The translations under genes were made by a program, and so were the position numbers. Below are positions 1 through 64,000 of a DNA stretch of 64,000 bases, in pieces. Numbering within the stretch: the first letter of the stretch is position 1; the number at the start of each line of letters is the position of its first letter. Source of the DNA: Saccharopolyspora sp. NFXS83 (GTDB lineage Bacteria; Actinomycetota; Actinomycetes; Mycobacteriales; Pseudonocardiaceae). The stretch covers positions 186,001-250,000 of the forward strand of contig NZ_JAPFGB010000003.1 of NCBI RefSeq assembly GCF_026241095.1, given 5' to 3'. A model generated the notes under the pieces. That model was not told the DNA's origin, did no database searches, and saw only the letters and a program-made list of their open reading frames with translations.

Positions 1-97
1 GCGAACCGCTGCGCGTCCTGGGTGGCTCGGGTGCGTTCACCGAGCCGCGATGCGCCCCGGCCGCCGAATCCGCCGCCCGTCCAGGAGGTCGAAAGCC

Positions 98-904
98 GTG
101 ACGACGATCGATTCGGCCGCGCTGGAATCGATGCACCAGCTCCGCACCGGCTGGCGCACCCTGGTCCTCGACTCGGACCCGCGGGCCGACGTGCGGGACC
201 TGCCGGGCGTGGCGGTGCGCTGGGCGGAATCCCGGTTCGTGTTCTGGAACTGCCTGACGCTGACCGAGGTCGGGGCCGAGCCGGACCTGCTCGCCGAACA
301 CCTCGACCGGGCCGCCGGGATCATGCGGGAGAAGTCCTGTCCCGGATTCCTGTGGGTGTTCGAAGACCTGCTCGCGCCGCACGCGCGCGAAGCCCTGCCT
401 GCGGCGGCCGGACGCGCGGGCCTGGAACTCGCCTTCTCCGGCACGGGCATGGCGGGCGACATCTTGCCCCTCCCCGAACCGAGGCACCCGGAGTTGACCT
501 TCGTGCGGGTCAGCACCGAGGAGCGCCTGGAGGCCTACGCCGACTTGAACTCGCGCGCCTACGGCTTCGCCCTGGAGGACGGGCGCGACGGGCTGGCGGG
601 GTCAGAGCTCTGGCGCACCGGGATCCATGCCTACCTCGGCCTCCAGCACGGGGTTCCGGTGACCGCGGCAGCTGCGCTGGAGTGCGACGGCCGGTTGTTC
701 GTCGTGCTCGTGGCCACCGCGCCCGAATCGGAGCGGCAGGGCTTCGGCGAGGCCGTGACGCGCAAGGCGCTGCACGAAGGGGCGCTCGCCACCGGGTTCA
801 CCCGCGCGACGCTGCACGCCACCGCCGCGGGCGCGCCGGTGTACCCGCGCATCGGCTTCGCGCTGAACTCGCCGATCCGCTTCTACGCGACCAAGACGTC
901 CTAG
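98..904 (+). CDS. GNAT-family N-acetyltransferase
   Basis: About 268 residues, roughly twice the length of a single GNAT domain. The recognisable acetyl-CoA binding motif (VATAPESERQGFGEAV) lies in the C-terminal half at about residues 207-222, followed by the usual 'Y..iGF' end (YPRIGFAL). The N-terminal half resembles a degenerate second GNAT fold, as in tandem-GNAT proteins; that is inference. The GTG at 98 is chosen because CAGGAGG lies nine bases upstream; an ATG at 50 in the same frame has no ribosome site and would add an arginine-rich, non-conserved stretch. It converges on the PadR gene that follows. The acceptor substrate cannot be told from the sequence. Confidence 0.8.
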   Translation: MTTIDSAALESMHQLRTGWRTLVLDSDPRADVRDLPGVAVRWAESRFVFWNCLTLTEVGAEPDLLAEHLDRAAGIMREKSCPGFLWVFEDLLAPHAREALPAAAGRAGLELAFSGTGMAGDILPLPEPRHPELTFVRVSTEERLEAYADLNSRAYGFALEDGRDGLAGSELWRTGIHAYLGLQHGVPVTAAAALECDGRLFVVLVATAPESERQGFGEAVTRKALHEGALATGFTRATLHATAAGAPVYPRIGFALNSPIRFYATKTS

Positions 905-935
905 CCGCGAGGCCGCCGATCCGCGGCCGAGTGGA

Positions 936-1502
936 TCACTCCGCCGGGAGGCGCGTCCTGCTCCGCAGGACGGCGGCGGCGCGTTCGCACCAGTCGCGGT
1001 TCTCGGATTCGAACACCCGGCCCCGCAGGCACGTCAGGTACGGGCCGATTCCGGTGCCGCGAGCCAGGAACTCGTCCTCGTCGAGGTCGCCGCGCATCGT
1101 GGCCAGGAGTCCGTCGAACAGGTCGAGCTTGGCGCGCGAGGCCTCCGCGCGTTCTTCTAGCCTGCTGATCAGCTCGGCCGGGTCGACCGAGTCGGCGGCG
1201 GCGACCTTGACCAGGAGGTCGTCGCGGATGAACGACGGCTTCGACGGGGTGGCCGCGAACCGCTGCAGCTCCGCCGAACCCGCGTCGGTGACGGTGAACA
1301 GCCGCTTGTTCGGCCGGGCCTCCTGGACGACCTCGCGGCCCGCGACCAGCCCTTCCCGCTCCAGCTTCGCCAGCTCGGCGTAGAGCTGCTGGGGCAGCGC
1401 GTGCCAGAAGTTGGCCATGCCCATGTCGAACGCCTTGGCCAGCTGGTAACCGCTGCGCTCGCCGTCCAGCAACGCCGCGAGCACCGCATGTCGCAGAGCC
1501 AT
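936..1502 (-). CDS. PadR-family transcriptional regulator
   Basis: 188 residues with an N-terminal PadR winged helix (about residues 1-75: 'LRHAVLAALLDGERSGYQLA', then 'FWHALPQQLYAELAKLEREG') and the C-terminal helical dimerisation region found in the longer, Vir-like PadR class. The ATG at 1502 is preceded by GAGAGGAG at good spacing; a GTG two codons upstream is possible. It is divergent from the SnoaL-like gene at 1586, and the 84-bp gap holds an inverted repeat (1542-1559), so local control of that gene and of itself is likely. Ligand unknown. Confidence 0.88.
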   Translation of the reverse strand: MALRHAVLAALLDGERSGYQLAKAFDMGMANFWHALPQQLYAELAKLEREGLVAGREVVQEARPNKRLFTVTDAGSAELQRFAATPSKPSFIRDDLLVKVAAADSVDPAELISRLEERAEASRAKLDLFDGLLATMRGDLDEDEFLARGTGIGPYLTCLRGRVFESENRDWCERAAAVLRSRTRLPAE

Positions 1503-1541
1503 CCGCACTCCTCTCTGGCCGAAGACACCCGCTCGACACTA

Positions 1542-1559
1542 TAGTCAATTTTCTGACTA
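1542..1559. promoter_or_regulatory. Inverted repeat, candidate PadR operator
   Basis: TAGTCA and TGACTA arms separated by six bases, in an AT-rich spot between the divergent PadR and SnoaL-like genes. It could be bound by the PadR protein. Assignment rests on position and symmetry only. Confidence 0.5.
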
Positions 1560-1585
1560 ATCACATCGTTGACTGAGGAGTTCGA

Positions 1586-2011
1586 GTGGACACCATCGAG
1601 CGCTTCCGCGCCGCAGTGGAGCACCACGACGCCGACGCGCTGGAGCCGCTGTTCGCCGCCGCTCCGCGATTCTTCAGCCCCGTCAAGTTCCGGCCGTTCG
1701 AGGGCCGCGACCTGGTGCTCGGTGTGTTCGGCGTCCTGCTGCGCCGCGTGTTCGAGGACTTCCGGTACGTCGGCACCCTCAGCGGCGAAGCGGAGACCGA
1801 CGCCGACGAGCACACCGACTCGCACGTGCTGATCTTCCGGGCGACGGTCGGCGGCAAGCAGATCCACGGCATCGACCTGATCCAGCTCGACGAGCACGGC
1901 CTGATCTCGGAGTTCACCGTCATGGTCCGGCCGTTGAGCGCGGCGACGACCCTCGGCGAAGCCGTGCACGCCGGGCTCGTCGCCGAAGGCCTCGTCCCCG
2001 CCGACGCCTGA
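1586..2011 (+). CDS. SnoaL/NTF2-like fold protein
   Basis: 141 residues, matching the NTF2-like superfamily length: N-terminal helices (DTIERFRAAVEHHDADALEPLF), then 'PVKFRPFEGRDLVLGVFGVL' and a C-terminal strand with the family pattern 'GKQIHGIDLIQLDEHGLISEFTVMVRP' (split here by eye; about residues 90-117). GTG start with GAGGAG upstream. Such proteins are small hydrolase, isomerase or scaffold domains; no catalytic residue can be assigned. It is probably controlled by the divergent PadR regulator. Confidence 0.75.
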   Translation: MDTIERFRAAVEHHDADALEPLFAAAPRFFSPVKFRPFEGRDLVLGVFGVLLRRVFEDFRYVGTLSGEAETDADEHTDSHVLIFRATVGGKQIHGIDLIQLDEHGLISEFTVMVRPLSAATTLGEAVHAGLVAEGLVPADA

Positions 2012-2060
2012 CGAGCGCAATCGGGGACGTCCACCCCGGTGCGTCGCGGATACTGCCGGG

Positions 2061-2915
2061 GTGCACTTCGTCAACGCCCTGCCCGTCGCCGGGCACGTGC
2101 CGGCAGGCGTGGAGTCCGCCCGCCACCGGCCCGGCGGGCAGGCGAGACGGGGCTGGGACTGCGCGGGCTACGAGGAGCGGCTGCCCGCACCTGTACCGCT
2201 GCGCGTGCTCCCGTCCAGCCGCGTCACGCTCACGCTCGGCTTCGGCGATCCGATCACGCTGACCAGGGACGGGTCGGCGGACGAATACCGCTCGGTGGTG
2301 CTGGGGCTCCGGGACGGCGCCGAGGAGCTCACGATCGGTGGCAGGCAGCGCGGGCTGGTGCTGCGCTGCGATCCCTTGCTGGGCCACGCGGTGCTCGGCG
2401 TTCCGCTGCACCTCCTCACTGGCGCGGCGCCCTGCTTGGCGGCGGTCCTCGGTGCGGAGGCGGTCCGGCTCGCCGACGCGCCGGACTGGGACGTGCGGTT
2501 CGCGGTACTCGCCGACACCATCGCCGCACTGCTGGCCAGGGGGCCGCGCGCCGATCCCGAGGTGGCCTGGGCGTGGCGCCGGCTGCGCGCGTGCGCGGGC
2601 GACGTGCGCGTCGAGGCGCTGGCCGCGCGGCTCGGCTGGAGCAGGCGCCCTCTCGTCCGCCGGTTCCACCACCAGCTCGGCATCACGCCCAAAGCCGCCG
2701 CGCGCGTCCTGCGCTTCGAACGCGCCGCGGAGCTGCTCGCGCGCGGTTCCCGCGGCCTGGCCCGCGTGGCGGCCGATGCCGGGTACGCCGACCAGGCCCA
2801 CCTCAGCCGCGAGGTCCGCGCGCTGACCCGGTGGACTCCCACCCAGTTGCGGCGTTCCGCGTCGGCCGCGGCCGGTGTCCCATTCGTTCGAGCCGGGGCG
2901 CGCCGGGCTCAGTAG
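2061..2915 (+). CDS. AraC-family transcriptional regulator
   Basis: 284 residues. The C-terminal third (about 175-270) carries the double helix-turn-helix: 'VEALAARLGWSRRPLVRRF' (first HTH), 'KAAARVLRFERAAELL', and 'LARVAADAGYADQAHLSREV' (second HTH) followed by 'LTRWTPTQLR'. The N-terminal region resembles the beta-rich sensor seen in AraC proteins of the DUF6597 type, which is inference. The GTG start is the first plausible start in frame but has no strong ribosome site. Eleven bases separate its stop from the broken CPBP gene, suggesting they were once co-transcribed. Confidence 0.82.
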   Translation: MHFVNALPVAGHVPAGVESARHRPGGQARRGWDCAGYEERLPAPVPLRVLPSSRVTLTLGFGDPITLTRDGSADEYRSVVLGLRDGAEELTIGGRQRGLVLRCDPLLGHAVLGVPLHLLTGAAPCLAAVLGAEAVRLADAPDWDVRFAVLADTIAALLARGPRADPEVAWAWRRLRACAGDVRVEALAARLGWSRRPLVRRFHHQLGITPKAAARVLRFERAAELLARGSRGLARVAADAGYADQAHLSREVRALTRWTPTQLRRSASAAAGVPFVRAGARRAQ

Positions 2916-2925
2916 GTTCCTGCCC

Positions 2926-3715
2926 ATGACGACGGAACGGACCCGCACGCCGCCGGTGGCGACGAGGTCGCCGACGGCGTTCTTCGCGCTGGCCGCGGTG
3001 CTGTTCCTGCCCTTCTAGGTGCTGGCGCACTTCGTGCACGTGCCCGGGCTGCCGAAGAACGCCCCGGTGACGCTTCGTCGCGGCGTTCCTCCCGGCGGTG
3101 GCGGCGCTGATCCTCACCTACCGGGCCGAGGGCGCTGCCGGGGCGCGCGCTCTGCTGCGGCGCGTCGTCGACCACCGCCGGATCACCGGCAAGGCCTGGT
3201 ACCTGCCGGTGGTGCTGCTGCCGGTGATGTGCCTGGTGCTGACCTGGGCGCTGACAGTCCTAACAGGACTGGAGTTTCAGCCGCAGCCGGAGTTGGCGCT
3301 CACGGCGGCGCTCCTGTTCGCCGCGGTGTTCTTCTTCGCCGCCGCCGGTGAGGAACTCGGGTGGTCGGGTCATGCGATCGAACCCTTGCAGCAGCGGTGG
3401 GGCGCGCTGGGCGGCGGCGTCGTGCTCGGGGTCGTCTGGTGGGCCTTCCACATCCCGTCGATCCTGCAGAGCGGGCAGGGGCCGACGCTGTTCGTGCTCG
3501 GGTTCTTCGGCGCGGTCGGGATGCGGGTGCTGCGGGTGTGGCTGTTCGCCAACACCGGCGGCAGCGTGTTCGCGATCATCGTCGTGCACGCCGTGACGAA
3601 CATGTGCACCTCTTACGTGCCGAGCATCCCGACCTCCGCGATCGTCGTGGTGTTGTGGGGGCCGCGGACGCTGGCGCGGTTCCGGTTCTCCGCCGGGGAG
3701 CGGAACGCCGGGTGA
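2926..3715 (+). pseudogene. CPBP-family intramembrane protease, disrupted by a stop and a frameshift
   Basis: The C-terminal part, readable from 3098 (205 residues), has CPBP (CAAX protease and bacteriocin-processing) features: 'AAGEELGWSGHA' with the EExxW/R-type glutamate pair, 'WWAFHIP' and 'IIVVHAVTN' histidine motifs, in four to five membrane segments. The natural start is the ATG at 2926, whose first 30 codons end at an in-frame TAG (3016-3018) within 'LFLPF-stop-VLAHF', where a tryptophan would fit. A second lesion follows: the frame read up to 3072 must move by one base (extra C near 3073) to continue as 'FVAAFLPAVAALIL'. Two independent lesions argue for a decayed gene, though restart at the GTG at 3098 could give a protein lacking the first membrane helix. 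Confidence 0.75.
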
Positions 3716-3761
3716 ACCCGGCCGGGATCGCTACCACCGCGGGAAGATCGGCGATCGCCGG

Positions 3762-5027
3762 TCACGCGACCTCGCCGGAGACCCGCTCGGGAGCGGTGGC
3801 GCACGCGCATTCCGGTGCGTGCTCCACCGGGCGGTCGCCGAATCGGCGGAGCCGTCGGCCGATGGCCTTCGCCGTGGCCCGCGCCTCCAGCCCGGCGTAG
3901 CGCAGGTGGCCGCTCGGGTGGTTGGTGAACCCGACGAAGTGCAGGTTCGGCGCCTCCGGAGCGGTCCGCGGCCCGCGCGCGAGGGGCATTCCGCGCGAGC
4001 TCACCACGTCGGGCCCCACCAGCCGCTCCAGGCCGCAGCGGTATCCGGTGGCCGCCACGACGTCGTCGGGACGGATCCGGGTTCCGTCGGCCAGCACCAC
4101 CTGGCCGCGATCGAACCCGGCCACGGCCGCGACCGGTTGCACCCGCTCCCGCCGGATCGCATCGACGACACCGCGATCGTGCACCGGGCTGACCTCGTCG
4201 CGCCGGGCGCGGGTGTAGAGGCCTTCGCGGGCGCGCGGCAGTCCGTGCGCGGTCAGGTTCGGCAGGAAGATCCGCTCGAACGTCGTGGTCAGCAGGTCGG
4301 CCGCCGAGGTGGGCAGCGCACCGGCCGCGATCCCCAGCCGCTGCAGGCGATCCGAGGAGGCGGGCACGATGTTCGGCGGCGTGCGCACCGCCCACCAGAC
4401 GCGGGCGGCTCCGCGGCGGGCCAACGCGACCGCGATCTCCGCTCCGCTGTTGCCAGCCCCGGCGACGAGCACCGAACGACCTTCGTACGGTTCGGGAGTG
4501 CGGTAGTCGGCCGAGTGGATCACGGATCCGGAGAAGGCGTCTTGGCCCGGCCACTCCGGCAGGTGCGGGGTGCGGTTGAGCCCGGTCGCCACCACCACGG
4601 TGCCCGCCGTCGCGGTGGTGCTGCCGGTGCACAGTCGCCACGAGTCCACGACCCCGCCCCGTTCGACGGGACGGATCCGGTCGACCGGGGTGCTCAGACG
4701 GACGTCGAGGTCGTGCTGGCGCGCGTAGTCCTCCAAGTAGCGCACCATGTCGTCGCGGGCGACCCACCGGCCGAAGCCGCGCGAGATCCGCATGCCGGGC
4801 ATCCCCGAGAGCGCTCGCACGGTGTGCAGCCGCAGGTGGTCGTAGTACCCGCGCCAGCTCGCCGCGACGTGCCCGGAGCTCTCGAAGACGGTCGCGGCGA
4901 CGCCTCGGCGTCCGAGTTCGGCGGCGACGGCCAGCCCGCTGGGGCCGGCCCCGATGATCGCAACGGGGATGTCCCGGCGCTCAGCGCGATCGACGCGGGC
5001 GCAGACCGGGGCGGCGGCACTTCGCAC
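3762..5027 (-). CDS. Flavin-containing monooxygenase (CzcO/YUCCA-like)
   Basis: 421 residues with two Rossmann nucleotide sites: FAD site near residues 23-31 (IIGAGPSG) and NADPH site near 167-180 (VLVAGAGNSGAEIA). Between them lie 'SWRGYYDHLRLHT' and the 'VVATGLNRTPHLPEWPG' region typical of COG2072 monooxygenases; the C-terminal 'DDVVAATGYR' is the conserved ATG motif. Substrate may be an amine, sulfide or ketone. GTG start chosen on AGGAG five to ten bases upstream. It stands alone and converges on the CPBP remnant. Confidence 0.82.
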   Translation of the reverse strand: MRSAAAPVCARVDRAERRDIPVAIIGAGPSGLAVAAELGRRGVAATVFESSGHVAASWRGYYDHLRLHTVRALSGMPGMRISRGFGRWVARDDMVRYLEDYARQHDLDVRLSTPVDRIRPVERGGVVDSWRLCTGSTTATAGTVVVATGLNRTPHLPEWPGQDAFSGSVIHSADYRTPEPYEGRSVLVAGAGNSGAEIAVALARRGAARVWWAVRTPPNIVPASSDRLQRLGIAAGALPTSAADLLTTTFERIFLPNLTAHGLPRAREGLYTRARRDEVSPVHDRGVVDAIRRERVQPVAAVAGFDRGQVVLADGTRIRPDDVVAATGYRCGLERLVGPDVVSSRGMPLARGPRTAPEAPNLHFVGFTNHPSGHLRYAGLEARATAKAIGRRLRRFGDRPVEHAPECACATAPERVSGEVA

Positions 5028-5479
5028 GTGGTTCTCCTAGATCGAGGACGTCTCCCCACTACCTCGACCGCGAACGGCCCCGGCTGTCGAGCGCGATGAT
5101 CGATTCACCCGCAGGACCCACCGGGTAGGTGAAAGATCCGTGCAAGCGGCGAAACCCCTTGACGGCGACGTGCGTTTCCCCTCTCGAAGCCGGGTTCTCG
5201 GCAGGGAGCGACATCGCCGCCGATCTTCGCGTGGTGAAGTGCGCGCCATCGCTCGTCTCCGCGGTTGCGCGCCCTCGGCGCAACGACCCGTGTTACGGGC
5301 AGCCTGATCAGGTGCGGACTACCTGGTGGTCGTCGCGGCCTCGGTGGCTTCTCGCGCAGCGGTGGGAAAAGGCGCGCGTTCGGTGACGCCGGGCGCCGGC
5401 ACGAGCACTCTCCGGAGGGCGGAGACCTTGTGATCCGGCCAACAACGATCTCTTTCCCGAACGGCGAAAACCACGTCTA
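5028..5479. other. Intergenic stretch without a supported gene
   Basis: Between the divergent monooxygenase and the B12 importer. Open frames here lack start context and family resemblance. Near 5104-5133 there is an inverted repeat (TTCACC ... GGTGAA) about 80 bp upstream of the monooxygenase start that could be an operator. The rest holds nothing I recognise; the riboswitch begins at its end. Confidence 0.5.
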
Positions 5480-5600
5480 GGATCATCCGGAACACGTGAC
5501 GGATGAGGGAATCCGATGAGAATTCGGAGCGGTCGCGCCACTGTGACCGGGGACCTGAGCAGGTGCCCGGCAGCCAGCCCCCTCCCCGTCGCACCAGCCG
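5480..5600 (+). ncRNA. Cobalamin (adenosylcobalamin) riboswitch
   Basis: The conserved core is readable in order: GAGGGAATCC (5505-5514), GATGAGAATTCGGAGC (5515-5530), then CGCCACTGTGACCGG (5536-5550), and the closing GCAGCCAG (5570-5577). These match the B12 riboswitch core (GGGAA, GGTGnAAnTCC, GCnACTGTnA, GCCAG). It sits directly upstream of the importer permease, so cobalamin very likely represses this operon. Outer boundaries are approximate because the P1 stem cannot be placed with certainty. Confidence 0.88.
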
Positions 5601-5637
5601 CTACCCGGACCGCGCCAGTCCGAGGAGGGTCGTCGCA

Positions 5638-6735
5638 GTGCCGCCACGTCTCGTTCCCGCTCGGCGGGAGATCGCGCGGGGGAAGGCCGCGGCGCCCGCG
5701 CCTCGCCGCCTGCGCACACCGCTGATCACGTTCCTGTTCGTGGCGTTGCTGCCGGTGAGCATCGGGCTCTCGACGGCGTTCGGCGCCGAATCGCTCCCGC
5801 CGGTGCAGGTGGCCGACGTGCTGCTCAGCAGGCTCACCGGTGCCGCGCCTCCTGATTTCGTCCACGACACCATCGTCTGGAACCTGCGACTGCCGCGAGC
5901 ACTGCTCGCGCTCGTCGTCGGCGCGGGACTGGCGCTGGCGGGAGCCGCGATGCAGACGCTGGTGCGCAACCCGCTTGCCGATCCCTACCTCCTCGGCGTG
6001 TCCTCCGGCGCGGGTGTGGGGGCCACCGCCGTGATCACGACCGGGCTGTTCGCCGGGGCCGGGATGTGGGCGTTGTCGGCGGGTGCGCTGGCCGGGGCGT
6101 TGTGCTCGTCGTTGCTGGTGTTCACCATCGCCATCGCGCAAGGCGGGCTGACCCCGCTGCGGCTGGTGCTGATCGGCACGGTGCTCGGGTCGGCGTTCTC
6201 GTCGATTGCGAGTTTCCTGGTGTTCCGCAGCGCTGACCCGGCGGCGGCGCAATCCGTGCTGTTCTGGCTGTTGGGAAGCCTCGCCGGGGCGGAGTGGGCG
6301 CAGCTGGCCCTCCCCGCGAGCGTGGTGCTGCTGGCCGGGATCGCGCTCGTGGCCGGTAGTGGCTGGCTCGACGCGCTCGCCACCGGGCCGGACACGGCGG
6401 CGGCGTTGGGCGTGCCGGTGCGGGGCCTTCGGATCGCCCTGTTCGCCACGCTCACCGTCCTGGTCGGCGTGCTGGTCGCCGTCTCCGGCGGCATCGGATT
6501 CGTCGGTCTCGTGGTGCCGCACGTGGCGCGGCTGATCGTCGGAGCGCGCCACCGCGTTCTGCTGCCGGTGGCGGCCTTGGCCGGATCCGTGTTCCTGCTG
6601 TGGGTGGACGTCGCGACGCGAGTTCTGGTGCGCCCCACGGAGATTCCGCTCAGCGTGGTCTCCGGCCTGATCGGCGCCCCGGTGTTCCTGATCCTGCTGG
6701 GACGGCGCCGTTACTCCCACGGCGGGGCGTCGTGA
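5638..6735 (+). CDS. btuC: Vitamin B12/corrinoid ABC importer, permease
   Basis: 365 residues of the BtuC/FecCD permease family, with about ten membrane helices. Family signatures: 'WNLRLPRALLALVVGAGLAL' early, 'AGAAMQTLVRNPLADPYLLG' (coupling region) and 'VGLVVPHVARLIVGARHR' near the C-terminus. GTG at 5638 has GAGGAGG ten bases upstream; the longer upstream frame would translate the riboswitch and is rejected. First gene of a three-gene operon under the riboswitch; its stop overlaps the ATPase start. The riboswitch favours corrinoid over siderophore transport, which the protein alone cannot decide. Confidence 0.88.
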   Translation: MPPRLVPARREIARGKAAAPAPRRLRTPLITFLFVALLPVSIGLSTAFGAESLPPVQVADVLLSRLTGAAPPDFVHDTIVWNLRLPRALLALVVGAGLALAGAAMQTLVRNPLADPYLLGVSSGAGVGATAVITTGLFAGAGMWALSAGALAGALCSSLLVFTIAIAQGGLTPLRLVLIGTVLGSAFSSIASFLVFRSADPAAAQSVLFWLLGSLAGAEWAQLALPASVVLLAGIALVAGSGWLDALATGPDTAAALGVPVRGLRIALFATLTVLVGVLVAVSGGIGFVGLVVPHVARLIVGARHRVLLPVAALAGSVFLLWVDVATRVLVRPTEIPLSVVSGLIGAPVFLILLGRRRYSHGGAS

Positions 6736-7541
6736 GCGCGCCGCTGCGGGCGGACGGGCTGCGGTGCTCGCTCGGCCGCCGCACCGTGCTCACCGACGTG
6801 TCCTTGAGCGCGAAGCCCGGCGAGACCATCGGCGTCGTCGGCCCGAACGGCTCGGGCAAATCCACCCTGCTGCGCGCGCTCGCCGGAATCCTGCGGCTCG
6901 CCGGGGGAGAAGTGCTGGTGGACGGAGTGCGGCTGGACCGGTTGACGGCGCGGCAGCGCGCTCAGCGGGTGGCCCTCGTTCCGCAGGAAGAGGACTTGCC
7001 CGCCGATTTCCTGGTCGGTGAGTTCGTCGCGCTCGGCACCACGCCCTACCGCGCTCCATGGTCCGGTGGCGGGGACGGGGAGCGCGAGGCCGTCGCCGAC
7101 GCGCTGAGCTCGGTGGACCTGTCCGGCTTCGAGGACCGGCCGGTCGACCGGCTCTCCGGCGGGGAACGGCGACGGGTGCTGCTGGCCCGCGGATTCGCCC
7201 AGCGCACCCCGCTGCTGCTGCTCGACGAACCCACCAACCACCTCGACGTGCACCACCGCCTCCAGCTCCTGCGCCTGGTCCGCGGCTCCGGCAAGACCTG
7301 CGTGCTGAGCCTGCACGACCTGAGCCTCGCCGCCGCCGCGTGCGACCGGATCCTGGTGCTCCACGAGGGAACCGCCCGGCCCGCTACCGCGCCGGGCGAG
7401 GCGCTGACCCCCGAGGTCGTGCGCGCCGTGTTCGGCGTCGAAGCGACGCCCGTCGCGCACCCGCGCACCGGCAGGACCCACCTGCTCATCGACGACCCAT
7501 CTACCGAGGACGACTCGTGCGACGACGCATCCAGCTACTGA
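6732..7541 (+). CDS. btuD: Vitamin B12/corrinoid ABC importer, ATPase
   Basis: 269 residues with all ABC motifs: Walker A GPNGSGKST (about 39-47), Q-loop in 'VALVPQEEDLP', signature LSGGERRR (about 141), Walker B 'LLLLDEPTNHLD' (about 160-171) and switch histidine in 'SLHDLSLA'. GTG start overlaps the permease stop by four bases, implying translational coupling. Energises the BtuC permease at the inner face of the membrane. Confidence 0.9.
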   Translation: MSAPLRADGLRCSLGRRTVLTDVSLSAKPGETIGVVGPNGSGKSTLLRALAGILRLAGGEVLVDGVRLDRLTARQRAQRVALVPQEEDLPADFLVGEFVALGTTPYRAPWSGGGDGEREAVADALSSVDLSGFEDRPVDRLSGGERRRVLLARGFAQRTPLLLLDEPTNHLDVHHRLQLLRLVRGSGKTCVLSLHDLSLAAAACDRILVLHEGTARPATAPGEALTPEVVRAVFGVEATPVAHPRTGRTHLLIDDPSTEDDSCDDASSY

Positions 7542-8557
7542 TCTCGCTTACCGCGGTCACCCTGCTGGCCTCCTGCGGTACCCGCGCGCCAGGAACGTCG
7601 CAAGGCACGGCCTCGGTCACCGTCACCAACTGCGGCTCGCCCGCGGAGTTCCCCGCTCCCGCGCAACGCCTGTTCATCAACGACAGCAACATGATCTCAA
7701 TGGTGCTCGCGCTGGGCGCCGAGCAGCGGATCGCGGCGGTGTCGAGCATGCAGCAGGACGTCGACGCGCTGCGCCGCCACTACGGTCCCGTGGTGGACGA
7801 ACTGCGGATCGGCGCACCGGAGAAGCCCTCGCGCGAGACGGTCCTCGCGCAACGCCCCGATGTGGTGGTGGCGGGCTGGAACTACGGTTACAGCGAAGCG
7901 AACCAGCTCACCCCCGACGGCCTGCGCAAGCTGGGCATCGCGCCGTACGTGCTCACCGAGAGCTGCCGGCAACCGGGCGGCGGCTCCGCGCGCGGCATCG
8001 TCGAGCCGTGGCGGGCGCTGCACGAGGACCTGACCAACCTCGGCACCATCACCGGGCACACGACCCAGGCCGAGCAGGTCACCGCCGACCTGCGGACCCG
8101 GCTCGACGCGCTGCGGGCCGCCCCGCAGGCACCGGAACCGCCGACGATCTTCGTCTTCGACAGCGCCGGCGACACCGTGTTCTCCAGCGGCAACCTCGGC
8201 GGGCCGCAGGCGATCGTCGACGCCGCGGGCGGGCGCAACGCGCTCGACGACGTCCGGGACACCTGGACGAAGGTGTCCTGGGAACGGGTCGCGGCCTCGG
8301 ATCCCGACGCGTTCGTGTTCGTGGACTACCCGCCGCAGAGCTTCCAGGAGAAGGTGGCGATGCTGAAGGCGCGTCCGGGCATCAACCGCCTCCGGGCCAT
8401 CACCGAGGAGCGGTTCGTCAACCTGCCCTACGCGCTGTGGACCTCCGGGCCGCTCAACATCGACGCCGCCGAGCAGGTCCGCGAGGAGCTGGAGCGGTGG
8501 GGCCTCGTGCCGCCGTCGTCGATCACGCCCCGGTTCGACGACCGCGTCGGGGCCTGA
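7517..8557 (+). CDS. btuF: Corrinoid-binding lipoprotein of ABC importer
   Basis: 346 residues: signal peptide with lipobox (LTAVTLLASC; lipidated Cys near residue 20), then a periplasmic-binding fold of the BtuF/FepB type ('PAQRLFINDSNMISMVLALG', 'QRPDVVVAGWNYG', C-terminal 'RLRAITEERFVNLPYALWTS'). GTG at 7517 lies inside the end of btuD (25-bp overlap) with CCGAGGA upstream; the longer frame would remove the signal peptide from the N-terminus. Last gene of the operon; captures substrate outside the membrane and delivers it to BtuC. Confidence 0.87.
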   Translation: MRRRIQLLISLTAVTLLASCGTRAPGTSQGTASVTVTNCGSPAEFPAPAQRLFINDSNMISMVLALGAEQRIAAVSSMQQDVDALRRHYGPVVDELRIGAPEKPSRETVLAQRPDVVVAGWNYGYSEANQLTPDGLRKLGIAPYVLTESCRQPGGGSARGIVEPWRALHEDLTNLGTITGHTTQAEQVTADLRTRLDALRAAPQAPEPPTIFVFDSAGDTVFSSGNLGGPQAIVDAAGGRNALDDVRDTWTKVSWERVAASDPDAFVFVDYPPQSFQEKVAMLKARPGINRLRAITEERFVNLPYALWTSGPLNIDAAEQVREELERWGLVPPSSITPRFDDRVGA

Positions 8558-8567
8558 TGGTCCCCGG

Positions 8568-9455
8568 TCATCGGACGCCGAGGAGCTTGAGCGCGTTGTC
8601 CTTGAAGATCAACGGCCGGACCTCGTCCTTGATCTCCAGCCGGTCGAAGTCGCGCAGCCACCGATCGGGCTGGATCACGGGGAAGTCGGAACCGAACAGC
8701 ACCTTGTGCCGCAGCACCGAATTCGCCGCGCGCACCAGCTGCGGCGGGAAGTACTTCGGCGACCACCCCGACAGGTCGATGTAGACGTTGGACTTGTGCG
8801 AGGCGATGGAGATCGCCTCGTCCTGCCACGGCACCGACGGGTGCGCCAGCACGATGGTGAGCTCGGGGAAGTCGGCCGCCACGTCGTCGAGCAGCACCGG
8901 GTCGGAGTAGCGCAGCTTGATGCCGTGCCCGCCGGGCATCCCGGCACCGATCCCGGTCTGCCCGGTGTGGAACAGCGCGGGCACCCCGAGCTCGGAGATC
9001 GCCGCGTACAGCGGGTGGAACCGCGGATCGTCCGGTGCGAACGCCTGCAGGCTGGGGTGGAACTTGAAGCCCTTCACCCCGTGCTCGTCGACGAGCCTGC
9101 GGGCGCGGTCGACGGCGGCCCGGCCTTGCCAGGGGTCGACGGAACCGAACGGGATGAGCACGTCGTTGTGCCGCGCGGCGCCTTCCGCGATCTCCTCGAT
9201 CGAATTGGCCGGGTGTCCGGTCGCGGCGGCGCAGTCGACGGTGAACACGATCGCGGCCATGCCGCGCTCGCGGTAGTGCTCGGCGACGGCGTCCAAGGAC
9301 GGTGTGCGTTCCGCGCCGGATTTGAAGTACTGCTCCGAGGCCGCCATCAGGTCGTCGTCGAGCGACCGGTGCCCGTGGGAGTCGATCTCGATGTGCGCGT
9401 GGAAGTCGAGCGCGGTGATCCCGTCGAAGTCGATGCCGTACTCGTACCTGCTCAT
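8568..9455 (-). CDS. Amidohydrolase-2 family metal-dependent hydrolase/decarboxylase
   Basis: 295 residues of the PF04909 TIM-barrel family: N-terminal metal motif 'ALDFHAHIE', central 'GVKGFKFHPSLQAF' and 'PALFHTGQTG', then 'IVLAHPSVPWQDEA' and 'LFGSDFPVIQPDRW'. Members hydrolyse lactones or decarboxylate aromatic acids. ATG at 9455 is preceded by AAGGGCGG; an upstream start at 9524 would overlap the operator and MarR promoter. Divergent MarR at 9557 suggests induction by an aromatic or phenolic compound. Confidence 0.82.
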   Translation of the reverse strand: MSRYEYGIDFDGITALDFHAHIEIDSHGHRSLDDDLMAASEQYFKSGAERTPSLDAVAEHYRERGMAAIVFTVDCAAATGHPANSIEEIAEGAARHNDVLIPFGSVDPWQGRAAVDRARRLVDEHGVKGFKFHPSLQAFAPDDPRFHPLYAAISELGVPALFHTGQTGIGAGMPGGHGIKLRYSDPVLLDDVAADFPELTIVLAHPSVPWQDEAISIASHKSNVYIDLSGWSPKYFPPQLVRAANSVLRHKVLFGSDFPVIQPDRWLRDFDRLEIKDEVRPLIFKDNALKLLGVR

Positions 9456-9511
9456 CGTGTCGCCGCCCTTCGGGAACTCGCCGCATCCGGACCGTAGGCA
9501 ACCACAAACCA

Positions 9512-9532
9512 TTGAGAAGTTCAACGATTGAA
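9512..9532. promoter_or_regulatory. Candidate MarR operator between divergent genes
   Basis: Two overlapping symmetries, TTGAgaagTTCAA and TTCAAcgaTTGAA (9520-9532, perfect 5-bp arms), lie midway between the amidohydrolase and MarR start codons. Size and AT character fit MarR boxes. Binding by the adjacent MarR protein is inferred. Confidence 0.6.
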
Positions 9533-9556
9533 GGCTGCTATCGTTTCGATGTGGAG

Positions 9557-9997
9557 ATGCGCGAGCAACGGCCGTTCGCCGAAGACCTGGGCTTCCTGCT
9601 GTCCCGCGCCAGCGGCGTGATCGCGAAGTCCGCGAGCGAAGCGCTGTCCCCGCTGGGCCTGCGGGTGCGCTCGTACTCCGTGCTGGCCTTCGTCGCCGAG
9701 GAGCCCGAGGGTGTGACCCAGCGGCGGCTGGCCGCCCTCGTCGGCCTGGACCCGAGCCAGATCGTGGCGCTCGTCGACGACCTGGAGGACCGCGACCTCG
9801 TGACCCGGCGCCCCGACCCCGCCGACCGCCGGAACAAGCGGATCACCGCGACCGGCGGCGGCCACCGGCTCCGCGACGAGGCCCGGCGGCGGATCGACGA
9901 AGCGCAAGCGGCCCACTTCGACCGCCTGCCACCGGAACTCCTGCACGAACTCCGGAAAACCTTGCACGGCATCGCCTTTCCCGACAACCCGGCCTGA
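9557..9997 (+). CDS. MarR-family transcriptional regulator
   Basis: 146 residues with the MarR winged helix: 'VTQRRLAALVGLDPSQIVALVDDLEDRDLVTRRPDPADRRNKR' pattern spans about residues 52-95 (recognition helix, then the DxRxxR wing). ATG at 9557 is used; GTG at 9551 is equally possible, whereas starts further upstream would run through the operator. It probably represses the divergent amidohydrolase and itself. Confidence 0.88.
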   Translation: MREQRPFAEDLGFLLSRASGVIAKSASEALSPLGLRVRSYSVLAFVAEEPEGVTQRRLAALVGLDPSQIVALVDDLEDRDLVTRRPDPADRRNKRITATGGGHRLRDEARRRIDEAQAAHFDRLPPELLHELRKTLHGIAFPDNPA

Positions 9998-10026
9998 TCG
10001 GGTACCGCTCTCGGCGAGTCGATGGT

Positions 10027-11052
10027 TCACCGTTCGAGGTTGTCGTTCCAGACCGGACGCATGTACTCGCGGCGGGCTTCCGGTGCCGGATCGCGCTTGA
10101 ACGAGCCAGGGCCGGTTCGATGGACGCAGTCGATTCCCAGTCTGTGCAGGTACGTGATGTCATCGTCGCCGGGCCGAGCCGGAAAGAGCGCCGTTAGCCT
10201 GTCCAGCTCGTACGTGTTCTCCGGTGCGTAGTGGAGTAGTTGGGCGACCGCCTCGCGAACCCTCTTGCGGGTGTGGTCTCCCTTGGCCTCGATGAGTTCG
10301 GCTTCGCCATCACCGGAGGTCTGGAGGTCGGTGACACCCGCTGATGAACGGACTCGCACGAAGTTGATGTCGCGTGTCTTTTCGTATTCGTGCACGAGGC
10401 GGGATTCCACATGGTTGACCGTCACCGCACGGGCTGGCGCCTGGTACTGAGTCCGTTCGTTAAGCAACCGCTCCAGCTGAAGCGTTACGTTCCGTTTCAT
10501 CCCTTCCTCGACTGCGATTTGGATCTTGGTCGCGAGTTCGTCGTTCTCGGCGGTTTGGACACCGAGTGAATCGAGGATGTCATCGGCCAACTCGAGATCC
10601 GTGATCACGCGCCCCTGGCGGAAGTTGTCCCCGTGCTTGATGCCTGGAACGCTCCACAGCACGCTATAGGGAAGTTCGGCCTCGGCCACGGCGAGCAGAC
10701 TGAAGACGTTCGGAAAGACCTCGGTATCACCGGGCTCGTGCCAGAGCATGTCGCCGAAGGCGGAGTTCCGAAAGCTCGTCCCCACGGTCCCGATGGCCCT
10801 GATGTGATTCTTCCAGGTGAAGAGCACCACGTCTCCGGTGCGGACCGAAGGCATGGTCTTGTCATGAAAGCCGGTCCGTCCCCAGAACTTGGCAGCACCA
10901 TGGTCGTGAATCTCGTTCAACCGCTCGAGCTCCGGCGCGGTGAGCGCCTCCGAGTACGGGAGAGCTCTGAACTGGATCGACTGATCTATGGTCTTGCGCC
11001 AGTTGCGCCGTGCGACGGTATTGGCGCATGGCTGTATCAGCACGTTGGTCAA
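10027..11052 (-). CDS. Putative EVE/PUA-like sensor fused to PD-(D/E)xK nuclease
   Basis: 341 residues, not a family I can name with certainty. Residues about 45-135 read like an EVE/PUA-type base-sensing fold ('AAKFWGRTGFHDKTMPSV', 'TGDVVLFTWKNHIRAIGTVG', 'DMLWHEPGD'). Residues about 230-285 carry a restriction-endonuclease pattern: acidic stretch 'TSGDGEAELIEAKGDH' with the ExK dyad, then a helix 'REAVAQLLHYA'. Such fusions are found in modification-dependent restriction. It starts 28 bp after the stop of the DUF2075 gene on the same strand, so the two were probably one operon. Base composition is clearly lower in GC than the surroundings. Function is inferred. Confidence 0.6.
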   Translation of the reverse strand: MTNVLIQPCANTVARRNWRKTIDQSIQFRALPYSEALTAPELERLNEIHDHGAAKFWGRTGFHDKTMPSVRTGDVVLFTWKNHIRAIGTVGTSFRNSAFGDMLWHEPGDTEVFPNVFSLLAVAEAELPYSVLWSVPGIKHGDNFRQGRVITDLELADDILDSLGVQTAENDELATKIQIAVEEGMKRNVTLQLERLLNERTQYQAPARAVTVNHVESRLVHEYEKTRDINFVRVRSSAGVTDLQTSGDGEAELIEAKGDHTRKRVREAVAQLLHYAPENTYELDRLTALFPARPGDDDITYLHRLGIDCVHRTGPGSFKRDPAPEARREYMRPVWNDNLER

Positions 11053-11079
11053 TGTGTCTTCCTTCGTTGCACGGCTGCG

Positions 11080-13007
11080 CTAGCGCGCGAAGCGCCGCAG
11101 GAACTCGTTCGTTTCGTGGTCTACGGAATGCAGCCCGACCCCGTGCATTCCCCTCGTCAGCAACACCTTGTAAGTGTTGCGGACCAGTCGGTCGAAGAAC
11201 GGCGTAGAGGTGGAGCGCAGTGAGGGGTCCTTCGTCGCGCTCTGCTGGGCGCGCCAGACTCCGTCGCGGATCACGAAGTCCTCGCCGAAGAGAACTCCGC
11301 CCCAGTCGTACTCAAGCCCCTGTGCCGTGTAGACGCAGCCGACCTGGCCGAAGCCCCGCGGGTCGGACGCCCACAGAGACGTGCGTGGCGCGTCGGGCGC
11401 CTCTGCGCCGGACGGCGTGTTCCAGGGTCGGTGCCATCCATTGATCCTGATGTCGGTGGCGAGTTCGACTTTCCCGTCCAGCTTCTTCGGTTGGTTCCAA
11501 TCCCAGCAGAAGCCGGCTGAGATCCTCGCTGACCCACCGAACATGGATGCCCGGTCGAGCAACCACTCCTCCAACGACGGTGCGGTCGTTGCAGCGTGCA
11601 CGACGTACTCGTCGCGAGTGCCCGCCACCAGATCGGACCAACCGATCGGGGGCGCGTCGGATAACCCCAGTAGGCGCAGCACCCACTCGTCGAACGATGG
11701 TGACCCGCCGCATCGGAACTGGCCTTCGAGGTCGATTGTGTGGACCTCGTAACCTCGTAACCTCGTTGCTCGGCTGCTCTCCTGATATTGTCCGGTGTTC
11801 CGCGCTCGTTCGGCCGCACGACCTGGTGCTCGTCGAGCAAGAAGACCGGGACCTTCGCGGCGTCGATCAGTGAGTTGATCTGCCGAACTTCGTACTGCGG
11901 CAAGATGCGCCCATCGCGGAGGCCGCCACGGATGCGGTGAGCCTCATCGCAGATCAGTACGTCCAGTTCGTCGTGGCGGCCTGAGACGGTGTTGAAGTAG
12001 CCGAACATCTCACGGATGCGCTCATCACCTTGGGCGACTCGGTCTTGCAGCGTCTCGGTGAACGCCTTGGAGCCGGTGGCGTGGAGGACGCGTTTGCCGT
12101 GTCGCGCAAGGCGCGTGAGCAAGGTCGTCGCGAGTGCGCTCTTTCCTGAGCCGGGTCCCCCGCGGACGATGATCACGGTTTTCCCATCCGGGGACCAGCG
12201 GGAGCCGGCGCGCTCGGCCGACGCAACAGCGTTCATCACGAGGTTCAAGGCGACTTGTTGTTCGTCGAGCAGCACGAAGTCGTCCCGGTGCTCGAACGAA
12301 GCCGCCGACGTTTGCAACAGAGTTCGCGTGGGTGCTCGCTCCGCGGAGAGCAGAGCATCGGTGGCTCGCTGTGCTGCCTCGCCCGAGCCTGGCCCCGAGT
12401 CCAGCAACGATTTCAGGTACTCGACCAGGTCTTCACGTTGGTCTGCTGCGTAAAGGCGTACCCAGCCCTGCGGGTCGTGGTTGTACAGGTCTTTGATGTC
12501 TGCGCGGATCGCGTTGTGGAGGTAGGCGACAGCCTTCGCCGGTTCCGCCCGTCTTGCCAGTGAAGGGGTGAAGTCGAGCAGTTGCTGGCAGTAGCGGCGA
12601 ACTTGAGCGGAGGGAGGAAGCTGGAGCTTCACGAGGCCCGGAACTTTGACCAACCCGTCGCCCACTGCTCGCGCGCTTCTCCACTGCTTTAGCTCGACCA
12701 GAACGTAGGAGGCTTCGCCGCTGCCAGGGTGTCTTCCGCACAACAGGGCGTCGACCCGCTTCGGGCTGTAGGGGAGCCAGTGTTCGAGGAGTAGCTCGGT
12801 ATGCCCGAGTCCCGCGTCGCACAGGAGTCGCAACAGGATGGGCAAGCTGTTTCGCCAAGCGCCGACTTCGCCGTGATCTGAGTCGAGGTCGTAATTGCCG
12901 CCGACGGCTTCAGCGATCCGCGCGAGCAGCCGGTCCTGCTCGGCATCTTCGAGCAGGTTGGCGGCGTTGCCACGAACGTGCCGCAAGCGAACCTCCAGCT
13001 GGACCAC
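11080..13007 (-). pseudogene. DUF2075-type nuclease/helicase, frameshifted in an 8-bp tandem repeat
   Basis: Joined across the frameshift the product is about 640 residues. N-terminus: PD-(D/E)xK-like motif ('PKRVDALLCG', then 'SYVLVELKQW', about 80-108). Middle: SF1 ATPase with Walker A 'RGGPGSGKSAL' (about 283) and Walker B 'LDVLICDEAHR' (about 350). C-terminus, in the other frame (11080-11700): 'LEGQFRCGGSPSFDEWV', 'YTAQGLEYDWGGVLFG' and the arginine motif 'TYKVLLTRGMHGV', all expected for DUF2075/Schlafen-type helicases. Frame is lost after 'RGYEV' because ACCTCGTA is repeated once too often at 11744-11767; deletion of one unit restores 'GYEVHTIDLEGQF'. GTG start at 13007. Likely defence function; currently off unless slippage restores it or the read is wrong. 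Confidence 0.72.
11744..11767. repeat. Three-copy 8-bp tandem repeat causing the DUF2075 frameshift
   Basis: Two exact copies of ACCTCGTA (11744-11751, 11752-11759) and a third copy with one mismatch (ACCTCGTT, 11760-11767). Because eight is not a multiple of three, gain or loss of a unit switches the reading frame. Confidence 0.85.
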
Positions 13008-13049
13008 TCTATCGTGAGGGCGACCGAGTGTGATCTTAACGCGCGGTGG

Positions 13050-13094
13050 TGATCACGTGACCCGAATCGCTGATCACGTCCGCGATTCGGGTCA
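13050..13094. repeat. Hairpin and direct repeats upstream of the defence pair
   Basis: A perfect 13-bp inverted repeat (TGACCCGAATCGC at 13058-13070, its complement at 13082-13094) with an 11-base loop. The 9-mer TGATCACGT occurs at 13050-13058 and again in the loop at 13071-13079. It lies 43-87 bp upstream of the DUF2075 start, a place for an operator or attenuator rather than a terminator; no uridine run follows on either strand. Confidence 0.65.
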
Positions 13095-13221
13095 TGCTGC
13101 TGAAGGCGCGACCTCCTGTAAGAGCGCGTGGTTGTCAAGGTGGGTTGGACGTGCGTGTCGTACTCGATCCGTTCGTGACGAGGGCGAGCGTCGGCCACTG
13201 ACCTCACTGCCCTATCGGCGG

Positions 13222-13233
13222 ATCAAGCTTGAT
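13222..13233. repeat. Palindrome ATCAAGCTTGAT, first copy
   Basis: Perfect 12-bp palindrome 33 bp beyond the stop of the alpha/beta hydrolase gene; the same 12-mer recurs at 21135-21146, 70 bp beyond the lutR-type regulator. Function unknown. Confidence 0.5.
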
Positions 13234-13265
13234 GGTTCGGTGTTCTGAGCCTGTTCGCGCGTCGA

Positions 13266-14216
13266 TCAGGCCGGGTTCGGGGTGGCGTGGGTGAGGTGGG
13301 TGCGGAGGTGGTCGGCGATCAGGTCGGCGCACTCGCGCAGCACCGCGGTGCCGGTGGCGCGCTGGGCGGCGAAACCGTGGTCGCGTCCCTCGAAGCAGCG
13401 GTGCGCGACCGGCGCGCCTTCCGCCGAGGCGCGTTCGACGAAGCGCTCGATCTGCGGGGTGAGCGTGTCGTGTTCCGCGCTGATCACCAGCAGCGGCGGC
13501 AGCGCCGCGGCGATGTCCGGGTCGAGCAGGGGCGAAGCCAGGGGGTCGGCGCGGCGTTGGGCGTCGGCGAAGTAGGTGTCCCGGACCAGGCGGGCGATGC
13601 GCGGGCTGATCTCCGGCCGGGGCAGCACCGAGGTGTAGTCCTGCGGGGGGATCGTGGCGTCGACCAGCGGGACGACGACGGCTGCGGCCCGGACCGGCGG
13701 TGCGCCAGCGCGGTGCGCCAGTTGGAGCGTCGACAGGGCGAGCTTCCCGCCCGCGCTCCCGCCGCCGAGGCTGATCCGCTCGCCGTCCCAGCCCATGGTG
13801 TCGCCGGAGCCCGCGACCCAGCTCAGCACGTCGAAGCACTGCTCCTCGGCGACCGGGAATCGGGCTTGCGGGGCGGTGCTGTAGTCGATGTTCACGACGA
13901 CCGTGCCGGCTTCGGCCGCGAGGTAGGTCGTGAGGTGGTCGTCCTGGCGCGGCTCGGTGATGACGAAGCCGCCGCCGTGGATGTTGATGTGCACGGGAGG
14001 GCGGCCGTTCGCCAGCGGTGCGTCCGGATGCGGGCGGTGCACGAAGCACCGGACTCGCCCGTGCCGGGTCGGGACGTGGACGACCTCGGGTTCGCCGATC
14101 GTCCGCTCGGTGAGGGTGATCCGGAGCGGCCGGGCCAGGGCGGAGAGTACGAACTTGGCGGTGGCGGCCGTGAGCCAGGTCAGCGGTGCGATCCGGGCCG
14201 GTGTTGCTGCGTTCAA
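13266..14216 (-). CDS. Alpha/beta hydrolase fold-3 (hormone-sensitive-lipase-like esterase)
   Basis: 316 residues. Oxyanion motif 'NIHGGGFVI' (about residues 76-84), nucleophile motif 'LGGGSAGGKLAL' (GxSxG serine near 156), acid/base end 'AEHDTLTPQ' and 'CFEGRDHGFA'. This is the HSL-type esterase pattern. I prefer the TTG at 14216 (AGAGGCGACG upstream, 'MNAATPARIAPLTW'); the ORF is open further upstream to 14324 but that would cover the divergent TetR operator. Cytosolic, no signal peptide. Confidence 0.82.
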   Translation of the reverse strand: MNAATPARIAPLTWLTAATAKFVLSALARPLRITLTERTIGEPEVVHVPTRHGRVRCFVHRPHPDAPLANGRPPVHINIHGGGFVITEPRQDDHLTTYLAAEAGTVVVNIDYSTAPQARFPVAEEQCFDVLSWVAGSGDTMGWDGERISLGGGSAGGKLALSTLQLAHRAGAPPVRAAAVVVPLVDATIPPQDYTSVLPRPEISPRIARLVRDTYFADAQRRADPLASPLLDPDIAAALPPLLVISAEHDTLTPQIERFVERASAEGAPVAHRCFEGRDHGFAAQRATGTAVLRECADLIADHLRTHLTHATPNPA

Positions 14217-14290
14217 CGTTCGTCGCCTCTCGTGCTCGATGTCGGTGTGGCGGCCGGTGGGTGCAGCGCGAAAGCGCGTGGCGTTGCGTT

Positions 14291-14316
14291 TTGCACTGGG
14301 TGGTACCGCAGTGCAA
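14291..14316. promoter_or_regulatory. Candidate TetR operator
   Basis: TTGCACT (14291-14297) and AGTGCAA (14310-14316) form a perfect inverted repeat; a further half-site GCACT follows just before the TetR start codon. Position between the hydrolase and TetR genes makes control of both likely. Confidence 0.65.
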
Positions 14317-14327
14317 CAATGCACTCC

Positions 14328-14921
14328 ATGTCCAGAGAGTGCAAGTTGCTGGAGCGTCGGGCGCTGATCCAGCGGAAGGCGTGCGAGCTCGTCATCGCGC
14401 GCGGATTCGACGGCTTCACGATGGACGACCTCGCCGAAGCCGCTGACCTGAGCCGCCGCACCTTGTTCAACCTGCTCGCGGACAAGACCTCCGCCGTGCT
14501 CGGGCCCGACGAGCTCCCCACCGGGCCGGAGATCGAGGTCTTCGTCTCCGGTGGTCCCACCGGAGACCTGTACGAGGACCTGACGATCACGGTCCGCGCC
14601 GCCATGGCCGAGCTCTCCGAGCGGCCTGGCGTCAGCGACGAGCGGCGGTTGTTCGAGAAGGCGATCGCCGCCGACTCCAAGGTGTTCGCCATGGTGCTCG
14701 GCCGGGTCGAGCGGATCGTCGAGTTCGTGACCGACATGATCTGCCGCCGCGAAGGCTGGGAGCCCGGTGACCTGCGGGCGCGGGCACTGGCGACGTCATT
14801 GCTCGCGTTGACCCAGCTCGCGTTCGCCGAACTCGCCCAGCGCGGGGGAGAGGCATCCTTCGGGCAGGTGCTCGCCGACGTCCTCACGGCCTTCGCCGAC
14901 ACCCTGCCGAGCCGGAGCTGA
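14328..14921 (+). CDS. TetR-family transcriptional regulator
   Basis: 197 residues: N-terminal TetR helix-turn-helix 'FTMDDLAEAADLSRRTLFN' at about 27-45, then a helical ligand domain with no clear subfamily mark. ATG at 14328 chosen; another ATG three codons earlier (14319) is possible. It probably represses the divergent esterase gene through the 14291-14316 repeat. Confidence 0.87.
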   Translation: MSRECKLLERRALIQRKACELVIARGFDGFTMDDLAEAADLSRRTLFNLLADKTSAVLGPDELPTGPEIEVFVSGGPTGDLYEDLTITVRAAMAELSERPGVSDERRLFEKAIAADSKVFAMVLGRVERIVEFVTDMICRREGWEPGDLRARALATSLLALTQLAFAELAQRGGEASFGQVLADVLTAFADTLPSRS

Positions 14922-14958
14922 CCGGGGTTCTCGTTGCGGGGCAACGGTGTTGATGGCG

Positions 14959-14998
14959 GACGGGCCGTTCGCCTGCGAATCGCGGCGAACGGCCCGTC
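14959..14998. terminator. Bidirectional transcription terminator
   Basis: Perfect 14-bp GC-rich stem (GACGGGCCGTTCGC at 14959-14972 and its complement at 14985-14998) with a 12-base loop, located between the ends of the convergent TetR and PL11 genes. No U-run, as is common in actinomycetes. Confidence 0.8.
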
Positions 14999-15055
14999 GG
15001 ATCACTCCCGCTCTCGCGGGACACCCCTCCGGTCCGCGAGAGGTGGACTACCGGG

Positions 15056-16903
15056 TCAGGGCAGCGGGCCGGTGTCACCGCGGGTGGCGGTGTCCGGGGC
15101 GCCGAGGTCGTAGCTCGGGTGCGGGGGCTGGTTGTAGGCGGTGTTCTGCCAGGCGACGGCCAGCCGGTACTGCCGGTCCTCCATGAGGCTGGGCAAGCTC
15201 AGCTCGGTCGGCTCCGCAGTGCTGAAGATCCGCAGCGCGCTGCTGTCCTCGGTGCGGTACACGACCTCTTCGCGCCAGTCGCCCATCAGGTCCGCGGACA
15301 ACGCGGGAGTGGCCTTGGTGCCGTTGTTCGAGGCGACTCCGTCGAAGTCCTCCAGGCGTTGCTCGCCGTCGCCGGTGTACTTGTCGATGCGGGTGTCGTC
15401 GAGCAGCTCGCGGGTCGCGTCGCCGTCCCACCAGACGAGGAAGTTCATCGAGCCGGGAGCGGCGCCGATCTCGGCGCCCGCGGAGTCGCGCAGCCGGTCG
15501 TCGGCGGCCGACCAGTACTCGGCACCGGGATTGTCCGCCCAGATGTCCCCGGCGACGCCGCGGCCGTTGTCGCCCGAGGGGCCGGTCTCCCAGAGGATCT
15601 CGCCGGTGGCGGCGTCGGCGAGCCACGAGCCGGGCTGGTCGGAGCTCTCGTCGACCTTGAACACCTCCAGGCCCTCGTTGCCCGGGGCGAAGGCGCCGAC
15701 GTGCAGCGCGTCGCCGTGGCCGTACCCGGTGTTCCACAGCGGCGTGCCGTCGTCGTCGAGGGCCAGCGAGCCGTAGATGATCTCGTCGTTGCCGTCGCCG
15801 TCCACGTCGGCCACCGACAGGTTGTGGTTGCCCTGCCCGGCGTACTGCTCGCCCGCTTCATCGCTGTCGAACGTCCACAGCGGAACGAGTTCGCCGCCGT
15901 CGAAGTGCCAAGCCGTGATCACCGTGCGGGTGTAGTAGCCGCGCGCCTCGATCAGCGCGGGCTTGTCGCCGATCTGCGCGGTGGCGGCGAGGAAGCGGTC
16001 CACGCGGTTGCCGTAGTCGTCGCCCCAGTCGCTCACCGTGCCGCGCTGCGGCAGGTAGTCGGTGGTGTGCAGGGCCGCACCGGTCTCCCCGTCGAACATG
16101 GTGAGGAATTCCGGCCCGTCCAGCACGTAACCGCCGTCGTTGCGGTGGTCGGCGTCGGCATCGCCGAGAGCGGTGCCCGCGCCGTCGACGGTGCCGTCGG
16201 CGGTCTTCATCGCGACCTCGGCCCGTCCGTCCCCGTCGTAGTCGTAGACCTGGAACTGGGTGTAGTGCGCGCCGGCGCGGATGTTGCGCCCGAGGTCGAT
16301 CCGCCACAGCAGGGTGCCGTCCGCCTCGTAGGCGTCGACGATCTGGTTGCCGGTGTAGCCGCCCTGCGAATTGTCCTTGGAGTTGGACGGATCCCACTTG
16401 ACCACGTACTCGTACTCGCCGTCACCGCCGAGGTCGCCGACGCTGACGTCGTTGGCGCTGTAGGTGTAGTCCGTGCCGTCGGGCGTGGTGCCGCCGTCCG
16501 GGATCTGCAGCGGGACGTCGAGGTGGTCGGCGGCGAACGAGCGGGCTCGCGACGCGGCCATCGTGGCGCCGCCGGGGATCGCCGGGACGATCGTGTAGTC
16601 GGCGTCGGCCGGTGCGCCCGCGTCGAAGAAGCCGGTGGAGCCGGTCAGCGGTGCGGGCGTCAGTTCGGTGCCGTCGCGGAAGACGTCGAACGCCACGCCC
16701 GCCGGGTCGGAGCCGAGCAGCCGCCACGAGACGAAGTTGCCGTCACCGGACCGGATGCTGACGGCGGCCCGGCCGGACTCGGCCGCGGGCGGCGCGGCGA
16801 CGGCGTGCGGCAGCGGCCAGGTGACCGGGAGCAGTGCGGCGGCCAGCACGGGCAGCAGCGCGCGGCGGCGGGATCGGGGATCGTTCACCTTGAATAATTC
16901 CAT
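15056..16903 (-). CDS. Secreted rhamnogalacturonan lyase (polysaccharide lyase family 11)
   Basis: 615 residues, the usual PL11 length. Signal peptide (RRRALLPVLAAALLPVTW ... AVA-AP, cleavage near residue 40) followed by the family opening 'NFVSWRLLGSDPAG', and the beta-propeller calcium repeats ('DLGGDGEYEYVVKWDPSNS', 'YDYDGDGRAEVAMKTADGT', 'ADVDGDGNDEIIYGS') and end 'DLMGDWREEVVYR'. PL11 enzymes cut the rhamnose-galacturonate backbone of pectin by beta-elimination. Start is uncertain: ATG 16903 lacks a ribosome site; TTG 16918 and GTG 16888 are alternatives. A LacI-type operator lies 83-98 bp upstream, linking it to genes at 57-60 kb. Confidence 0.9.
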   Translation of the reverse strand: MELFKVNDPRSRRRALLPVLAAALLPVTWPLPHAVAAPPAAESGRAAVSIRSGDGNFVSWRLLGSDPAGVAFDVFRDGTELTPAPLTGSTGFFDAGAPADADYTIVPAIPGGATMAASRARSFAADHLDVPLQIPDGGTTPDGTDYTYSANDVSVGDLGGDGEYEYVVKWDPSNSKDNSQGGYTGNQIVDAYEADGTLLWRIDLGRNIRAGAHYTQFQVYDYDGDGRAEVAMKTADGTVDGAGTALGDADADHRNDGGYVLDGPEFLTMFDGETGAALHTTDYLPQRGTVSDWGDDYGNRVDRFLAATAQIGDKPALIEARGYYTRTVITAWHFDGGELVPLWTFDSDEAGEQYAGQGNHNLSVADVDGDGNDEIIYGSLALDDDGTPLWNTGYGHGDALHVGAFAPGNEGLEVFKVDESSDQPGSWLADAATGEILWETGPSGDNGRGVAGDIWADNPGAEYWSAADDRLRDSAGAEIGAAPGSMNFLVWWDGDATRELLDDTRIDKYTGDGEQRLEDFDGVASNNGTKATPALSADLMGDWREEVVYRTEDSSALRIFSTAEPTELSLPSLMEDRQYRLAVAWQNTAYNQPPHPSYDLGAPDTATRGDTGPLP

Positions 16904-16985
16904 TGAGGACGGTGCCAATCATGTCGAGGGTGCCTCGTCGCACCCCGGTCGGATGGAGCAGTCCCGCGCTCATCGAATGGAAATG

Positions 16986-17001
16986 TGGTAAGCGCTTTCC
17001 A
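16986..17001. promoter_or_regulatory. LacI-type operator upstream of the rhamnogalacturonan lyase
   Basis: TGGTAAGCGCTTTCCA, a near-palindrome with central CG. Close copies stand at 56928-56942, 59885-59899 and 59993-60007. Confidence 0.75.
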
Positions 17002-17323
17002 AAAAAGCGTAAGTTCGCTCGCCTCGAACCCGCAAGGGTGATCGCCGAGGGCTGGCGCGAAACCGCCGCAAAGCGGCCACCTGCACCGTTGCGCGCCGCC
17101 GGACGGACCACTCCGGGGCGTTGCCGGAACGGCCGTTCGGCAGCGCGCCATCGGCGGGGGCGCCGCGAAGGGGAGCGGGTCCCGGATCGATCGGCGTCCA
17201 GCCGCCAGATATGTCCATAGTGGACGTTCGGGGGTTCGTGGCCGCTGCGCGACGTCCTGCCGGCGGCGGTGCCGCCGCGTTCCCGCCGCCCGGCCCGCTG
17301 CGCTGCTCGCCTGCAGGCGCCCC
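17002..17323. other. Intergenic stretch between PL11 promoter and lutC
   Basis: No gene is supported. A short inverted repeat GTCCAtagTGGAC lies at 17213-17225, about 100 bp past the lutC stop. Otherwise I see nothing. Confidence 0.5.
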
Positions 17324-17947
17324 TCAACCGTCCAGCAGCAGGACCACGTGCAGGGTGCGCGGACCGTGCACGCCTTCGACCCGGTCCAGTTCGATGTCCG
17401 AGGTCGCCGACGGGCCGCTGATCAGGGTCGTCGGCCGGGCCGGTTCGAGCCGGGCCACCGCCTCGGGGACGCCCGTGACGACCGCCGACAGCGCCACCAC
17501 GCACACGTGCAGGTCCGGGACCAAGGTGAGCGCGCGCCGCCCCTGGTCGGCGGACGCGTCGAGGAAGATCGTCCCGGTCTCGGCGCAGGTCACGGCCGAG
17601 CCGGTGACCACCCCGTCCAGCGCGTCCAGGCGGTCCGGGGGCACCTCGGCGGAGTCGACCACGACCTCGCCGCGGAACGCCGCGAGCCACCCCCGGTCGA
17701 GCCCGGCGGGGATGCCGACGCGGGCCGAGCCTCCGAGGGCCCCGGCGATGGTGGCCGCGACGTCGGCGGTGGCGCACTGGTGCACCGTGGCCTGGTAGTC
17801 CTCCAGCCGGTCGACCAGCAACTCCCGCTTCTCGGCGGCCGGGAGGTCGCGGTCGCGGCGGTACTCGCGCGGAACCTGCACGGCGGTGGGCGGGGCGATG
17901 GCGAGCGCGTCGCGCACCCGGCCCAGCACGGTGTCGCGGGCGTTCAC
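17324..17947 (-). CDS. lutC: L-lactate utilisation protein LutC (LUD domain)
   Basis: 207 residues spanning one LUD domain: 'VGIPAGLDRGWLAAF', 'TGSAVTCAETGTIFLDAS' and the end motif 'TLISGPSATSDIELDRVEGVHGP' (central GPSATSDIE, about residues 174-182) typical of LutC. With LutA and LutB it forms the iron-sulfur L-lactate oxidase that yields pyruvate. GTG start overlaps the lutB stop by four bases; last gene of the operon. Confidence 0.92.
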   Translation of the reverse strand: MNARDTVLGRVRDALAIAPPTAVQVPREYRRDRDLPAAEKRELLVDRLEDYQATVHQCATADVAATIAGALGGSARVGIPAGLDRGWLAAFRGEVVVDSAEVPPDRLDALDGVVTGSAVTCAETGTIFLDASADQGRRALTLVPDLHVCVVALSAVVTGVPEAVARLEPARPTTLISGPSATSDIELDRVEGVHGPRTLHVVLLLDG

Positions 17948-19452
17948 CGCCGGCCTCCTTCACGATGGGCGTCGTCGATCGCGGCCCGGCCCTCGGCGGA
18001 ATCCCACCACTGCCGGAAGGTCTGCTTCGGTGGCACCGGCAGATCTCGTGCCGACGTCCACGCGCTCCCCGGCGGCGGCAGCGTCCGGATCCGCCCACCG
18101 CGCCCGAGCAGCCGGCCCAGTTGCGCCGCGCGCTGCGCCGCGGTCCACCGGCCGGAGGTGGCCATGGCCGTGGAGGCGGCCTTCATCATCAGCTGCTCGG
18201 CGCTGAGGTGGGCTTCCTCGACGTGCTGGTGGCGCAGCTCCACCAGCAACGACGGGATGTCGATCTTCACCGGGCAGGCGTCGAAGCAGGCTCCGCACAG
18301 GCTCGACGCGTACGGCAAGGACGAGTTCGGATCACCGCCTCCGGTGTCCATCCCGGCCAGCTGCGGGGTCAGCACCGCGCCGATCGGTCCCGGATAGGTG
18401 GATCCGTAGGCGTGCCCGCCGGTCCGCTCGTAAACGGGGCACACGTTGAGGCAGGCCGAGCAGCGGATGCAGTGCAGCGCCTCGCGCCCCACCGCGTCGG
18501 CCAGCGTCGCGGTGCGGCCGTTGTCCAGCAGCACCAGGTGGAACTCCTGCGGCCCGTCGTCCGGCGTGACGCCGGTCCACATCGAGGTGTACGGGTTCAT
18601 CCGCTCACCGGTGGAGGAGCGGGGCAGCAGCTGCAGGAACACCTCGAGGTCGGCGTAGGCGGGGATCAGCTTCTCCAGGCCCATCACCGTGATCAACGTC
18701 CGCGGCATGGTCAGGCACATCCGGCCGTTGCCCTCGGACTCCACCACCGACAGCGTGCCGGTCTCGGCGATGCCGAAGTTCGCCCCGGAGATGGCGACCC
18801 GCGCCCGCATGAACCGCTCGCGCAGGAACCGCCGCGCCGCGTTGGCCAGGTGCGTCGGATCGTCGTCCAATCCTGGGTCCACGCCCGGCATGGAGCGCAG
18901 GAAGATCTCGCGGATCTCGGAGCGGTTGCGGTGGATCGCGGGCACCAGGATGTGCGAGGGGCGGTCGTCGCCGAGCTGCACGATCAGCTCCGCCAGGTCG
19001 GTCTCGATGGCGGTGATGCCCTCGTCGGCGAGGTGCTCGTTGAGCCCGATCTCCTGGGTGGCCATGGACTTGACCTTGAGCGCCTCGTCGGACCCGGTGT
19101 CCTTGACCAGGCGGGTGACGATCGCGTTGGCCTCGGCGGCGTCGCGCGCCCAGTGCACGTGCCCGCCGCGTTCGGTCACCGCCCGCTCGAACTGCTCGAG
19201 CAGTTCCGGCAACCTGCCCATGACGTCGCGCTTGACCGCCGCGCCCGCCGAGCGCAGCTGTTCCCAGTCGGGAAGCTCCCCGGTCACCTGCAGGCGCTTG
19301 TTCCGGATCGTGCGGGTGGCCTTGCCGACGTTGCGGCGCATCTGGGTGTTGCCGAGTTCGGTGCGAGCCGCGGCCGGGAACGGTTCCTCGCCGCGCAGGT
19401 TGCCGGTTCCGCGCGGGGGAGCGGTGGGCATGCCGAGGAAGGTGCCGCTCAT
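17944..19452 (-). CDS. lutB: L-lactate utilisation iron-sulfur protein LutB
   Basis: 502 residues. N-terminal LUD-like domain (about 60-290, with 'VAISGANFGIAETGTLSVVE'), then two [4Fe-4S] motifs: 'CIRCSACLNVCPVYE' (about 325) and 'CGACFDACPVKIDIP' (about 378), and a C-terminal DUF3390-like tail. Frame remains open beyond the start, but ATG at 19452 follows lutA with stop/start overlap and is the sensible start. Middle gene of lutABC. Confidence 0.92.
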   Translation of the reverse strand: MSGTFLGMPTAPPRGTGNLRGEEPFPAAARTELGNTQMRRNVGKATRTIRNKRLQVTGELPDWEQLRSAGAAVKRDVMGRLPELLEQFERAVTERGGHVHWARDAAEANAIVTRLVKDTGSDEALKVKSMATQEIGLNEHLADEGITAIETDLAELIVQLGDDRPSHILVPAIHRNRSEIREIFLRSMPGVDPGLDDDPTHLANAARRFLRERFMRARVAISGANFGIAETGTLSVVESEGNGRMCLTMPRTLITVMGLEKLIPAYADLEVFLQLLPRSSTGERMNPYTSMWTGVTPDDGPQEFHLVLLDNGRTATLADAVGREALHCIRCSACLNVCPVYERTGGHAYGSTYPGPIGAVLTPQLAGMDTGGGDPNSSLPYASSLCGACFDACPVKIDIPSLLVELRHQHVEEAHLSAEQLMMKAASTAMATSGRWTAAQRAAQLGRLLGRGGRIRTLPPPGSAWTSARDLPVPPKQTFRQWWDSAEGRAAIDDAHREGGRR

Positions 19453-20216
19453 GCGAGTGCTCCCCGTTTCGGGCTGATGGCGTGTTCGGTCGAGGCGAGG
19501 ATCTCGGCGAGGTGCAGGGTGCCGATGCCGGTCTGCATCCGGGACAGGCCACCGCCGATGTGCATCAGGCACGAGGAATCCCCGGCGGAGCAGAACTCGG
19601 CTCCGGTGGCGGCGACGTTGCGCAGCTTGTCCGAGAGCATCGCCGTGGAGGTGTCGGCGTTCTTGAGGGCGAAGGTCCCGCCGAAGCCGCAGCACTGGTC
19701 GGCGTCGGGAAGTTCCACCAGGTCGATCTCGCGCACCGCGCGCAGCAGCCGCAGCGGTTTGTCCCCGACCCGCAGCATCCGCAGCGAGTGGCAGGTGGGG
19801 TGGTAGGTCACCCGGTGCGGGAACGTCGCGCCCACGTCGACCACGCCGAGCACGTCGACGAGGAACTCGGCGAGCTCGTAGGTCTTCGCGCGGGACCGCT
19901 CGACCTGCTGGCGCAGCGCCGGGGTGCCGTAGCGCTCGGCGACGATCTGGTGCTGGTGGCGGATCGAACCGGCGCAGGAGCCCGAGGGCACGATCACGGC
20001 GTCGATCGACTCGTCGGCGAAGCAGGCCGCGTGGTTGTCGACCAGCGGCAGCGCTTCGCGCTGGTAGCCGGTGTTCACGTGCATCTGCCCGCAGCAGGTC
20101 TGCGCCTGCGGGAACACGACTTCCTGGCCGAGCCTGCTCAGCAGCAGCGCGGTGGCCTTGACCGCGTCGGGGAACAGCGTGTCCCCGAGGCAGGTGGCGA
20201 ACAGGGCTACCCGCAT
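19449..20216 (-). CDS. lutA: L-lactate utilisation (Fe-S)-binding protein LutA
   Basis: 255 residues with the two CCG (cysteine-rich) domains: 'TCCGQMHVNTGY' (about 40-51) and 'QCCGFGGTFALKN' (about 172-184), plus 'PSGSCAGSIRHQ' and 'YHPTCHSLRML'. These bind the Fe-S centre handling electrons from lactate. ATG at 20216 with AAAGGGG upstream. First gene of the operon; a TGGTCTGACCA palindrome sits right upstream. Confidence 0.92.
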   Translation of the reverse strand: MRVALFATCLGDTLFPDAVKATALLLSRLGQEVVFPQAQTCCGQMHVNTGYQREALPLVDNHAACFADESIDAVIVPSGSCAGSIRHQHQIVAERYGTPALRQQVERSRAKTYELAEFLVDVLGVVDVGATFPHRVTYHPTCHSLRMLRVGDKPLRLLRAVREIDLVELPDADQCCGFGGTFALKNADTSTAMLSDKLRNVAATGAEFCSAGDSSCLMHIGGGLSRMQTGIGTLHLAEILASTEHAISPKRGALA

Positions 20217-20235
20217 GCGTCGAACCCCTTTCCGA

Positions 20236-20254
20236 GGTGTGGTCTGACCACACC
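20236..20254. promoter_or_regulatory. LldR/LutR-type GntR operator
   Basis: GGTGTGGTCTGACCACACC is a perfect 9+1+9 palindrome that contains TGGTCnGACCA, the site known for FadR-group lactate regulators. It lies between lutA and the divergent GntR gene. Confidence 0.82.
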
Positions 20255-20357
20255 GTAGCCGGGGTCGGTGGCGCCGGGAACGAGTGGTGGCCGTCGCGTC
20301 AGCGTTGCGCGGGTGCGCGGTGCCCGCAACGCGCCGGTGCGCCGATAGGCTCGGGCC

Positions 20358-21065
20358 GTGGCGAATGCTGGGCCGAGGGCGTGGGAACGGGTGCTCGCAC
20401 AGATCGAGGACGACCTGCTCACCGGACGGATCGCTCCCGGCCAGCGGCTTCCCGGCGAGCGGGCGCTGGCCGAGGAGCTCCAGGTGGGGCGTTCCTCGGT
20501 GCGCGAGGCGATGCGGGTGCTGGAAGCGCTGGGGCTGCTGCGCGCGCAGACCGGTTCCGGGCCGGACGCGGGGGCGGTGATCCTGGCGCGGCCGACCGGT
20601 GGCATGAGCGCGCTGCTGCGATTGCAGGTCGCGGGCCAGGGGTTCCAGGTGCGCGACGTGGTGCGCACCAGGCTGGTGCTGGAGACCGCGTCGGTGACCG
20701 AGCTGGCCGGGGCGCCCGAACCGGTCGACCTCGCGGCGGCGGCGGAACTGCTCGACGCGATGGACGAGCCGGACCTGGCCGCGGCGGAGTTCTTGGCGCT
20801 CGACGCCCAGTTCCACCTGGCCCTCGCCCAGGCCGCGGGCAACGAGGTGATCGCCGCGATGATGTCCGGTCTGCGCGACTCCATCGAGAACTACACCCGC
20901 GAGACCCTGCCGCTGCTGCGGTCGTGGGCGGACACGTCGGCTCGGTTGCGGCGGGAGCACCGGGAGGTGCTCGCGGCGGTTCGCGCGGGTGACGGCGAGG
21001 TGGCGGGGCGGCGGATGACCGCGCACATCAAGGGCTACTACGCCGAGGGCGGGTTGTCGTTGTGA
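20358..21065 (+). CDS. GntR/FadR-family regulator of lactate genes
   Basis: 235 residues: N-terminal GntR wHTH ('LTGRIAPGQRLPGERALAEE', 'VGRSSVREAMRVLEALGLL', about 18-60) and a C-terminal FCD ligand domain with metal-binding residues in 'LDAQFHLALAQAAGN' and 'REHREVLAAV'. GTG at 20358. Divergent from lutABC across a TGGTCTGACCA palindrome, as in lldR/lutR systems; lactate is the probable effector (inference). Confidence 0.88.
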   Translation: MANAGPRAWERVLAQIEDDLLTGRIAPGQRLPGERALAEELQVGRSSVREAMRVLEALGLLRAQTGSGPDAGAVILARPTGGMSALLRLQVAGQGFQVRDVVRTRLVLETASVTELAGAPEPVDLAAAAELLDAMDEPDLAAAEFLALDAQFHLALAQAAGNEVIAAMMSGLRDSIENYTRETLPLLRSWADTSARLRREHREVLAAVRAGDGEVAGRRMTAHIKGYYAEGGLSL

Positions 21066-21598
21066 TCGCGGTCGGCGGCGCTGCTTTTTCTCGACGCCTG
21101 AGATTTTGCGCTCCATGTGATTGTATTGCGGTAAATCAAGCTTGATTGCGGACGTCCTCGCAATTCGGATTCAGGGATCCGATTCATTTTCGCGCGAGAG
21201 GACGCGTGGTCGGGATTCATGTCTGGCGCGTTCGTTCCGGCGGGTGTCGAGAATGCGCGTTGCTCGATTCGGGTGATCGCTAGTTCATTGCGGTGATATC
21301 ACGCGGAGAGGCTGTGACCTGCGCGATAGTTCCCTTGCGATGGGTCGCGGCTGTATTGTCGCGGCTGGGCAGCGGTTGTGCCCGGTTGTCGGGAATCGCT
21401 CGGATGCCGCCGAAATCATTCGATCGGACACCCTCGGGTGAGTTAACGGGATGCGCCGAACGGGTAGTGGTCAACCGAACAGATGGACTCGGTTTTTTCC
21501 CGTCTCTAATCTCAATTCGGCAACCCCGGCGCTGATCTGCCTGGTGGATTTCATTTTCCGTGAACTGATGTCGGCTTTCGCGAGGAAAAGAAGGTTCG
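21066..21598 (+). promoter_or_regulatory. Upstream region of the PTM biosynthetic operon
   Basis: 533 bp of noticeably lower GC with no supported gene. It holds a 14-bp palindrome AATCAAGCTTGATT (21134-21147) and a shorter one, GTGATATCAC (21293-21302). The operon promoter must lie here. The ribosome site AGGAAAAGAAGG precedes the ATG at 21599. No SARP or LuxR regulator gene is nearby, so pathway control is probably global. Confidence 0.6.
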
Positions 21599-24500
21599 AT
21601 GCTCTCCGCCTCCAGTAGTCCCACGCCCGACGACAAGATCGCGATCATCGGCATCGGATGCCGCTTACCCGGCGGGGCCACCGGCCCCGACGCCTTCTGG
21701 CGGAACCTGGCGGGTGGCAAGGACTGCATCACGCCGACGCCGCGCGACCGCTACGACGTCACCACGTTGAGCAGCCGGAACCCCGGCAAGGCCGGCCGGC
21801 TGGTCGGCGGGCACGGGGGATACGTCGACGGCGTCGACGAGTTCGACCCCGCCTTCTTCGGCATCAGCCCGCGCGAGGCCGAGCACATGGACCCGCAGCA
21901 GCGGAAGTTGCTGGAAGTGACGTGGGAAGCCCTCGAAGACGGCGGCCAGCGGCCCGCGGATCTGGCCGGGCAGGACGTCGGGGTCTTCGTCGGCGCGTTC
22001 ACCCTGGACTACAAGATCCTCCAGTTCGGCGGCCTCGACTTCGACGCGCTGGCCGCGCACACCGCGACCGGCACGATGATGACGATGGTGTCGAACCGGC
22101 TGTCGCACTGCTTCGACTTCCGCGGCCCGAGCGTTTCGATCGACACCGCGTGCAGCTCCTCGCTGGTCGCCGTGCACCTGGCGCGCCAGAGCCTGCTGCG
22201 CGGGGAGAGCAGCCTCGCGCTGGTCGGCGGCACCTCGCTGCAGCTGGCCCCGCAGTACACGATCAGCGAGAGCAAGGGCGGATTCCTCTCGCCGGACGGG
22301 CGGTCGCGCACCTTCGACGCCGCAGCCAACGGCTACGTCCGCGCCGAGGGCGTTGCCGCGGTGGCGCTCAAGCGGCTCGCCGACGCCGAACGCGACGGAG
22401 ACCCGATCTACGCGCTGATCAGCGGGACCGGCGTGAACCAGGACGGCCGCACCAACGGCATCACGGTGCCGGACGGGGACCGGCAGGTCGAACTCATCGA
22501 ACGGGTCTGCGCCGAGGCGGGCATCGTTCCCGGCGACCTGCAGTACGTGGAGGCGCACGGAACCTCCACCGCCGTCGGCGACCCGATCGAGGCGAACGCG
22601 CTGGGCCGGGCCCTGTCGGTGGGGCACCGGCCGGGCGCGGTGCGCTACGTCGGCTCGGTCAAGACGAACATCGGCCACACCGAGGCCGCCGCCGGGGTCA
22701 CCGGGTTGATCAAGGTCGCGCTCTCGCTGCGCCACCGCCGGATCCCGCCGCACATCAACCTGCGCACGGTCCACCCGGAGATCGACCTCGCGTCGTTGCC
22801 GTACCGGATTCCGGCGGAACTGACCGACTGGCCCGAGCACGACGGTCCCGCCCGCGCCGGGGTGAACTCCTTCGGCTTCGGCGGGACCAACGCCCACGTG
22901 CTCGTCGAAGAAGCGCCGCCGCGCGCGGTGGTCGAGGACGCCGCCGCGGTGCGCACCATCCTGCCGATCAGCGCCCGCGACGAGGAGTCGCTGCGGCGGC
23001 GGGCCGAGGCGATCCGCGCGGAGCTCGACCGCGTTCCCGCGCGCGACCTCGGCTACACCCTCGCGCGCCGCCGCCAGCACCAGGCGGCGCGGCTGGCCGT
23101 CGTGCACTCCTCGGCGGCGCAGCTGCGCGACCGCCTGGACTCCTACCTGCGAGGCGAGGCGCGCCCCGGAGTGGTCGTGGACCAGCGCCGGGACACCGGC
23201 GGCCTCGCCTGGGTGTTCACCGGCATGGGACCGCAGTGGTGGGCGATGGGCAGGCAGCTGTTCGACGCCGAACCGGTGTACCGCGACGCGATCGAGCAGT
23301 GCGACGCCGAGATCCGCACCCTCGCCGGGTGGTCGTTGGTCGATGAGCTCCGCGCTGCGGAGCCGGATTCGCGGATGGGCGAGACCTGGCTGGCGCAGCC
23401 CGCCAACTTCGCCGTGCAGGTCGGCCTGGCGGCGCTGTGGCGCCACCACGGAGTGCGCCCGGACGCCGTCGTCGGGCACAGCACGGGGGAGATCGCGGCT
23501 TTCCACGAGGCCGGGGTCTACAGCCTCCGCGACGCCGTGGCGGTCGCGATCCACCGCAGCAGGTTGCAGCACGAGCTCACCGGCACCGGCACCATGCTCG
23601 CCGTCGGCTTGGGCGAGGACGAGGCGCTGCGCAGGATCCGCGTCCACGGCGACCGGGTGTCGGTGGCCGCGGTGAACGGTCCGGCGACGATCACCCTGGC
23701 CGGTGACGAGGAAGTGCTGCGGCGGCTGACCGGCGAGCTGGCGGCGGAGCAGATCTTCGCCCGCCTGCTCGACGTGCGCGTCCCGTACCACAGCGCCCGG
23801 ATGGACCTGATCAAGGACGAGCTGCTGGCCTCGCTGTCCGGGATCCGGCCGCGGGAAGCGGCGCTGCCGCTCTACCTGACCGGGATGGAAGCGGTCGCGC
23901 ACGGCTCGGAGCTCGACGCGGCGTACTGGTGGCGCAACGTCCGCGACAGCGTCCGCTTCCGCGCCGCCGTCGACCGCCTGGCCGCCGACGGGTACCGCGG
24001 GTTCCTGGAGATCGGGCCGCACCCGGTGCTGGCGCACTCGATCCGGGAATGCTTGGCGGAGCGGGAGATCGAGGGCACGACGCTGCCGTCGATCCGGCGC
24101 GGGGAGGACGAGCAGGAGCGCTTCCTGACCTCGCTGGCGGCGTTGCACGCCCGAGGTGCGGACATCTCCTGGAACCGGCTGCACCCGGCGGGGGAGGTGG
24201 TGTCGCTGCCGCCGTACCCCTGGAAGCGGGATCGCTACTGGGCGGAACCGGAGGCGGTCGCGCAGATCCGGCTCGGCCTGCTCGACCACCGGTTGCTGGG
24301 GCGCAGGATGGCCACCGCCGAACCGGCGTGGGAGGCGCGGCTCGACGTGGAGCGACTGCCCTACCTGGCCGATCACCGCATCCAGGGCGGAGTGGTGCTC
24401 CCCGCCGCGGCCTACGCCGAGATGGCCGCGCAGGCCGTCCGCGCGATGACCGGTGAGAACAGCGTCGTGCTGGCGGACCTGGAGCTGCGCAAGGCGCTGT

Positions 24501-27500
24501 TCCTGGCGGACGGGGACGGCGGCAAGGTCCAGCTGGCCTTCGCGGCCGAGAACGCGACGTTCACGATCGCCACCATGACCGGCGACGACCGCCGGTCGGT
24601 GCACGCGGCGGGTGCCGCCGCGGTCGGCCGGGGCGTGCGCGGTCTCGCTCCGGCGGACTTCGACGCGTTGCGCGGCCCGGAGCGGCGCCACTTGAGCCGG
24701 GACGCGTGCTACGCGGCGTTGGAGGCCCGCGGCTACCAGTACGGCCCGGCGTTCCAGGCGATCGAGGAGGTCTGGGTCGGCGAGCACGAGGCCCTCGCCC
24801 GCATCGGGCCGCCGCAGCAGGTCACCGACGCCGCCGAGCACCACGTGCACCCGGTGCTGCTGGACGCCTGCTTCCAGGCGTTGCTGGTGCCCGACGTGCT
24901 GCGCGATGCCGGGGACGCCGGCATCCGGCTGCCGCTGTCCATCGCGGAACTCCGGCTCGACGAGATCGGTGCGCAGCCGATCTGGGCGCACGCGGTGCTC
25001 ACCGGGACCGACGGGGCCGATCTGGTCGGCGACATCGCGGTGTACGCGGCGGACGGCTCACCCCTCGGGTTGATCAGCGGATTCCGGGCGGGCGACGTGG
25101 ATCGCGCCGCGGCGACGCTGAGCCGGGGCGCGATCGACGACTGGCTGGTCGAACCGTCCTGGCCGCCGCTGCCCGTCGGCGAACCGGTGGACGCGCGGGG
25201 CCGCTGGCTGGTGTTCGCCGACCGGCGCGGGGTCGCGGCGGAGCTCGCGGCGCGCATCGCCGCCGACGGCGGTACCTGCCACCTGGTGTTCCCCGGCGTG
25301 GCGCACGGCGGCGCGGCGGTCGTACCCGGCGATCCCGCGGATCTCCGGCGGCTGCTCGACGAGCTCGGCGGTGCGCCCTTCGACCACGTCGTGCACCTGT
25401 GGAACCTCGACGCGCCGACGATCGACCGGTTGCCCCGGGCGGAGTTCGAGGCGCACAAGGACCTCGGCGGCTTCTCGCTGATCACGCTCGCCCGCGTCCT
25501 GCAGGAGCGGCGCGGTGAGGCGCAGCTGCACGTGGTCACCCGCGGCGCGCAGGCGGTCGTGGACGCGGACGAGGTCGAACCGCTGGGTGCCCCGGCGTGG
25601 GGGATCGGGCGCGTGCTGCGCCAGCAGGAGTCGGTGCGCAACCGCGGCAAGCTGATCGACCTCGAACCCGGCCGCACCGATCCCGCGGCGGACGCGGTCG
25701 CCGTGCTGCGCGCGGTCGCCGTCCCCGAGGAGGACGAGATCGCGGTGCGCGGTGACGGGTTCCGCGCGGCCCGGTTGCGCCCGGCGCAGGGGCTGTCGGA
25801 TCCGCTGCCGCTGCGGTTGCGCGCCGACGGCAGCTACCTGGTGACCGGTGCGTTCGGCGCGCTGGGCCGGTTGCTGTGCCGGACGCTGGTCAAGCGCGGT
25901 GCGCGGCGGCTGATCCTGGTCAGCCGGTCCGGCCTGCCGGAACGCGCCGGGTGGAGCGAGGCCGGCGCGGACGGCACCACCGGGCGCAACATCCGGTTCG
26001 TCCGCGAACTCGAAGCGCTCGGCGCGCAACCGGTCGTGGCGCGGCTCGACATCACCGACGAGTCCTCGCTGGTGGACTGGCTCGCCGAGCACCGGCGAGG
26101 GGCGCCGCAGCCGATCCGCGGCGTGTTCCACCTCGCCGGGCACCTCCAGGACACGCTGGTGTCCGACATGGACAAGGCCGCCTACGACGCGGTGCACGAC
26201 ACCAAGGTCGTCGGCGCGCACCTGCTGCACCGGCACCTGAGCGACGAGCCGGTGGAGCACTTCGTGCTCTTCGCCTCGATCGCCTCGCTGCTGACCACCG
26301 CGGGCCAGGCGAACTACGCGGCGGGCAACGCTTTCCTCGACGCGCTGGCCCACCACCGGCGGGCGCGCGGGCTGCCCGCGCTGAGCATCGACTGGGGACC
26401 GTGGGCGACGGGCATGATCGAGGAGCAGGGGCTGGTCGAGCACTACCGCAACAGCCGCGGAATGAGCTCGCTGGCGCCTGCCAACGGGATGGCGGTGCTG
26501 GAGCGGATCATCGGTCAGCGCCACGCCCAGCTGGTGGTCGCGACGATCGTCGACTGGCCGACGTTCCTGTCCTGGTACCCCGTCGCACCACCGCTGGTCG
26601 CCGACCTCGCCGCCGCCGCGGACCTGGTTCCGCCCGCTGAGGACGGCGGGTTCCTGGAAGCGTTCCGCGCGGCCGACCCGCGGCTGCGCCGGGGCCTGCT
26701 GGCCGAGCACTTCACCGCGCTCGTCGCGAACGTGCTGCGGGTGCCGCCGGAGTCGATCGCCGAGGACGACGGGCTCAGCGCCCTGGGGCTCGACTCGATG
26801 CTCGCCATGGAGCTGCGGGCGCGGATCCACACCGAGCTGGGCGTCGCGCTGCCCGTGGTCGCGCTGCTCGGCAACACCCCGGTGCACGAGCTCGTCGACC
26901 AGGTGCACGACGAGGTGCTGGACGCCGCGGACGACGCCGGAGGCGGCGCCGTCGTCGAGGTGTTCCGCGACGAGCACCGGTATCCGCTCACGCAGAACCA
27001 GAAGGCGTTGTGGTTCCTCAAACAACTCCACCCCGACGGCTTCGCCTACAACATCGGCGGCGCGGTCGAGGTGCGCGCCGAGCTGGACCCGCGGCTGCTG
27101 TCCGAGGCGTTCGCGACCTTGGTGGCCCGGCACCCGATCCTGCGGGCGAGCTTCGTCCTGGACGGCGGTGAACCCGTGCAGCGCATCGCACCGGAGGCCG
27201 CTCCCGACTTCGCCGTCTTCGACGTCCGGGGCCTGCCCTGGGACGAGATCCACCGCCGGATCGTGGCGGAGTACCGCAAGCCCTACGACCTGGAGCGCGA
27301 CCCGCTGATCCGGTTCCGGTTGTTCCAGCGGGAACCGGACCGCTGGGTGCTGGTCAAGGCCGTGCACCACATCATCTCCGACGCCATCTCCACCTTCACC
27401 TTCATCGAGGAGTTGCTGGCCTGCTACGAAGGCCTGCGCAGGGGCGTGCCCGCGGAGCTGCCGCCGGTCCCGGCGACCTACCTGGACTTCCTCAACCGGC

Positions 27501-30500
27501 AGAACCGCTTCCTCGCCGGACCGGACGCCCAGCGGATGCTCGACTACTGGCGCTCGCACCTGCCCGCTCAGGTGCCGGTGCTGAACCTGCCCACCGACAA
27601 GCCGCGCCCACTGGTGCAGACGCACAACGGGGCCTCCGAGTTCTTCGCCCTCGACACCGCGCTCAGCACCCGCGTGCACGAGCTCGCCCGCGAGCACGGA
27701 GTGACGCCGTTCGTGGTGCTGCTCAGCGCGTACTACCTGCTGCTGCACCGGTATTCGGGCCAGGACGACATCGTCGTCGGCAGCCCGGTCACCGGTCGCA
27801 CGGAGCAGGAGTTCGCCGGGGTGTACGGGTACTTCGTCAACCCGCTGCCGCTGCACGCGAACCTCGGCGCCGACCCGTCCGTCGCGGAGCTGCTCGACCA
27901 GGTCCGCACGACGGTGCTCGGCGGGCTGGACAACCAGGAGTACCCGTTCGTGCTGCTGGTCGAGCAGCTGGGCCTGCAGCACGACCCGAGCCGCTCGGCG
28001 GTGTTCCAGGTGATGTTCATCCTGCTGCACCACAAGGTCTCGGCCGAGCAGTACGGGTACCACCTCGACTACGTGGAGCTGCCGGAGGAGGAGGGGCAGT
28101 TCGACATCACGCTGTCGGTGTACGAGGACGAGGCCGACCACCGCTTCCACTGCGTCTTCAAGTACAACACCGACCTGTTCCTGCCGGAGACGATGCGGCG
28201 GCTCGCCGGACACTACACCGCCCTGCTCGACGCCTTGACCGGCTCGCCGGGCACCAGGCGGGTCGGTGAGCTGCCGATGCTGGCGGCGGCCGAGCGCGAC
28301 CGGATCCTCGGCTCGTGGAGCGGCCCGCGGCACGAGACCGTCCCCGGCGCCGCGGTGCACGAGCTGATCGCCGCCGTCGCCGCCGACCGCCCCGACGCGA
28401 TCGCGGTGACCGCGCCCGCCGAGGACGGGACGGTGCGGCGGCTCACCTACGGCGAACTCGACGAGTGGTCGCGGCGGCTGGCGCGGGGACTGCGGGCGCG
28501 CGGCGTCCGCGACGGCGCGATCGTCGCACTGTGCCTGGACAAGTCCCCGCTGCTGATCGCGGCCGTGCTGGCGGTGCTGCGGGCGGGTGGCGCGTACCTC
28601 CCGCTGGACCGGGAGCAGCCGGCGGAACGGCTCGGCTACATGGCACGGCACGCGGGAGCATCGCTGGTGGTCGCCGACGAGGCCGGGCGAGACCACCTCG
28701 GGGCGCTCGACCACGTGGTGACTCCCGCGGAGCTCGACGCGCGGCCGGACGGTGACGCCGACCGCGTCGCGGTGGCACCGGAGGCCCCGGCCTACGTCTG
28801 CTTCACCTCCGGTTCGACCGGGCGTCCCAAGGCGGTGCAGGTCTCGCACCGCAACCTCGCGTCCGCGTACGCGGCGTGGCACCGGGAGTACGGCCTGGGC
28901 GACGACGTCCGGGTCCACCTGCAGCTGGCGAACTTCGCGTTCGACGTGTTCACCGGCGACCTGGTGCGCGCGCTGTGCTCGGGCGGCACCCTCGTGCTCG
29001 TCGGCCGCGAGCTGCTGTTCAACACGGCACGGCTGCACCGGACGATGCTGGCCGAGCAGGTGGATTGCGCCGAGTTCGTCCCGGCGGTGGTGCGCGGCCT
29101 GGTGGAGCACTGCGAGAGCAGCGGCGCGCGGCTGGACTTCATGCGGCTGCTCGTCGTCGGCTCCGACACGTGGAAGGTCGAGGAGTACCGGCGGCTGCGG
29201 GAGCTGTGCGGGCCGCGCACCCGTGTGCTCAACTCCTACGGCGTCACCGAAGCCACCATCGACAGCAGCTGCTTCGAAGGTCCCGTCGACGGACTCGAAC
29301 CGAGCGCCTCGGTTCCCATCGGCACGCCGCTGCCCAACAGCCGGTGCTACATCCTCGACGACCGGGGACGGCCGGTGCCGCAGGGCGTGGTCGGTGAGCT
29401 GTGGATCGGCGGCGACGGGGTGGCGACCGGCTACCGCGGTGACCCGGAGCAGACCGAGCAGCGGTTCCGGACGATCACCCCGCACGACGAGCCGGTGCGC
29501 TGCTACCGCACCGGTGACCTGGCCAAGTGGGACGCCCGGGGCGTCGTCCACCTGCTCGGGCGGGCCGACACCCAGGTGAAGGTGCGGGGGCACCGCATCG
29601 AGATCGGCGAGGTCGAGTCGCAGCTGGCCCGGTGGCCGCAGCTCAAGCAGGTGGTGGTCGTCGCGCACGAGGACTCCGGTGGGGACACGGCGTTGTGCGC
29701 CTACTGCGTGCCCGCGGCGGGCGCGGTGCTGGACCAGCGGAAGTTGCGCGGCCACCTCGCCGAGCACCTGCCGACGTTCATGATCCCGGCGCACTTCGTC
29801 GAACTGCCCGCGCTGCCGCTGACGGTGAGCGGCAAGATCGACGTCGAGTCGCTGCCCGCGCCCGAGGCCGGGCGTTCCCGGCGGGACCACGAGCCGACGG
29901 TGACGCTGTTCGAGACGCGGATGGCCGAGCACTGGAAGTCGCTGCTGGACCTGGACGAGGTCGGCCTGCAGGACGACTTCTTCGAACTCGGCGGGAGTTC
30001 GATCAAGCTGATCGAGCTGATCCACCACGTGCAGCGCGAGTTCGACATCACGGTGGCCGTGGGCGAGCTGTTCAAGACCACGACGTTGCGCGGCATGGCC
30101 AAGACCGTCGAGCACGTCATCACCGGCCGGCTGCCCGGATCCCAGCCGTACGTGCGGTTCAACGAGGGCCGGGGTGAACCGGTGTGCTGCTTCCCCCCGG
30201 TCGGTGGCCACGGGCTGGTGTACCGCCAGCTCGCCGGACGGCTGCCGGAGCACGAACTGCTCGGCTTCAACCACCTCAGCGGAGCGGACAAGGTCGAGCG
30301 CTACGCGGACCTGGTCGAGCAGGTCCGGCCGGACGGGCCTCGCGCGCTGCTGGGCTACTCGCTCGGCGGGAACCTGGCGTTCGAGGTGGCCGCGGAACTC
30401 GAACGGCGCGGCCGTGCGGTGTCCCGCGTGGTCATCGTCGACTCCTACCGCATCACCGAGCCGTTCGAGGTGGGGCCCGAGCGGCTGGACGTCTTCGAGC

Positions 30501-30832
30501 GGGAGCTCGCCGAACACCTGCGCAAGCACACCGGAACCGAGGTCGTGGCGGCCGAAACGCGCGAGCAGGCGCGGGAGTACCTGGAGTTCTGCGGTCGCAC
30601 GCCCAACCGGGCGGTGCTGGACGCGCCGATCAGCGTGCTCAGCGACCCGGCGAACATCGGCGTCCACCTCGCGGGGGAGGAGGGCAGCTGGCAGGACCGC
30701 TCCCGCGGCGGGACCGCGGTGCTGCGCGGGTCCGGGGCGCACGCCGACATGCTCGACGGCGAGCACGCCGGCGCGAACGCGGACCTGGTGCGTTCGATCC
30801 TGGCCGGGGGTGCGGCCGATGATGTCGCGTGA
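21599..30832 (+). CDS. Iterative PKS-NRPS hybrid, polycyclic tetramate macrolactam type
   Basis: 3077 residues. Domains: KS 12-440 (Cys185 in DTACSSS, His320, His360); AT about 540-830 (Ser628 in GHSTGE); DH about 905-1170 (His926 in HRIQGGVVLP, Asp1089); KR about 1410-1610 (TGAFGALG, Tyr1573 in QANYAAGNAF), no ER; ACP Ser1733; C about 1796-2220 (His1923-His1924 and Asp1928, HHIISDA instead of HHxxxDG); A about 2250-2740 (TSGSTGRPKA); PCP Ser2801; TE Ser2921 (GYSLGG). By alignment in my head to GrsA the A-domain code is D-V-G-E-L-V-S-I-D-K, very close to L-ornithine codes. This order and length match IkaA/FtdB-type synthases, in which one PKS makes two polyene chains, both attached to ornithine, and the TE closes the tetramic acid. 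Codon 23 is TTA (21665-21667). First of four coupled genes. Confidence 0.93.
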   Translation: MLSASSSPTPDDKIAIIGIGCRLPGGATGPDAFWRNLAGGKDCITPTPRDRYDVTTLSSRNPGKAGRLVGGHGGYVDGVDEFDPAFFGISPREAEHMDPQQRKLLEVTWEALEDGGQRPADLAGQDVGVFVGAFTLDYKILQFGGLDFDALAAHTATGTMMTMVSNRLSHCFDFRGPSVSIDTACSSSLVAVHLARQSLLRGESSLALVGGTSLQLAPQYTISESKGGFLSPDGRSRTFDAAANGYVRAEGVAAVALKRLADAERDGDPIYALISGTGVNQDGRTNGITVPDGDRQVELIERVCAEAGIVPGDLQYVEAHGTSTAVGDPIEANALGRALSVGHRPGAVRYVGSVKTNIGHTEAAAGVTGLIKVALSLRHRRIPPHINLRTVHPEIDLASLPYRIPAELTDWPEHDGPARAGVNSFGFGGTNAHVLVEEAPPRAVVEDAAAVRTILPISARDEESLRRRAEAIRAELDRVPARDLGYTLARRRQHQAARLAVVHSSAAQLRDRLDSYLRGEARPGVVVDQRRDTGGLAWVFTGMGPQWWAMGRQLFDAEPVYRDAIEQCDAEIRTLAGWSLVDELRAAEPDSRMGETWLAQPANFAVQVGLAALWRHHGVRPDAVVGHSTGEIAAFHEAGVYSLRDAVAVAIHRSRLQHELTGTGTMLAVGLGEDEALRRIRVHGDRVSVAAVNGPATITLAGDEEVLRRLTGELAAEQIFARLLDVRVPYHSARMDLIKDELLASLSGIRPREAALPLYLTGMEAVAHGSELDAAYWWRNVRDSVRFRAAVDRLAADGYRGFLEIGPHPVLAHSIRECLAEREIEGTTLPSIRRGEDEQERFLTSLAALHARGADISWNRLHPAGEVVSLPPYPWKRDRYWAEPEAVAQIRLGLLDHRLLGRRMATAEPAWEARLDVERLPYLADHRIQGGVVLPAAAYAEMAAQAVRAMTGENSVVLADLELRKALFLADGDGGKVQLAFAAENATFTIATMTGDDRRSVHAAGAAAVGRGVRGLAPADFDALRGPERRHLSRDACYAALEARGYQYGPAFQAIEEVWVGEHEALARIGPPQQVTDAAEHHVHPVLLDACFQALLVPDVLRDAGDAGIRLPLSIAELRLDEIGAQPIWAHAVLTGTDGADLVGDIAVYAADGSPLGLISGFRAGDVDRAAATLSRGAIDDWLVEPSWPPLPVGEPVDARGRWLVFADRRGVAAELAARIAADGGTCHLVFPGVAHGGAAVVPGDPADLRRLLDELGGAPFDHVVHLWNLDAPTIDRLPRAEFEAHKDLGGFSLITLARVLQERRGEAQLHVVTRGAQAVVDADEVEPLGAPAWGIGRVLRQQESVRNRGKLIDLEPGRTDPAADAVAVLRAVAVPEEDEIAVRGDGFRAARLRPAQGLSDPLPLRLRADGSYLVTGAFGALGRLLCRTLVKRGARRLILVSRSGLPERAGWSEAGADGTTGRNIRFVRELEALGAQPVVARLDITDESSLVDWLAEHRRGAPQPIRGVFHLAGHLQDTLVSDMDKAAYDAVHDTKVVGAHLLHRHLSDEPVEHFVLFASIASLLTTAGQANYAAGNAFLDALAHHRRARGLPALSIDWGPWATGMIEEQGLVEHYRNSRGMSSLAPANGMAVLERIIGQRHAQLVVATIVDWPTFLSWYPVAPPLVADLAAAADLVPPAEDGGFLEAFRAADPRLRRGLLAEHFTALVANVLRVPPESIAEDDGLSALGLDSMLAMELRARIHTELGVALPVVALLGNTPVHELVDQVHDEVLDAADDAGGGAVVEVFRDEHRYPLTQNQKALWFLKQLHPDGFAYNIGGAVEVRAELDPRLLSEAFATLVARHPILRASFVLDGGEPVQRIAPEAAPDFAVFDVRGLPWDEIHRRIVAEYRKPYDLERDPLIRFRLFQREPDRWVLVKAVHHIISDAISTFTFIEELLACYEGLRRGVPAELPPVPATYLDFLNRQNRFLAGPDAQRMLDYWRSHLPAQVPVLNLPTDKPRPLVQTHNGASEFFALDTALSTRVHELAREHGVTPFVVLLSAYYLLLHRYSGQDDIVVGSPVTGRTEQEFAGVYGYFVNPLPLHANLGADPSVAELLDQVRTTVLGGLDNQEYPFVLLVEQLGLQHDPSRSAVFQVMFILLHHKVSAEQYGYHLDYVELPEEEGQFDITLSVYEDEADHRFHCVFKYNTDLFLPETMRRLAGHYTALLDALTGSPGTRRVGELPMLAAAERDRILGSWSGPRHETVPGAAVHELIAAVAADRPDAIAVTAPAEDGTVRRLTYGELDEWSRRLARGLRARGVRDGAIVALCLDKSPLLIAAVLAVLRAGGAYLPLDREQPAERLGYMARHAGASLVVADEAGRDHLGALDHVVTPAELDARPDGDADRVAVAPEAPAYVCFTSGSTGRPKAVQVSHRNLASAYAAWHREYGLGDDVRVHLQLANFAFDVFTGDLVRALCSGGTLVLVGRELLFNTARLHRTMLAEQVDCAEFVPAVVRGLVEHCESSGARLDFMRLLVVGSDTWKVEEYRRLRELCGPRTRVLNSYGVTEATIDSSCFEGPVDGLEPSASVPIGTPLPNSRCYILDDRGRPVPQGVVGELWIGGDGVATGYRGDPEQTEQRFRTITPHDEPVRCYRTGDLAKWDARGVVHLLGRADTQVKVRGHRIEIGEVESQLARWPQLKQVVVVAHEDSGGDTALCAYCVPAAGAVLDQRKLRGHLAEHLPTFMIPAHFVELPALPLTVSGKIDVESLPAPEAGRSRRDHEPTVTLFETRMAEHWKSLLDLDEVGLQDDFFELGGSSIKLIELIHHVQREFDITVAVGELFKTTTLRGMAKTVEHVITGRLPGSQPYVRFNEGRGEPVCCFPPVGGHGLVYRQLAGRLPEHELLGFNHLSGADKVERYADLVEQVRPDGPRALLGYSLGGNLAFEVAAELERRGRAVSRVVIVDSYRITEPFEVGPERLDVFERELAEHLRKHTGTEVVAAETREQAREYLEFCGRTPNRAVLDAPISVLSDPANIGVHLAGEEGSWQDRSRGGTAVLRGSGAHADMLDGEHAGANADLVRSILAGGAADDVA

Positions 30833-32480
30833 CGGGACCGGCGACGCGCCGAGCGTCATCATCGTCGGCGGCGGCGTCGCCGGGATGGCCACCGGGTGCT
30901 ACGCGCAGATGAGCGGGCTGCGCACCCAGGTCTTCGAGAAGCACGTGCTGCCGGGCGGTTGCTGCACGGCGTGGGGACGGGACGGGTACGTCTTCGACTA
31001 CTGCATCTCCTGGTTGGTGGGTACCGCCGAGGGCAACGAGGCCAACCAGGTGTGGCGGGAACTGGGGGCGCTGGACGGCAAGACCATCACCAACTTCGAG
31101 ATGTTCAACCGGATCGTCGGTCCCGACGGCCGCTCGGTGACGTTCTACAACGATCCCGACCGGCTGCAACGGCACCTGCTGGAGGTGTCGCCCGCCGATT
31201 CCCGGCCGATCCGGAGGTTCTGCCGCGACCTGCGCCGGTTCATGGAGGTCGACGTCTCGTCGTTCTTGGTGCCGCGAGCGCTGCGGCCGGAGCACGAGCG
31301 GGAGGCGGCGGAGGTGAAGGGCCTGCCCGCGACCCGGTGGTTCCGGCGGACCGCGACGACCTCGTTGGAGGACTTCACCGACAGCCTCCGCGACCCGCTG
31401 CTGCGGCGGGCCTTCCCGAACATCTTCTTCCAGGACCACGAAAGCTTCCCGCTGCTGCCGTACCTGCTCAACATGGCCGACGCGCACCTCGGCAACGCCG
31501 GCTTCCCGGAGGGCGGTTCGCTGGGGCTGGCGCGTTCGATCGAGCAGCGGTACCGCTCGCTCGGCGGTGAGATGCGCTACCGGACGCGAGTCGAGCGGAT
31601 TCTCGTCGAGGGAGGCCGCGCGGTCGGGGTGCAGCTCAGGAACGGCACGCGGCACTACGCGGATCACGTCGTATCGGCTTGCGACGGCGCCACCACGCTC
31701 TACCGGATGCTCGACGGCGCGTACACGAACCCGACCGTCGACCGGCTCTACGAGGACCTGCTCGCCGATCCTGACCAGGTGTATCCGGGCGTGGCGTCCG
31801 TCTTCGTCGGCTTCGACGGCGCACCGCCGGGCGACGCGCCGCACAGCGCGACCTACTTGCTGTCCGAACAGGACGCGGCCCGGTTGCCGGGCTCGTCGCA
31901 GCAGAGCCTCGCGGTGCAGCTGCGGACGAAGTACTGGTCGGGTTGCGCCCCGCCGGGCAAGTCGTTGTTCCACTGCTCGTACTTCACCGATTTCGCCTCC
32001 TGGAGGAGCCTGCGCGTCACGAACCGGCGCGAGTACCGGGCTCGCAAGCGCCAGGCCGCCGAGTTCGTGTGCTCCTTCCTCGAACGCCACCACCCGGGAA
32101 TCGGTGCGCGCATCGAGGTCGTCGACGTGGCCACCCCGGTGACGAACAACCGCTACACCGCCAACTTCGAAGGCAGCATCCTCGCCTGGAAGTCCTTCGG
32201 CGAGACCGACGACCTGCTCGCGAAGCTCGTCGACGAAGACCGGATGCGGCTGCCCGGCTTGCGCGGCTTCTCCATGGCGGGGCAGTGGATCAGCGGTGGC
32301 GGGCTGATCCGGGCCGCCGCGTCCGGGCGATTCGCCGTGCAGTTCCTGTGCGAGGAGCTCGGCGTGCCGTTCCGCGCGTGGGAGAGCGATGCCCGGCAGC
32401 GCTGGCGGCCCGAGATGCTCGGCGAGCTGCCCCTGCTCGATCGGAACCTGATGCGGACGGAAGGCAGGCGCACCACGTGA
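30819..32480 (+). CDS. PTM cyclisation flavoprotein, phytoene-desaturase-like (first copy)
   Basis: About 553 residues. FAD Rossmann motif 'VIIVGGGVAGMATGCYAQMS' near residues 13-32, 'GGCCTAWGRDGY' and a C-terminal 'GQWISGGGLIRAAASGRFA' flavin site, as in CrtI-like proteins. In PTM clusters such enzymes (IkaB, FtdC, OX1-4, PtdB types) close carbocycles on the linear polyene tetramate. ATG at 30819 (or 30822) lies within the end of the synthase gene (14-bp overlap). The next gene is a close paralogue, so the pair arose by duplication. Confidence 0.85.
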   Translation: MMSRDGTGDAPSVIIVGGGVAGMATGCYAQMSGLRTQVFEKHVLPGGCCTAWGRDGYVFDYCISWLVGTAEGNEANQVWRELGALDGKTITNFEMFNRIVGPDGRSVTFYNDPDRLQRHLLEVSPADSRPIRRFCRDLRRFMEVDVSSFLVPRALRPEHEREAAEVKGLPATRWFRRTATTSLEDFTDSLRDPLLRRAFPNIFFQDHESFPLLPYLLNMADAHLGNAGFPEGGSLGLARSIEQRYRSLGGEMRYRTRVERILVEGGRAVGVQLRNGTRHYADHVVSACDGATTLYRMLDGAYTNPTVDRLYEDLLADPDQVYPGVASVFVGFDGAPPGDAPHSATYLLSEQDAARLPGSSQQSLAVQLRTKYWSGCAPPGKSLFHCSYFTDFASWRSLRVTNRREYRARKRQAAEFVCSFLERHHPGIGARIEVVDVATPVTNNRYTANFEGSILAWKSFGETDDLLAKLVDEDRMRLPGLRGFSMAGQWISGGGLIRAAASGRFAVQFLCEELGVPFRAWESDARQRWRPEMLGELPLLDRNLMRTEGRRTT

Positions 32481-34177
32481 ACCAGCGGCAAACGATGATC
32501 ATCATCGGTGGGGGGCTCGGCGGGCTCTCCACCGGGTGCTACGCGCAGATGAACGGGTACCGGACGAGGATCTTCGAGATGCACGAGATCCCCGGTGGCT
32601 GCTGCACGGCGTGGGACAAGGGGGACTTCACCTTCGACTGCTGCGTGAGCTGGCTGCTCGGCAACGGGCCCGGCAACGAGATGCACCAGATCTGGCTGGA
32701 GCTCGGGGCGTTGCAGGGCAAGGAGATGCGGCACTTCGACGTGTTCAACGTCGTGCGCGGCAGGGACGGGCGGGCGGTCTACTTCTACTCCGACCCGGAT
32801 CGGCTCGAAGCGCACCTGCGCGAGCTCTCACCGGCGGACGCCCGGCTGATCCGGAAGTTCTGCAACGGGCTGCGCAAGTTCTGCAAGGCGATCACGGTGT
32901 ACCCGTTCCTCAAACCGGTCGGGCTGATGGGCCGCGTCGAGCGGTTGCGGATGCTGGCCTCGTTCCTGCCCTACGCGAACGTCATCCGGACCTCGATCAG
33001 CACGTTGATGGTGGACTACTCGGCGAAGTTCCGGGATCCGCTGCTGCGCGAGGCCTTTAACTTCGTGCTCTACGAGAAGCACCCGGCGTTCCCGGTGCTG
33101 CCGTTCTACTTCCAGCTCGCCTCGCACGCGAACCGGTCGGCCGGGGTGCCGGAGGGCGGCTCGCAGGGGTTGTCGAACTCGATCGAGCAGCGCTACCGCC
33201 GCCTCGGTGGGGAGATCACCTACAACGCCAAGGTGGCGGAGGTGCTGATCGAGGACGACCGCGCGGTGGGCGTGCGGCTCAGCGACGGCAGCGAGCACCG
33301 CGCCGACGTCGTCGTGTCCGCCTGCGACGGGCACACCACGACGATGAAGCTGCTCGGCGGGCGCTACCTCACCGAGACCCATCGGCGCCTCTACACCCGG
33401 ACCATCGACGAACCCGGCCAGATCTTCCCCGGTTACTTCATCCTGTTCCTGGGGCTGGACCGATCGTTCCCGGAAGCCGACCCGTGCACGACCTACCTGC
33501 TCGACGAGGACACGGCCGCGAAGCTGACCGGGATCCGGCATCCGAGCATCAACGTGCAGTTCCGCACCGCGCACTACCCGGACCTGGCGCCACCGGGCAA
33601 GACGATCGTCTACGCGACGTACTTCTGCGACATCGAGCCCTGGCGCGAGCTCAGCACCGGCCCGGAGCAGCGGACGCGAGTGCGCGGCGGCGTGGAGCAG
33701 CACACCCTCTCGGTCCGCCGCGGCACCGCCTACTACGCCGCGAAGCGGCAGGTGAAGGACGCGCTGGTGGACTTCCTGGACGAGCGGTTCCCCGGCCTCC
33801 GCGACTCCGTGGTGACCCGGGACATCTCCACCCCGCTGACGCAGGTCCGCTACACCGGCAACTACGACGGCACCGTCCTCGGCTGGCAGCCGTTCGTGGA
33901 GGGCGGCGAGACGCTGGAGGAGGAGATCAACAAGCACGGCCCCCGACTGCCCGGTCTGCGCGACTTCTACTTCTCCGGCGTGTGGGCCACCACCGGCGGC
34001 CTGATCCGGGCGGCGGGCTCGGGGCGCCAGGTCATGCAGTTCATCTGCAACGACGACGGCAAGGAATTCACCGCCCACGTCGACGACAGCGCCCCGGAAC
34101 CGACCCACGTCACGATCCCGGTCGGCCCGGAGGTGCCGCGCGCGGACGCCGAGCCCGCCTCGAACCGAGGAGCCTGA
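32477..34177 (+). CDS. PTM cyclisation flavoprotein, phytoene-desaturase-like (second copy)
   Basis: 566 residues with 'MIIIGGGLGGLSTGCYAQMN' at the N-terminus, 'GGCCTAWDKGDFTFDCC', and C-terminal 'GVWATTGGLIRAAGSGRQ'. Clearly paralogous to the preceding gene along the whole length. GTG start overlaps the previous stop by four bases (GTGA). Two such enzymes in tandem are known from PTM clusters making 5-5 or 5-5-6 ring systems; which ring each forms here is inference. Confidence 0.85.
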   Translation: MNQRQTMIIIGGGLGGLSTGCYAQMNGYRTRIFEMHEIPGGCCTAWDKGDFTFDCCVSWLLGNGPGNEMHQIWLELGALQGKEMRHFDVFNVVRGRDGRAVYFYSDPDRLEAHLRELSPADARLIRKFCNGLRKFCKAITVYPFLKPVGLMGRVERLRMLASFLPYANVIRTSISTLMVDYSAKFRDPLLREAFNFVLYEKHPAFPVLPFYFQLASHANRSAGVPEGGSQGLSNSIEQRYRRLGGEITYNAKVAEVLIEDDRAVGVRLSDGSEHRADVVVSACDGHTTTMKLLGGRYLTETHRRLYTRTIDEPGQIFPGYFILFLGLDRSFPEADPCTTYLLDEDTAAKLTGIRHPSINVQFRTAHYPDLAPPGKTIVYATYFCDIEPWRELSTGPEQRTRVRGGVEQHTLSVRRGTAYYAAKRQVKDALVDFLDERFPGLRDSVVTRDISTPLTQVRYTGNYDGTVLGWQPFVEGGETLEEEINKHGPRLPGLRDFYFSGVWATTGGLIRAAGSGRQVMQFICNDDGKEFTAHVDDSAPEPTHVTIPVGPEVPRADAEPASNRGA

Positions 34178-35232
34178 TGAAGATCGAGAAGTGGATCATC
34201 CGGGAGCACCTGGCAGGAGTTCCCGCTGTGGAACGGATCTACGAGAAGGTGGTCGAGGACGTGGAGATCCGGCTGGCGCCGGACGAGATGCTGCTGCGGA
34301 CCCGGTACGTCTCCCTCGACCCCTACCTGCACGGCATCACCCTGGAGCTGCCGACCGGTACGCCCGCCGGGGCCGACTCCGTCATGGAAGTGCTCGAAGC
34401 GGGGCCGCGGGCCCGTTTCGAGGTCGGGGACCTCGTCCAGGGCTGGGGCGGCTGGCGCAGCCACCTGGTCAGCACCGGGGAGGGCGGCCCGGTGCTCGGC
34501 GGGCGGGTCCCGCTGAGCGTGCCCGATTACCGCAAGATCGACCCGGCGCGGCACGACGACGCGCTGCCGGTGCACACCGCCCTCGGTGCCCTGGGCGGGT
34601 CCGGGATGACCGCGTGGGCCGCCACGACGAAGTTCTTGGCGGTGCGGCCCGGCGACACGGTGCTGATCAGTTCCGCCTCCGGCGCTGTCGGGTCGGTCGT
34701 GGGGCAGCTGGCCAAACGCGCCGGGGCCCGCGTGGTGGGGACGACGAGCTCCCCGTGCAAGGTCGATTACCTGCGCGAACTCGGCTTCGACGCGGTGGTC
34801 GAGTACCGGCACGGCGACGCGGTGGACGACGTGTGCGGCGCACTCCGGCAGGCCGCTCCGGACGGGATCGACCGGTACTTCGACAACCTCGGGGGCGCGA
34901 TCACCGACGCCGCGTTCCGCCTGCTCAACGTGGACAGCCGCGTAGCGGTGTGCTGGCAGTGGGCCCACCAGGTCGGCGCGGAGGAATCAGGTCCGCGGCT
35001 GCTGCCGCTGATCATGTACCCGCGCACCACCATCCGCGGCGTCTTCGCGTTGGAGTGGTTCACCGAGCAGAACTGGAACGCCCTGTACGACGAAGTCGGC
35101 GGCCTGATCCGGCGCGGTGAGATCCGCTGTGACCACACCGTCCACCACGGCATCGACGCCATCCCGGACGCGTACCGGAGCCTGTACCTGAACCCCTCCG
35201 CCAACCGGGGCAAGGTCCTGGTCGAACTGTGA
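34177..35232 (+). CDS. PTM-cluster MDR-family NADPH-dependent reductase (IkaC-type)
   Basis: 351 residues of the zinc-free medium-chain dehydrogenase group: 'RTRYVSLDPYL' near residue 45, 'GMTAWAATTKFLAV' and cofactor motif 'SSASGAVGSVVGQLAKRAGA' (about 165-184), then 'VVGTTSSPCKVDYL'. Lacks cysteine zinc ligands. In ikarugamycin the homologous reductase adds hydride and triggers closure of the last ring. ATG shares its A with the preceding TGA, so it is coupled to the flavoprotein genes. Last gene of the operon. Confidence 0.85.
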   Translation: MKIEKWIIREHLAGVPAVERIYEKVVEDVEIRLAPDEMLLRTRYVSLDPYLHGITLELPTGTPAGADSVMEVLEAGPRARFEVGDLVQGWGGWRSHLVSTGEGGPVLGGRVPLSVPDYRKIDPARHDDALPVHTALGALGGSGMTAWAATTKFLAVRPGDTVLISSASGAVGSVVGQLAKRAGARVVGTTSSPCKVDYLRELGFDAVVEYRHGDAVDDVCGALRQAAPDGIDRYFDNLGGAITDAAFRLLNVDSRVAVCWQWAHQVGAEESGPRLLPLIMYPRTTIRGVFALEWFTEQNWNALYDEVGGLIRRGEIRCDHTVHHGIDAIPDAYRSLYLNPSANRGKVLVEL

Positions 35233-35332
35233 GGCGGTGTTCCGCGAGGCTGGCCTGCTCGACGGGTCGGGTGGCGGACCGCAGAGCCCGTGTCTGCGAG
35301 CGTGGTCTGCGTTGTTGGTCGCTCGGTGGAAC

Positions 35333-35476
35333 TTCAGCGGCTTCCTCGCTGCGGGATCTTCTTCCCGAGTGGCTCCGCCACGAGGGAAAAGCCGTCCTCG
35401 TGAGGAAGCCGCTGGGAACCCGCCGGTGGTCGGCCCGCTCAAGCTGGTCACTGCTCATCGGCTTCGCCGCTGACAG
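35333..35476 (+). repeat. Structured intergenic repeat, copy A
   Basis: Outer stem CAGCGGCTTCCTCGC (35335-35349) with its partner ending at 35414 (one G-U), an apical hairpin (TTCCC...GTGGC/GCCAC...GGGAA), the conserved GGAACCCGCCGG block, and a terminal hairpin near CGGCTTCGCCGCTGACA. Lies between the convergent reductase and P450 genes. Related copies at 38685, 48984 and 58214. Confidence 0.8.
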
Positions 35477-35572
35477 GAGAAGAACGCTGCTCCCTGGAAC
35501 GACCGGTTCGAAGACAGGCTTCCAGCGGCTTCGCCGCTGACAAGATCGACAGGTGCGGGCAGAACGGCGTGA

Positions 35573-36808
35573 TCACCAGTCGACGAGGAGGCTGTGGACG
35601 CCGTAGTTGACGGCTGCGGAGCGCAGCGGTACTCGTTCCGGGGCGACGGCCAGGCGCAGTCCGGGAAATCGTTCGAGCAGGCCGGAGAATCCCGCCCGCA
35701 GCTCCACTCGGGCGAGCTGCGCGCCCAGGCAGTGGTGGATGCCGTGGCCGAAGGCCAGGTGCCCGGCGCCTGATCGGCCGAGGTCGAGCCGGTCGGGTTC
35801 CGGGAACTGCTCGGGGTCCCGGTTGGCCGTGGACAACGACAACGTGACCAGCTCGCCCCGGCGGATGGTCTGGCCGTGCAGTTCGACGTCCTCCAGCGCC
35901 GTGCGGGTGGTGCCGAACTGGTTGATCGTCAGGTAGCGCAGCAGCTCCTCCACCGCCGTGCCGATGGCCGACGGGTTCTCGCACAGCCAGGCGAGCTCTG
36001 CGGGGTGGGCCAGCAGGGCGTAGGTGCCCAGCGCGAGCATGTTGGCCGTCGTGTCGTCCCCTCCGGTGATCAGCATCGCGCTCATCGTCGCGATCTCCTC
36101 GTCGGAGAGCTCCCCGTCGGCCACCAGCGCGCTCGTCAGGTCCGTGCCGGGGGTGGTGTGCTTCGCGCGCACGTGCTCGCGCAGTTCCGCCAGCAGCCGC
36201 TCCCACGCCTGCCCGGCCTCCTCGGGGTCGGCGTCGAGCCGGAGAAGCGCTTCGGTGGTCGCCCGCACCGACGACCGTTCCAGCGGCATCCCGAGCAGGT
36301 CGCGGATCACGTGGAAGGCGATGGGGCTGGCGAAGGACTCGACGAGGTCGACGGGCCCGCCCGCGCTCTCCATCACGTCGAGCCGTTCGGTGACCGCCCG
36401 TTCCACCAGCGGCTCCATCTCCCGCACCCGGCGGAGCGTGAACGCCGACACGAGCTTGCGCCGGTACCAGGTGTGTTCCGGCGGGCCCATGACGCTGAAC
36501 AGGCCGGGCGCGGCGGTGGCGTCCTGGGGTTGCTGGTCGGCCGGCCCGCGCAGCAGGTCGATCCGGGCGCTGAAGCGCTGATCGGTGAGCACTTCGCGGA
36601 CCAGGGCGTAGCCGGTCACCAGCCATCCCGGCGCGTCGCCGGGGTGGTACATCCGGGTCAGCGGCCGGTGCGGGAGCAGGTCGCGCAACCCGTCGTGCGG
36701 GGCGAACGGGGTGCTGCGGGTGGTGGGGTGCTCGACGAGCGCGGCGGTGCTGCTCCCGCGTTCGTCGGGGGACGGCCGTTCGGCGCGGTGGAGGGACACA
36801 GTCGCCAT
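35573..36808 (-). CDS. Cytochrome P450, possible PTM tailoring enzyme
   Basis: 411 residues, typical of soluble actinomycete P450s. Heme-binding motif 'FGHGIHHCLGAQLARVEL' near residues 345-362 (Cys354 region), I-helix 'ITGGDDTTANM' (GGDDT rather than AGxDT), ExxR in 'EELLRYLT'. Needs ferredoxin partners not seen here. It converges on the PTM operon; PTM clusters often carry a P450 (IkaD/PtdD type) that hydroxylates or epoxidises the macrolactam, so involvement is likely but unproven. ATG at 36808. Confidence 0.87.
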   Translation of the reverse strand: MATVSLHRAERPSPDERGSSTAALVEHPTTRSTPFAPHDGLRDLLPHRPLTRMYHPGDAPGWLVTGYALVREVLTDQRFSARIDLLRGPADQQPQDATAAPGLFSVMGPPEHTWYRRKLVSAFTLRRVREMEPLVERAVTERLDVMESAGGPVDLVESFASPIAFHVIRDLLGMPLERSSVRATTEALLRLDADPEEAGQAWERLLAELREHVRAKHTTPGTDLTSALVADGELSDEEIATMSAMLITGGDDTTANMLALGTYALLAHPAELAWLCENPSAIGTAVEELLRYLTINQFGTTRTALEDVELHGQTIRRGELVTLSLSTANRDPEQFPEPDRLDLGRSGAGHLAFGHGIHHCLGAQLARVELRAGFSGLLERFPGLRLAVAPERVPLRSAAVNYGVHSLLVDW

Positions 36809-37211
36809 GCTCCGGGCCGATCGGCGCCGTGTCAGGAGGAATCACTCGGCCGTGCAGCGGTGTCGCCCGGTCGCCGGAGCGGAATCCCGTTCGGCACAAG
36901 GGGATTCCGCCCATCGGGCAGCACGATCACCGCAACGCGCGGGTGCTCGCGCCGCGCAGCGGGCCGTGGTGCGCTCGGTGACCTCCCCGATGTTCGGCTC
37001 GGCGCCGCGCCAGAGTGGTGGCGGTCGACGGTTTCCCGCGAGCACCGCGGTTCGGCGCCCGGTACGTGGCGGCGTTGCTCGACCTGCACCCGCGCGGGCG
37101 GGCGCAGCCGACCCTGGACGGCCTCACCGCTGGTACCCCGGAAGCGCTGTTCTGGCACCGCGATCGGTGATCCGGTGCTGAACCGGGACTGCGCCACCGC
37201 GCGGACCCGGT
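36809..37211. other. Intergenic stretch upstream of the P450
   Basis: Roughly 400 bp between the P450 start and the end of rhaB. Open frames in it lack start signals and resemble no family. It must include the P450 promoter; I recognise no operator. Confidence 0.5.
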
Positions 37212-38627
37212 TCAGCGGGACGGCCGGTACCGGCGCAGTTCGCACGTGCGGCGCACGAGGTCCCGCATCGATTCCAGGGTGCCGGTGACCATGCCCGCCG
37301 TTCTGGCCTGCACGAGCACGTTGCCGAGGGCGGTGGCCTCCACCGGCCCGGCGATCACCGTGCGCCCGGTGCGTGCGGCGGTCAGCTCGCACAGCAGCTC
37401 GTTGCGCGCCCCGCCGCCCACGACGTGCACGGTGGACAGCGCGCGGCCGGTGAGCCGCTCCAGCAGATCGATGGACTCGGCGTACGCGGTGGCGAGGCTT
37501 TCCAGGATGCAGCGCACGAATTCGGCGCGGGTCCCCGGAACCGGCCGGTCGTGCTCGGTCAGCCAGGCCGCGATGCGGGCGGGCATGTCGCCGGGCGGGA
37601 GGAACCTGGCGTCGTTCGGGTCGAACTCGGCGACCCGGCCGGGTGGGACCGCGGCGGCCTCCGCCAGCAGCGATTCCAGGTCGACCGCCGGGCCGTCTCG
37701 GCTCCACCGCTCGACGGATTCGGTGAGCAGCCACAAGCCCATCACGTTGTGCAGGTAGCGGATCCTGCCGTCGACGCCGAGCTCGTTGGTGAAGTTCGCC
37801 GCCCGGCCCCGCGCGGAGAGCACCGGCCGCTCCAGCTCCGCGCCGACCAGCGACCAGGTGCCGCAGGAGATGTAGGCGAACGACTCGTCCCGCGCGGGCA
37901 CGGCCACCACCGCCGACGCGGTGTCGTGCGAACCCACCGCCGTGACCGCCAACCGGTCCGCGCCCAGCTCGTCGGCCACATCTGGGGTGACCTCGCCGAT
38001 TCGCTCTCCGGGTGAGACGAGCCGTGGCAGCAGGTCCCTGCTGATACCGAGCCGGTCCATCAGCGGCTCCGACCAGTTCGACGTCCGCGCGTCGAGCAGA
38101 CCCGTCGTGGAGGCGTTGGTGCGTTCCGCCACCTGCTCGCCGGTGAGCCAGTAGGCCAGCAGGTCCGGGATGAGCAGCATCCGCTCGGCCAGTTGCAACA
38201 GTCCTGACTCGCGCTCGGCGGCGAGCTGGAAGGTGGTGTTGAACGGCAGGTGCTGCAAGCCGTTCACCTCGTAGAGCTCGGCGGGGCCCACCATGTCGTG
38301 CACGGTGGGCACCGCCGCCGCGTTGCGGTCGTCGCGGTAGTGGTGCGGCATCCCGAGCATCCGGCCGCCGCGCAGCAGCGCGTAGTCCACCGCCCACGAA
38401 TCGATGCCGACGCTCGTGAGATCCGCTTCCCGCGCCGCCTGCCGCACCCCGTCGCACACCTCGCGGTACAGCTCCACCACGTTCCAGTGCAACGCTCCCC
38501 GGATGCGCACGGGCCGGTTCGGGAACCGGGCGACCGCGCGCATCCGAAGCTCGTCCGGCCCGACGTGACCGAGCATCACCCGCCCGCTGGTGGCGCCCAG
38601 GTCGACCGCGGCGACCGCCTCGCCCAT
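37212..38627 (-). CDS. rhaB: L-rhamnulokinase
   Basis: 471 residues of the FGGY kinase family with rhamnulokinase marks: 'VDLGATSGRVMLG' phosphate site at the N-terminus, 'VGIDSWAVDYALL', 'GMPHHYRDDRN', 'FNTTFQLAAE' and the C-terminal 'VHVVGGGARNELLCELTAA'. Phosphorylates L-rhamnulose at C1. ATG at 38627 with GAGGGGAC upstream. Downstream of the rhamnose operon on the same strand, separated by a structured repeat (38685-38830), so it may have its own promoter. Confidence 0.92.
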   Translation of the reverse strand: MGEAVAAVDLGATSGRVMLGHVGPDELRMRAVARFPNRPVRIRGALHWNVVELYREVCDGVRQAAREADLTSVGIDSWAVDYALLRGGRMLGMPHHYRDDRNAAAVPTVHDMVGPAELYEVNGLQHLPFNTTFQLAAERESGLLQLAERMLLIPDLLAYWLTGEQVAERTNASTTGLLDARTSNWSEPLMDRLGISRDLLPRLVSPGERIGEVTPDVADELGADRLAVTAVGSHDTASAVVAVPARDESFAYISCGTWSLVGAELERPVLSARGRAANFTNELGVDGRIRYLHNVMGLWLLTESVERWSRDGPAVDLESLLAEAAAVPPGRVAEFDPNDARFLPPGDMPARIAAWLTEHDRPVPGTRAEFVRCILESLATAYAESIDLLERLTGRALSTVHVVGGGARNELLCELTAARTGRTVIAGPVEATALGNVLVQARTAGMVTGTLESMRDLVRRTCELRRYRPSR

Positions 38628-38684
38628 GTCCCCTCCTCAAATCCGCCGACGAACTCCCAGCTGCACGAACGGATGCCCCAGCAT

Positions 38685-38830
38685 TGTCGGCGGCGAAGCC
38701 GCTGAGCAGTGACCACCAGAGCAAGCCGGCCACCCAGCGGGTTCTCAGCTGTCCTCTCGCGAGGACGGCACTTCCGTGCGCGGCGGGGCCGCTCGCGAGA
38801 GTGATCCCGCAGCGAGAGGACAGCTGAGGT
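38685..38830 (-). repeat. Structured intergenic repeat, copy B (divergent stem sequence)
   Basis: Opposite orientation to the other copies. Its outer stem arms (38746-38760 and 38812-38826, CAGCTGTCCTCTCGC and complement) differ at five positions from the other copies, each change compensated on the partner arm. The flanking GAACCCGC and GGTCACTGCTCAGCGGC blocks are conserved. Lies between rhaB and the aldolase fusion gene. Confidence 0.8.
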
Positions 38831-38866
38831 TCGGCTACCCGACCCGCACCGCAACAAGACCGGGCG

Positions 38867-40942
38867 TCACCGCAGGAACGCCGCGGCCACGCCCGCGTCG
38901 ACCGGGACGTGCAGGCCCGTGGTGTGGCTCAGGTCCCCGCCGAGCAGCGCGAACACGGCGTTCGCGACGTGCTCCGGCAGCACCTCCCGCTTGAGCAGGG
39001 TGCGCTGGGCGTAGAACTCGCCGAGGTCCTCCTCCGCGACCCCGTAGACCTTCGCCCGCTGCGCGCCCCAGCCGCCGGCGAAGATGCCGCTGCCGCGGAC
39101 CACGCCGTCCGGGTTGACGCCGTTGACGCGGATCGCGTGCCCGCCGAGTTCGGCGGCCAGCAGCCGCACCTGGTGCGCCTGATCGGCCTTCGTGGCGGAG
39201 TAGGCGACGTTGTTCGGCCCGGCGAACACGCCGTTCTTCGACACGACGTAGACGATGTCGCCGCCGAGTCCCTGCTCGATGAGCACCTTCGCCGCCGCCT
39301 TGCTGACCAGGAACGAACCCTTCGCCATCACGTCGTGCTGGAGGTCCCAGTCGGCGGCGGTCGTCTCCAGCAGCGGTTTCGACAGCGACAGCCCGGCGTT
39401 GTTGACCACCACGTCGAGCCCGCCGAACGCCAGCACCGCGGCGTCGACCGCGGCGGCCACGGCGTCCTCATCGGTGACGTCCGCGCCCACGCCCACCGCG
39501 ACGTCCGGTGACCCGATCTCGGCGGCGGCTTCCCGGGCTTTGGCCTCGTCGAGGTCGGCGAGCACCACGGTGGCCCCGTCGCTCGCGAGGCGGGCGGCGG
39601 TGGCCTTGCCGATGCCGGAGCCGGCCCCGGTGACCAGTGCGACCTTCGTCGCCAGCGGCTTGGGGGCCGGGCGGCGCCGCAGCTTCGCCTCTTCCAACGC
39701 CCAGTACTCGATGCGGAACTTCTCCCGCTCGTCGATGGGGGAGTAGGTGGACAGCGCCTCCGCGCCGCGCATCACGTTGATCGCGTTGACGTAGAACTCC
39801 CCGGCGACGCGGGCGGTCTGCTTGTCGCCGCCGTAGCTGAACATGCCGACGCCGGGGATCAGCACGATCGCCGGATCCGCGCCGCGCATCGGCGGCGAGT
39901 CGGGCGTGGCGTGGCGCCGGTAGTAGGCCGCGTAGTCCTCGCGGTACTGCGCGTGCAGTTCCTCGAGCCGCCGCACGGATTCTTCGACCGGGGCGGTCGC
40001 GGGCAGGTCGAGCACCAGCGGCTTCACCTTGGTGCGCAGGAAGTGGTCGGGGCAGCTCGTACCGAGTTCCGCCAGCCGGGGATGTTCCGCGCGCGCCAGG
40101 AAGTCCAGCACTTCCGGTCCGTCGGTGAAGTGCCCGACCTGGCGCTTGTCGGTGCTCGCGAGACCGCGCAGAACCGGCGCGAGCGCGGCGGCCTTGGCTC
40201 GCCGCTCCGGCTCGGGCAGCGCCGCGTAGCCGTCGAGGACCGCGCCGAACGGATCGGGGCGGCCGTGCTCGGCGATGTGCTCGGCGGCCGTGTCGATGAT
40301 CCACCGCGAGTTGCGCTCGCAGTCGTCGCTGCTCTCGCCCCACGCGGTGATGCCGTGCCCGCCGAGGACGGTGCCGATCGCCTCGGGGTGCGCCCGCTTG
40401 ATCTCGGCGATGTCCTGACCGAGCTGCCAGCCGGGTCGCCGCCACGGCACCCACACGACCTTCTCGCCGAAGATCTCCCGCGTCAACTCCGGGCCGTCGG
40501 CGGCGGTGGCGAGGGCGATCCCGCTGTCGGGATGCAGGTGGTCGACGTGGTCGGCCTCCACCAGCCCGTGCATCGCGGTGTCGATGGACGGCGCGGCGCC
40601 GCCCTTGCCGTGCAGCGCGTAGTCGAAGGCCGCGACCATCTCGTCCTCGCGGTCCACACCGGGGTACACCCCGGACAGCGCGCGCAACCGGTCGAGGCGG
40701 AGCACGGCCAGCCCGCGCTCGGTGAGCGTGCCCAGGTCACCACCGGAGCCCTTCACCCACATCAGCTCGACCGGCTCGCCGGTGACGGGGTCGGTGTCGT
40801 GGCCCTTGGCGGAGGTGTTGCCGCCCGCGTAGTTGGTGTTGCGCGGGTCGGCGCCCAGCCGGTTGCTCCGGGCGATCAGTCCTTCGACGGCGCTGGAATT
40901 CGCCATGGCGGCAGCGCTCTCCTCTCCTGCTCGGTAGGACAT
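38867..40942 (-). CDS. rhaEW: Bifunctional L-rhamnulose-1-phosphate aldolase / L-lactaldehyde dehydrogenase
   Basis: 691 residues, a fusion. N-terminal class II aldolase/adducin domain (about 10-420; zinc motif 'VDHLHPDSGIA', 'GHGITAWG') and C-terminal short-chain dehydrogenase (about 430-691; 'VALVTGAGSGIGKATAARL', active 'YSATK' near 580). The same fusion is known as RhaEW in other bacteria: the aldolase splits rhamnulose-1-phosphate to DHAP and L-lactaldehyde, the SDR oxidises lactaldehyde to L-lactate. ATG at 40942 overlaps the rhaI stop (TGATG); an internal ATG at 40905 has a stronger ribosome site and is an alternative. The lactate produced can feed LutABC at 17-20 kb. Confidence 0.9.
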   Translation of the reverse strand: MSYRAGEESAAAMANSSAVEGLIARSNRLGADPRNTNYAGGNTSAKGHDTDPVTGEPVELMWVKGSGGDLGTLTERGLAVLRLDRLRALSGVYPGVDREDEMVAAFDYALHGKGGAAPSIDTAMHGLVEADHVDHLHPDSGIALATAADGPELTREIFGEKVVWVPWRRPGWQLGQDIAEIKRAHPEAIGTVLGGHGITAWGESSDDCERNSRWIIDTAAEHIAEHGRPDPFGAVLDGYAALPEPERRAKAAALAPVLRGLASTDKRQVGHFTDGPEVLDFLARAEHPRLAELGTSCPDHFLRTKVKPLVLDLPATAPVEESVRRLEELHAQYREDYAAYYRRHATPDSPPMRGADPAIVLIPGVGMFSYGGDKQTARVAGEFYVNAINVMRGAEALSTYSPIDEREKFRIEYWALEEAKLRRRPAPKPLATKVALVTGAGSGIGKATAARLASDGATVVLADLDEAKAREAAAEIGSPDVAVGVGADVTDEDAVAAAVDAAVLAFGGLDVVVNNAGLSLSKPLLETTAADWDLQHDVMAKGSFLVSKAAAKVLIEQGLGGDIVYVVSKNGVFAGPNNVAYSATKADQAHQVRLLAAELGGHAIRVNGVNPDGVVRGSGIFAGGWGAQRAKVYGVAEEDLGEFYAQRTLLKREVLPEHVANAVFALLGGDLSHTTGLHVPVDAGVAAAFLR

Positions 40943-42114
40943 CAGGCTCCCCACCCGGCCTGCGCGCCGCCGACGCGCTGCTCGGCGAGGTAGCGGGCGT
41001 GGCCGGATTCGGCGTAGGCGCGCATCGGTTCCGCGGGCAGCCCGCGGGACGCGCGCCACTGCGCCAGCGCCGGTCGCACGTCGGTCTGGAAGGCGTCCAT
41101 CAGCACTTCGTTGGCGCCCAGCACGTCGTGGGAGTCCTGCGCCTTCGCGAGCGCCGCGCGGTCGACCAGCAGCGCCCGCGCGGTCATCTCCTGCACGTTG
41201 AGCACGGACCGGATCTGCGCGGGGATCTTCTCCTCCACGTTGTGGCACTGGTCGAGCATGAAGCGCACCGGCGAGCCTTCGTCGAGGCCGCCGCCCGCGA
41301 CGACCTCGTGCAGCACCCGGAAGAGCTGGAACGGGTCGGCCGCCCCGACGATCAGGTCGTCGTCGGCGTAGAAGCGCGAGTTGAAGTCGAACGAACCGAG
41401 CTTTCCCAGGCGCAGCAACTGCATCACGATGAACTCGATGTTGGTGCCCGGCGCGTGGTGCCCGGTGTCCAGGCAGGTGAACGCGCGGTCGCCGAGCGCG
41501 CTGACCTGGACGAACGACGTTCCCCAGTCGGGCACGTCGGTGTGGTAGAAGGCCGGTTCGAAGAACTTGTACTCCAGCACGAGCCGCTGGTGCTCGCCGA
41601 GCCGCTCGTAGATCTCGGCCAGCGACTCGGCCAGCCGGTCCTGCCGGGCGCGCAGCGAATCCTGGCCGGGGTAGTTGGTGCCGTCGGCGAGCCAGATCTT
41701 GAGATCGGTGGACCCGGTGGCGTGCATGATCTCGATGCACCGGAAGTGGTGGTCGACGGCCTTGCGCCGCACGGCCGCGTCGGAGTGGGTGAGGCTGCCG
41801 AACTTGTAGGCCTCGTCCTGGAACGTGTTCGAGTTGATCGTGCCCAGCTGAACTCCGAGCTCCTCGGCGTGCGCCTTGAGCGCGGTGAAGTCGTCGACCT
41901 GGTCCCACGGGATGTGCAGCGCCACGGCGGGCGCCAGGCCGGTGAGCTCGTGCACCTTGGCGGCATCGGCGATCTTCTCCTGCGGCGTGCGCGGCGTTCC
42001 CGGGGTGCCGAACACCTTGAACCGGGTTCCCGAGTTGCCGAACGCCCAGCTCGGCAGCTCGATGGCCTGGCGGGCGAGGGTGCCGGTGATCTCCTCGAAA
42101 CGAGGCGGGGTCAT
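40942..42114 (-). CDS. rhaI: L-rhamnose isomerase (RhaI type)
   Basis: 390 residues, xylose-isomerase-like TIM barrel. Metal and substrate residues appear in 'LEYKFFEPAFYHTDVPDWG', 'CLDTGHHAPGTN', and 'SFDFNSRFYADDD'. Matches the Pseudomonas stutzeri/actinobacterial RhaI group rather than E. coli RhaA. Converts L-rhamnose to L-rhamnulose. ATG at 42114 overlaps the rhaM stop; the ORF is open upstream but through rhaM. Confidence 0.9.
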   Translation of the reverse strand: MTPPRFEEITGTLARQAIELPSWAFGNSGTRFKVFGTPGTPRTPQEKIADAAKVHELTGLAPAVALHIPWDQVDDFTALKAHAEELGVQLGTINSNTFQDEAYKFGSLTHSDAAVRRKAVDHHFRCIEIMHATGSTDLKIWLADGTNYPGQDSLRARQDRLAESLAEIYERLGEHQRLVLEYKFFEPAFYHTDVPDWGTSFVQVSALGDRAFTCLDTGHHAPGTNIEFIVMQLLRLGKLGSFDFNSRFYADDDLIVGAADPFQLFRVLHEVVAGGGLDEGSPVRFMLDQCHNVEEKIPAQIRSVLNVQEMTARALLVDRAALAKAQDSHDVLGANEVLMDAFQTDVRPALAQWRASRGLPAEPMRAYAESGHARYLAEQRVGGAQAGWGA

Positions 42115-42479
42115 GCGCGTTCTCCTTCGCACGGATCGGTTTCCGGTAGGTCGGCGAGCTGATCGGCCAAGTGGAAGACCTCGTCGAGCGCGGTGGCCGC
42201 CTGGTCGGCGCGTCCGCCGTCGCCGACGAACAGGTCCGCCATGCACCGCTCCCACCGCGCGGCCACGGCCGACGCGGCGAGGTGGGCATCGGAGGCGGCG
42301 GCGGAATCGGTCTCGTAGTACCCGATGAGCAGCCCGTCCGAGCGCAGGAACAGCGAGTAGTTGCGCCGCCCCGACGCTTCGATCTCGCGCAGCATCTCGG
42401 GCCACACCGCGGCGTGGCGGTGCCGGTACTCGTCGAGCCGTTCGGGGTCGACCTGGAGCTGGAAGCACACGCGGGTCAC
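42111..42479 (-). CDS. rhaM: L-rhamnose mutarotase
   Basis: 122 residues, the family size: 'CFQLQVDPERLDEYRHRHAA' with the catalytic histidine, 'VWPEMLREIEASGRRNYSLF' and 'LIGYYETD'. Interconverts alpha and beta rhamnose. GTG at 42479 overlaps the transporter stop by four bases (GTGA), so it is coupled to the upstream gene. The C-terminal extension past residue 100 is slightly longer than usual. Confidence 0.92.
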   Translation of the reverse strand: MTRVCFQLQVDPERLDEYRHRHAAVWPEMLREIEASGRRNYSLFLRSDGLLIGYYETDSAAASDAHLAASAVAARWERCMADLFVGDGGRADQAATALDEVFHLADQLADLPETDPCEGERA

Positions 42480-43783
42480 GAGCCCACCACCGCGCCGCCG
42501 GTGCTCTCGGGCGTCGTGCCGTAGCGCTCGCGCTCGATCTGCTGGAGGCTCTTGCCCTGCGTGCGGGGCGCCCAGATCGTGCCGATGAGCAGCGAGGCGA
42601 TCAGGAACCCGAGGATCAGCGTGCCGAGCCCGCGCAACCCGATCTGCGTCAGCAGCGCGGGGAATCCGACGCTGAGCAGGCCCACCAGCACCCGCGCGGC
42701 CAGGAACAGCACGCCCTGCGCGCTGGCCCGGTACCGGGTGGCGAACAGCTCGCTGGCCCACAGCCCGTAGAACGCCTGCGCGCCGATGCCCGAGGACACG
42801 CCCCAGCCGACCGCGAACACGAGCAGGGTCGCGGTGTTCGCGGGAGCGTAGATCAGCGCCGCCCAGGCCAGCACGCCCAGCGCGGCGCCCGCGCAGTACA
42901 GCAGGCGGCGGCTCACCCGATCGGCGAGCAGCATGAACCCGAAGTAGGTCGCGACGCTGGTGCAGCCCCACACCAGGACCTGCAGCAGGTACTGCTCGGT
43001 CACGGAGGTGAGGCCGACCGCGTCGTACACCCGCGGCTGGAAGATCCCGGCCTGACCGGCGACCGCGTTCCACAGCGCGTACACGCCGAACAGGAACAGC
43101 ATCGCGAGCAGGTTCGTCCTCCTGCTGAACAGGCCGCGCACGCTGCTCAGGAAGGTGACCTGCTGCCCCGGATCGTCCTTGCGGTCGCGCCACAGCCTCG
43201 ATTCCGCGAGGCCGCGGCGCACCCACCAGGTCACGGCCGCCACCACGAACAGGTGCAGGAAGATCAACCGGCTGCCGAGCAGCCCGAACGGGGCGGCCAC
43301 GACCGCCAGCAGGTAGCCGAGCGTCGGCCCGATCGACCACGCGAGCTGCGCGGCGCCGACGTGGGCGGCCCGCTTGTCGTGCGGTGCCTCTTCCGCGATG
43401 TAGGTCCAGGAGGCGGTGACGCCGGCGCCGACGGCGATGCCGGTGAGCACGAACGCGGTCAGCAGCATCCCGAAGGACGTGGCGAACACCGCCAGCAGCA
43501 CGCCGAGCATGTACAGCAGCAGGTCGTAGGTGTAGATGAACTTCCGGCCGTAGCGGTCGCACAGCGGCCCGCCGATGGCCGCGCCCGCGGCGGCGCCGAA
43601 CGCGTTCGCGCTCAGCGCGGCGAGCAGCCCGACCGCGAGGTCGTCCAGCCCGAAGCGCTCCTGCCAGAGGCTGAGGCTGGTGGCGATCGCGATGATCGAG
43701 CCCGCCTCGATGTAGTTCGACATGGCCACGGCGATCGTCGCGCGCCAGCCGGTCGTGCGTTCGCTACCGAACCGGACCCCCAT
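42476..43783 (-). CDS. MFS transporter, probable L-rhamnose porter
   Basis: 435 residues with about twelve membrane segments. MFS motif A-like 'GGPLCDRYGRKFIYTYDLLL' after helix 2, 'ESRLWRDRK' in the central loop, second motif 'ADRVSRRLLYCAG', and C-terminal 'APRTQGKSLQQIERERYG' typical of sugar porter relatives. ATG at 43783 has AGGAGG at ideal distance. First gene of the MFS-rhaM-rhaI-rhaEW operon, all coupled by overlaps; rhamnose is inferred from this context. Confidence 0.85.
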   Translation of the reverse strand: MGVRFGSERTTGWRATIAVAMSNYIEAGSIIAIATSLSLWQERFGLDDLAVGLLAALSANAFGAAAGAAIGGPLCDRYGRKFIYTYDLLLYMLGVLLAVFATSFGMLLTAFVLTGIAVGAGVTASWTYIAEEAPHDKRAAHVGAAQLAWSIGPTLGYLLAVVAAPFGLLGSRLIFLHLFVVAAVTWWVRRGLAESRLWRDRKDDPGQQVTFLSSVRGLFSRRTNLLAMLFLFGVYALWNAVAGQAGIFQPRVYDAVGLTSVTEQYLLQVLVWGCTSVATYFGFMLLADRVSRRLLYCAGAALGVLAWAALIYAPANTATLLVFAVGWGVSSGIGAQAFYGLWASELFATRYRASAQGVLFLAARVLVGLLSVGFPALLTQIGLRGLGTLILGFLIASLLIGTIWAPRTQGKSLQQIERERYGTTPESTGGAVVGS

Positions 43784-43840
43784 CGGTCCTCCTGTCCATC
43801 GGCTCTGATGTCGCAGGCTCCGGCGTCGAGCGCACGGAGT

Positions 43841-43856
43841 ATTGAAACGTTTCAAT
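43841..43856. promoter_or_regulatory. LacI-type operator of the rhamnose operon
   Basis: ATTGAAACGTTTCAAT, a perfect 16-bp palindrome with central CG, 58-73 bp upstream of the transporter start. Different from both other operator types in this window, so it is probably read by a third LacI protein outside it. Confidence 0.8.
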
Positions 43857-44107
43857 CAATGGACACGCACGATAAGGGGTGGCGCCGCCGGTGGACAAGG
43901 CCCTGCTGGTCTAGCGTCAGGTGCTCCGGCTGCGACCGAGTCTGGAAAGTTCCGGAACCGATGCCGATGAGGTCGGGTCGCTGCTGAGCTCGACGCGTGG
44001 GGGATCGCTGGTCGCGCTGATGTGTAACGATTGAAATCGGGCGTGATCGGGACTAGGCCCGGGGCGAAGGCCGCGCGTTGTCGGACCGGCGCACTACGGT
44101 GCGCTCC
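43857..44107. other. Intergenic stretch upstream of DinB-like gene
   Basis: Divergent promoter region between the rhamnose operon and the DinB-like gene. Apart from the palindrome just before it I see no further signal. Confidence 0.5.
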
Positions 44108-44686
44108 ATGGGCGAGACGACGATCGCGGAAGATCTGTTGCACTACCTCCAGCAGTCGCGCGACACCGTGCTGCGGGGACTGGACGGGCTGGGGGAGTAC
44201 GACGCGCGACGTCCGCTGACGCCCAGCGGCTCGAACGTCCTCGGTCTGATCAAGCACTTGGCGGGCGTCGAATCCGGCTACCTCGGCGACTGCGCGGGGC
44301 GCCCGTCACCGGTGCGGCTGCCGTGGGTCGAGGACGGCTCGATCTGGGACGGCGCGGACATGTGGGCCACCGCCGAGCAGTCCCGCGGCCACCTCGTCGG
44401 GCTCTACCGGGAGGCCTGCGCGCATTCGGACCGGGTGGTGGCGGAGCTTCCGCTGGGGGCGCCGGCGCACGTGCCGTGGTGGCCGCCGCACCGGCGGGAC
44501 ACGACCTTGGGGCACCTGCTGGCGCGCGTGGTCGCGGAGACCGCGCAGCACGCGGGGCACGTCGACGTCCTGCGGGAGGGCGTCGACGGGCGGGGCGGGC
44601 CCGACCACGACGCCTTCGGCGACGCGGAGCACTGGGCGGCCTACGTGGGGCGGATCCAAGCCGCGGCCGACGAGCACCGCGGCTGA
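44108..44686 (+). CDS. DinB/DUF664-family protein
   Basis: 192 residues, four-helix DinB fold: metal histidines expected in 'LGLIKHLAGVESGYLGD' (about 44-60) and 'ETAQHAGHVDVLREGVDG' (about 152-169). Actinomycete DinB proteins are often thiol-dependent (mycothiol) transferases; reaction here is unknown. ATG at 44108 chosen; convergent with the PPOX-like gene. Confidence 0.78.
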   Translation: MGETTIAEDLLHYLQQSRDTVLRGLDGLGEYDARRPLTPSGSNVLGLIKHLAGVESGYLGDCAGRPSPVRLPWVEDGSIWDGADMWATAEQSRGHLVGLYREACAHSDRVVAELPLGAPAHVPWWPPHRRDTTLGHLLARVVAETAQHAGHVDVLREGVDGRGGPDHDAFGDAEHWAAYVGRIQAAADEHRG

Positions 44687-44708
44687 TCCGTCCCCGTTCC
44701 GCGGCGGG

Positions 44709-45128
44709 TCAGCCGGGCTGGCTGCTGTCCTTCTGGCTGCCCCAGCCGTGCCAGCGGTCGATCTCGATCAGCGCGGACACCCGTGGCCGCTGCCGGTCGG
44801 GGTACTGCTGGCCGAGGTAGTGCTCGGCCAGCCGGTCGATGTCGGTCAGGCCGGTGTCCTCGCGCACCTCGGTGACCCTGCCGAGCAAGGTGACGTGGGT
44901 GTACCAGTCGCCGCTGTCGAGCACGGTCAGCGTGACGCGCGGGTCGCGGCGGATGTGGGCCAGCCGCTTGCGGCCCTCGTCCATGTTGACCAGCACCTTG
45001 TCGTTCTCCCACAGGTACCAGGTGGCGGCGGAGACCGGCTGCCCGTCCGAGCGCAACGTCGTGATGGTCGACGGGTTGGGCTTGCGCAGCAGGGCGATCG
45101 TGTCGGCGGGCAGCGGTGGCACGGACAT
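44709..45128 (-). CDS. PPOX-class flavin/F420-dependent oxidoreductase
   Basis: 139 residues, split-barrel fold: 'PNPSTITTLRSDGQPVSAATWYLWENDKV' region (about 19-47) and 'RDPRVTLTVLDSGDWYTHV' then 'RVSALIEIDRWHGWG'. Members reduce small molecules with F420 or FMN; substrate not visible. ATG at 45128 with GAGGAGG upstream. Confidence 0.8.
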   Translation of the reverse strand: MSVPPLPADTIALLRKPNPSTITTLRSDGQPVSAATWYLWENDKVLVNMDEGRKRLAHIRRDPRVTLTVLDSGDWYTHVTLLGRVTEVREDTGLTDIDRLAEHYLGQQYPDRQRPRVSALIEIDRWHGWGSQKDSSQPG

Positions 45129-45392
45129 GGGTCCTCCTCGTTCCTGCGTGGTCGTGCTGGCCGTGGCCAACGTACCGGCGCGCGCGGCCCGGCGCCGCAG
45201 CAGTCGGCGTGATCGCGGAGTCCCGGTCGAGTGTGGAGGGTGCGGCCGGGCGCATCGACGACGAGCGGACGAAACCGCTTCGGTTCGAGGAAATCGACCC
45301 TGTTGGTACACAGTGGACTGGGTGCTTCGTGGCCGTGGCGCGCGAACGCCGCCGCGCCGGACGGCACGACGGCGATCGATCCGCGGTGAGCA

Positions 45393-46286
45393 CTACCCGA
45401 TCGGGCAGGTGTCCCGGTACTCCTGGATCTCGGGTCCGCTCGGCGGCGGGCACAGGAACCGGTCGTAGCGGGTGTCCTCGTCGACGAAGCGCTTCAGCCA
45501 GGCGATGCTCGACTTCGCGATGGTGGTGTTGTCGGTGTTCGGGGCGAGGTGTCCGGCTCCGGCGAGTTCCAGGTACGCCTTGTCTGGATCTTCGGGGAGG
45601 CTCTCGTAGAACGGCTCCGCGTGGGTGCGGACCGAGGCGACGGTGTCGTCCTCGGCGCCGATGATCAGCGTCGGGGTCTGCACGGCGGACCAGTCCTTGA
45701 CGGTGTTCCACGGCGTCAGGGGAATCGCGGCCCGCAGATCCGGGTTGTCGAGGGCCGCTTGCAGCGAGCCGCCGCCGCCCATCGAGTGCCCCATCACGCC
45801 GAGCCGGTTCGGGTCGATGCGATCCGCCGCGCCGGATTCGGTGGTCAGGTGGTCGAGCGCCGCGAGCAGCTGGCGGGCCCGGGCGTCCGGCTGGTCGTAG
45901 CGGCTGAGCGTGTCGATGGTGAACACCACGAATCCCTGCGATGCCAGCCGGGGGCCGTACCAGGACATCGAGGATTGGGTCCCCGTGTAGCCGGGGGAAA
46001 TGGCCACCGCGCCGAAGGTGCCTTCGGAAGTGTCGGTCGGATAGTAGATCGTGCCGCCGCCGAAGTCGCTGACGCTGGTGCGCGACACCACTTCTTCCTC
46101 GACGGCGAAGCTGCCGAGGGGGGCTTCGATGCTCTCGTCGGTCGGGTCGGGGCCGCGCTGGTAGGAGTCCTCGGCGGCGTGCGCGATCGGCGAGCCGCCC
46201 GCCAGCAGGCCGAGCAGTGCGGTCGCGGCGACCAGGGTGCGGCGGTTGCGGCTGCGGCCGGTCGGTGAGGGCGATGTTGCAGTCAT
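45393..46286 (-). CDS. Secreted cutinase/PET-hydrolase-like polyesterase
   Basis: 297 residues: signal peptide (cleavage near AHA-AED, residues 36-39) and a mature part that follows the Thermobifida cutinase and LCC pattern closely: '[19 protein letters not shown]', 'FGGGTIYYP', '[11 protein letters not shown]', '[10 protein letters not shown]', 'AIPLTPW', '[13 protein letters not shown]', '[14 protein letters not shown]'. Triad Ser168, Asp214, His246; oxyanion Tyr100 and Met169; Trp193; likely disulfide Cys279-Cys294. Natural role is probably cutin or other polyester breakdown, in keeping with the plant-cell-wall genes around. ATG at 46286 with AAAGG upstream. Activity on PET is inference. 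Confidence 0.9.
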
Positions 46287-46500
46287 GAACCACGCCTTTC
46301 TCGAAGCGAATCGATGAGCGGTGCGCACTGCAGGGCACGGGGTTGATCACCACCGGTGCCGGGAATATCACGTTCCGATGATGTTGCCCGTTGCCTACTG
46401 GCGCGTCAAGAAGTCGGTTCCGCCGTCGGATTCGACGCGCCTTCTTCCTGCGGTGCGGCGCGATTTCGCTTCCGGGTGAGGTTCGCGCCGGTCATGCGTA

Positions 46501-46548
46501 TGACATCGATGTCCTAGGTGAATCGAGAAAGCTTTGACATCGATGACA
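46501..46548. promoter_or_regulatory. Paired LacI-type operators of the sugar-kinase operon
   Basis: TGACATCGATG occurs twice, at 46501-46511 and 46535-46545 (34 bp, about three helical turns apart). The first is part of the perfect palindrome GACATCGATGTC (46502-46513). A TTGACA at 46534-46539 overlaps the second copy. Probably bound by the LacI protein encoded at the end of the operon. Confidence 0.72.
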
Positions 46549-46615
46549 TGACTCGCGTTCCATCTGTGCCAGCCGGCAGAGCGGCCGGCGTCGTGGCCCG
46601 AAGGAGCGTGCCGAG

Positions 46616-48040
46616 GTGGAGTTCGCAACGACCGAAGCGGTCGTCGGCATCGACGTGGGCAGCACCGAGATCAAAGTGCTCGTCACCGATCGGCGCGGCG
46701 GGACGTTGAGCCTCCGGCGCACGCCGACCGACTGGCGCCGCACCGCCGACGGGCACAGCGAACTGCCCGCCGAGCTGCTCCTGAGCAGGGTCCTGTCCAC
46801 GATGGCCGGTGCCGTGCAGGTGGCAGAGCGGTCCGCCCACGGCCTCCGCGTCGCGGCCGTCGCGATCACCGGGATGGCCGAGTCCGGGGTCCTGCTCGAT
46901 CACGGCGGCACCCCGCTGCACCCGATCATCGCGTGGTTCGACCAGCGCGGCGGAGCCGAACTCGCCGCTCTGCCCGGAGATCTGGCGCGCGAGTTCAGCG
47001 CGCACACGGGACTGCCGCTGAGCCCGCTGTGCTCGTTCGCGAAGCTGAACCGGCTCGTCGAGCAGGGCCTGTCCCCGCGACGAGCCGGGCGCTGGCTCAA
47101 CGTTCCCGAGTACGTCGCGCACGCGCTGGGCGGCGCGGCGGTCACCGAACCGTCCCTCGCCTCCCGGACCGGGCTGCTCGACCAGGCGACCCAGGCGCCG
47201 TGGACCCCGGCGCTGGAGCACCTGGGGCTGCCCGCCGCGGTGTTGCCGCCGCTCACCCCCGCCGGGACGCCGATCGGCAACGTCGACCACCCCGCGGTCC
47301 CGGAGCCGGTGCGCGGCGCGGTGCTCAGCGTCGCCGGGCACGACCACCCGGTCGCCTCGGTCGCCAGCGGTGTCTGGCACGGCGAGCACCTGTTCGACTC
47401 GTGCGGCACCTCCGAGGCGCTGCTGCGCGTCGCTTCCGCGCCGCTGCGCGACGACCAGCGCGCACGGCTCACCGGCGAAGGCATCGCGCAAGGGATGCAC
47501 GTCCTGCCGGGCCGCTGGATCCTGCTCGGCGGCACTCGCGGCGGCCTGCTGCTGGACCAGGTCCTCGCGCTGGTGGGCCGCAAGGAACAACCGGGCCGGG
47601 CGGAACTCGACGAGCAGTGGCTCAGCGCACCTCCCGAAGGCGGAGCCGTCCAGGTCAGCGGTGCGCACGCCCGCAGCGAGCACGTCGACGTGCGGCTCGG
47701 CGGGGACGACGCGACACCGCTGCGGGTGTGGTCGGCGGCGCTGTCGCACGCCATGGCGGAGACCGACGCCGTGATCGCGCTGATGGCCGCGGAAGCCGGG
47801 CCGCACGAGCACGTCACCGCCGCGGGCGGCTGGACCCGGATGGGCAGCTTCCGCGCCGCGAAGCAGCGCAGCCTCCCCGAAATCGCCTACTCGCGCATCG
47901 ACCAGCCCAGCGCCTACGGCGCAGCCATCTTCGCCGCCCGTGCCGCCGCGCACGCCGACGGCGAGACCGCGGTGTCCGCAGTGGACATCGCCCGTCATTT
48001 CACCGAGAACACCCTCGACACCATCGGAGCGCAACCATGA
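46616..48040 (+). CDS. FGGY-family carbohydrate kinase
   Basis: 474 residues. 'VVGIDVGSTEIKVLVTD' phosphate loop, 'AITGMAESGVLLD', 'PIIAWFDQRG' and the C-terminal 'VTAAGGWTRMGSF' (FGGY_C adenosine motif); 'AGHDHPVASVASG' and 'FDSCGTSEALL' in the middle. Substrate sugar not assignable; xylulokinase/fuculokinase-like COG1070. GTG at 46616 with AAGGAG upstream. First of a five-gene operon with overlapping ends. Confidence 0.85.
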   Translation: MEFATTEAVVGIDVGSTEIKVLVTDRRGGTLSLRRTPTDWRRTADGHSELPAELLLSRVLSTMAGAVQVAERSAHGLRVAAVAITGMAESGVLLDHGGTPLHPIIAWFDQRGGAELAALPGDLAREFSAHTGLPLSPLCSFAKLNRLVEQGLSPRRAGRWLNVPEYVAHALGGAAVTEPSLASRTGLLDQATQAPWTPALEHLGLPAAVLPPLTPAGTPIGNVDHPAVPEPVRGAVLSVAGHDHPVASVASGVWHGEHLFDSCGTSEALLRVASAPLRDDQRARLTGEGIAQGMHVLPGRWILLGGTRGGLLLDQVLALVGRKEQPGRAELDEQWLSAPPEGGAVQVSGAHARSEHVDVRLGGDDATPLRVWSAALSHAMAETDAVIALMAAEAGPHEHVTAAGGWTRMGSFRAAKQRSLPEIAYSRIDQPSAYGAAIFAARAAAHADGETAVSAVDIARHFTENTLDTIGAQP

Positions 48041-48939
48041 CCGCGGCCCTCGCCGACATCGCCCAGTCCGACGGCACCTTCGCCATCGTCGCGCTCGACC
48101 AGCGCAACACCTTGCGGCGCATGTTCACCGCCGCGAACCAGCCCATCGACGACGACCTGCTGCGCCGGTTCAAGGGGGACGTGGTCGGCGGGCTCTCGCC
48201 CAGCGCGAGCGGCCTGCTCGTCGACCCCGACTTCGGTGTTCCGGCCGCCGTCGAGGACGGCAACCTCGCACCCGGCGCCGGGCTCGCGGTCGCCGCCGAG
48301 CCGTCCGACCGCGGGAAGTTCGGCGACGAGCCGCTGACCCGCCGCGAGCCCGCGCAGAACGCCCGGTGGGTGCGCGACATGGGCGGGCACGCCGTGAAGT
48401 TCTTCGTCCAGCTGCGCGCGGACCGGGACCGCGAGCTCGGCGGCCGGGACGTCTCGGCGGAGGCGGTCGACGCAGCCGCGGAGGTCGTCGCGGACTGCCG
48501 CGCCGACGGCGTGCCCTCGGTGATCGAGAACCTGATCTACCCGCTGCCCGGTGAGGGCGAGCTGTCCCCGCAGGCCCGCGCCGACGCGATCATCGAGTCC
48601 GCCCGCGCGCTCGACGAGCTCAAGCCCGACCTGCTGAAGCTGGAGTACCCGGGTTCGGCCGAGGCGTGCCGCCGGCTCGCGGAGGTCGTCACCGTCCCGT
48701 GGGTCGTGCTCTCCGCCGGGGTCGGCTTCGACGAGTTCCAGGACGTGCTGCGGATCTCCTGCGACGAAGGCGGCGCCTCCGGCTTCATCGCCGGGCGCGC
48801 CTTCTGGAAGGACGCGGTGGCGCTGGACCAGCCCGACCGCCGCCCCTTCCTCGCCGACACGGCCCGCCGCAGGCTCGATCAGTGCGTGACGGCCATCCAG
48901 GGCCGCGCCACTCCCTGGACCTCGATCACCGCCGCCTGA
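48037..48939 (+). CDS. LacD/YihT-like class I aldolase
   Basis: 300 residues of the tagatose-1,6-bisphosphate aldolase family (COG3684): 'FAIVALDQRNTLRRMF', 'GLLVDPDFG', 'AVKFFVQLRAD', 'SVIENLIYPL', 'DLLKLEYPG' (probable Schiff-base lysine near 199) and 'VVLSAGVGFDEF', 'SGFIAGRAFWKD'. Splits a keto-sugar phosphate to two three-carbon pieces. ATG overlaps the kinase stop by four bases. Related enzymes act on tagatose-bisphosphate or sulfofructose-phosphate; no sulfosugar marker is seen. Confidence 0.82.
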   Translation: MTAALADIAQSDGTFAIVALDQRNTLRRMFTAANQPIDDDLLRRFKGDVVGGLSPSASGLLVDPDFGVPAAVEDGNLAPGAGLAVAAEPSDRGKFGDEPLTRREPAQNARWVRDMGGHAVKFFVQLRADRDRELGGRDVSAEAVDAAAEVVADCRADGVPSVIENLIYPLPGEGELSPQARADAIIESARALDELKPDLLKLEYPGSAEACRRLAEVVTVPWVVLSAGVGFDEFQDVLRISCDEGGASGFIAGRAFWKDAVALDQPDRRPFLADTARRRLDQCVTAIQGRATPWTSITAA

Positions 48940-48983
48940 CCGGGAAGCCGATGGACGGTCCGCGCAGCGGGTCGTTCAGCGCA

Positions 48984-49133
48984 ACCTCAGCGGTTTCCTC
49001 GCCGCCCCTTCGCCGCGATGTGGCGGAGCTGCCGGCACGGCGACATCGCCGCTCTCGCGAGGAAGCCGCTGAGAACCCGCCGGTCGTCGGCTTGCTCAAG
49101 CCGGTCACTGCGCAGCGGCTCCGCCGCTGGCAG
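48984..49133 (+). repeat. Structured intergenic repeat, copy C
   Basis: Stem arms CAGCGGTTTCCTCGC (48988-49002) and GCGAGGAAGCCGCTG (49057-49071), with one G-U pair; apical stem GCGATGT/ACATCGC; then GAACCCGCCGG and a closing CAGCGGCTCCGCCGCTG hairpin. Lies between the aldolase and sugar-porter genes, inside the operon. Confidence 0.8.
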
Positions 49134-49204
49134 GACGACGAACGACTCTGAAGATTCCGCACCGCTCTTTCCCGGCAGCGTCGCCGGAGAAATGAGGTTC
49201 GACC

Positions 49205-50584
49205 GTGGCCACCACGTCACTCGATCCCGCACCACCCTCCCGCGCCGCCGGGAAGGCCGTCACCGGAGCCGCGCTCGTCGCGGCGCTCGGCGGGCTGCTG
49301 TTCGGCTACGACACCGGCGTCATCTCGGCGGCCCTGCTCTACATCGCCCCTGAGTTCCAGCTCTCCGAGCTGTGGCAGCAGGTCGTGGTGGCCTCGCTGC
49401 TGGTCGGGGCGATCGTCGGCGTCGGGCTCGGCGGCGTCATCGCCGACGCCCTGGGACGCAGGCGCACCCTGTCGATCACCAGCGTGGTGTTCACCGCCGG
49501 TGCGGTGATCTCGGCGCTGGCACCGGATCTGCCGACGCTGCTCGGTTCGCGGCTGCTGCTCGGCTTCGCCATCGGTACGGCGTCGTTGTCGGTGCCCGCC
49601 TACATCGCCGAGATCGCGCCGCCGGAGAAGCGCGGCAGCCTGGTGTCGATCAACCAGATCATGATCAGCTCCGGGATCCTGCTGTCCTACATGTCCGGGT
49701 ACGTGCTCGCCGAAGCGGGCGCGTGGCGCTGGATGCTGGGGCTGGCCGGACTGCCGTCGCTGCTGATGTTCGCCGGCCTGTTCCGGCTGCCGGAGAGCCC
49801 CCGCTGGCTCGTCTCGCGCGGGCGGCTGCCGGAAGCGCGCGAGGTGCTGCGGCGCATCGTCGGTCCTGACCGGGTCGAATCGGAGCTGCGGACGTTGTCC
49901 TCGGCGGTCACCGCCGAGGACGGCGTGACCTACCGGGACGTGCTCAAGCCCGCGATGCGCCCGGCGATCTACCTCGGCATCGGCGTGGCCGCGGTGAACC
50001 AGCTGGTCGGCGTCAACGCGATCACCTACTACGCGCCGACCTTGCTGACCAAGGCCGGGTTCGGGGCGTCGGCGGCGATCCTGTCGTCGGTGGGCATCGG
50101 CGTGGCCAACGTGGCGTTCACCCTCGTCGGGCTGCTGCTGGTCGACCGGATCGGGCGCCGCCCGCTGCTGCTGGTGGGTCTCGGCGGGGTCGTCATCTCG
50201 CTGGTGGGGATCGGCCTGCTCTACGCGGTGACAGACCTCAGCGGCGGGTGGGGCGTCGCGCTGGTCGCGCTGCTGATCACCTACGAGGCGATGTTCTCGG
50301 CCAGCATCGGACTCGCCATGTGGCTGATCAACAGCGAGATCTTCCCGACCGCGCTGCGCGGCAAGGCCGGCAGCTTCGGCATGTTCACCCACTGGGGCCT
50401 GAACCTGATCATCTCGCTGACCGTGCTGAGCGCCTTCGAAGCGTTCACGCCCAGCGGGCTGTTCTGGCTCTACGCCCTGTTCGGCCTGATCGGCTTCTTC
50501 TACCTGAAGAAGTACCTGCCGGAGACCCGCAACCGCACGCTCGAAGAGGTCGAGGAGATCCTGCGGGCCAGGGCGCGGAAATGA
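49205..50584 (+). CDS. MFS sugar porter (SP family)
   Basis: 459 residues, twelve membrane segments. Sugar-porter signatures: 'GLLFGYDTGVISAALLYI', 'ADALGRRRTLSITS', 'PESPRWLVSRGRLPEAREVL', 'DRIGRRPLLLVG' and 'LPETRNRTLEEVEEIL'. Resembles XylE/IolT type proton symporters for sugars or polyols. GTG at 49205 with TGAGG upstream. Third gene of the kinase-aldolase operon, 265 bp after the aldolase with a structured repeat in the gap. Confidence 0.88.
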   Translation: MATTSLDPAPPSRAAGKAVTGAALVAALGGLLFGYDTGVISAALLYIAPEFQLSELWQQVVVASLLVGAIVGVGLGGVIADALGRRRTLSITSVVFTAGAVISALAPDLPTLLGSRLLLGFAIGTASLSVPAYIAEIAPPEKRGSLVSINQIMISSGILLSYMSGYVLAEAGAWRWMLGLAGLPSLLMFAGLFRLPESPRWLVSRGRLPEAREVLRRIVGPDRVESELRTLSSAVTAEDGVTYRDVLKPAMRPAIYLGIGVAAVNQLVGVNAITYYAPTLLTKAGFGASAAILSSVGIGVANVAFTLVGLLLVDRIGRRPLLLVGLGGVVISLVGIGLLYAVTDLSGGWGVALVALLITYEAMFSASIGLAMWLINSEIFPTALRGKAGSFGMFTHWGLNLIISLTVLSAFEAFTPSGLFWLYALFGLIGFFYLKKYLPETRNRTLEEVEEILRARARK

Positions 50585-51198
50585 GCCCGCTCGCGGTGTT
50601 CGTCTCCGGTGCTCCGGCCAGCGGCAAGACCACGCTGGCCGGGGCGCTGGCCGAACGGCTGGGTGCCGCGCTGCTGGACCTCGACGTCGTCACCGGGCCG
50701 TTGACCTCCCTGCTGGGCGAGGTCAGCGGCGCGGGGGCGGCGCTGGACCACCCGTGGATGCGGGAGCACGCCCGCGGTGCGCGCTACGAGTCCCTGCTGG
50801 CCACGGCGTTGGACTCGGTGCGGGTCGGCACCTCCGCGGTGCTCGTCGCGCCGTTCACCGCCGAACGTGCCGACCCCGCTTCGTGGACGGCCGCCACCGA
50901 GCGGTTCCGCGCCGCGGGCGCCGACCCGGTGCTGGTCTGGATGGACAGCCCGCCGGAGGTGATCCTGTCCCGGATGCGCGGGCGGGCCGCCGAACGCGAC
51001 GCCGACAAGCTCGCCGACCCGGCGAAGGTGCTGGCCGCGCGGGCGGCCCCGCCGATCACGCCGCACGTTAGGGTGGACGCGACGCGGCCGACCGCCGAGC
51101 AGCTCGCCGAGCTGGACCGGAGCGGCCTGAGTGGAAGGAAACCGGCGTGCCTGGAGGCAACGTCACGCTCTACGACGTGGCCACCGCGGCCGGGGTGA
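50581..51198 (+). CDS. P-loop small-molecule kinase (gluconokinase/AAA-like)
   Basis: 205 residues with Walker A 'VSGAPASGKTTLAGALAE' (about 8-25), a 'LDLDVVTGPL' acidic strand, lid-like 'SRMRGRAAERDADKLADP' and 'HVRVDATRPTAEQLAE'. Resembles gluconate/shikimate-type kinases used in sugar breakdown. ATG overlaps the transporter stop by four bases. The last 17 codons overlap the lacI start in another frame. A second kinase in the operon may make a bisphosphate for the aldolase (inference). Confidence 0.75.
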   Translation: MSPLAVFVSGAPASGKTTLAGALAERLGAALLDLDVVTGPLTSLLGEVSGAGAALDHPWMREHARGARYESLLATALDSVRVGTSAVLVAPFTAERADPASWTAATERFRAAGADPVLVWMDSPPEVILSRMRGRAAERDADKLADPAKVLAARAAPPITPHVRVDATRPTAEQLAELDRSGLSGRKPACLEATSRSTTWPPRPG

Positions 51199-52169
51199 GC
51201 CCGAAGACCGTCTCCCGGGTGATCAACGGGGCGGCCGGGGTCTCCGAAGGCACCCGCGACCAGGTGCAGGCCACCATCGAGGAGCTGAACTACCGGCCGA
51301 ACTTCCACGCCCGCTCGCTGCGGGTGGGCCGCGACGAGGCGATCGGCGTGGTGCTGGAATCGCTGTCGGACCCGTTCTTCGCCGAGATGGCCAGCGTCAT
51401 CGAGCAGAGCGCGCTGGAACGCGGCCACGCGGTGCTCGTCTCCAGCGTCGGCGGTGACCCGGAACGCGAGCACGGGCTGGTGGAAAGCCTGCTGCAGCGC
51501 CAGGTCTCCGGCCTGATCATGGTTCCGGTGAGCCGCGACCAGAGCTACCTGCGCGCCGTCGCGGGCAACACGCCGGTGGTCTTCGCGGACCGTCCGGCGC
51601 GGCCGGTGACCGGGCTCGGCACCACCGTCCTCGGGGACGACTTCGGCGCGGCGGAAGCCGCGACCCGGCACCTGCTGCACTCCGGGCACACCCGGATCGC
51701 GCTCATCGGCGACCGGCCCGACGTCTACACCACCGGCGAGCGGATCCGCGGCTACCGCAGCGCCATGGAGTCCTCCCGAGTCGGGGTGGACGAGCACCTC
51801 GTCAAGACCGGCTTGTCCAGTGCGGCGGAAGCCCGCAGCGCACTCGACGACCTGCTGCGCTCGCTGGAGCCGCCCACGGCGGTGCTCTCGTCGAACGCGC
51901 GCTGCTCGCTCGGCGTGGTGCCCGCGCTGCACGCGCGCGGGCGCCCCGACATCGCCTTCATCAGCTTCGGCGACTTCCCGATGGCCGAGTCCCTGTACCC
52001 GGCGGTCACCGTCGTCGACCAGGCCCCCGCCGCCATCGCCCGCACCGCCACCGAGGAGTTGTTCAAGCAGCTCGACGGCACGGCCGGAACCGGCGCGACC
52101 CTGACCCTCCCGCTGAACCTGCGCGCCCGCGGCTCGGGTGAGATCCCGCTCTCGGCGGTGGGGCGGTAG
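51147..52169 (+). CDS. LacI-family regulator of the sugar-kinase operon
   Basis: 340 residues. DNA-binding domain at residues 5-50 ('TLYDVATAAGVSPKTVSRVI', then hinge 'YRPNFHARSLR'), followed by a periplasmic-binding-like sensor ('AIGVVLESLSDPFFAEM', 'VVFADRPAR', 'TRIALIGDRP'). GTG at 51147 with GGAAGGAA upstream; starts inside the preceding kinase gene. Co-transcribed with the genes it likely represses through 46501-46548. Confidence 0.87.
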   Translation: MPGGNVTLYDVATAAGVSPKTVSRVINGAAGVSEGTRDQVQATIEELNYRPNFHARSLRVGRDEAIGVVLESLSDPFFAEMASVIEQSALERGHAVLVSSVGGDPEREHGLVESLLQRQVSGLIMVPVSRDQSYLRAVAGNTPVVFADRPARPVTGLGTTVLGDDFGAAEAATRHLLHSGHTRIALIGDRPDVYTTGERIRGYRSAMESSRVGVDEHLVKTGLSSAAEARSALDDLLRSLEPPTAVLSSNARCSLGVVPALHARGRPDIAFISFGDFPMAESLYPAVTVVDQAPAAIARTATEELFKQLDGTAGTGATLTLPLNLRARGSGEIPLSAVGR

Positions 52170-52173
52170 GGGG

Positions 52174-53535
52174 TTAGGAGAGCGGCCGGTTGCTCTGGCG
52201 TCGAACGCGGATGGCCAGCAGCGCTCCACTCGCATCCATGTGCACGTGTCCCTTCCACTCCCGTTCGGCGCTCGTCTTGTTGCGGTGCCAGGCCTTCAGC
52301 GCGGTCGGTACGCGTGCTTCGTGCTCGTCGAGCCGTCCAGCCGCCAGCAGGTCGTACTGATCGGCGAGGAGTGCGGAGTACACCTCGACCCGACGTCCCT
52401 TCAACCGGAACACCTGATCGGTGCCCACGAACGACATCCCGCCGAGGGTGATGCTGGCGTCACCCTGAGCTCCCGGTACCGAGTCGGCCCCGGTCGTTCC
52501 GAGGCGTTTGCGTTGGCGCTCCGTCAGGAGATCGCTCGCTGCCGCGCGGTCGCCTGCGAAGGTGAGCAGGGAAGCAGCGCTGGTTCGGACCAGGAGCCGG
52601 GACAACCATCCCCGGCGGTCTTCAGGAACAGCGAACCCCGGGCGCGAACTCTGCCGCCCATCAGCGTCGATGCAGGTGATCCATGGTGGGAGATTGAGGT
52701 CCTCGGCGGGCAGGGACACATCCGCAGCGGCGAGGACGCCGTTCCCCTCAGCAGCAAGCAGACGGGTCTCGATGTCGTTGCCGTGGCGCAGTCCCGTGGC
52801 CGTCATCAGTGCAGGAACAGGATTCCCGCGGAGATCTGATTCGCCGATCAGTATCGTGTGCACGCGCTGTTGGGACAGCACCAGCTGGCCGTGGAGGGAA
52901 TCGGGTCTGCTGTGGGAACCTCTGGTGTCGATTGCTACGAGCCGTGGGGGACTTCCGGGTTTGCGCCCGACGAGGAAGTAGTTCGGTCTCGTCGCCGTGG
53001 TACCCGCTGCGGGTTTTCCGCTTCTCACCCCGCAGAACGCCGTGAGCACGAGTTCGGCGTCAAGGGAGTCGAACCGGTAATCGGGGTACTGCTGTCGCAG
53101 GACGTGCTGGGCGGCGGCCAAGCCGAACGAAGTTCCGAGGTCTCGCGCCTGGACCGCTTTCCGGTGGTAGTTCAAATCATTGCCGTCCCCGCTCAGCCTC
53201 AGCCGGCCTCGTGAGGCTGCATCGAGTGACGTCACATAACGCAGGCAATCCCAGTGCTGTGCCAGCGCACGGGCGGAACCTTGTCCGGCGAGGGCGGTGG
53301 CGCGAGCGAAGGTGTGCAGTACCTGCCAGGGGGTGACCGACATGTGGTCTCCCGGGCGCACTCCCGGGACGGGAGTGACCTGCTTCGGGCGAGCATGCGG
53401 CTGTTGTCCGTTCTTGATTCGTCCGCGGTCGAGTTTCGCGGGGCGGGTGCGAACCCGGTCAGCCAGGGCTGAGGACGACTGGAACAGTACGTCCGATTCC
53501 TGGTTGAGGTTCTTCAGCGCGGCATGGATCTTCAC
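52174..53535 (-). CDS. Unrecognised protein with a possible degenerate nuclease motif
   Basis: 453 residues, no family I can name. Features: basic N-terminus, a helical block, then 'YPDYRFDSLDAELVLTAFCG' and 'RPNYFLVGRKPGSPPRLVAID-TRGSH' (about 195-222) followed by 'QLVLSQQRV', an arrangement reminiscent of PD-(D/E)xK folds where ExK would be DTR. No membrane helices or signal peptide. GTG at 53535 with GGAGGG upstream. GC is lower than in neighbours and it interrupts two sugar loci, converging on the lacI gene, so it may be acquired. Function unknown. Confidence 0.55.
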   Translation of the reverse strand: MKIHAALKNLNQESDVLFQSSSALADRVRTRPAKLDRGRIKNGQQPHARPKQVTPVPGVRPGDHMSVTPWQVLHTFARATALAGQGSARALAQHWDCLRYVTSLDAASRGRLRLSGDGNDLNYHRKAVQARDLGTSFGLAAAQHVLRQQYPDYRFDSLDAELVLTAFCGVRSGKPAAGTTATRPNYFLVGRKPGSPPRLVAIDTRGSHSRPDSLHGQLVLSQQRVHTILIGESDLRGNPVPALMTATGLRHGNDIETRLLAAEGNGVLAAADVSLPAEDLNLPPWITCIDADGRQSSRPGFAVPEDRRGWLSRLLVRTSAASLLTFAGDRAAASDLLTERQRKRLGTTGADSVPGAQGDASITLGGMSFVGTDQVFRLKGRRVEVYSALLADQYDLLAAGRLDEHEARVPTALKAWHRNKTSAEREWKGHVHMDASGALLAIRVRRQSNRPLS

Positions 53536-53743
53536 TCGCCCTCCACCGGTGCTTGATCGTCTCGGCGTTCTCAACTCACCACACGGATCGCGCCGCTGTC
53601 TGCCGCCTGTCGGCTGACGTTCGGAGCAGCGTTCTCGGCCGTTGTTCGTCGTCCGATCGGCGCAGGATTGCGGCTTTCAGCGGGTGGTCCAAGGGCTGTC
53701 GGTGGCGACGTGTGATCACAGATGGGCTGGTGGGGACAACGGA

Positions 53744-54592
53744 TCAGGCGGTCAGGTGGGGGAGGACGAGTTCTCGGTAGCGGGCGGTCATCGTTGTGAT
53801 CACTTCGTCGCCGGGGGCGGACCAGATGTCGGAGTTGAAGATCTCCACTTCGACGTCGCCGGTGTAGCCCGTGTCGGCTATCGCGCGGGTGATCGGGGTG
53901 AAGTCGATGACGCCGTCGCCCATCATGCCGCGGGACAGCAGGGCGTCGGCCGCGATGGGGAGGTTGAAGTCGCACACCTGGTAGGCGGCGATGCGGTTCT
54001 CGTGACCGGCGCGTGCGATGCCGTGGGCCAGGTTCGGGTCCCAGAAGACGTGGAAGGTGTCGACGACCACGGCCACCGCGTCCGGCGGGTGCGGTGCGGC
54101 CAGGTCCAGCGCTTGGTCCAGCGTGGAGAGCACCGCGCGGTCGGCCACGTACATCGGGTGCAGGGGTTCGAGCACCAGGCGCACGCCGTGCTCGCGGGCG
54201 AACGGAGCGAGTTCGGCGAGCCGGTCGGCCACTCGGGCGCGCGCTCCGGCGAGGTTACGATCGCCGTTCGGCAGACCGCCCACGACCAGGATCAACGCGT
54301 CCGTGTTCAGCGCGGCGGCTTCGACGATCGCCGCCTGGTTGTCCGCCAGCGCCGCTCGCACCCCCGCCGGATCGGCGGCGGTGAGGAATCCGCCCCGGCA
54401 CAGGCTGGAGACCCGCAGTCCCGCGTCGCGCACGGTCTTCGCCGCCGCCTCCAACCCCGCCTCGGCGACCCGGTCGCGCCACAGCCCGACCGCGGGCAGT
54501 CCGGCCCGCGCCGCGCCGTCGATCGCTTCGCGCAGCGTCCACCGCTTCGTGGTCGCCGTGTTCAGCGACAGCCTCGCCAGATCGCCGGTCAT
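53744..54592 (-). CDS. Sugar phosphate isomerase/epimerase (xylose-isomerase-like TIM barrel)
   Basis: 282 residues. TIM-barrel AP-endonuclease-2 family: 'AGLPAVGLWRDRV', 'LEPLHPMYVADRA' (metal glutamate), 'VVDTFHVFWDPN' (Asp/His), 'YQVCDFNLP' and 'GDVEVEIFNSDIW'. Substrate unknown, a keto-sugar or inosose is likely. ATG overlaps the DUF993 stop. Third gene in a coupled Gfo-DUF993-isomerase operon. Confidence 0.82.
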   Translation of the reverse strand: MTGDLARLSLNTATTKRWTLREAIDGAARAGLPAVGLWRDRVAEAGLEAAAKTVRDAGLRVSSLCRGGFLTAADPAGVRAALADNQAAIVEAAALNTDALILVVGGLPNGDRNLAGARARVADRLAELAPFAREHGVRLVLEPLHPMYVADRAVLSTLDQALDLAAPHPPDAVAVVVDTFHVFWDPNLAHGIARAGHENRIAAYQVCDFNLPIAADALLSRGMMGDGVIDFTPITRAIADTGYTGDVEVEIFNSDIWSAPGDEVITTMTARYRELVLPHLTA

Positions 54593-55764
54593 GTCCGCAC
54601 TCCGTTCACCGCGAGGAACTGCCGCATCCGGTGGGCCGCCAGGCCGGGATCGAGCAGCAGGCCCGCGCGGTCGGCCGACCGGAGCACCTCGGCGAGGTGG
54701 GGGACCGACCGGCCGGCGTGCAGACCACCGGCCATGGCGAAGCCGGGTTGGTGGCCGTTGAGCCACGACAGGAACGCGATCCCGGTCTTGTAGTGGAACG
54801 TCGGCGCCTCGAACAGGAGTCGTCCCAACGGTTCCGTGCTGTCCAGAATGGACTTCGCGGTCCCCGGGTCGTCGCGGTCGAGGGCCTGGATCGCGGCGGA
54901 GGCGGCCGGGTAGATGGCCGCGAACACGCCCAGCAGCGCGTCCGAATGGTCGGTGCCTTCGCCCACGATCAGCTCGGGGTAGTTGAAGTCGTCGCCGGTG
55001 TAGAGGCGCACGCCCTCCGGCAGAGCGGGCCGGAGCGCGATCTCGTGCTCGGCGTCGAGCAGCGAGACCTTCACGCCGTCGACCTTCTCCGGCCGCGCCC
55101 GGATGATCTCCAGGAACGTCGTCGTCGCCACCGCCACGTCCTCGCTGCCCCAGTACCCGGTGAGCAGCGGGTCGAACATCGGCCCCAGCCAGTGCAGGAT
55201 CACCGGCGCGTCGGCCTCGTCGAGCAGCGCGCCGTACACCGCGGCGTAGTCCGCCGCGGAGCGCGCGATCGCGGCCAGCGCGCGCGAGGCCATCACGATG
55301 GCCGTGGCACCGCTGTCCGCCACGACCTCCAGCTGCTCGCGGTAGGCCGCCAGCACCGCGTCCAGGCCCGCTCGCCCGGACGGGAGCCCGTCGAGGTCGA
55401 GCTGGTCGGTTCCCGCCCCGGCGGCGATCGCGCCACCGGCGGCTCGCGCCTCGGCGGCCGAGCGCCGGATGAGCTCGGCCGCCTGCGTCCAGCCGACGCC
55501 CATGCCGCGCTGCGCGGTGTCCATCGCCTCGGCGACCCCGAGCCCGTAGGACCAGATGCGGTGCCGGTACGCCAGGGTCGACTCCCAATCGATGTCGGCG
55601 GGGGCTCCCGGCACGTTCTCGCCCAGCGCCCGGGGCACCACGTGCACCGCCGCGTAGGCGAGGCGAGTCCTGAGTGGACGGTCGGGTTCCGGCCAGCTCC
55701 GGGGCGGGGCGAGCACGTGCTCGACGAGGGTGCCGTCCGCGCGGGGCAGCAGCAGCGCGGTCAC
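54589..55764 (-). CDS. DUF993-family protein (DHDPS-like barrel)
   Basis: 391 residues. Recognised as DUF993 by 'WESTLAYRHRIWSYGLGVAEAMDTAQRGMG', split motif about residues 60-89, 'VILHWLGPMFDPLLTGYWGS', 'DGVKVSLLDAEHE' (lysine in Schiff-base position) and 'YTGDDFNYPELIVGEG'. The fold is related to dihydrodipicolinate synthase/KDG aldolase. Reaction unknown; an aldolase or hydrolase step in the pathway is likely. GTG start overlaps the oxidoreductase stop by four bases. Confidence 0.8.
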   Translation of the reverse strand: MTALLLPRADGTLVEHVLAPPRSWPEPDRPLRTRLAYAAVHVVPRALGENVPGAPADIDWESTLAYRHRIWSYGLGVAEAMDTAQRGMGVGWTQAAELIRRSAAEARAAGGAIAAGAGTDQLDLDGLPSGRAGLDAVLAAYREQLEVVADSGATAIVMASRALAAIARSAADYAAVYGALLDEADAPVILHWLGPMFDPLLTGYWGSEDVAVATTTFLEIIRARPEKVDGVKVSLLDAEHEIALRPALPEGVRLYTGDDFNYPELIVGEGTDHSDALLGVFAAIYPAASAAIQALDRDDPGTAKSILDSTEPLGRLLFEAPTFHYKTGIAFLSWLNGHQPGFAMAGGLHAGRSVPHLAEVLRSADRAGLLLDPGLAAHRMRQFLAVNGVRT

Positions 55765-56912
55765 GGCGCCACCTCGCCCAGCTCGACGCGGCGTCCCTCG
55801 CGGGAGGACGTGAGCCCCGCCTCGGCGAGCCGCAGCCCGCGCACTCCCGCCAGGAAGTCGTAGGGGTGGTCGCCGTCGTCGTGCAGGAAGCGCACGAACT
55901 GCTCCCACTGCGCTTTGAAACCGTTGTCGAACTCCCCGTTGTCCGGCACGGGCGACCACTGCTCCCGGAACGGGGTGCGCTCCACCAGGTCGGGGTTCCA
56001 CACCGGTTTCGGGGTCGCGGCGCGGTGCTGCGCGCGGCACTGGTGCAACCCGGCGACGGCACTTCCGTGCGTGCCGTCCACGTGGAACTCCACCAGCTCG
56101 TCGCGGTGCACGCGGGTCGTCCACGAGGAGTTGAGCTGCGCGATGATCCCGCCGTCGAGCTCGAAGATGCCGTAGGCGGCGTCGTCGGCGGTGGCAGGGT
56201 AGGCGTCGCCGCTCTCGTCCCAGCGTTGCGGGATGTGCGTGACGACGCGCGCGGTGACCGCCTCGACCCGGCCGAACAGGTTCTCCAGCACGTAGTTCCA
56301 GTGCGGGAACATGTCGGTGGTGATGCCGCCGCCGTCCTCCTTGCGGTAGTTCCAGCTCGGGCGCTGCGCCGGTTGGAGGTCGCCTTCGAAGACCCAGTAG
56401 CCGAATTCGCCGCGGACCGACAGGACGCGGCCGAAGAAGCCGCTCTCCACCAAGCGCCGCAGCTTCAACAGGCCCGGAAGGTAGAGCTTGTCGTGCACCA
56501 CACCGGCCCGCACGCCCGCGTCGCTCGCCGCGCGGGCCAGCCGCAGCGCGCCCTCGACGTCGTCGGCGATCGGCTTCTCGGTGTAGATGTGCTTGCCCGC
56601 GGCGATAGCGCTGGTGATCGCGGGCTCCCGCACGCTGGTCAGCTGCGCGTCGAAGTAGAGCGCGTCCTCGGCGTCGGACAGGGCGGTGTCGAGGTCGGTG
56701 GTCCACCGGTCCACGCCGTGCCGTTCGGCGAGTTCCGCTAGCTTCTCGGCGTTGCGGCCGACCAGGATCGGGTCGAGCCGCACCCGGCTGCCGTCGGAGA
56801 GCTCGACACCGCCCTGCTCCCGGATGGCCAGGACCGACCGGACCAGGTGCTGGCGGTGTCCCATCCTGCCGGTGACGCCGTTCATGATGACGCCCAGCCT
56901 TTGCTCCGTCAT
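55761..56912 (-). CDS. Gfo/Idh/MocA-family NAD(P)-dependent oxidoreductase
   Basis: 383 residues. N-terminal Rossmann domain is unusual ('LGVIMNGVTGRMGHRQHL' in place of GxGxxG), then the family motif 'YTEKPIADDVEGALRL' (EKP) near 107 and a C-terminal Gfo-like domain ('GGGITTDMFPHWNYVLENLFG', with GxxxDxxxH catalytic pattern). Oxidises a sugar or polyol hydroxyl. ATG at 56912. First gene of the operon; LacI operator at 56928-56942 lies directly upstream. Confidence 0.85.
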   Translation of the reverse strand: MTEQRLGVIMNGVTGRMGHRQHLVRSVLAIREQGGVELSDGSRVRLDPILVGRNAEKLAELAERHGVDRWTTDLDTALSDAEDALYFDAQLTSVREPAITSAIAAGKHIYTEKPIADDVEGALRLARAASDAGVRAGVVHDKLYLPGLLKLRRLVESGFFGRVLSVRGEFGYWVFEGDLQPAQRPSWNYRKEDGGGITTDMFPHWNYVLENLFGRVEAVTARVVTHIPQRWDESGDAYPATADDAAYGIFELDGGIIAQLNSSWTTRVHRDELVEFHVDGTHGSAVAGLHQCRAQHRAATPKPVWNPDLVERTPFREQWSPVPDNGEFDNGFKAQWEQFVRFLHDDGDHPYDFLAGVRGLRLAEAGLTSSREGRRVELGEVAP

Positions 56913-56927
56913 GCGGTACCGCCTTTC

Positions 56928-56942
56928 TGGAAAGCGCTTACC
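56928..56942. promoter_or_regulatory. LacI-type operator of the Gfo/DUF993 operon
   Basis: TGGAAAGCGCTTACC, 16-30 bp upstream of the oxidoreductase start. Reverse complement matches the site at 16986-17001 (GGTAAGCGCTTTCCA). Confidence 0.8.
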
Positions 56943-57112
56943 GAAACCGTAGGCGGAAGTCTGTTCGCGAGGCAAGGTGCCACGGACGGCGATTCCCGGC
57001 GCGACGCCATCGTGGAAAGGCGCTCAGAACGGGACTTCGATCTGAGCCCCGCCGGCGGCGAAGCCGCTGAGGTTCCGCCGCCCGCCCCACTGCGCGGATC
57101 GGCCCGAACGGC

Positions 57113-58129
57113 TCAACGCGGGGGAGTGCTCTCCCGGACCACGACCTCGCCGCGCACCTTGCGGCGGCGGGGTTTGCCGTCGGCTTCGTTGAGCACCAGG
57201 TCCAGCGCCATGCCGCCCATCTCGGTCAGCGGCAGCCGGACCGTGGTCAGCCCCGGCGTGACGTCGCGCAGCGTCGAGATGTCGTCGAAGCCCGCGACCG
57301 CGAGATCACCCGGCACGTCCACGCCGCGCTCCCGGCAGGCCGCCATCGCGCCCAGCGCCATCAGGTCGTTGATCGCGAAGGCGCAGTCGACCTCCGGGTG
57401 CTCGTCCAGCAGCCGGTGCATCGCCCGGAACCCGCCGGCGCGGGTGAACTCCTCGGCCAGGCAGACCGGTTCTCCCTCGGCGGATTTCCGCCAGCCCGCG
57501 GCGAAACCGTCGCGGCGATCGCGCGAGACCAGCAGGCGCTCCGGTCCGGTGAGGACGGCGGGACGCCGGTAGCCGAGATCGGCGAGCTCCACCGCCAGGT
57601 CGTGGGCGCCCCGGCGGTTGTCGACCACCACGGTGTCGACCGGCAACCGGGGTTCGCTGATCGCGGCCACCCGCCCGCCGGCCTCGGTGAACGGTTCCAC
57701 CTGGGCCGCGAGCTCCCGCAGGTGCGCGCGGTCGTTGGTGCGGCTGCCCGCCAGCACGATCGCGCGCCCGCGCTGGCGCCGCAGCGCCGCGAGCAGCTCC
57801 AGCTCGCGTTCGGGCCTGCCGCCGGTGCTGCACAGCATCACCAGCAGTCCGTGCTGCTCGGCGGCGTTGGCCAACCCGGCGGCGATGGTGGAGAAGTACG
57901 GGTCGGAGATGTCGTTGACCAGCAGCCCCACCAGGTCGGTGGAGCCCCGCGCCATCGACTGGGCCTGGGCGTTGGGCGTGTAGCCGAGCCGGGCGGCGGC
58001 TTGCAGCGTGCGCGCGTGCAGCTCGGCCCGGACGACGCGTTCGCTGCCGTTGAGCGCGCGGGACGCCGTCGCGAGCGACACGCCCGCCTCCTTGGCGACG
58101 TCGGTGAGGGTCGCTGCACGTGCCGGCAC
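57113..58129 (-). CDS. LacI-family regulator of the Gfo/DUF993/PL11 regulon
   Basis: 338 residues: HTH 'TLTDVAKEAGVSLATASRAL' (residues 7-26), hinge 'YTPNAQAQSMARGS', and sensor domain ('LVGLLVNDISDPYFSTIAAG', 'GDLAVAGFDDISTLRDVTPG'). GTG at 58129 with AAGGAG eight bases upstream. Lies between the Gfo operon and MHS transporter on the same strand; it is the natural candidate for the GGTAAGCGCTTTCC sites. A related palindrome, GGAATGCGTATTCC, sits before its own start (58148-58161). Confidence 0.87.
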   Translation of the reverse strand: MPARAATLTDVAKEAGVSLATASRALNGSERVVRAELHARTLQAAARLGYTPNAQAQSMARGSTDLVGLLVNDISDPYFSTIAAGLANAAEQHGLLVMLCSTGGRPERELELLAALRRQRGRAIVLAGSRTNDRAHLRELAAQVEPFTEAGGRVAAISEPRLPVDTVVVDNRRGAHDLAVELADLGYRRPAVLTGPERLLVSRDRRDGFAAGWRKSAEGEPVCLAEEFTRAGGFRAMHRLLDEHPEVDCAFAINDLMALGAMAACRERGVDVPGDLAVAGFDDISTLRDVTPGLTTVRLPLTEMGGMALDLVLNEADGKPRRRKVRGEVVVRESTPPR

Positions 58130-58147
58130 CGGGCGCTCCTTCCACGG

Positions 58148-58161
58148 GGAATGCGTATTCC
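58148..58161. promoter_or_regulatory. Possible autoregulatory operator of the LacI gene
   Basis: GGAATGCGTATTCC (5-bp arms, 4-base centre) 19 bp upstream of the start codon; similar to the site variant GGAATGCGCTTTCC at 59994-60007. Confidence 0.55.
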
Positions 58162-58213
58162 GAGGATAGCGCCCGCGTGGGATCGCAGAGAGCTGCGCGG
58201 GGGTCCGGGTCGG

Positions 58214-58360
58214 AACCCAGCGGCTTCCTCGCTGGGAGATCGCATTCGCGGGTGGCTCGGCCACGCGCACGATCGCCGCCCTCGCGGGGAAGCCGCTGAG
58301 AACCCGTCGCGGTGCCGGTGTCCCAGGTGGTCACCGCTCACCGGGTTCGCCGCCGACGAG
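58214..58360 (+). repeat. Structured intergenic repeat, copy D
   Basis: Arms CAGCGGCTTCCTCGC (58218-58232) and GCGGGGAAGCCGCTG (58284-58298) pair fully with one G-U; apical GTGGC-TCG-GCCAC hairpin; then GAACCCGTCG and a decayed 3' hairpin. Lies between the MHS transporter end and the LacI promoter. Confidence 0.78.
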
Positions 58361-58389
58361 GCGCAGAGCGAAGACCACCCGACGTGTGC

Positions 58390-59784
58390 TCATCGGGATT
58401 CCGCGCGCCGTCGGTCGAACTCGGCGCGGGGGATCGGCTTCGCGTCCTTGGAACCGAGTTCCTCCAGCGGGATGCGGTGGGTCTCCCTGGCCGACCAGGC
58501 TGCGACCGCGCCGACGATCGTGATCGCGAAGCACAGCGTGCCGACGGTCAGCGGCACGTTCGCCGATCCGGGCGGTGCGACCAGCGTGAAGATGCTCGGC
58601 AGGAACGCGGTGATCGCCAACCCGAGGTTCTGGGCGATGGCGAACCCGGTGACCCGCGTGCGAGCGGGGAACAGCTCCTGGAAGAAGCCCGCGAACGTCG
58701 CGTTCCACACCTGGTAGAGCAGTCCCCAGGTGAGGATCGCCAGCACGATCGTCAGCGCCACGTTCTGCTGGCTGATCGACCACAGGTACGCGTAGGACAG
58801 CACGCCGGAACCCAGCGAGCCCACGATCATCAGCGGGCGCCTGCCGAACCTGTCGGACAGGCTCGCGAACCACGGGATGAACGCCAGCGCCACCAGGTTG
58901 GCCACCACCGGGATCCACAGGTAGACGCTCTTGTCCATCTCGATGCCGTAGCCGGGCTGCGTCGCGTACGCGGCGCCGAACACGGACACGACGACGCCGA
59001 TGACGTTGACCAGCGTCATGCACGCGGCGCGCACCACGTCCATGCCGCTCTCCCGTAGCACTTGGACGAACGGTGGCCGCTCACGTCGGCGGTCCTCCTT
59101 CGCCTCCAGGAAGACACGGCTCTCGTCGACGCGCCGCCGGATGACGTACCCGGCGAACACGACCAGCGCGCTGAGCAGGAACGGGACTCGCCAGCCCCAC
59201 GAGTCGAAGGCTTCGTCGGACAGGAACGCCGACAGCGGCAGGAACATCGCGGCGGCGATGATCTGCCCGGCCTGGGTGCCGTGCAGGCTGAAGCTCGCGT
59301 AGTAGCCGCGGCGGCCGAACGGCGCGTTCTCCACGATCATGGCGCTGGCGCCGCTGAGCTCCCCGGCCACCGCGAAGCCCTGCACGAACCGCAGCAGGAC
59401 CAGCAGCACGGGCGCCAGCATGCCGACTTGGCCGTAGGTGGGCAGCAGCGCGACCGCGAAGGTCGACAGGCCCATCAGCAGCATCGCCAGGACGAGCACG
59501 TTCTTGCGGCCCCGGCGGTCACCCCAGTGGCCGAGCACGATCGCGCCGATCGGGCGGGCGACGTAGCCGACCGCGTAGGTGCCCAGCGACGCGACCAGGG
59601 CGACGGTGGGGTTGCCCTCGGGGAAGAAGATGCTGGGGAACACCAACGCGGCGGCCTGCGCGTAGACGAACCAGTCGTAGTACTCCAGCGCGCTGCCGAT
59701 CCAGCCGCTGGCCGCCGCCTTTCTGGAGGTGCTGCGGGAATCCTCCGGTGCTTCCGGGCGGGATTCCCCGGTATCGCTGGTCAA
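58390..59784 (-). CDS. MHS-family MFS transporter (organic acid/sugar acid symporter)
   Basis: 464 residues, twelve helices. MHS marks: 'GWIGSALEYYDWFVYAQAAA', 'YVARPIGAIVLGHWGDRRGRK', 'LRFVQGFAVAGELSGASAMI' and 'SDRFGRRPLMIVGS'. The group carries alpha-ketoglutarate, shikimate, citrate, proline-type solutes by proton symport. TTG at 59784 has GAGGAG at good distance; the longer reading from 59847 lacks one. LacI-type operator 101-115 bp upstream. A (sugar-)acid substrate is inferred. Confidence 0.86.
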   Translation of the reverse strand: MTSDTGESRPEAPEDSRSTSRKAAASGWIGSALEYYDWFVYAQAAALVFPSIFFPEGNPTVALVASLGTYAVGYVARPIGAIVLGHWGDRRGRKNVLVLAMLLMGLSTFAVALLPTYGQVGMLAPVLLVLLRFVQGFAVAGELSGASAMIVENAPFGRRGYYASFSLHGTQAGQIIAAAMFLPLSAFLSDEAFDSWGWRVPFLLSALVVFAGYVIRRRVDESRVFLEAKEDRRRERPPFVQVLRESGMDVVRAACMTLVNVIGVVVSVFGAAYATQPGYGIEMDKSVYLWIPVVANLVALAFIPWFASLSDRFGRRPLMIVGSLGSGVLSYAYLWSISQQNVALTIVLAILTWGLLYQVWNATFAGFFQELFPARTRVTGFAIAQNLGLAITAFLPSIFTLVAPPGSANVPLTVGTLCFAITIVGAVAAWSARETHRIPLEELGSKDAKPIPRAEFDRRRAESR

Positions 59785-59884
59785 TGTGTTCTCCTCGGCA
59801 TGATCCGGTGACGTCGTTGTTCCGATCAGCGGGATGCAGGCCGCCATGCGGCCGAATCGGCCGGGCTTTCACGCACGCGGTCTG

Positions 59885-59899
59885 GGTAAGCGCTTTCCA
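59885..59899. promoter_or_regulatory. LacI-type operator, MHS transporter side
   Basis: GGTAAGCGCTTTCCA, identical in core to the PL11 site at 16987-17001. Confidence 0.8.
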
Positions 59900-59992
59900 G
59901 ATGGAACAAGTACCGGGTCGAGCTGTCAACACCCCGGCTCGAACCCGCGGCGTCACGAGGGTGGATTCATCGCAGGTCACGAGGATGGCGTG

Positions 59993-60007
59993 TGGAATGC
60001 GCTTTCC
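59993..60007. promoter_or_regulatory. LacI-type operator, second Gfo gene side
   Basis: TGGAATGCGCTTTCC, one mismatch from the perfect palindrome GGAAAGCGCTTTCC; 65-79 bp upstream of the ATG at 60072. Confidence 0.72.
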
Positions 60008-60071
60008 GGAGTGGTCGTTCGATCGTTACGATGCGCGCCGACAGGGGTCCGGAGATTCCTAGCGAGGTTCG

Positions 60072-61205
60072 ATGAGCGGCACCACCACGGTCGTCCTGGC
60101 GGGCATGCACGGCCACGGGCGCTGGCACCTGCGCGAACTGCGGCGCCTCCGCGGCACCGGGGTGCGGCTGGCCGGGATCTGCGATCCGCGCCCGCCGGAG
60201 GACGAGGACCGCGACCTCGTCGGGGACGTCCCGGTGCTGCCGGGCCTCGGAGACCTGCTCGACCGGGTCCGGCCGGACGTGACGATCGTGTGCACCCCGA
60301 TCCACACCCACGCGGACCTGGCGCTGCTTGCCGCCGAATCCGGTTCGCACGTGCTGCTGGAGAAACCACCGGCGGCGACGCTGGCCGAGTTCGACCGGCT
60401 GGCGGCGGGCCTGGCGGCCACCGGCCGCGCGTGCCAGATCGGCTTCCAGAGCCTCGGCTCGCAGGCGCTGGGCCACGTGCGCGCGCTGATCGACGACGGC
60501 GCGATCGGCGAGGTGCGCGGGATCGGCGCGGCCGGGGCGTGGCAGCGCGACGCCGCGTACTACGCCCGCGCGGCGTGGGCCGGACGGCGTTCGCTGGAAG
60601 GCGCCGCGGTCGTCGACGGCGCGCTGACCAACCCGTTCGCGCACGCCACCGCGACGGCGCTCGCCCTCGACGGGGTGCGCGGCGACGAACGGTTGCGGGA
60701 CTGGGAAGTGGAGCTGTACCGGGCGAATCCGATCGAGGCCGACGACACCTCCTGCCTGCGCCTGATCACCGCGCGCGGCACCACGATCACCGTCGCGGCC
60801 ACGTTGTGCGCGGAGGAGGAGGTAGAGCCCTACGTCGTGGTGCACGGCACGGGCGGCCGGATCGTGCTGGAGTACCGGACGGGGCTGGTCCGGCTGGAAT
60901 CCGGCGGACGGGTGCGGACCAGCACGCACGGGTTCACCGGCCTGCTGGAGAACCTCATCGCCCACGTGCGCGACGAATCGGTACCGCTGCTGGTGCCGCC
61001 CGCGGCCACCCGCCCGTTCATGCAAGTGCTGGAGGCGGTGCGCACCGCGCCCGAGCCGCGCGAGATCCCGCCGTCGCGGCGGTGGATCGATCGCGTCGGC
61101 CCGCACCCGCGTTTCGTGGTGACCGGGGTGGACGAGGCGGTCGTGCGCGCCGCCGGCGAGATGCTGCTGCTGTCCGAAGTGGACCCGTCGTGGAGGAATC
61201 GATGA
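60072..61205 (+). CDS. Gfo/Idh/MocA-family oxidoreductase (second)
   Basis: 377 residues: Rossmann start 'TVVLAGMHGHGRWHLREL' (GxHGxG, atypical), 'IVCTPIHTHADLALLAAESG', 'VLLEKPPAATLAEF' (EKP near 97), and a Gfo C-terminal domain with 'GAAVVDGALTNPFAHAT'. Oxidises or reduces a sugar-like substrate. ATG with GCGAGG upstream. Operon with the DUF6807 gene (four-base overlap) and divergent from the transporter. Confidence 0.83.
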   Translation: MSGTTTVVLAGMHGHGRWHLRELRRLRGTGVRLAGICDPRPPEDEDRDLVGDVPVLPGLGDLLDRVRPDVTIVCTPIHTHADLALLAAESGSHVLLEKPPAATLAEFDRLAAGLAATGRACQIGFQSLGSQALGHVRALIDDGAIGEVRGIGAAGAWQRDAAYYARAAWAGRRSLEGAAVVDGALTNPFAHATATALALDGVRGDERLRDWEVELYRANPIEADDTSCLRLITARGTTITVAATLCAEEEVEPYVVVHGTGGRIVLEYRTGLVRLESGGRVRTSTHGFTGLLENLIAHVRDESVPLLVPPAATRPFMQVLEAVRTAPEPREIPPSRRWIDRVGPHPRFVVTGVDEAVVRAAGEMLLLSEVDPSWRNR

Positions 61206-62047
61206 TCGCGAGCCTGCGGTTGGCCGGTGTGGTCGTGGCCGAGTGCGTCGACGGCGCGGAGCTGCCCGCACATCTCGGGCCGCGTCCGCACCTGCACCCG
61301 ATCCGCACGCTGGGCGGTCGCACCGTGACCGACGTCCGGCCCGCTGATCACCCGTGGCACCTGGGATTGTCGATCGCGCTGCAGGACGTCGGCGGCTGGA
61401 ACCTCTGGGGTGGCGCCACTTTCGTGCGCGACCGGGGTTACGTCGACCTCGACGATCACGGGCGGATCGAGCACGTGGGGCTGGCCGACGTCCGCGCGGA
61501 TGCGTTCGACCAGCGGTCGCGCTGGTGCGGCGCGGGCGGGGAGCGCCTGGTCGACGAGCACCGGCGGGTCCGGGCGCGGCTCGTCGAGCACGGCTGGGAA
61601 CTGGAGGTGACCACCGCGCTCACCAACGCCACCGGCCGGGGGCTGCGGCTCGCCGGCCCCGCCGCGAACGGCTGCCCCGGCGCGGGCTACGGAGGGTTCT
61701 TCTGGCGCCTGCCGCCGTCGGTCGCACCTCGGGTGCGCACCGAAGCGGGGGAGGGGGAGCAACGGGTGCACGGCGCCGCTGCCCGCTGGCTCGCCTGGAC
61801 CGACGACGACCACACCCTCGTGTTCACCGGGACCGATGCGGCGTCCAGAGCCGATCCGTGGTTCGTGCGGGTCGGCGACTACCCGGGCGTCGGTTCGCAG
61901 CTCGCCGCTCCGGACGCGGTGCGGCTGGATCCGGGCGGCGCGCTGCACCGCGGCCTGCGGGTGCTCGTCGCCGATGGCGCGCTCGACACCGGCGCCATCG
62001 AGCGGTGGGCGGCCGGGGGAGGCGCGGAGCTCACAGCTCGCGGGTGA
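61202..62047 (+). CDS. DUF6807 (PmoA-like) protein
   Basis: 281 residues. Pattern 'PRPHLHPIRTLGGRTVTD', 'DHPWHLGLSIALQDVGGWNLWGG', 'CPGAGYGGFFWRLP' matches the PmoA/DUF6807 family often paired with Gfo/Idh/MocA enzymes in polysaccharide loci. No known reaction; the histidine-rich N-terminus suggests sugar or metal binding. Ends 17 bp inside the convergent GNAT gene. Confidence 0.78.
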   Translation: MIASLRLAGVVVAECVDGAELPAHLGPRPHLHPIRTLGGRTVTDVRPADHPWHLGLSIALQDVGGWNLWGGATFVRDRGYVDLDDHGRIEHVGLADVRADAFDQRSRWCGAGGERLVDEHRRVRARLVEHGWELEVTTALTNATGRGLRLAGPAANGCPGAGYGGFFWRLPPSVAPRVRTEAGEGEQRVHGAAARWLAWTDDDHTLVFTGTDAASRADPWFVRVGDYPGVGSQLAAPDAVRLDPGGALHRGLRVLVADGALDTGAIERWAAGGGAELTARG

Positions 62048-62483
62048 ACACGACGCGGTCGAGCGAGGGGCCGTCGTAGTCCGGGACCGGGTCGGAGTCG
62101 GCGAACCCCACCGCTCGGTGGAACGCGATCGACGTGGCGTTCTGCGGTGAGGTGATCGCCTTGACCTCGGTCCGGCCGTCGTCGCGCGCCATCGCGAAGA
62201 ACCGCTCGTACAGGTCGCGGGCCAGCCCGGAACGCCGCCACTCCGGTGCGACGCCGGTGAAGTGGATGTAGGCCACCGCGGGGTCGGACGGCGACAGGAA
62301 GCCGATGACGAATCCCGCCATCGTGCCGCCCGCCTCGGCGATCAGGCTGGTGGAGCCGAAGTGGTCGACGAAGACCCTGGTCAGGTCCCGCGAGGCGGGG
62401 CGTCCCCACCAGTCGTCGACCACGCCCACGATCACGTCGTAGTCCTGCGGGACCGCGCTCCGAACGGTGATGTCGTCGAGCAT
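62031..62483 (-). CDS. GNAT-family N-acetyltransferase
   Basis: 150 residues with a full GNAT fold: 'ITVRSAVPQDYDVIVGVVDD', 'VAYIHFTGVAPEWRRSGLARDLYERFF' (motif A with RxxGxA, about 72-98) and 'NATSIAFHRAVGF'. ATG at 62483 chosen; the ORF is open to 62831 but the extra part is the antisense of glpD. Acceptor unknown. Confidence 0.85.
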   Translation of the reverse strand: MLDDITVRSAVPQDYDVIVGVVDDWWGRPASRDLTRVFVDHFGSTSLIAEAGGTMAGFVIGFLSPSDPAVAYIHFTGVAPEWRRSGLARDLYERFFAMARDDGRTEVKAITSPQNATSIAFHRAVGFADSDPVPDYDGPSLDRVVFTREL

Positions 62484-62577
62484 GCCGTCAAAGCCACCCT
62501 TCGCTCCGGCGGACCGAGCATGGTCACTGCAAGATCGAGAGACATCCCAGCATGCCAGAACCGGTCCGCGATGCCGG

Positions 62578-64000
62578 TCAGCCCGCGCGCAGCGCCTCCT
62601 CGGCGGCGTCCGTGGCGCGGTCGCGGTCGGCGGCGACCAGGCCGAGGCGGGTGCGCCGGTCGAGCAGGTCGGACACGTCGAGCGCGCCCTCGTGCCGCAC
62701 CGCGAAGCGGAGCTCGGCCGAGGTGACGTCCACGCCGTCGATCGGTTCCAGGAGCCGCCGATCGCCGTCGGCCGCCGCGACCACGGACGCCGCTTCCGTC
62801 CCGTAGCGGGAGACCAGGCGGCTCGGAGCATCCACCGCGGACAGCTTCGCGGGGTTCGCGGCTCCGGCCAAGGGCAGGGCCTTCGTGCGGCACGGCCGAT
62901 CGGTCAGCGCGGTGGCGTCCACGGCGTCCTGCGCCATCTTGCGGTAGGTCGTCAGCTTCCCGCCCACGACGCTGATCACGCCGTTGTCACCGGTGAGCAC
63001 CGCGTGCTCGCGCGAGAGGTCCGAGCTCTGCCCGTCGCCGCCGTCGAGCAGCGGGCGCAGGCCGGAGTACGTGCCGAGCACGTCGTCCTCGCGGATCGGC
63101 CGCGCCAGCACGGTGTTGACCGTCTTCAGCAGGAAGGTGATCTCTTCAGCGGAGGCCGTCGGCACGTCGGGGACCGGGCCGTCCTGCTCCTCGTCGGTGA
63201 GTCCGATGTAGACCCGGCCGTGCCCGGCGGGCAATGCGAACACGAACCTGTTGGTGGTGCCGGGAATCGGCACCGTCAGCCCCGCGTCGAGCCCGCCGAA
63301 CACCGCGTCGGAGACGACCAGGTGGGTGCCCCGGCTCGGCCGCAGGCGCAGTCCGGGCGCCACCTCGCCTGCCCAGACCCCGGCCGCGTTGATCACCTTC
63401 CGGGCGCGGACGTCGACCGCCTCGCCGGTGAGCCGGTCCCGCAGCACGGCGCCGTCGCCGGTGACCTGCTCGGCCGCGCAGCGGGTCAGGATCCGCGCTC
63501 CGTGCCCCGCCGCGGTCCGCGCGATCCCGACCACCAGCCGCGCGTCGTCGACGAGCTGGCCGTCCCAGGACAGCAGTCCGCCGCGCAGCCGGTCCTGCCG
63601 GACGGTGGGGACCATCCGCCGCGTCTCGACGCGGGAGATCCGGCGCGGCGCGGCCAGCACCGATCCGGGGGTCCCGGAGCCGCGGCGCAGCAGGTCGCCC
63701 GCGACGAATCCGGCGGCCACCAGCGCCGCCTGCTTCGCCCCGACCCCCGAGACCAGCGGCACCAGCTGGGGGAGCGGGCGGACCAGGTGCGGCGCGGTGC
63801 GCTCCATCAGGATCCGGCGTTCGACGGCGCTCTCGTAGGCGATCCCGACGTTGCCGGAGGCCAGGTAGCGCAGTCCGCCGTGCACCAGCTTCGAGCTCCA
63901 CCGGCTGGTGCCGAAGGCCAGGTCGTGCTTCTCGGCCAGCACCACGCTCAGTCCGCGCGACGCCGCGTCCAGCGCGACGCCCGCGCCGGTCACGCCGCCG
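62578..64000 (-). CDS. glpD: Glycerol-3-phosphate dehydrogenase, FAD-dependent (partial, start outside window)
   Basis: About 474 residues visible; the protein's beginning, including the first FAD glycines, lies past the window edge ('GGVTGAGVALDAASRGLSV' is the first readable part). Motifs: 'SSKLVHGGLRYLASGN', 'VINAAGVWAGEVA', 'GTHLVVSD', 'VYIGLTDEEQDGP', 'GLRPLL' and 'VVGGKLTTYRKMAQDA', all GlpD. Oxidises glycerol-3-phosphate to DHAP at the membrane, feeding the respiratory chain. C-terminal domain appears complete (DAO_C). Confidence 0.92.
   Translation of the reverse strand, partial: GGVTGAGVALDAASRGLSVVLAEKHDLAFGTSRWSSKLVHGGLRYLASGNVGIAYESAVERRILMERTAPHLVRPLPQLVPLVSGVGAKQAALVAAGFVAGDLLRRGSGTPGSVLAAPRRISRVETRRMVPTVRQDRLRGGLLSWDGQLVDDARLVVGIARTAAGHGARILTRCAAEQVTGDGAVLRDRLTGEAVDVRARKVINAAGVWAGEVAPGLRLRPSRGTHLVVSDAVFGGLDAGLTVPIPGTTNRFVFALPAGHGRVYIGLTDEEQDGPVPDVPTASAEEITFLLKTVNTVLARPIREDDVLGTYSGLRPLLDGGDGQSSDLSREHAVLTGDNGVISVVGGKLTTYRKMAQDAVDATALTDRPCRTKALPLAGAANPAKLSAVDAPSRLVSRYGTEAASVVAAADGDRRLLEPIDGVDVTSAELRFAVRHEGALDVSDLLDRRTRLGLVAADRDRATDAAEEALRAG

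Follow-up and report, generated by a model that had tools for sequence, protein, structure and literature searches.

The attC sites of integrons are conserved in structure more than in sequence and lie directly behind stop codons, and the enterobacterial repetitive intergenic consensus (ERIC) is an imperfect palindrome of 100-odd bp. ERIC is described in PMC10969869 as restricted to certain bacterial families, in which it is present in 30 to 711 copies, and report that copies at the 3' ends of Yersinia genes alter transcript levels. The REP/BIME repeats of the GTAG and CGTC families are presented in the main text of one study as high-copy extragenic palindromes in tandem and convergent gaps near gene 3' ends (Di Nocera et al., 2013; PMC3733652). 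That main text offers RAYT transposases as hypothetical mobilizers of GTAG REPs, takes frequent G-T stem pairs as a sign of RNA function in REPs, and contains no occurrence of Saccharopolyspora or Actinobacteria (PMC3733652).

The repeat analysed here was encountered in a 64,000-nucleotide stretch of the genome of Saccharopolyspora sp. NFXS83 (hereafter the window). Like REPs, it lies between tandem or convergent genes near their 3' ends; GTAG directly 5' of the hairpin in some copies may be a further likeness. However, the REP unit described in that paper measures 20–40 bp, against a core of 153 bp here, in which a second hairpin and a conserved internal loop are also present; the outer stem shows no G-T preference and the host has no RAYT. 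By description the repeat resembles ERIC, which belongs to other bacteria. As with MITEs such as the Correia elements, the repeat is short, non-coding and intergenic, and a few copies have inverted end repeats, but its conserved part is the inner hairpin rather than the ends, and neither terminal repeats nor duplications are a general feature. It resembles attC in keeping structure over sequence behind stop codons, yet its copies are scattered singly and the repeats that bound its hairpin are direct rather than inverted. This high-copy family of hairpin-forming DNA elements, from soil bacteria related to the erythromycin producer, is apparently unnamed and seems distinct from REP and ERIC. Our preferred reading, with a probability of roughly 0.55, is a non-autonomous, REP/ERIC-like family of mobile palindromes that has been partly domesticated.

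Copies in the window and their shared fold

A first-pass annotation made from the letters of the window had described a four-copy structured element, always between genes. Covariance-model matches were obtained at all four sites, and all four fall in gaps between called genes (Table 1). The count of four proved far too low, as the host genome holds at least 150 matches and a collapsed fifth copy lies in the window itself, consisting of the leader, GGAACCTCAG and a single short hairpin, and nothing else.

Table 1. Features of the repeat family in the window
Feature	Position	Strand	Match (bits)	Context and remarks
Copy A core (head hairpin, linker, tail hairpin)	35328–35480	+	172.7	Convergent gap between an ADH-like gene (34177–35232, +) and a P450 gene (35573–36808, -)
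Copy A 3' extension, second AGCGGCTTCGCCGCTG hairpin	35481–35545	+		Read by eye
Copy B core	38680–38833	-	152.6	Tandem gap; sense relative to upstream gene 38867–40954 (-)
Copy B leader	38834–38866	-		Between the core and the stop codon of gene 38867–40954 (-)
Copy C leader	48940–48980	+		Starts right at the stop codon end of gene 48037–48939
Copy C core	48981–49137	+	114.5	Tandem gap, sense; apical part diverged; DeoC-like aldolase gene on one side, sugar-transporter gene on the other
Collapsed fifth mini-copy	~57020–57090	-		3' of the stop codon of gene 57113–58129 (-); boundaries approximate, by eye
Copy D core	58212–58363	+	124.8	Antisense; flanked by two (-) genes

The whole element measures about 190–230 bp. 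Its core is made up of an outer stem, a conserved asymmetric internal loop, a variable apical stem, a linker and a short tail hairpin, the head hairpin accounting for some 80–90 nt. The outer stem had been put at 15 bp; it is present, with a length of 16 bp. Across 35 aligned copies the internal loop and linker are conserved in sequence. Short direct repeats (GGAACC ... GAACC) bound the hairpin, and 49 of 157 copies have a stop triplet (TAG wherever it was read) one base 5' of GGAACC, while many others have GTGG at that foot position. Conservation of the leader across the family is weak and its length is near-constant. Extensions like that of copy A follow a minority of other copies, and one adjoins an element at seven places (one fuzzy motif).

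The block GAACCCGC, proposed as common to the four copies, occurs unchanged only in A, B and C, whereas D has GAACCCGT; taken by itself, this octamer has an unremarkable frequency in the window (9 seen, 5.7 expected). A hairpin does exist at the proposed 3' position, and its sequence departs from the one given by one mismatch in each of A, B and C and by three in D. Each copy folds better than all 200 of its dinucleotide shuffles (z = -4.40, -4.50, -4.74 and -3.81). The five changes described in the outer arm of copy B are all compensated in the partner arm, and copies A, C and D each contain a G-U pair, as first described. Among 25 copies of the host genome, 46 cells show changes in both partners of a pair, compared with 11.0 after shuffling (0/500 as high), so that the structured element is real and not a product of chance. 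Covariation is likewise strong when copies are compared across genera (198 both-side cells, 73.5 after shuffling, 0/500).

Distribution and position relative to genes

Copies are scattered through the host genome, with 42 places at 54 bits or more in 1.01 Mb, or about 290 by extrapolation. Of 100 genomes sampled from the host's family, Pseudonocardiaceae, 27 gave a match, although in two of these (G061 and G027; loci L124 and L125) the matches are weak and look like chance on reading, leaving 25 genomes in 12 genera. An order-wide search of 249 genomes gave 18 with a match, 18/18 in the host's family; as far as sampled, the element is confined to this one actinobacterial family. The absence of a named family, as proposed from the window alone, held up: Rfam gave no match at the repeats, nor in the window at the gathering score other than a cobalamin riboswitch elsewhere, nor at E<=1 for six loci from six genomes. 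Plasmids and phages gave no match to copy B, and a single IMG/VR hit from a pattern search contained no element on reading. No description of this repeat family was found in the open PMC literature, judged by titles and the starts of abstracts.

Copies sit mostly in sense orientation about 40 nt 3' of stop codons and away from divergent promoter gaps. Forty-six host copies (drawn from 81 match rows after leaving out opposite-strand overlaps and matches below 27 bits, with one place counted twice) comprise 18 in convergent gaps, 16 tandem sense, 9 tandem antisense, 2 divergent and 1 inside a called gene. The background of 250 gaps measuring 150 bp or more divides into 37 convergent, 136 tandem and 77 divergent; relative to it, convergent gaps are enriched (18/45 copies vs 37/250 gaps, p = 2e-4) and divergent gaps depleted (p = 8e-5). 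Within 250 nt behind 613 stop codons the core motif has 31 matches, 15 of them at 30–39 nt; the controls gave 6 upstream on the same strand, 5 inside genes, 14 upstream on the opposite strand and 26 downstream on the opposite strand. Sense copies of the host lie 25–55 nt past the stop in 22 of 30 cases, where 7.4 are expected from uniform placement in the same gaps. Among the 22 best copies from other genera, 21 are in sense, at a median of 40 nt past the stop (range 17–116).

Gain, loss and the search for a mobilizing enzyme

Comparison with sister genomes reveals empty sites, gains and relics. The site of copy B is empty in G101, G102, G079 and G046, where homology restarts at the stop codon, and its ortholog in G100 is a relic. 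Among the matches listed, the site of copy D is empty in G100 and G101, both of which carry a GC-rich hairpin there, 3' of the stop codon; a G100 copy (L239:3541-3693) is missing from the host and G101; and one gap has copies in opposite orientations in the host (copy A) and G101. At C34:109077 of the host, G100 has an insertion behind an unchanged stop codon where the host and G101 are empty. Form-2 copies in G100 are 84–92% identical to the host query across a single sharply bounded span, suggesting recent amplification. Taken together, these gains, empty sites and relics indicate that the family is or was mobile.

How, then, would copies move? On the preferred reading, the hairpin would be recognized as DNA, either as a folded single strand or as a cruciform, by a putative enzyme that may insert copies right behind stop codons, much as has been proposed for REP mobilization. 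Copies 3' of genes would presumably be tolerated, the hairpin serving as, or sparing, the end of the transcript, and a few, such as that behind gatB in the genus g34, may have turned into useful 3'-UTR structures in some species. Of the three options first offered for the repeat (a small RNA, an mRNA-processing element or a non-autonomous mobile element), the last is the best reading here, with sense-RNA readings kept as a rival.

The sister genomes also bear on a two-strand terminator or insulator that is not itself mobile and has spread by recombination, which we consider improbable. Enrichment in convergent gaps fits such a function, as does the GC-rich hairpin of the sister genomes at copy D's place, and two-strand selection would purge G·U and A·C mismatches alike. 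However, at C34:109077 G100 gained the element yet kept, by the other gene, a GC-rich stretch like that of the host and G101, and the amplified form-2 copies also speak against it.

The first-pass annotation had singled out a transposase with matching ends and target-site duplications as features to look for. No mobilizing gene was found among the Y1, ISL3 and reverse transcriptase families searched. The Y1 (RAYT-type, Y1_Tnp) transposase was rejected as the engine since it is absent from the host; genomes rich in the element, among them G013, G052 and G063, lack it too. It is somewhat commoner in genomes with the element (8/27 vs 8/73, p = 0.03). One Y1 gene of G079 (C1:2447842) lies in L157, which gave no element at E<=0.01. 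An ISL3 transposase is missing from the host, yet occurs in 5 of 6 genomes of its genus (4 above the cut-off), and a reverse transcriptase occurs in only one of the six, the host itself, and is therefore not a shared engine.

Target-site duplications gave no general signal, only single cases. Stop-centred 7-mer duplications, for which 138 of 156 copies offered a candidate stop, occur in 8 copies against 6.6 permuted (175/500 as high). Without the stop requirement, 7-mer direct repeats are in excess (79 vs 61, 0/200) and 8-mers are not (21 vs 20.9). The single cases are TCTGATCA (8 bp) in G100, with host and G101 sites empty, CTAAGGAGT (9 bp) in G101, and TGAGGGG (7 bp) in G100. Terminal inverted repeats were identified by consensus in 6 of 126 copies, all from G046 and G079, which have GGAGTCCTTTCRGAATGAT and a matching 3' end, and no pair of strict-consensus inverted ends lies within 600 bp in C34 or C45 of the host or in the window. 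Inverted 7-, 8- and 9-mers number 69, 29 and 8 against 63.9, 22.1 and 7.1 by permutation. In 50 copies, pairing between the two flanks that bound a copy is stronger than with shuffled flanks (mean -27.4 vs -25.95 kcal/mol, 0/200).

A classical MITE could account for the GGAGTCCTTTCRGAATGAT ends, the pairing flanks and the isolated direct repeats. On this reading the repeat would have arisen by deletion within an insertion sequence, would have terminal inverted repeats and a target-site duplication of constant length, and would be moved by the DDE transposase of the parent element. It is a doubtful explanation in view of the lack of a general duplication signal, of strict-consensus inverted pairs in C34, C45 and the window, and of ISL3 in the host. 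Nor was a coding relative or autonomous version present among tails without heads in about 2.5 Mb from five genomes; the 14 such tails were taken as short or degenerate copies.

Origin of the compensated changes

The first-pass annotation read the compensated changes as selection on structure rather than sequence. Covariation is indeed strong, but two features leave room for other readings: the kind of mismatch tolerated and the way in which the arms change. Read on the sense strand, the outer stem has more A·C than G·U mismatches (52 vs 33) in 93 distinct arm pairs, which were left of 153 once duplicates had been removed together with arms that form fewer than 10 Watson-Crick pairs; these counts take in related copies and are not independent. 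The same excess is seen in the A4 helices without the inner helix (G·U 20 vs A·C 43) and in A2 (16 vs 32). The small inner helix behaves differently (32 G·T vs 2 A·C cells) and keeps a G·U pair in 32 of 35 sequences, so the mismatch argument is restricted to the other helices. There, the excess of A·C speaks against selection acting on sense RNA alone; sense-RNA pairing is not the obvious target, and a hairpin maintained as DNA or acting on two strands fits better.

A structured RNA in the sense transcript, whether a 3'-UTR regulator or a processing or stability element, that was duplicated and kept by selection for RNA pairing would explain the covariation across genera, the conserved loop and linker, the retained inner-helix G·U, the fixed and mostly sense placement behind stop codons, and the constraint on the gatB copy described below. 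We judge it unlikely, given the mismatch counts, the 9 of 46 copies that are antisense in tandem gaps, and the copies that have decayed or gone between sister genomes. The variable stem showed no guide-like relation to the flanks in 151 copies (22 vs 27.6 upstream, 72 vs 69.2 downstream).

In high-copy genomes, orthologous copies differ by whole blocks of their stem arms, as seen between genomes whose flanking genes are 93–97% identical, and at C34:261351 of the host the interior is flipped inside its own arms. Block changes of this kind could also arise by gene conversion among hundreds of copies or by palindrome correction through template switching, and the scarcity of G·U intermediates agrees with compensation by such a route rather than by selection. 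This explanation is possible but doubtful in light of g34, which has only 1–3 matches per genome in the order-wide search. Stem changes in its gatB copy are nevertheless compensated between L303 and L304 and in L307, although not in L305, which differs from L304 by three uncompensated outer-stem changes. Outside the outer stem, comparisons among the three closest genomes give differences of 3/117, 5/117 and 3/117, where fourfold sites differ by about 20%, whereas L307, the fourth ortholog, reaches roughly the divergence of fourfold sites in two of three comparisons. From these alignments the gatB copy appears to be under constraint in three of four g34 genomes, as if useful. Correction could still operate within one copy.

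A wider version of domestication is speculative and, in our view, unlikely: the whole family would be a mobile 3'-UTR module that places itself about 40 nt past stops, defines gene 3' ends, is repeatedly recruited for regulation (as behind gatB in g34) and supplies the transcript ends of several percent of genes.

For the actinobacteria of the erythromycin-producer group, the preferred reading adds an abundant and apparently undescribed repeat of gene ends. Close sister genomes make insertion next to stop codons testable, and the high-copy genera together with a low-copy genus offer a natural case for weighing selection on the fold against mutational palindrome repair. In genome annotation, hairpins of this family may pass for terminators or small RNAs.

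Copies in the window and their relatives

The four window repeats belong to a dispersed family of elements whose members are gained and lost, lie behind stop codons and keep their pairing, and of which one copy is constrained among three genomes. All four copies proposed by the first-pass annotation are real and sit where it had placed them. Each consists of an outer stem, which is 16 bp rather than the 15 bp first described, an internal loop (TGCGGGATC opposite GCTGTCCTC, conserved in most family members), an apical stem, a linker and a short tail hairpin, and each folds better than 200 of 200 shuffles. The five compensated stem differences noticed in copy B are all matched in the partner arm (5/5). 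The octamer GAACCCGC, the block singled out as conserved, is not unusual by itself; the combination of features is.

Features in and beyond the window
Feature	Location	Strand	Remarks
Copy A	35328-35480	+	within the PKS-NRPS gene group, between ADH and P450 genes
Copy B	38680-38833	-
Copy C	48981-49137	+
Copy D	58212-58363	+
Cobalamin riboswitch	5466-5598	+	33.2 bits against a gathering score of 31.5; immediately precedes a FecCD-type transporter permease gene (5638-6735 +)
Hybrid PKS-NRPS (3077 aa) gene group	21599-36808		KS, AT, DH, KR, C, A, TE domains; amine-oxidase-like, ADH and P450 genes next; presumably a tetramate-macrolactam type cluster
Host copy	C34:261351-261563 (L181 1351-1563)	both	head interior inverted relative to arms; matches the model on both strands
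Degenerate copies	L281 14971-15082; L282 6095-6191		common to host and G100; arm parts still recognisable
Lone reverse-transcriptase domain	C22:50962-51420		host; none in five other genus genomes

No Rfam family matches at the repeats, in agreement with the annotation's remark that it knew of no named family, and a literature search, judged by title or abstract start, found no description of the element. A window protein shares 88% identity with one from Saccharopolyspora endophytica, of the family Pseudonocardiaceae, to which the host probably belongs too. Within the 6.9-Mb host genome, where the window lies on contig C23, a search at the DNA level gave 40 scored candidates and a list of 53 matches. 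A covariance model (R1, built from the 25 copies of alignment A2) uncovered a dispersed family in the host and its relatives, with at least 150 matches across the whole host genome. In three host contigs (1.01 Mb), 42 places reach 54 bits or more. Of these, C34 and C45 contain 35, the window four and other parts of C23 three; the part of C23 examined ahead of the window gave no match. Evenly spread, this would amount to about 290 places genome-wide; the actual spread is uneven. Two forms occur, the first ending in the tail hairpin AGCGGCTTCGCCGCTG, the second sharing the head of the first but carrying another, repetitive tail. Many form-2 copies in the sister genome G100 match one host query at 84-92% identity over the same ~226-bp span, which points to a recent spread of this form there.

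Matches are found in 27 of 100 genomes and 14 of 46 genera of the host's family (E<=0.001, the filters used missing weak matches). Once the weak, apparently fortuitous hits in G027 and G061 are discounted, 25 genomes in 12 genera remain. A second model (R2, from the 35 copies of several genera in alignment A4) matched 18 of 249 genomes in an order-wide search at E<=1e-5, all 18 from the host's family. Copy B had no match among plasmids and phages.

Placement behind genes, gain and loss

Genes were called with a simple codon-usage caller made for this analysis. Of 46 copies (place C34:261351/261401 being counted twice), 45 lie outside genes; the remaining one, weak at 27 bits, is located within a called gene. 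The intergenic copies comprise 18 convergent, 16 tandem sense, 9 tandem antisense and 2 divergent cases; against background gaps of at least 150 bp (n = 250: 37 convergent, 136 tandem, 77 divergent), copies avoid divergent gaps (p = 8e-5) and are over-represented in convergent gaps (p = 2e-4). The core starts 25-55 nt behind a stop codon in 22 of 30 host sense copies, with 7.4 expected, and in 11 other genera (n = 22, one copy per genome) 21 of 22 are sense, at a median distance of 40 nt. Over 157 copies, stop triplets are concentrated 36-43 nt before the core, apart from TAGs 1 and 13 nt before it that are part of the element itself. The motif follows 31 of 613 genes, in 22 cases 20-39 nt past the stop; same-strand controls gave 6 upstream and 5 inside genes, and the opposite strand gave 14 upstream and 26 downstream, where antisense and convergent copies would account for them. 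Tandem copies in antisense orientation, D among them, keep no such set distance.

Sister genomes differ in the copies they carry. G101, G102, G046 and G079 lack copy B, and in them homology starts again at the stop codon; G100 retains a decayed form of it. For copy C, G101 has an intact version and G100 a decayed one. Neither G100 nor G101 has copy D, and one G100 copy is missing from the host and G101. At locus A, the host and G101 copies have opposite orientations. G046 and G079, which share long blocks at 98-99.6% identity, differ in two copies, one by a whole element, the last codons of its gene differing too, and the other by removal of the head hairpin between short repeats. At the site of host C34:109077, the element is present only in G100, directly behind an unchanged stop codon and with TCTGATCA on both sides. 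Target-site duplications had been suggested as a check; direct repeats of this sort are not general: a stop-centred test gave 8 cases against 6.6 by permutation, and unrestricted flanking repeats are in excess as 7-mers (79 vs 61) but not as 8-mers (21 vs 20.9). Consensus terminal inverted repeats occur in 6 of 126 copies, all in G046/G079, and the two flanks of a given copy pair slightly better with each other than shuffled flanks do.

The suggested search for a transposase found neither Y1 nor ISL3 in the host. ISL3 is present in the five other genomes of the genus, Y1 is slightly commoner in element-bearing genomes (8/27 vs 8/73, p = 0.03), and a reverse transcriptase occurs in one of six genus genomes.

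Pairing and constraint

Host copies show 46 both-side cells against 11.0 when shuffled; across genera the figures are 198 against 73.5, with a covariation score of 0.446 against 0.144, and none of 500 shuffles, which do not preserve relatedness among copies, reaches either. Sliding the partner by 1-3 columns lowers pairing from 88% to 44-49%. Pairing and covariation above shuffles are in line with the annotation's reading of selection on structure, but stem arms at orthologous sites change as blocks and G·U is not preferred, and both speak against a simple RNA-selection account. The outer stem has 33 G·U against 52 A·C (93 distinct arm pairs out of 153 extracted), and the counts for alignment A4, with the inner helix left out, are 20 against 43, those for A2 16 against 32; the small inner helix is the exception, with G·U kept in 32 of 35 sequences. 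Were pairing of the sense RNA under selection, the other helices should tolerate G·U above all. No such preference would be expected of a hairpin in DNA, of a function on both strands or of mutational repair of palindromes. One account of REPs (PMC3733652) takes G-T pairs in stems as support for RNA function; the outer stem here, in contrast, has no bias towards G·U.

Constraint is seen in genus g34, where the order-wide search gave 1-3 matches in each of five sampled genomes. A DNA search lists more, partial ones among them, so the copy number of these genomes is low but not strictly one. Four aligned genomes (G095, G067, G324 and G267) share a copy behind gatB, and G325 also matches there; G033 has only ~20 bp between the matching flanks, and G319 ~800 bp of other sequence. 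In pairwise comparison of loci L303, L304 and L305, differences affect 3, 5 and 3 of the element's 117 sites outside the outer stem, against ~20% of gatB fourfold sites. The four outer-stem differences between L303 and L304 form two compensated pairs, and the three between L305 and L304 are uncompensated. L307 has a largely rewritten, still well-paired stem, and in two of three comparisons its element as a whole reaches roughly the divergence of fourfold sites.

As extragenic palindromes behind genes, the elements resemble REP and ERIC. Identity with REPs was rejected, since the size differs and RAYT (Y1) is missing from the host. The comparison within g34 suggests that the gatB copy has been put to some use in part of that genus. 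For the family, the hairpin would be recognised as DNA, with an insertion enzyme acting on the element, which may have a role at transcript ends.
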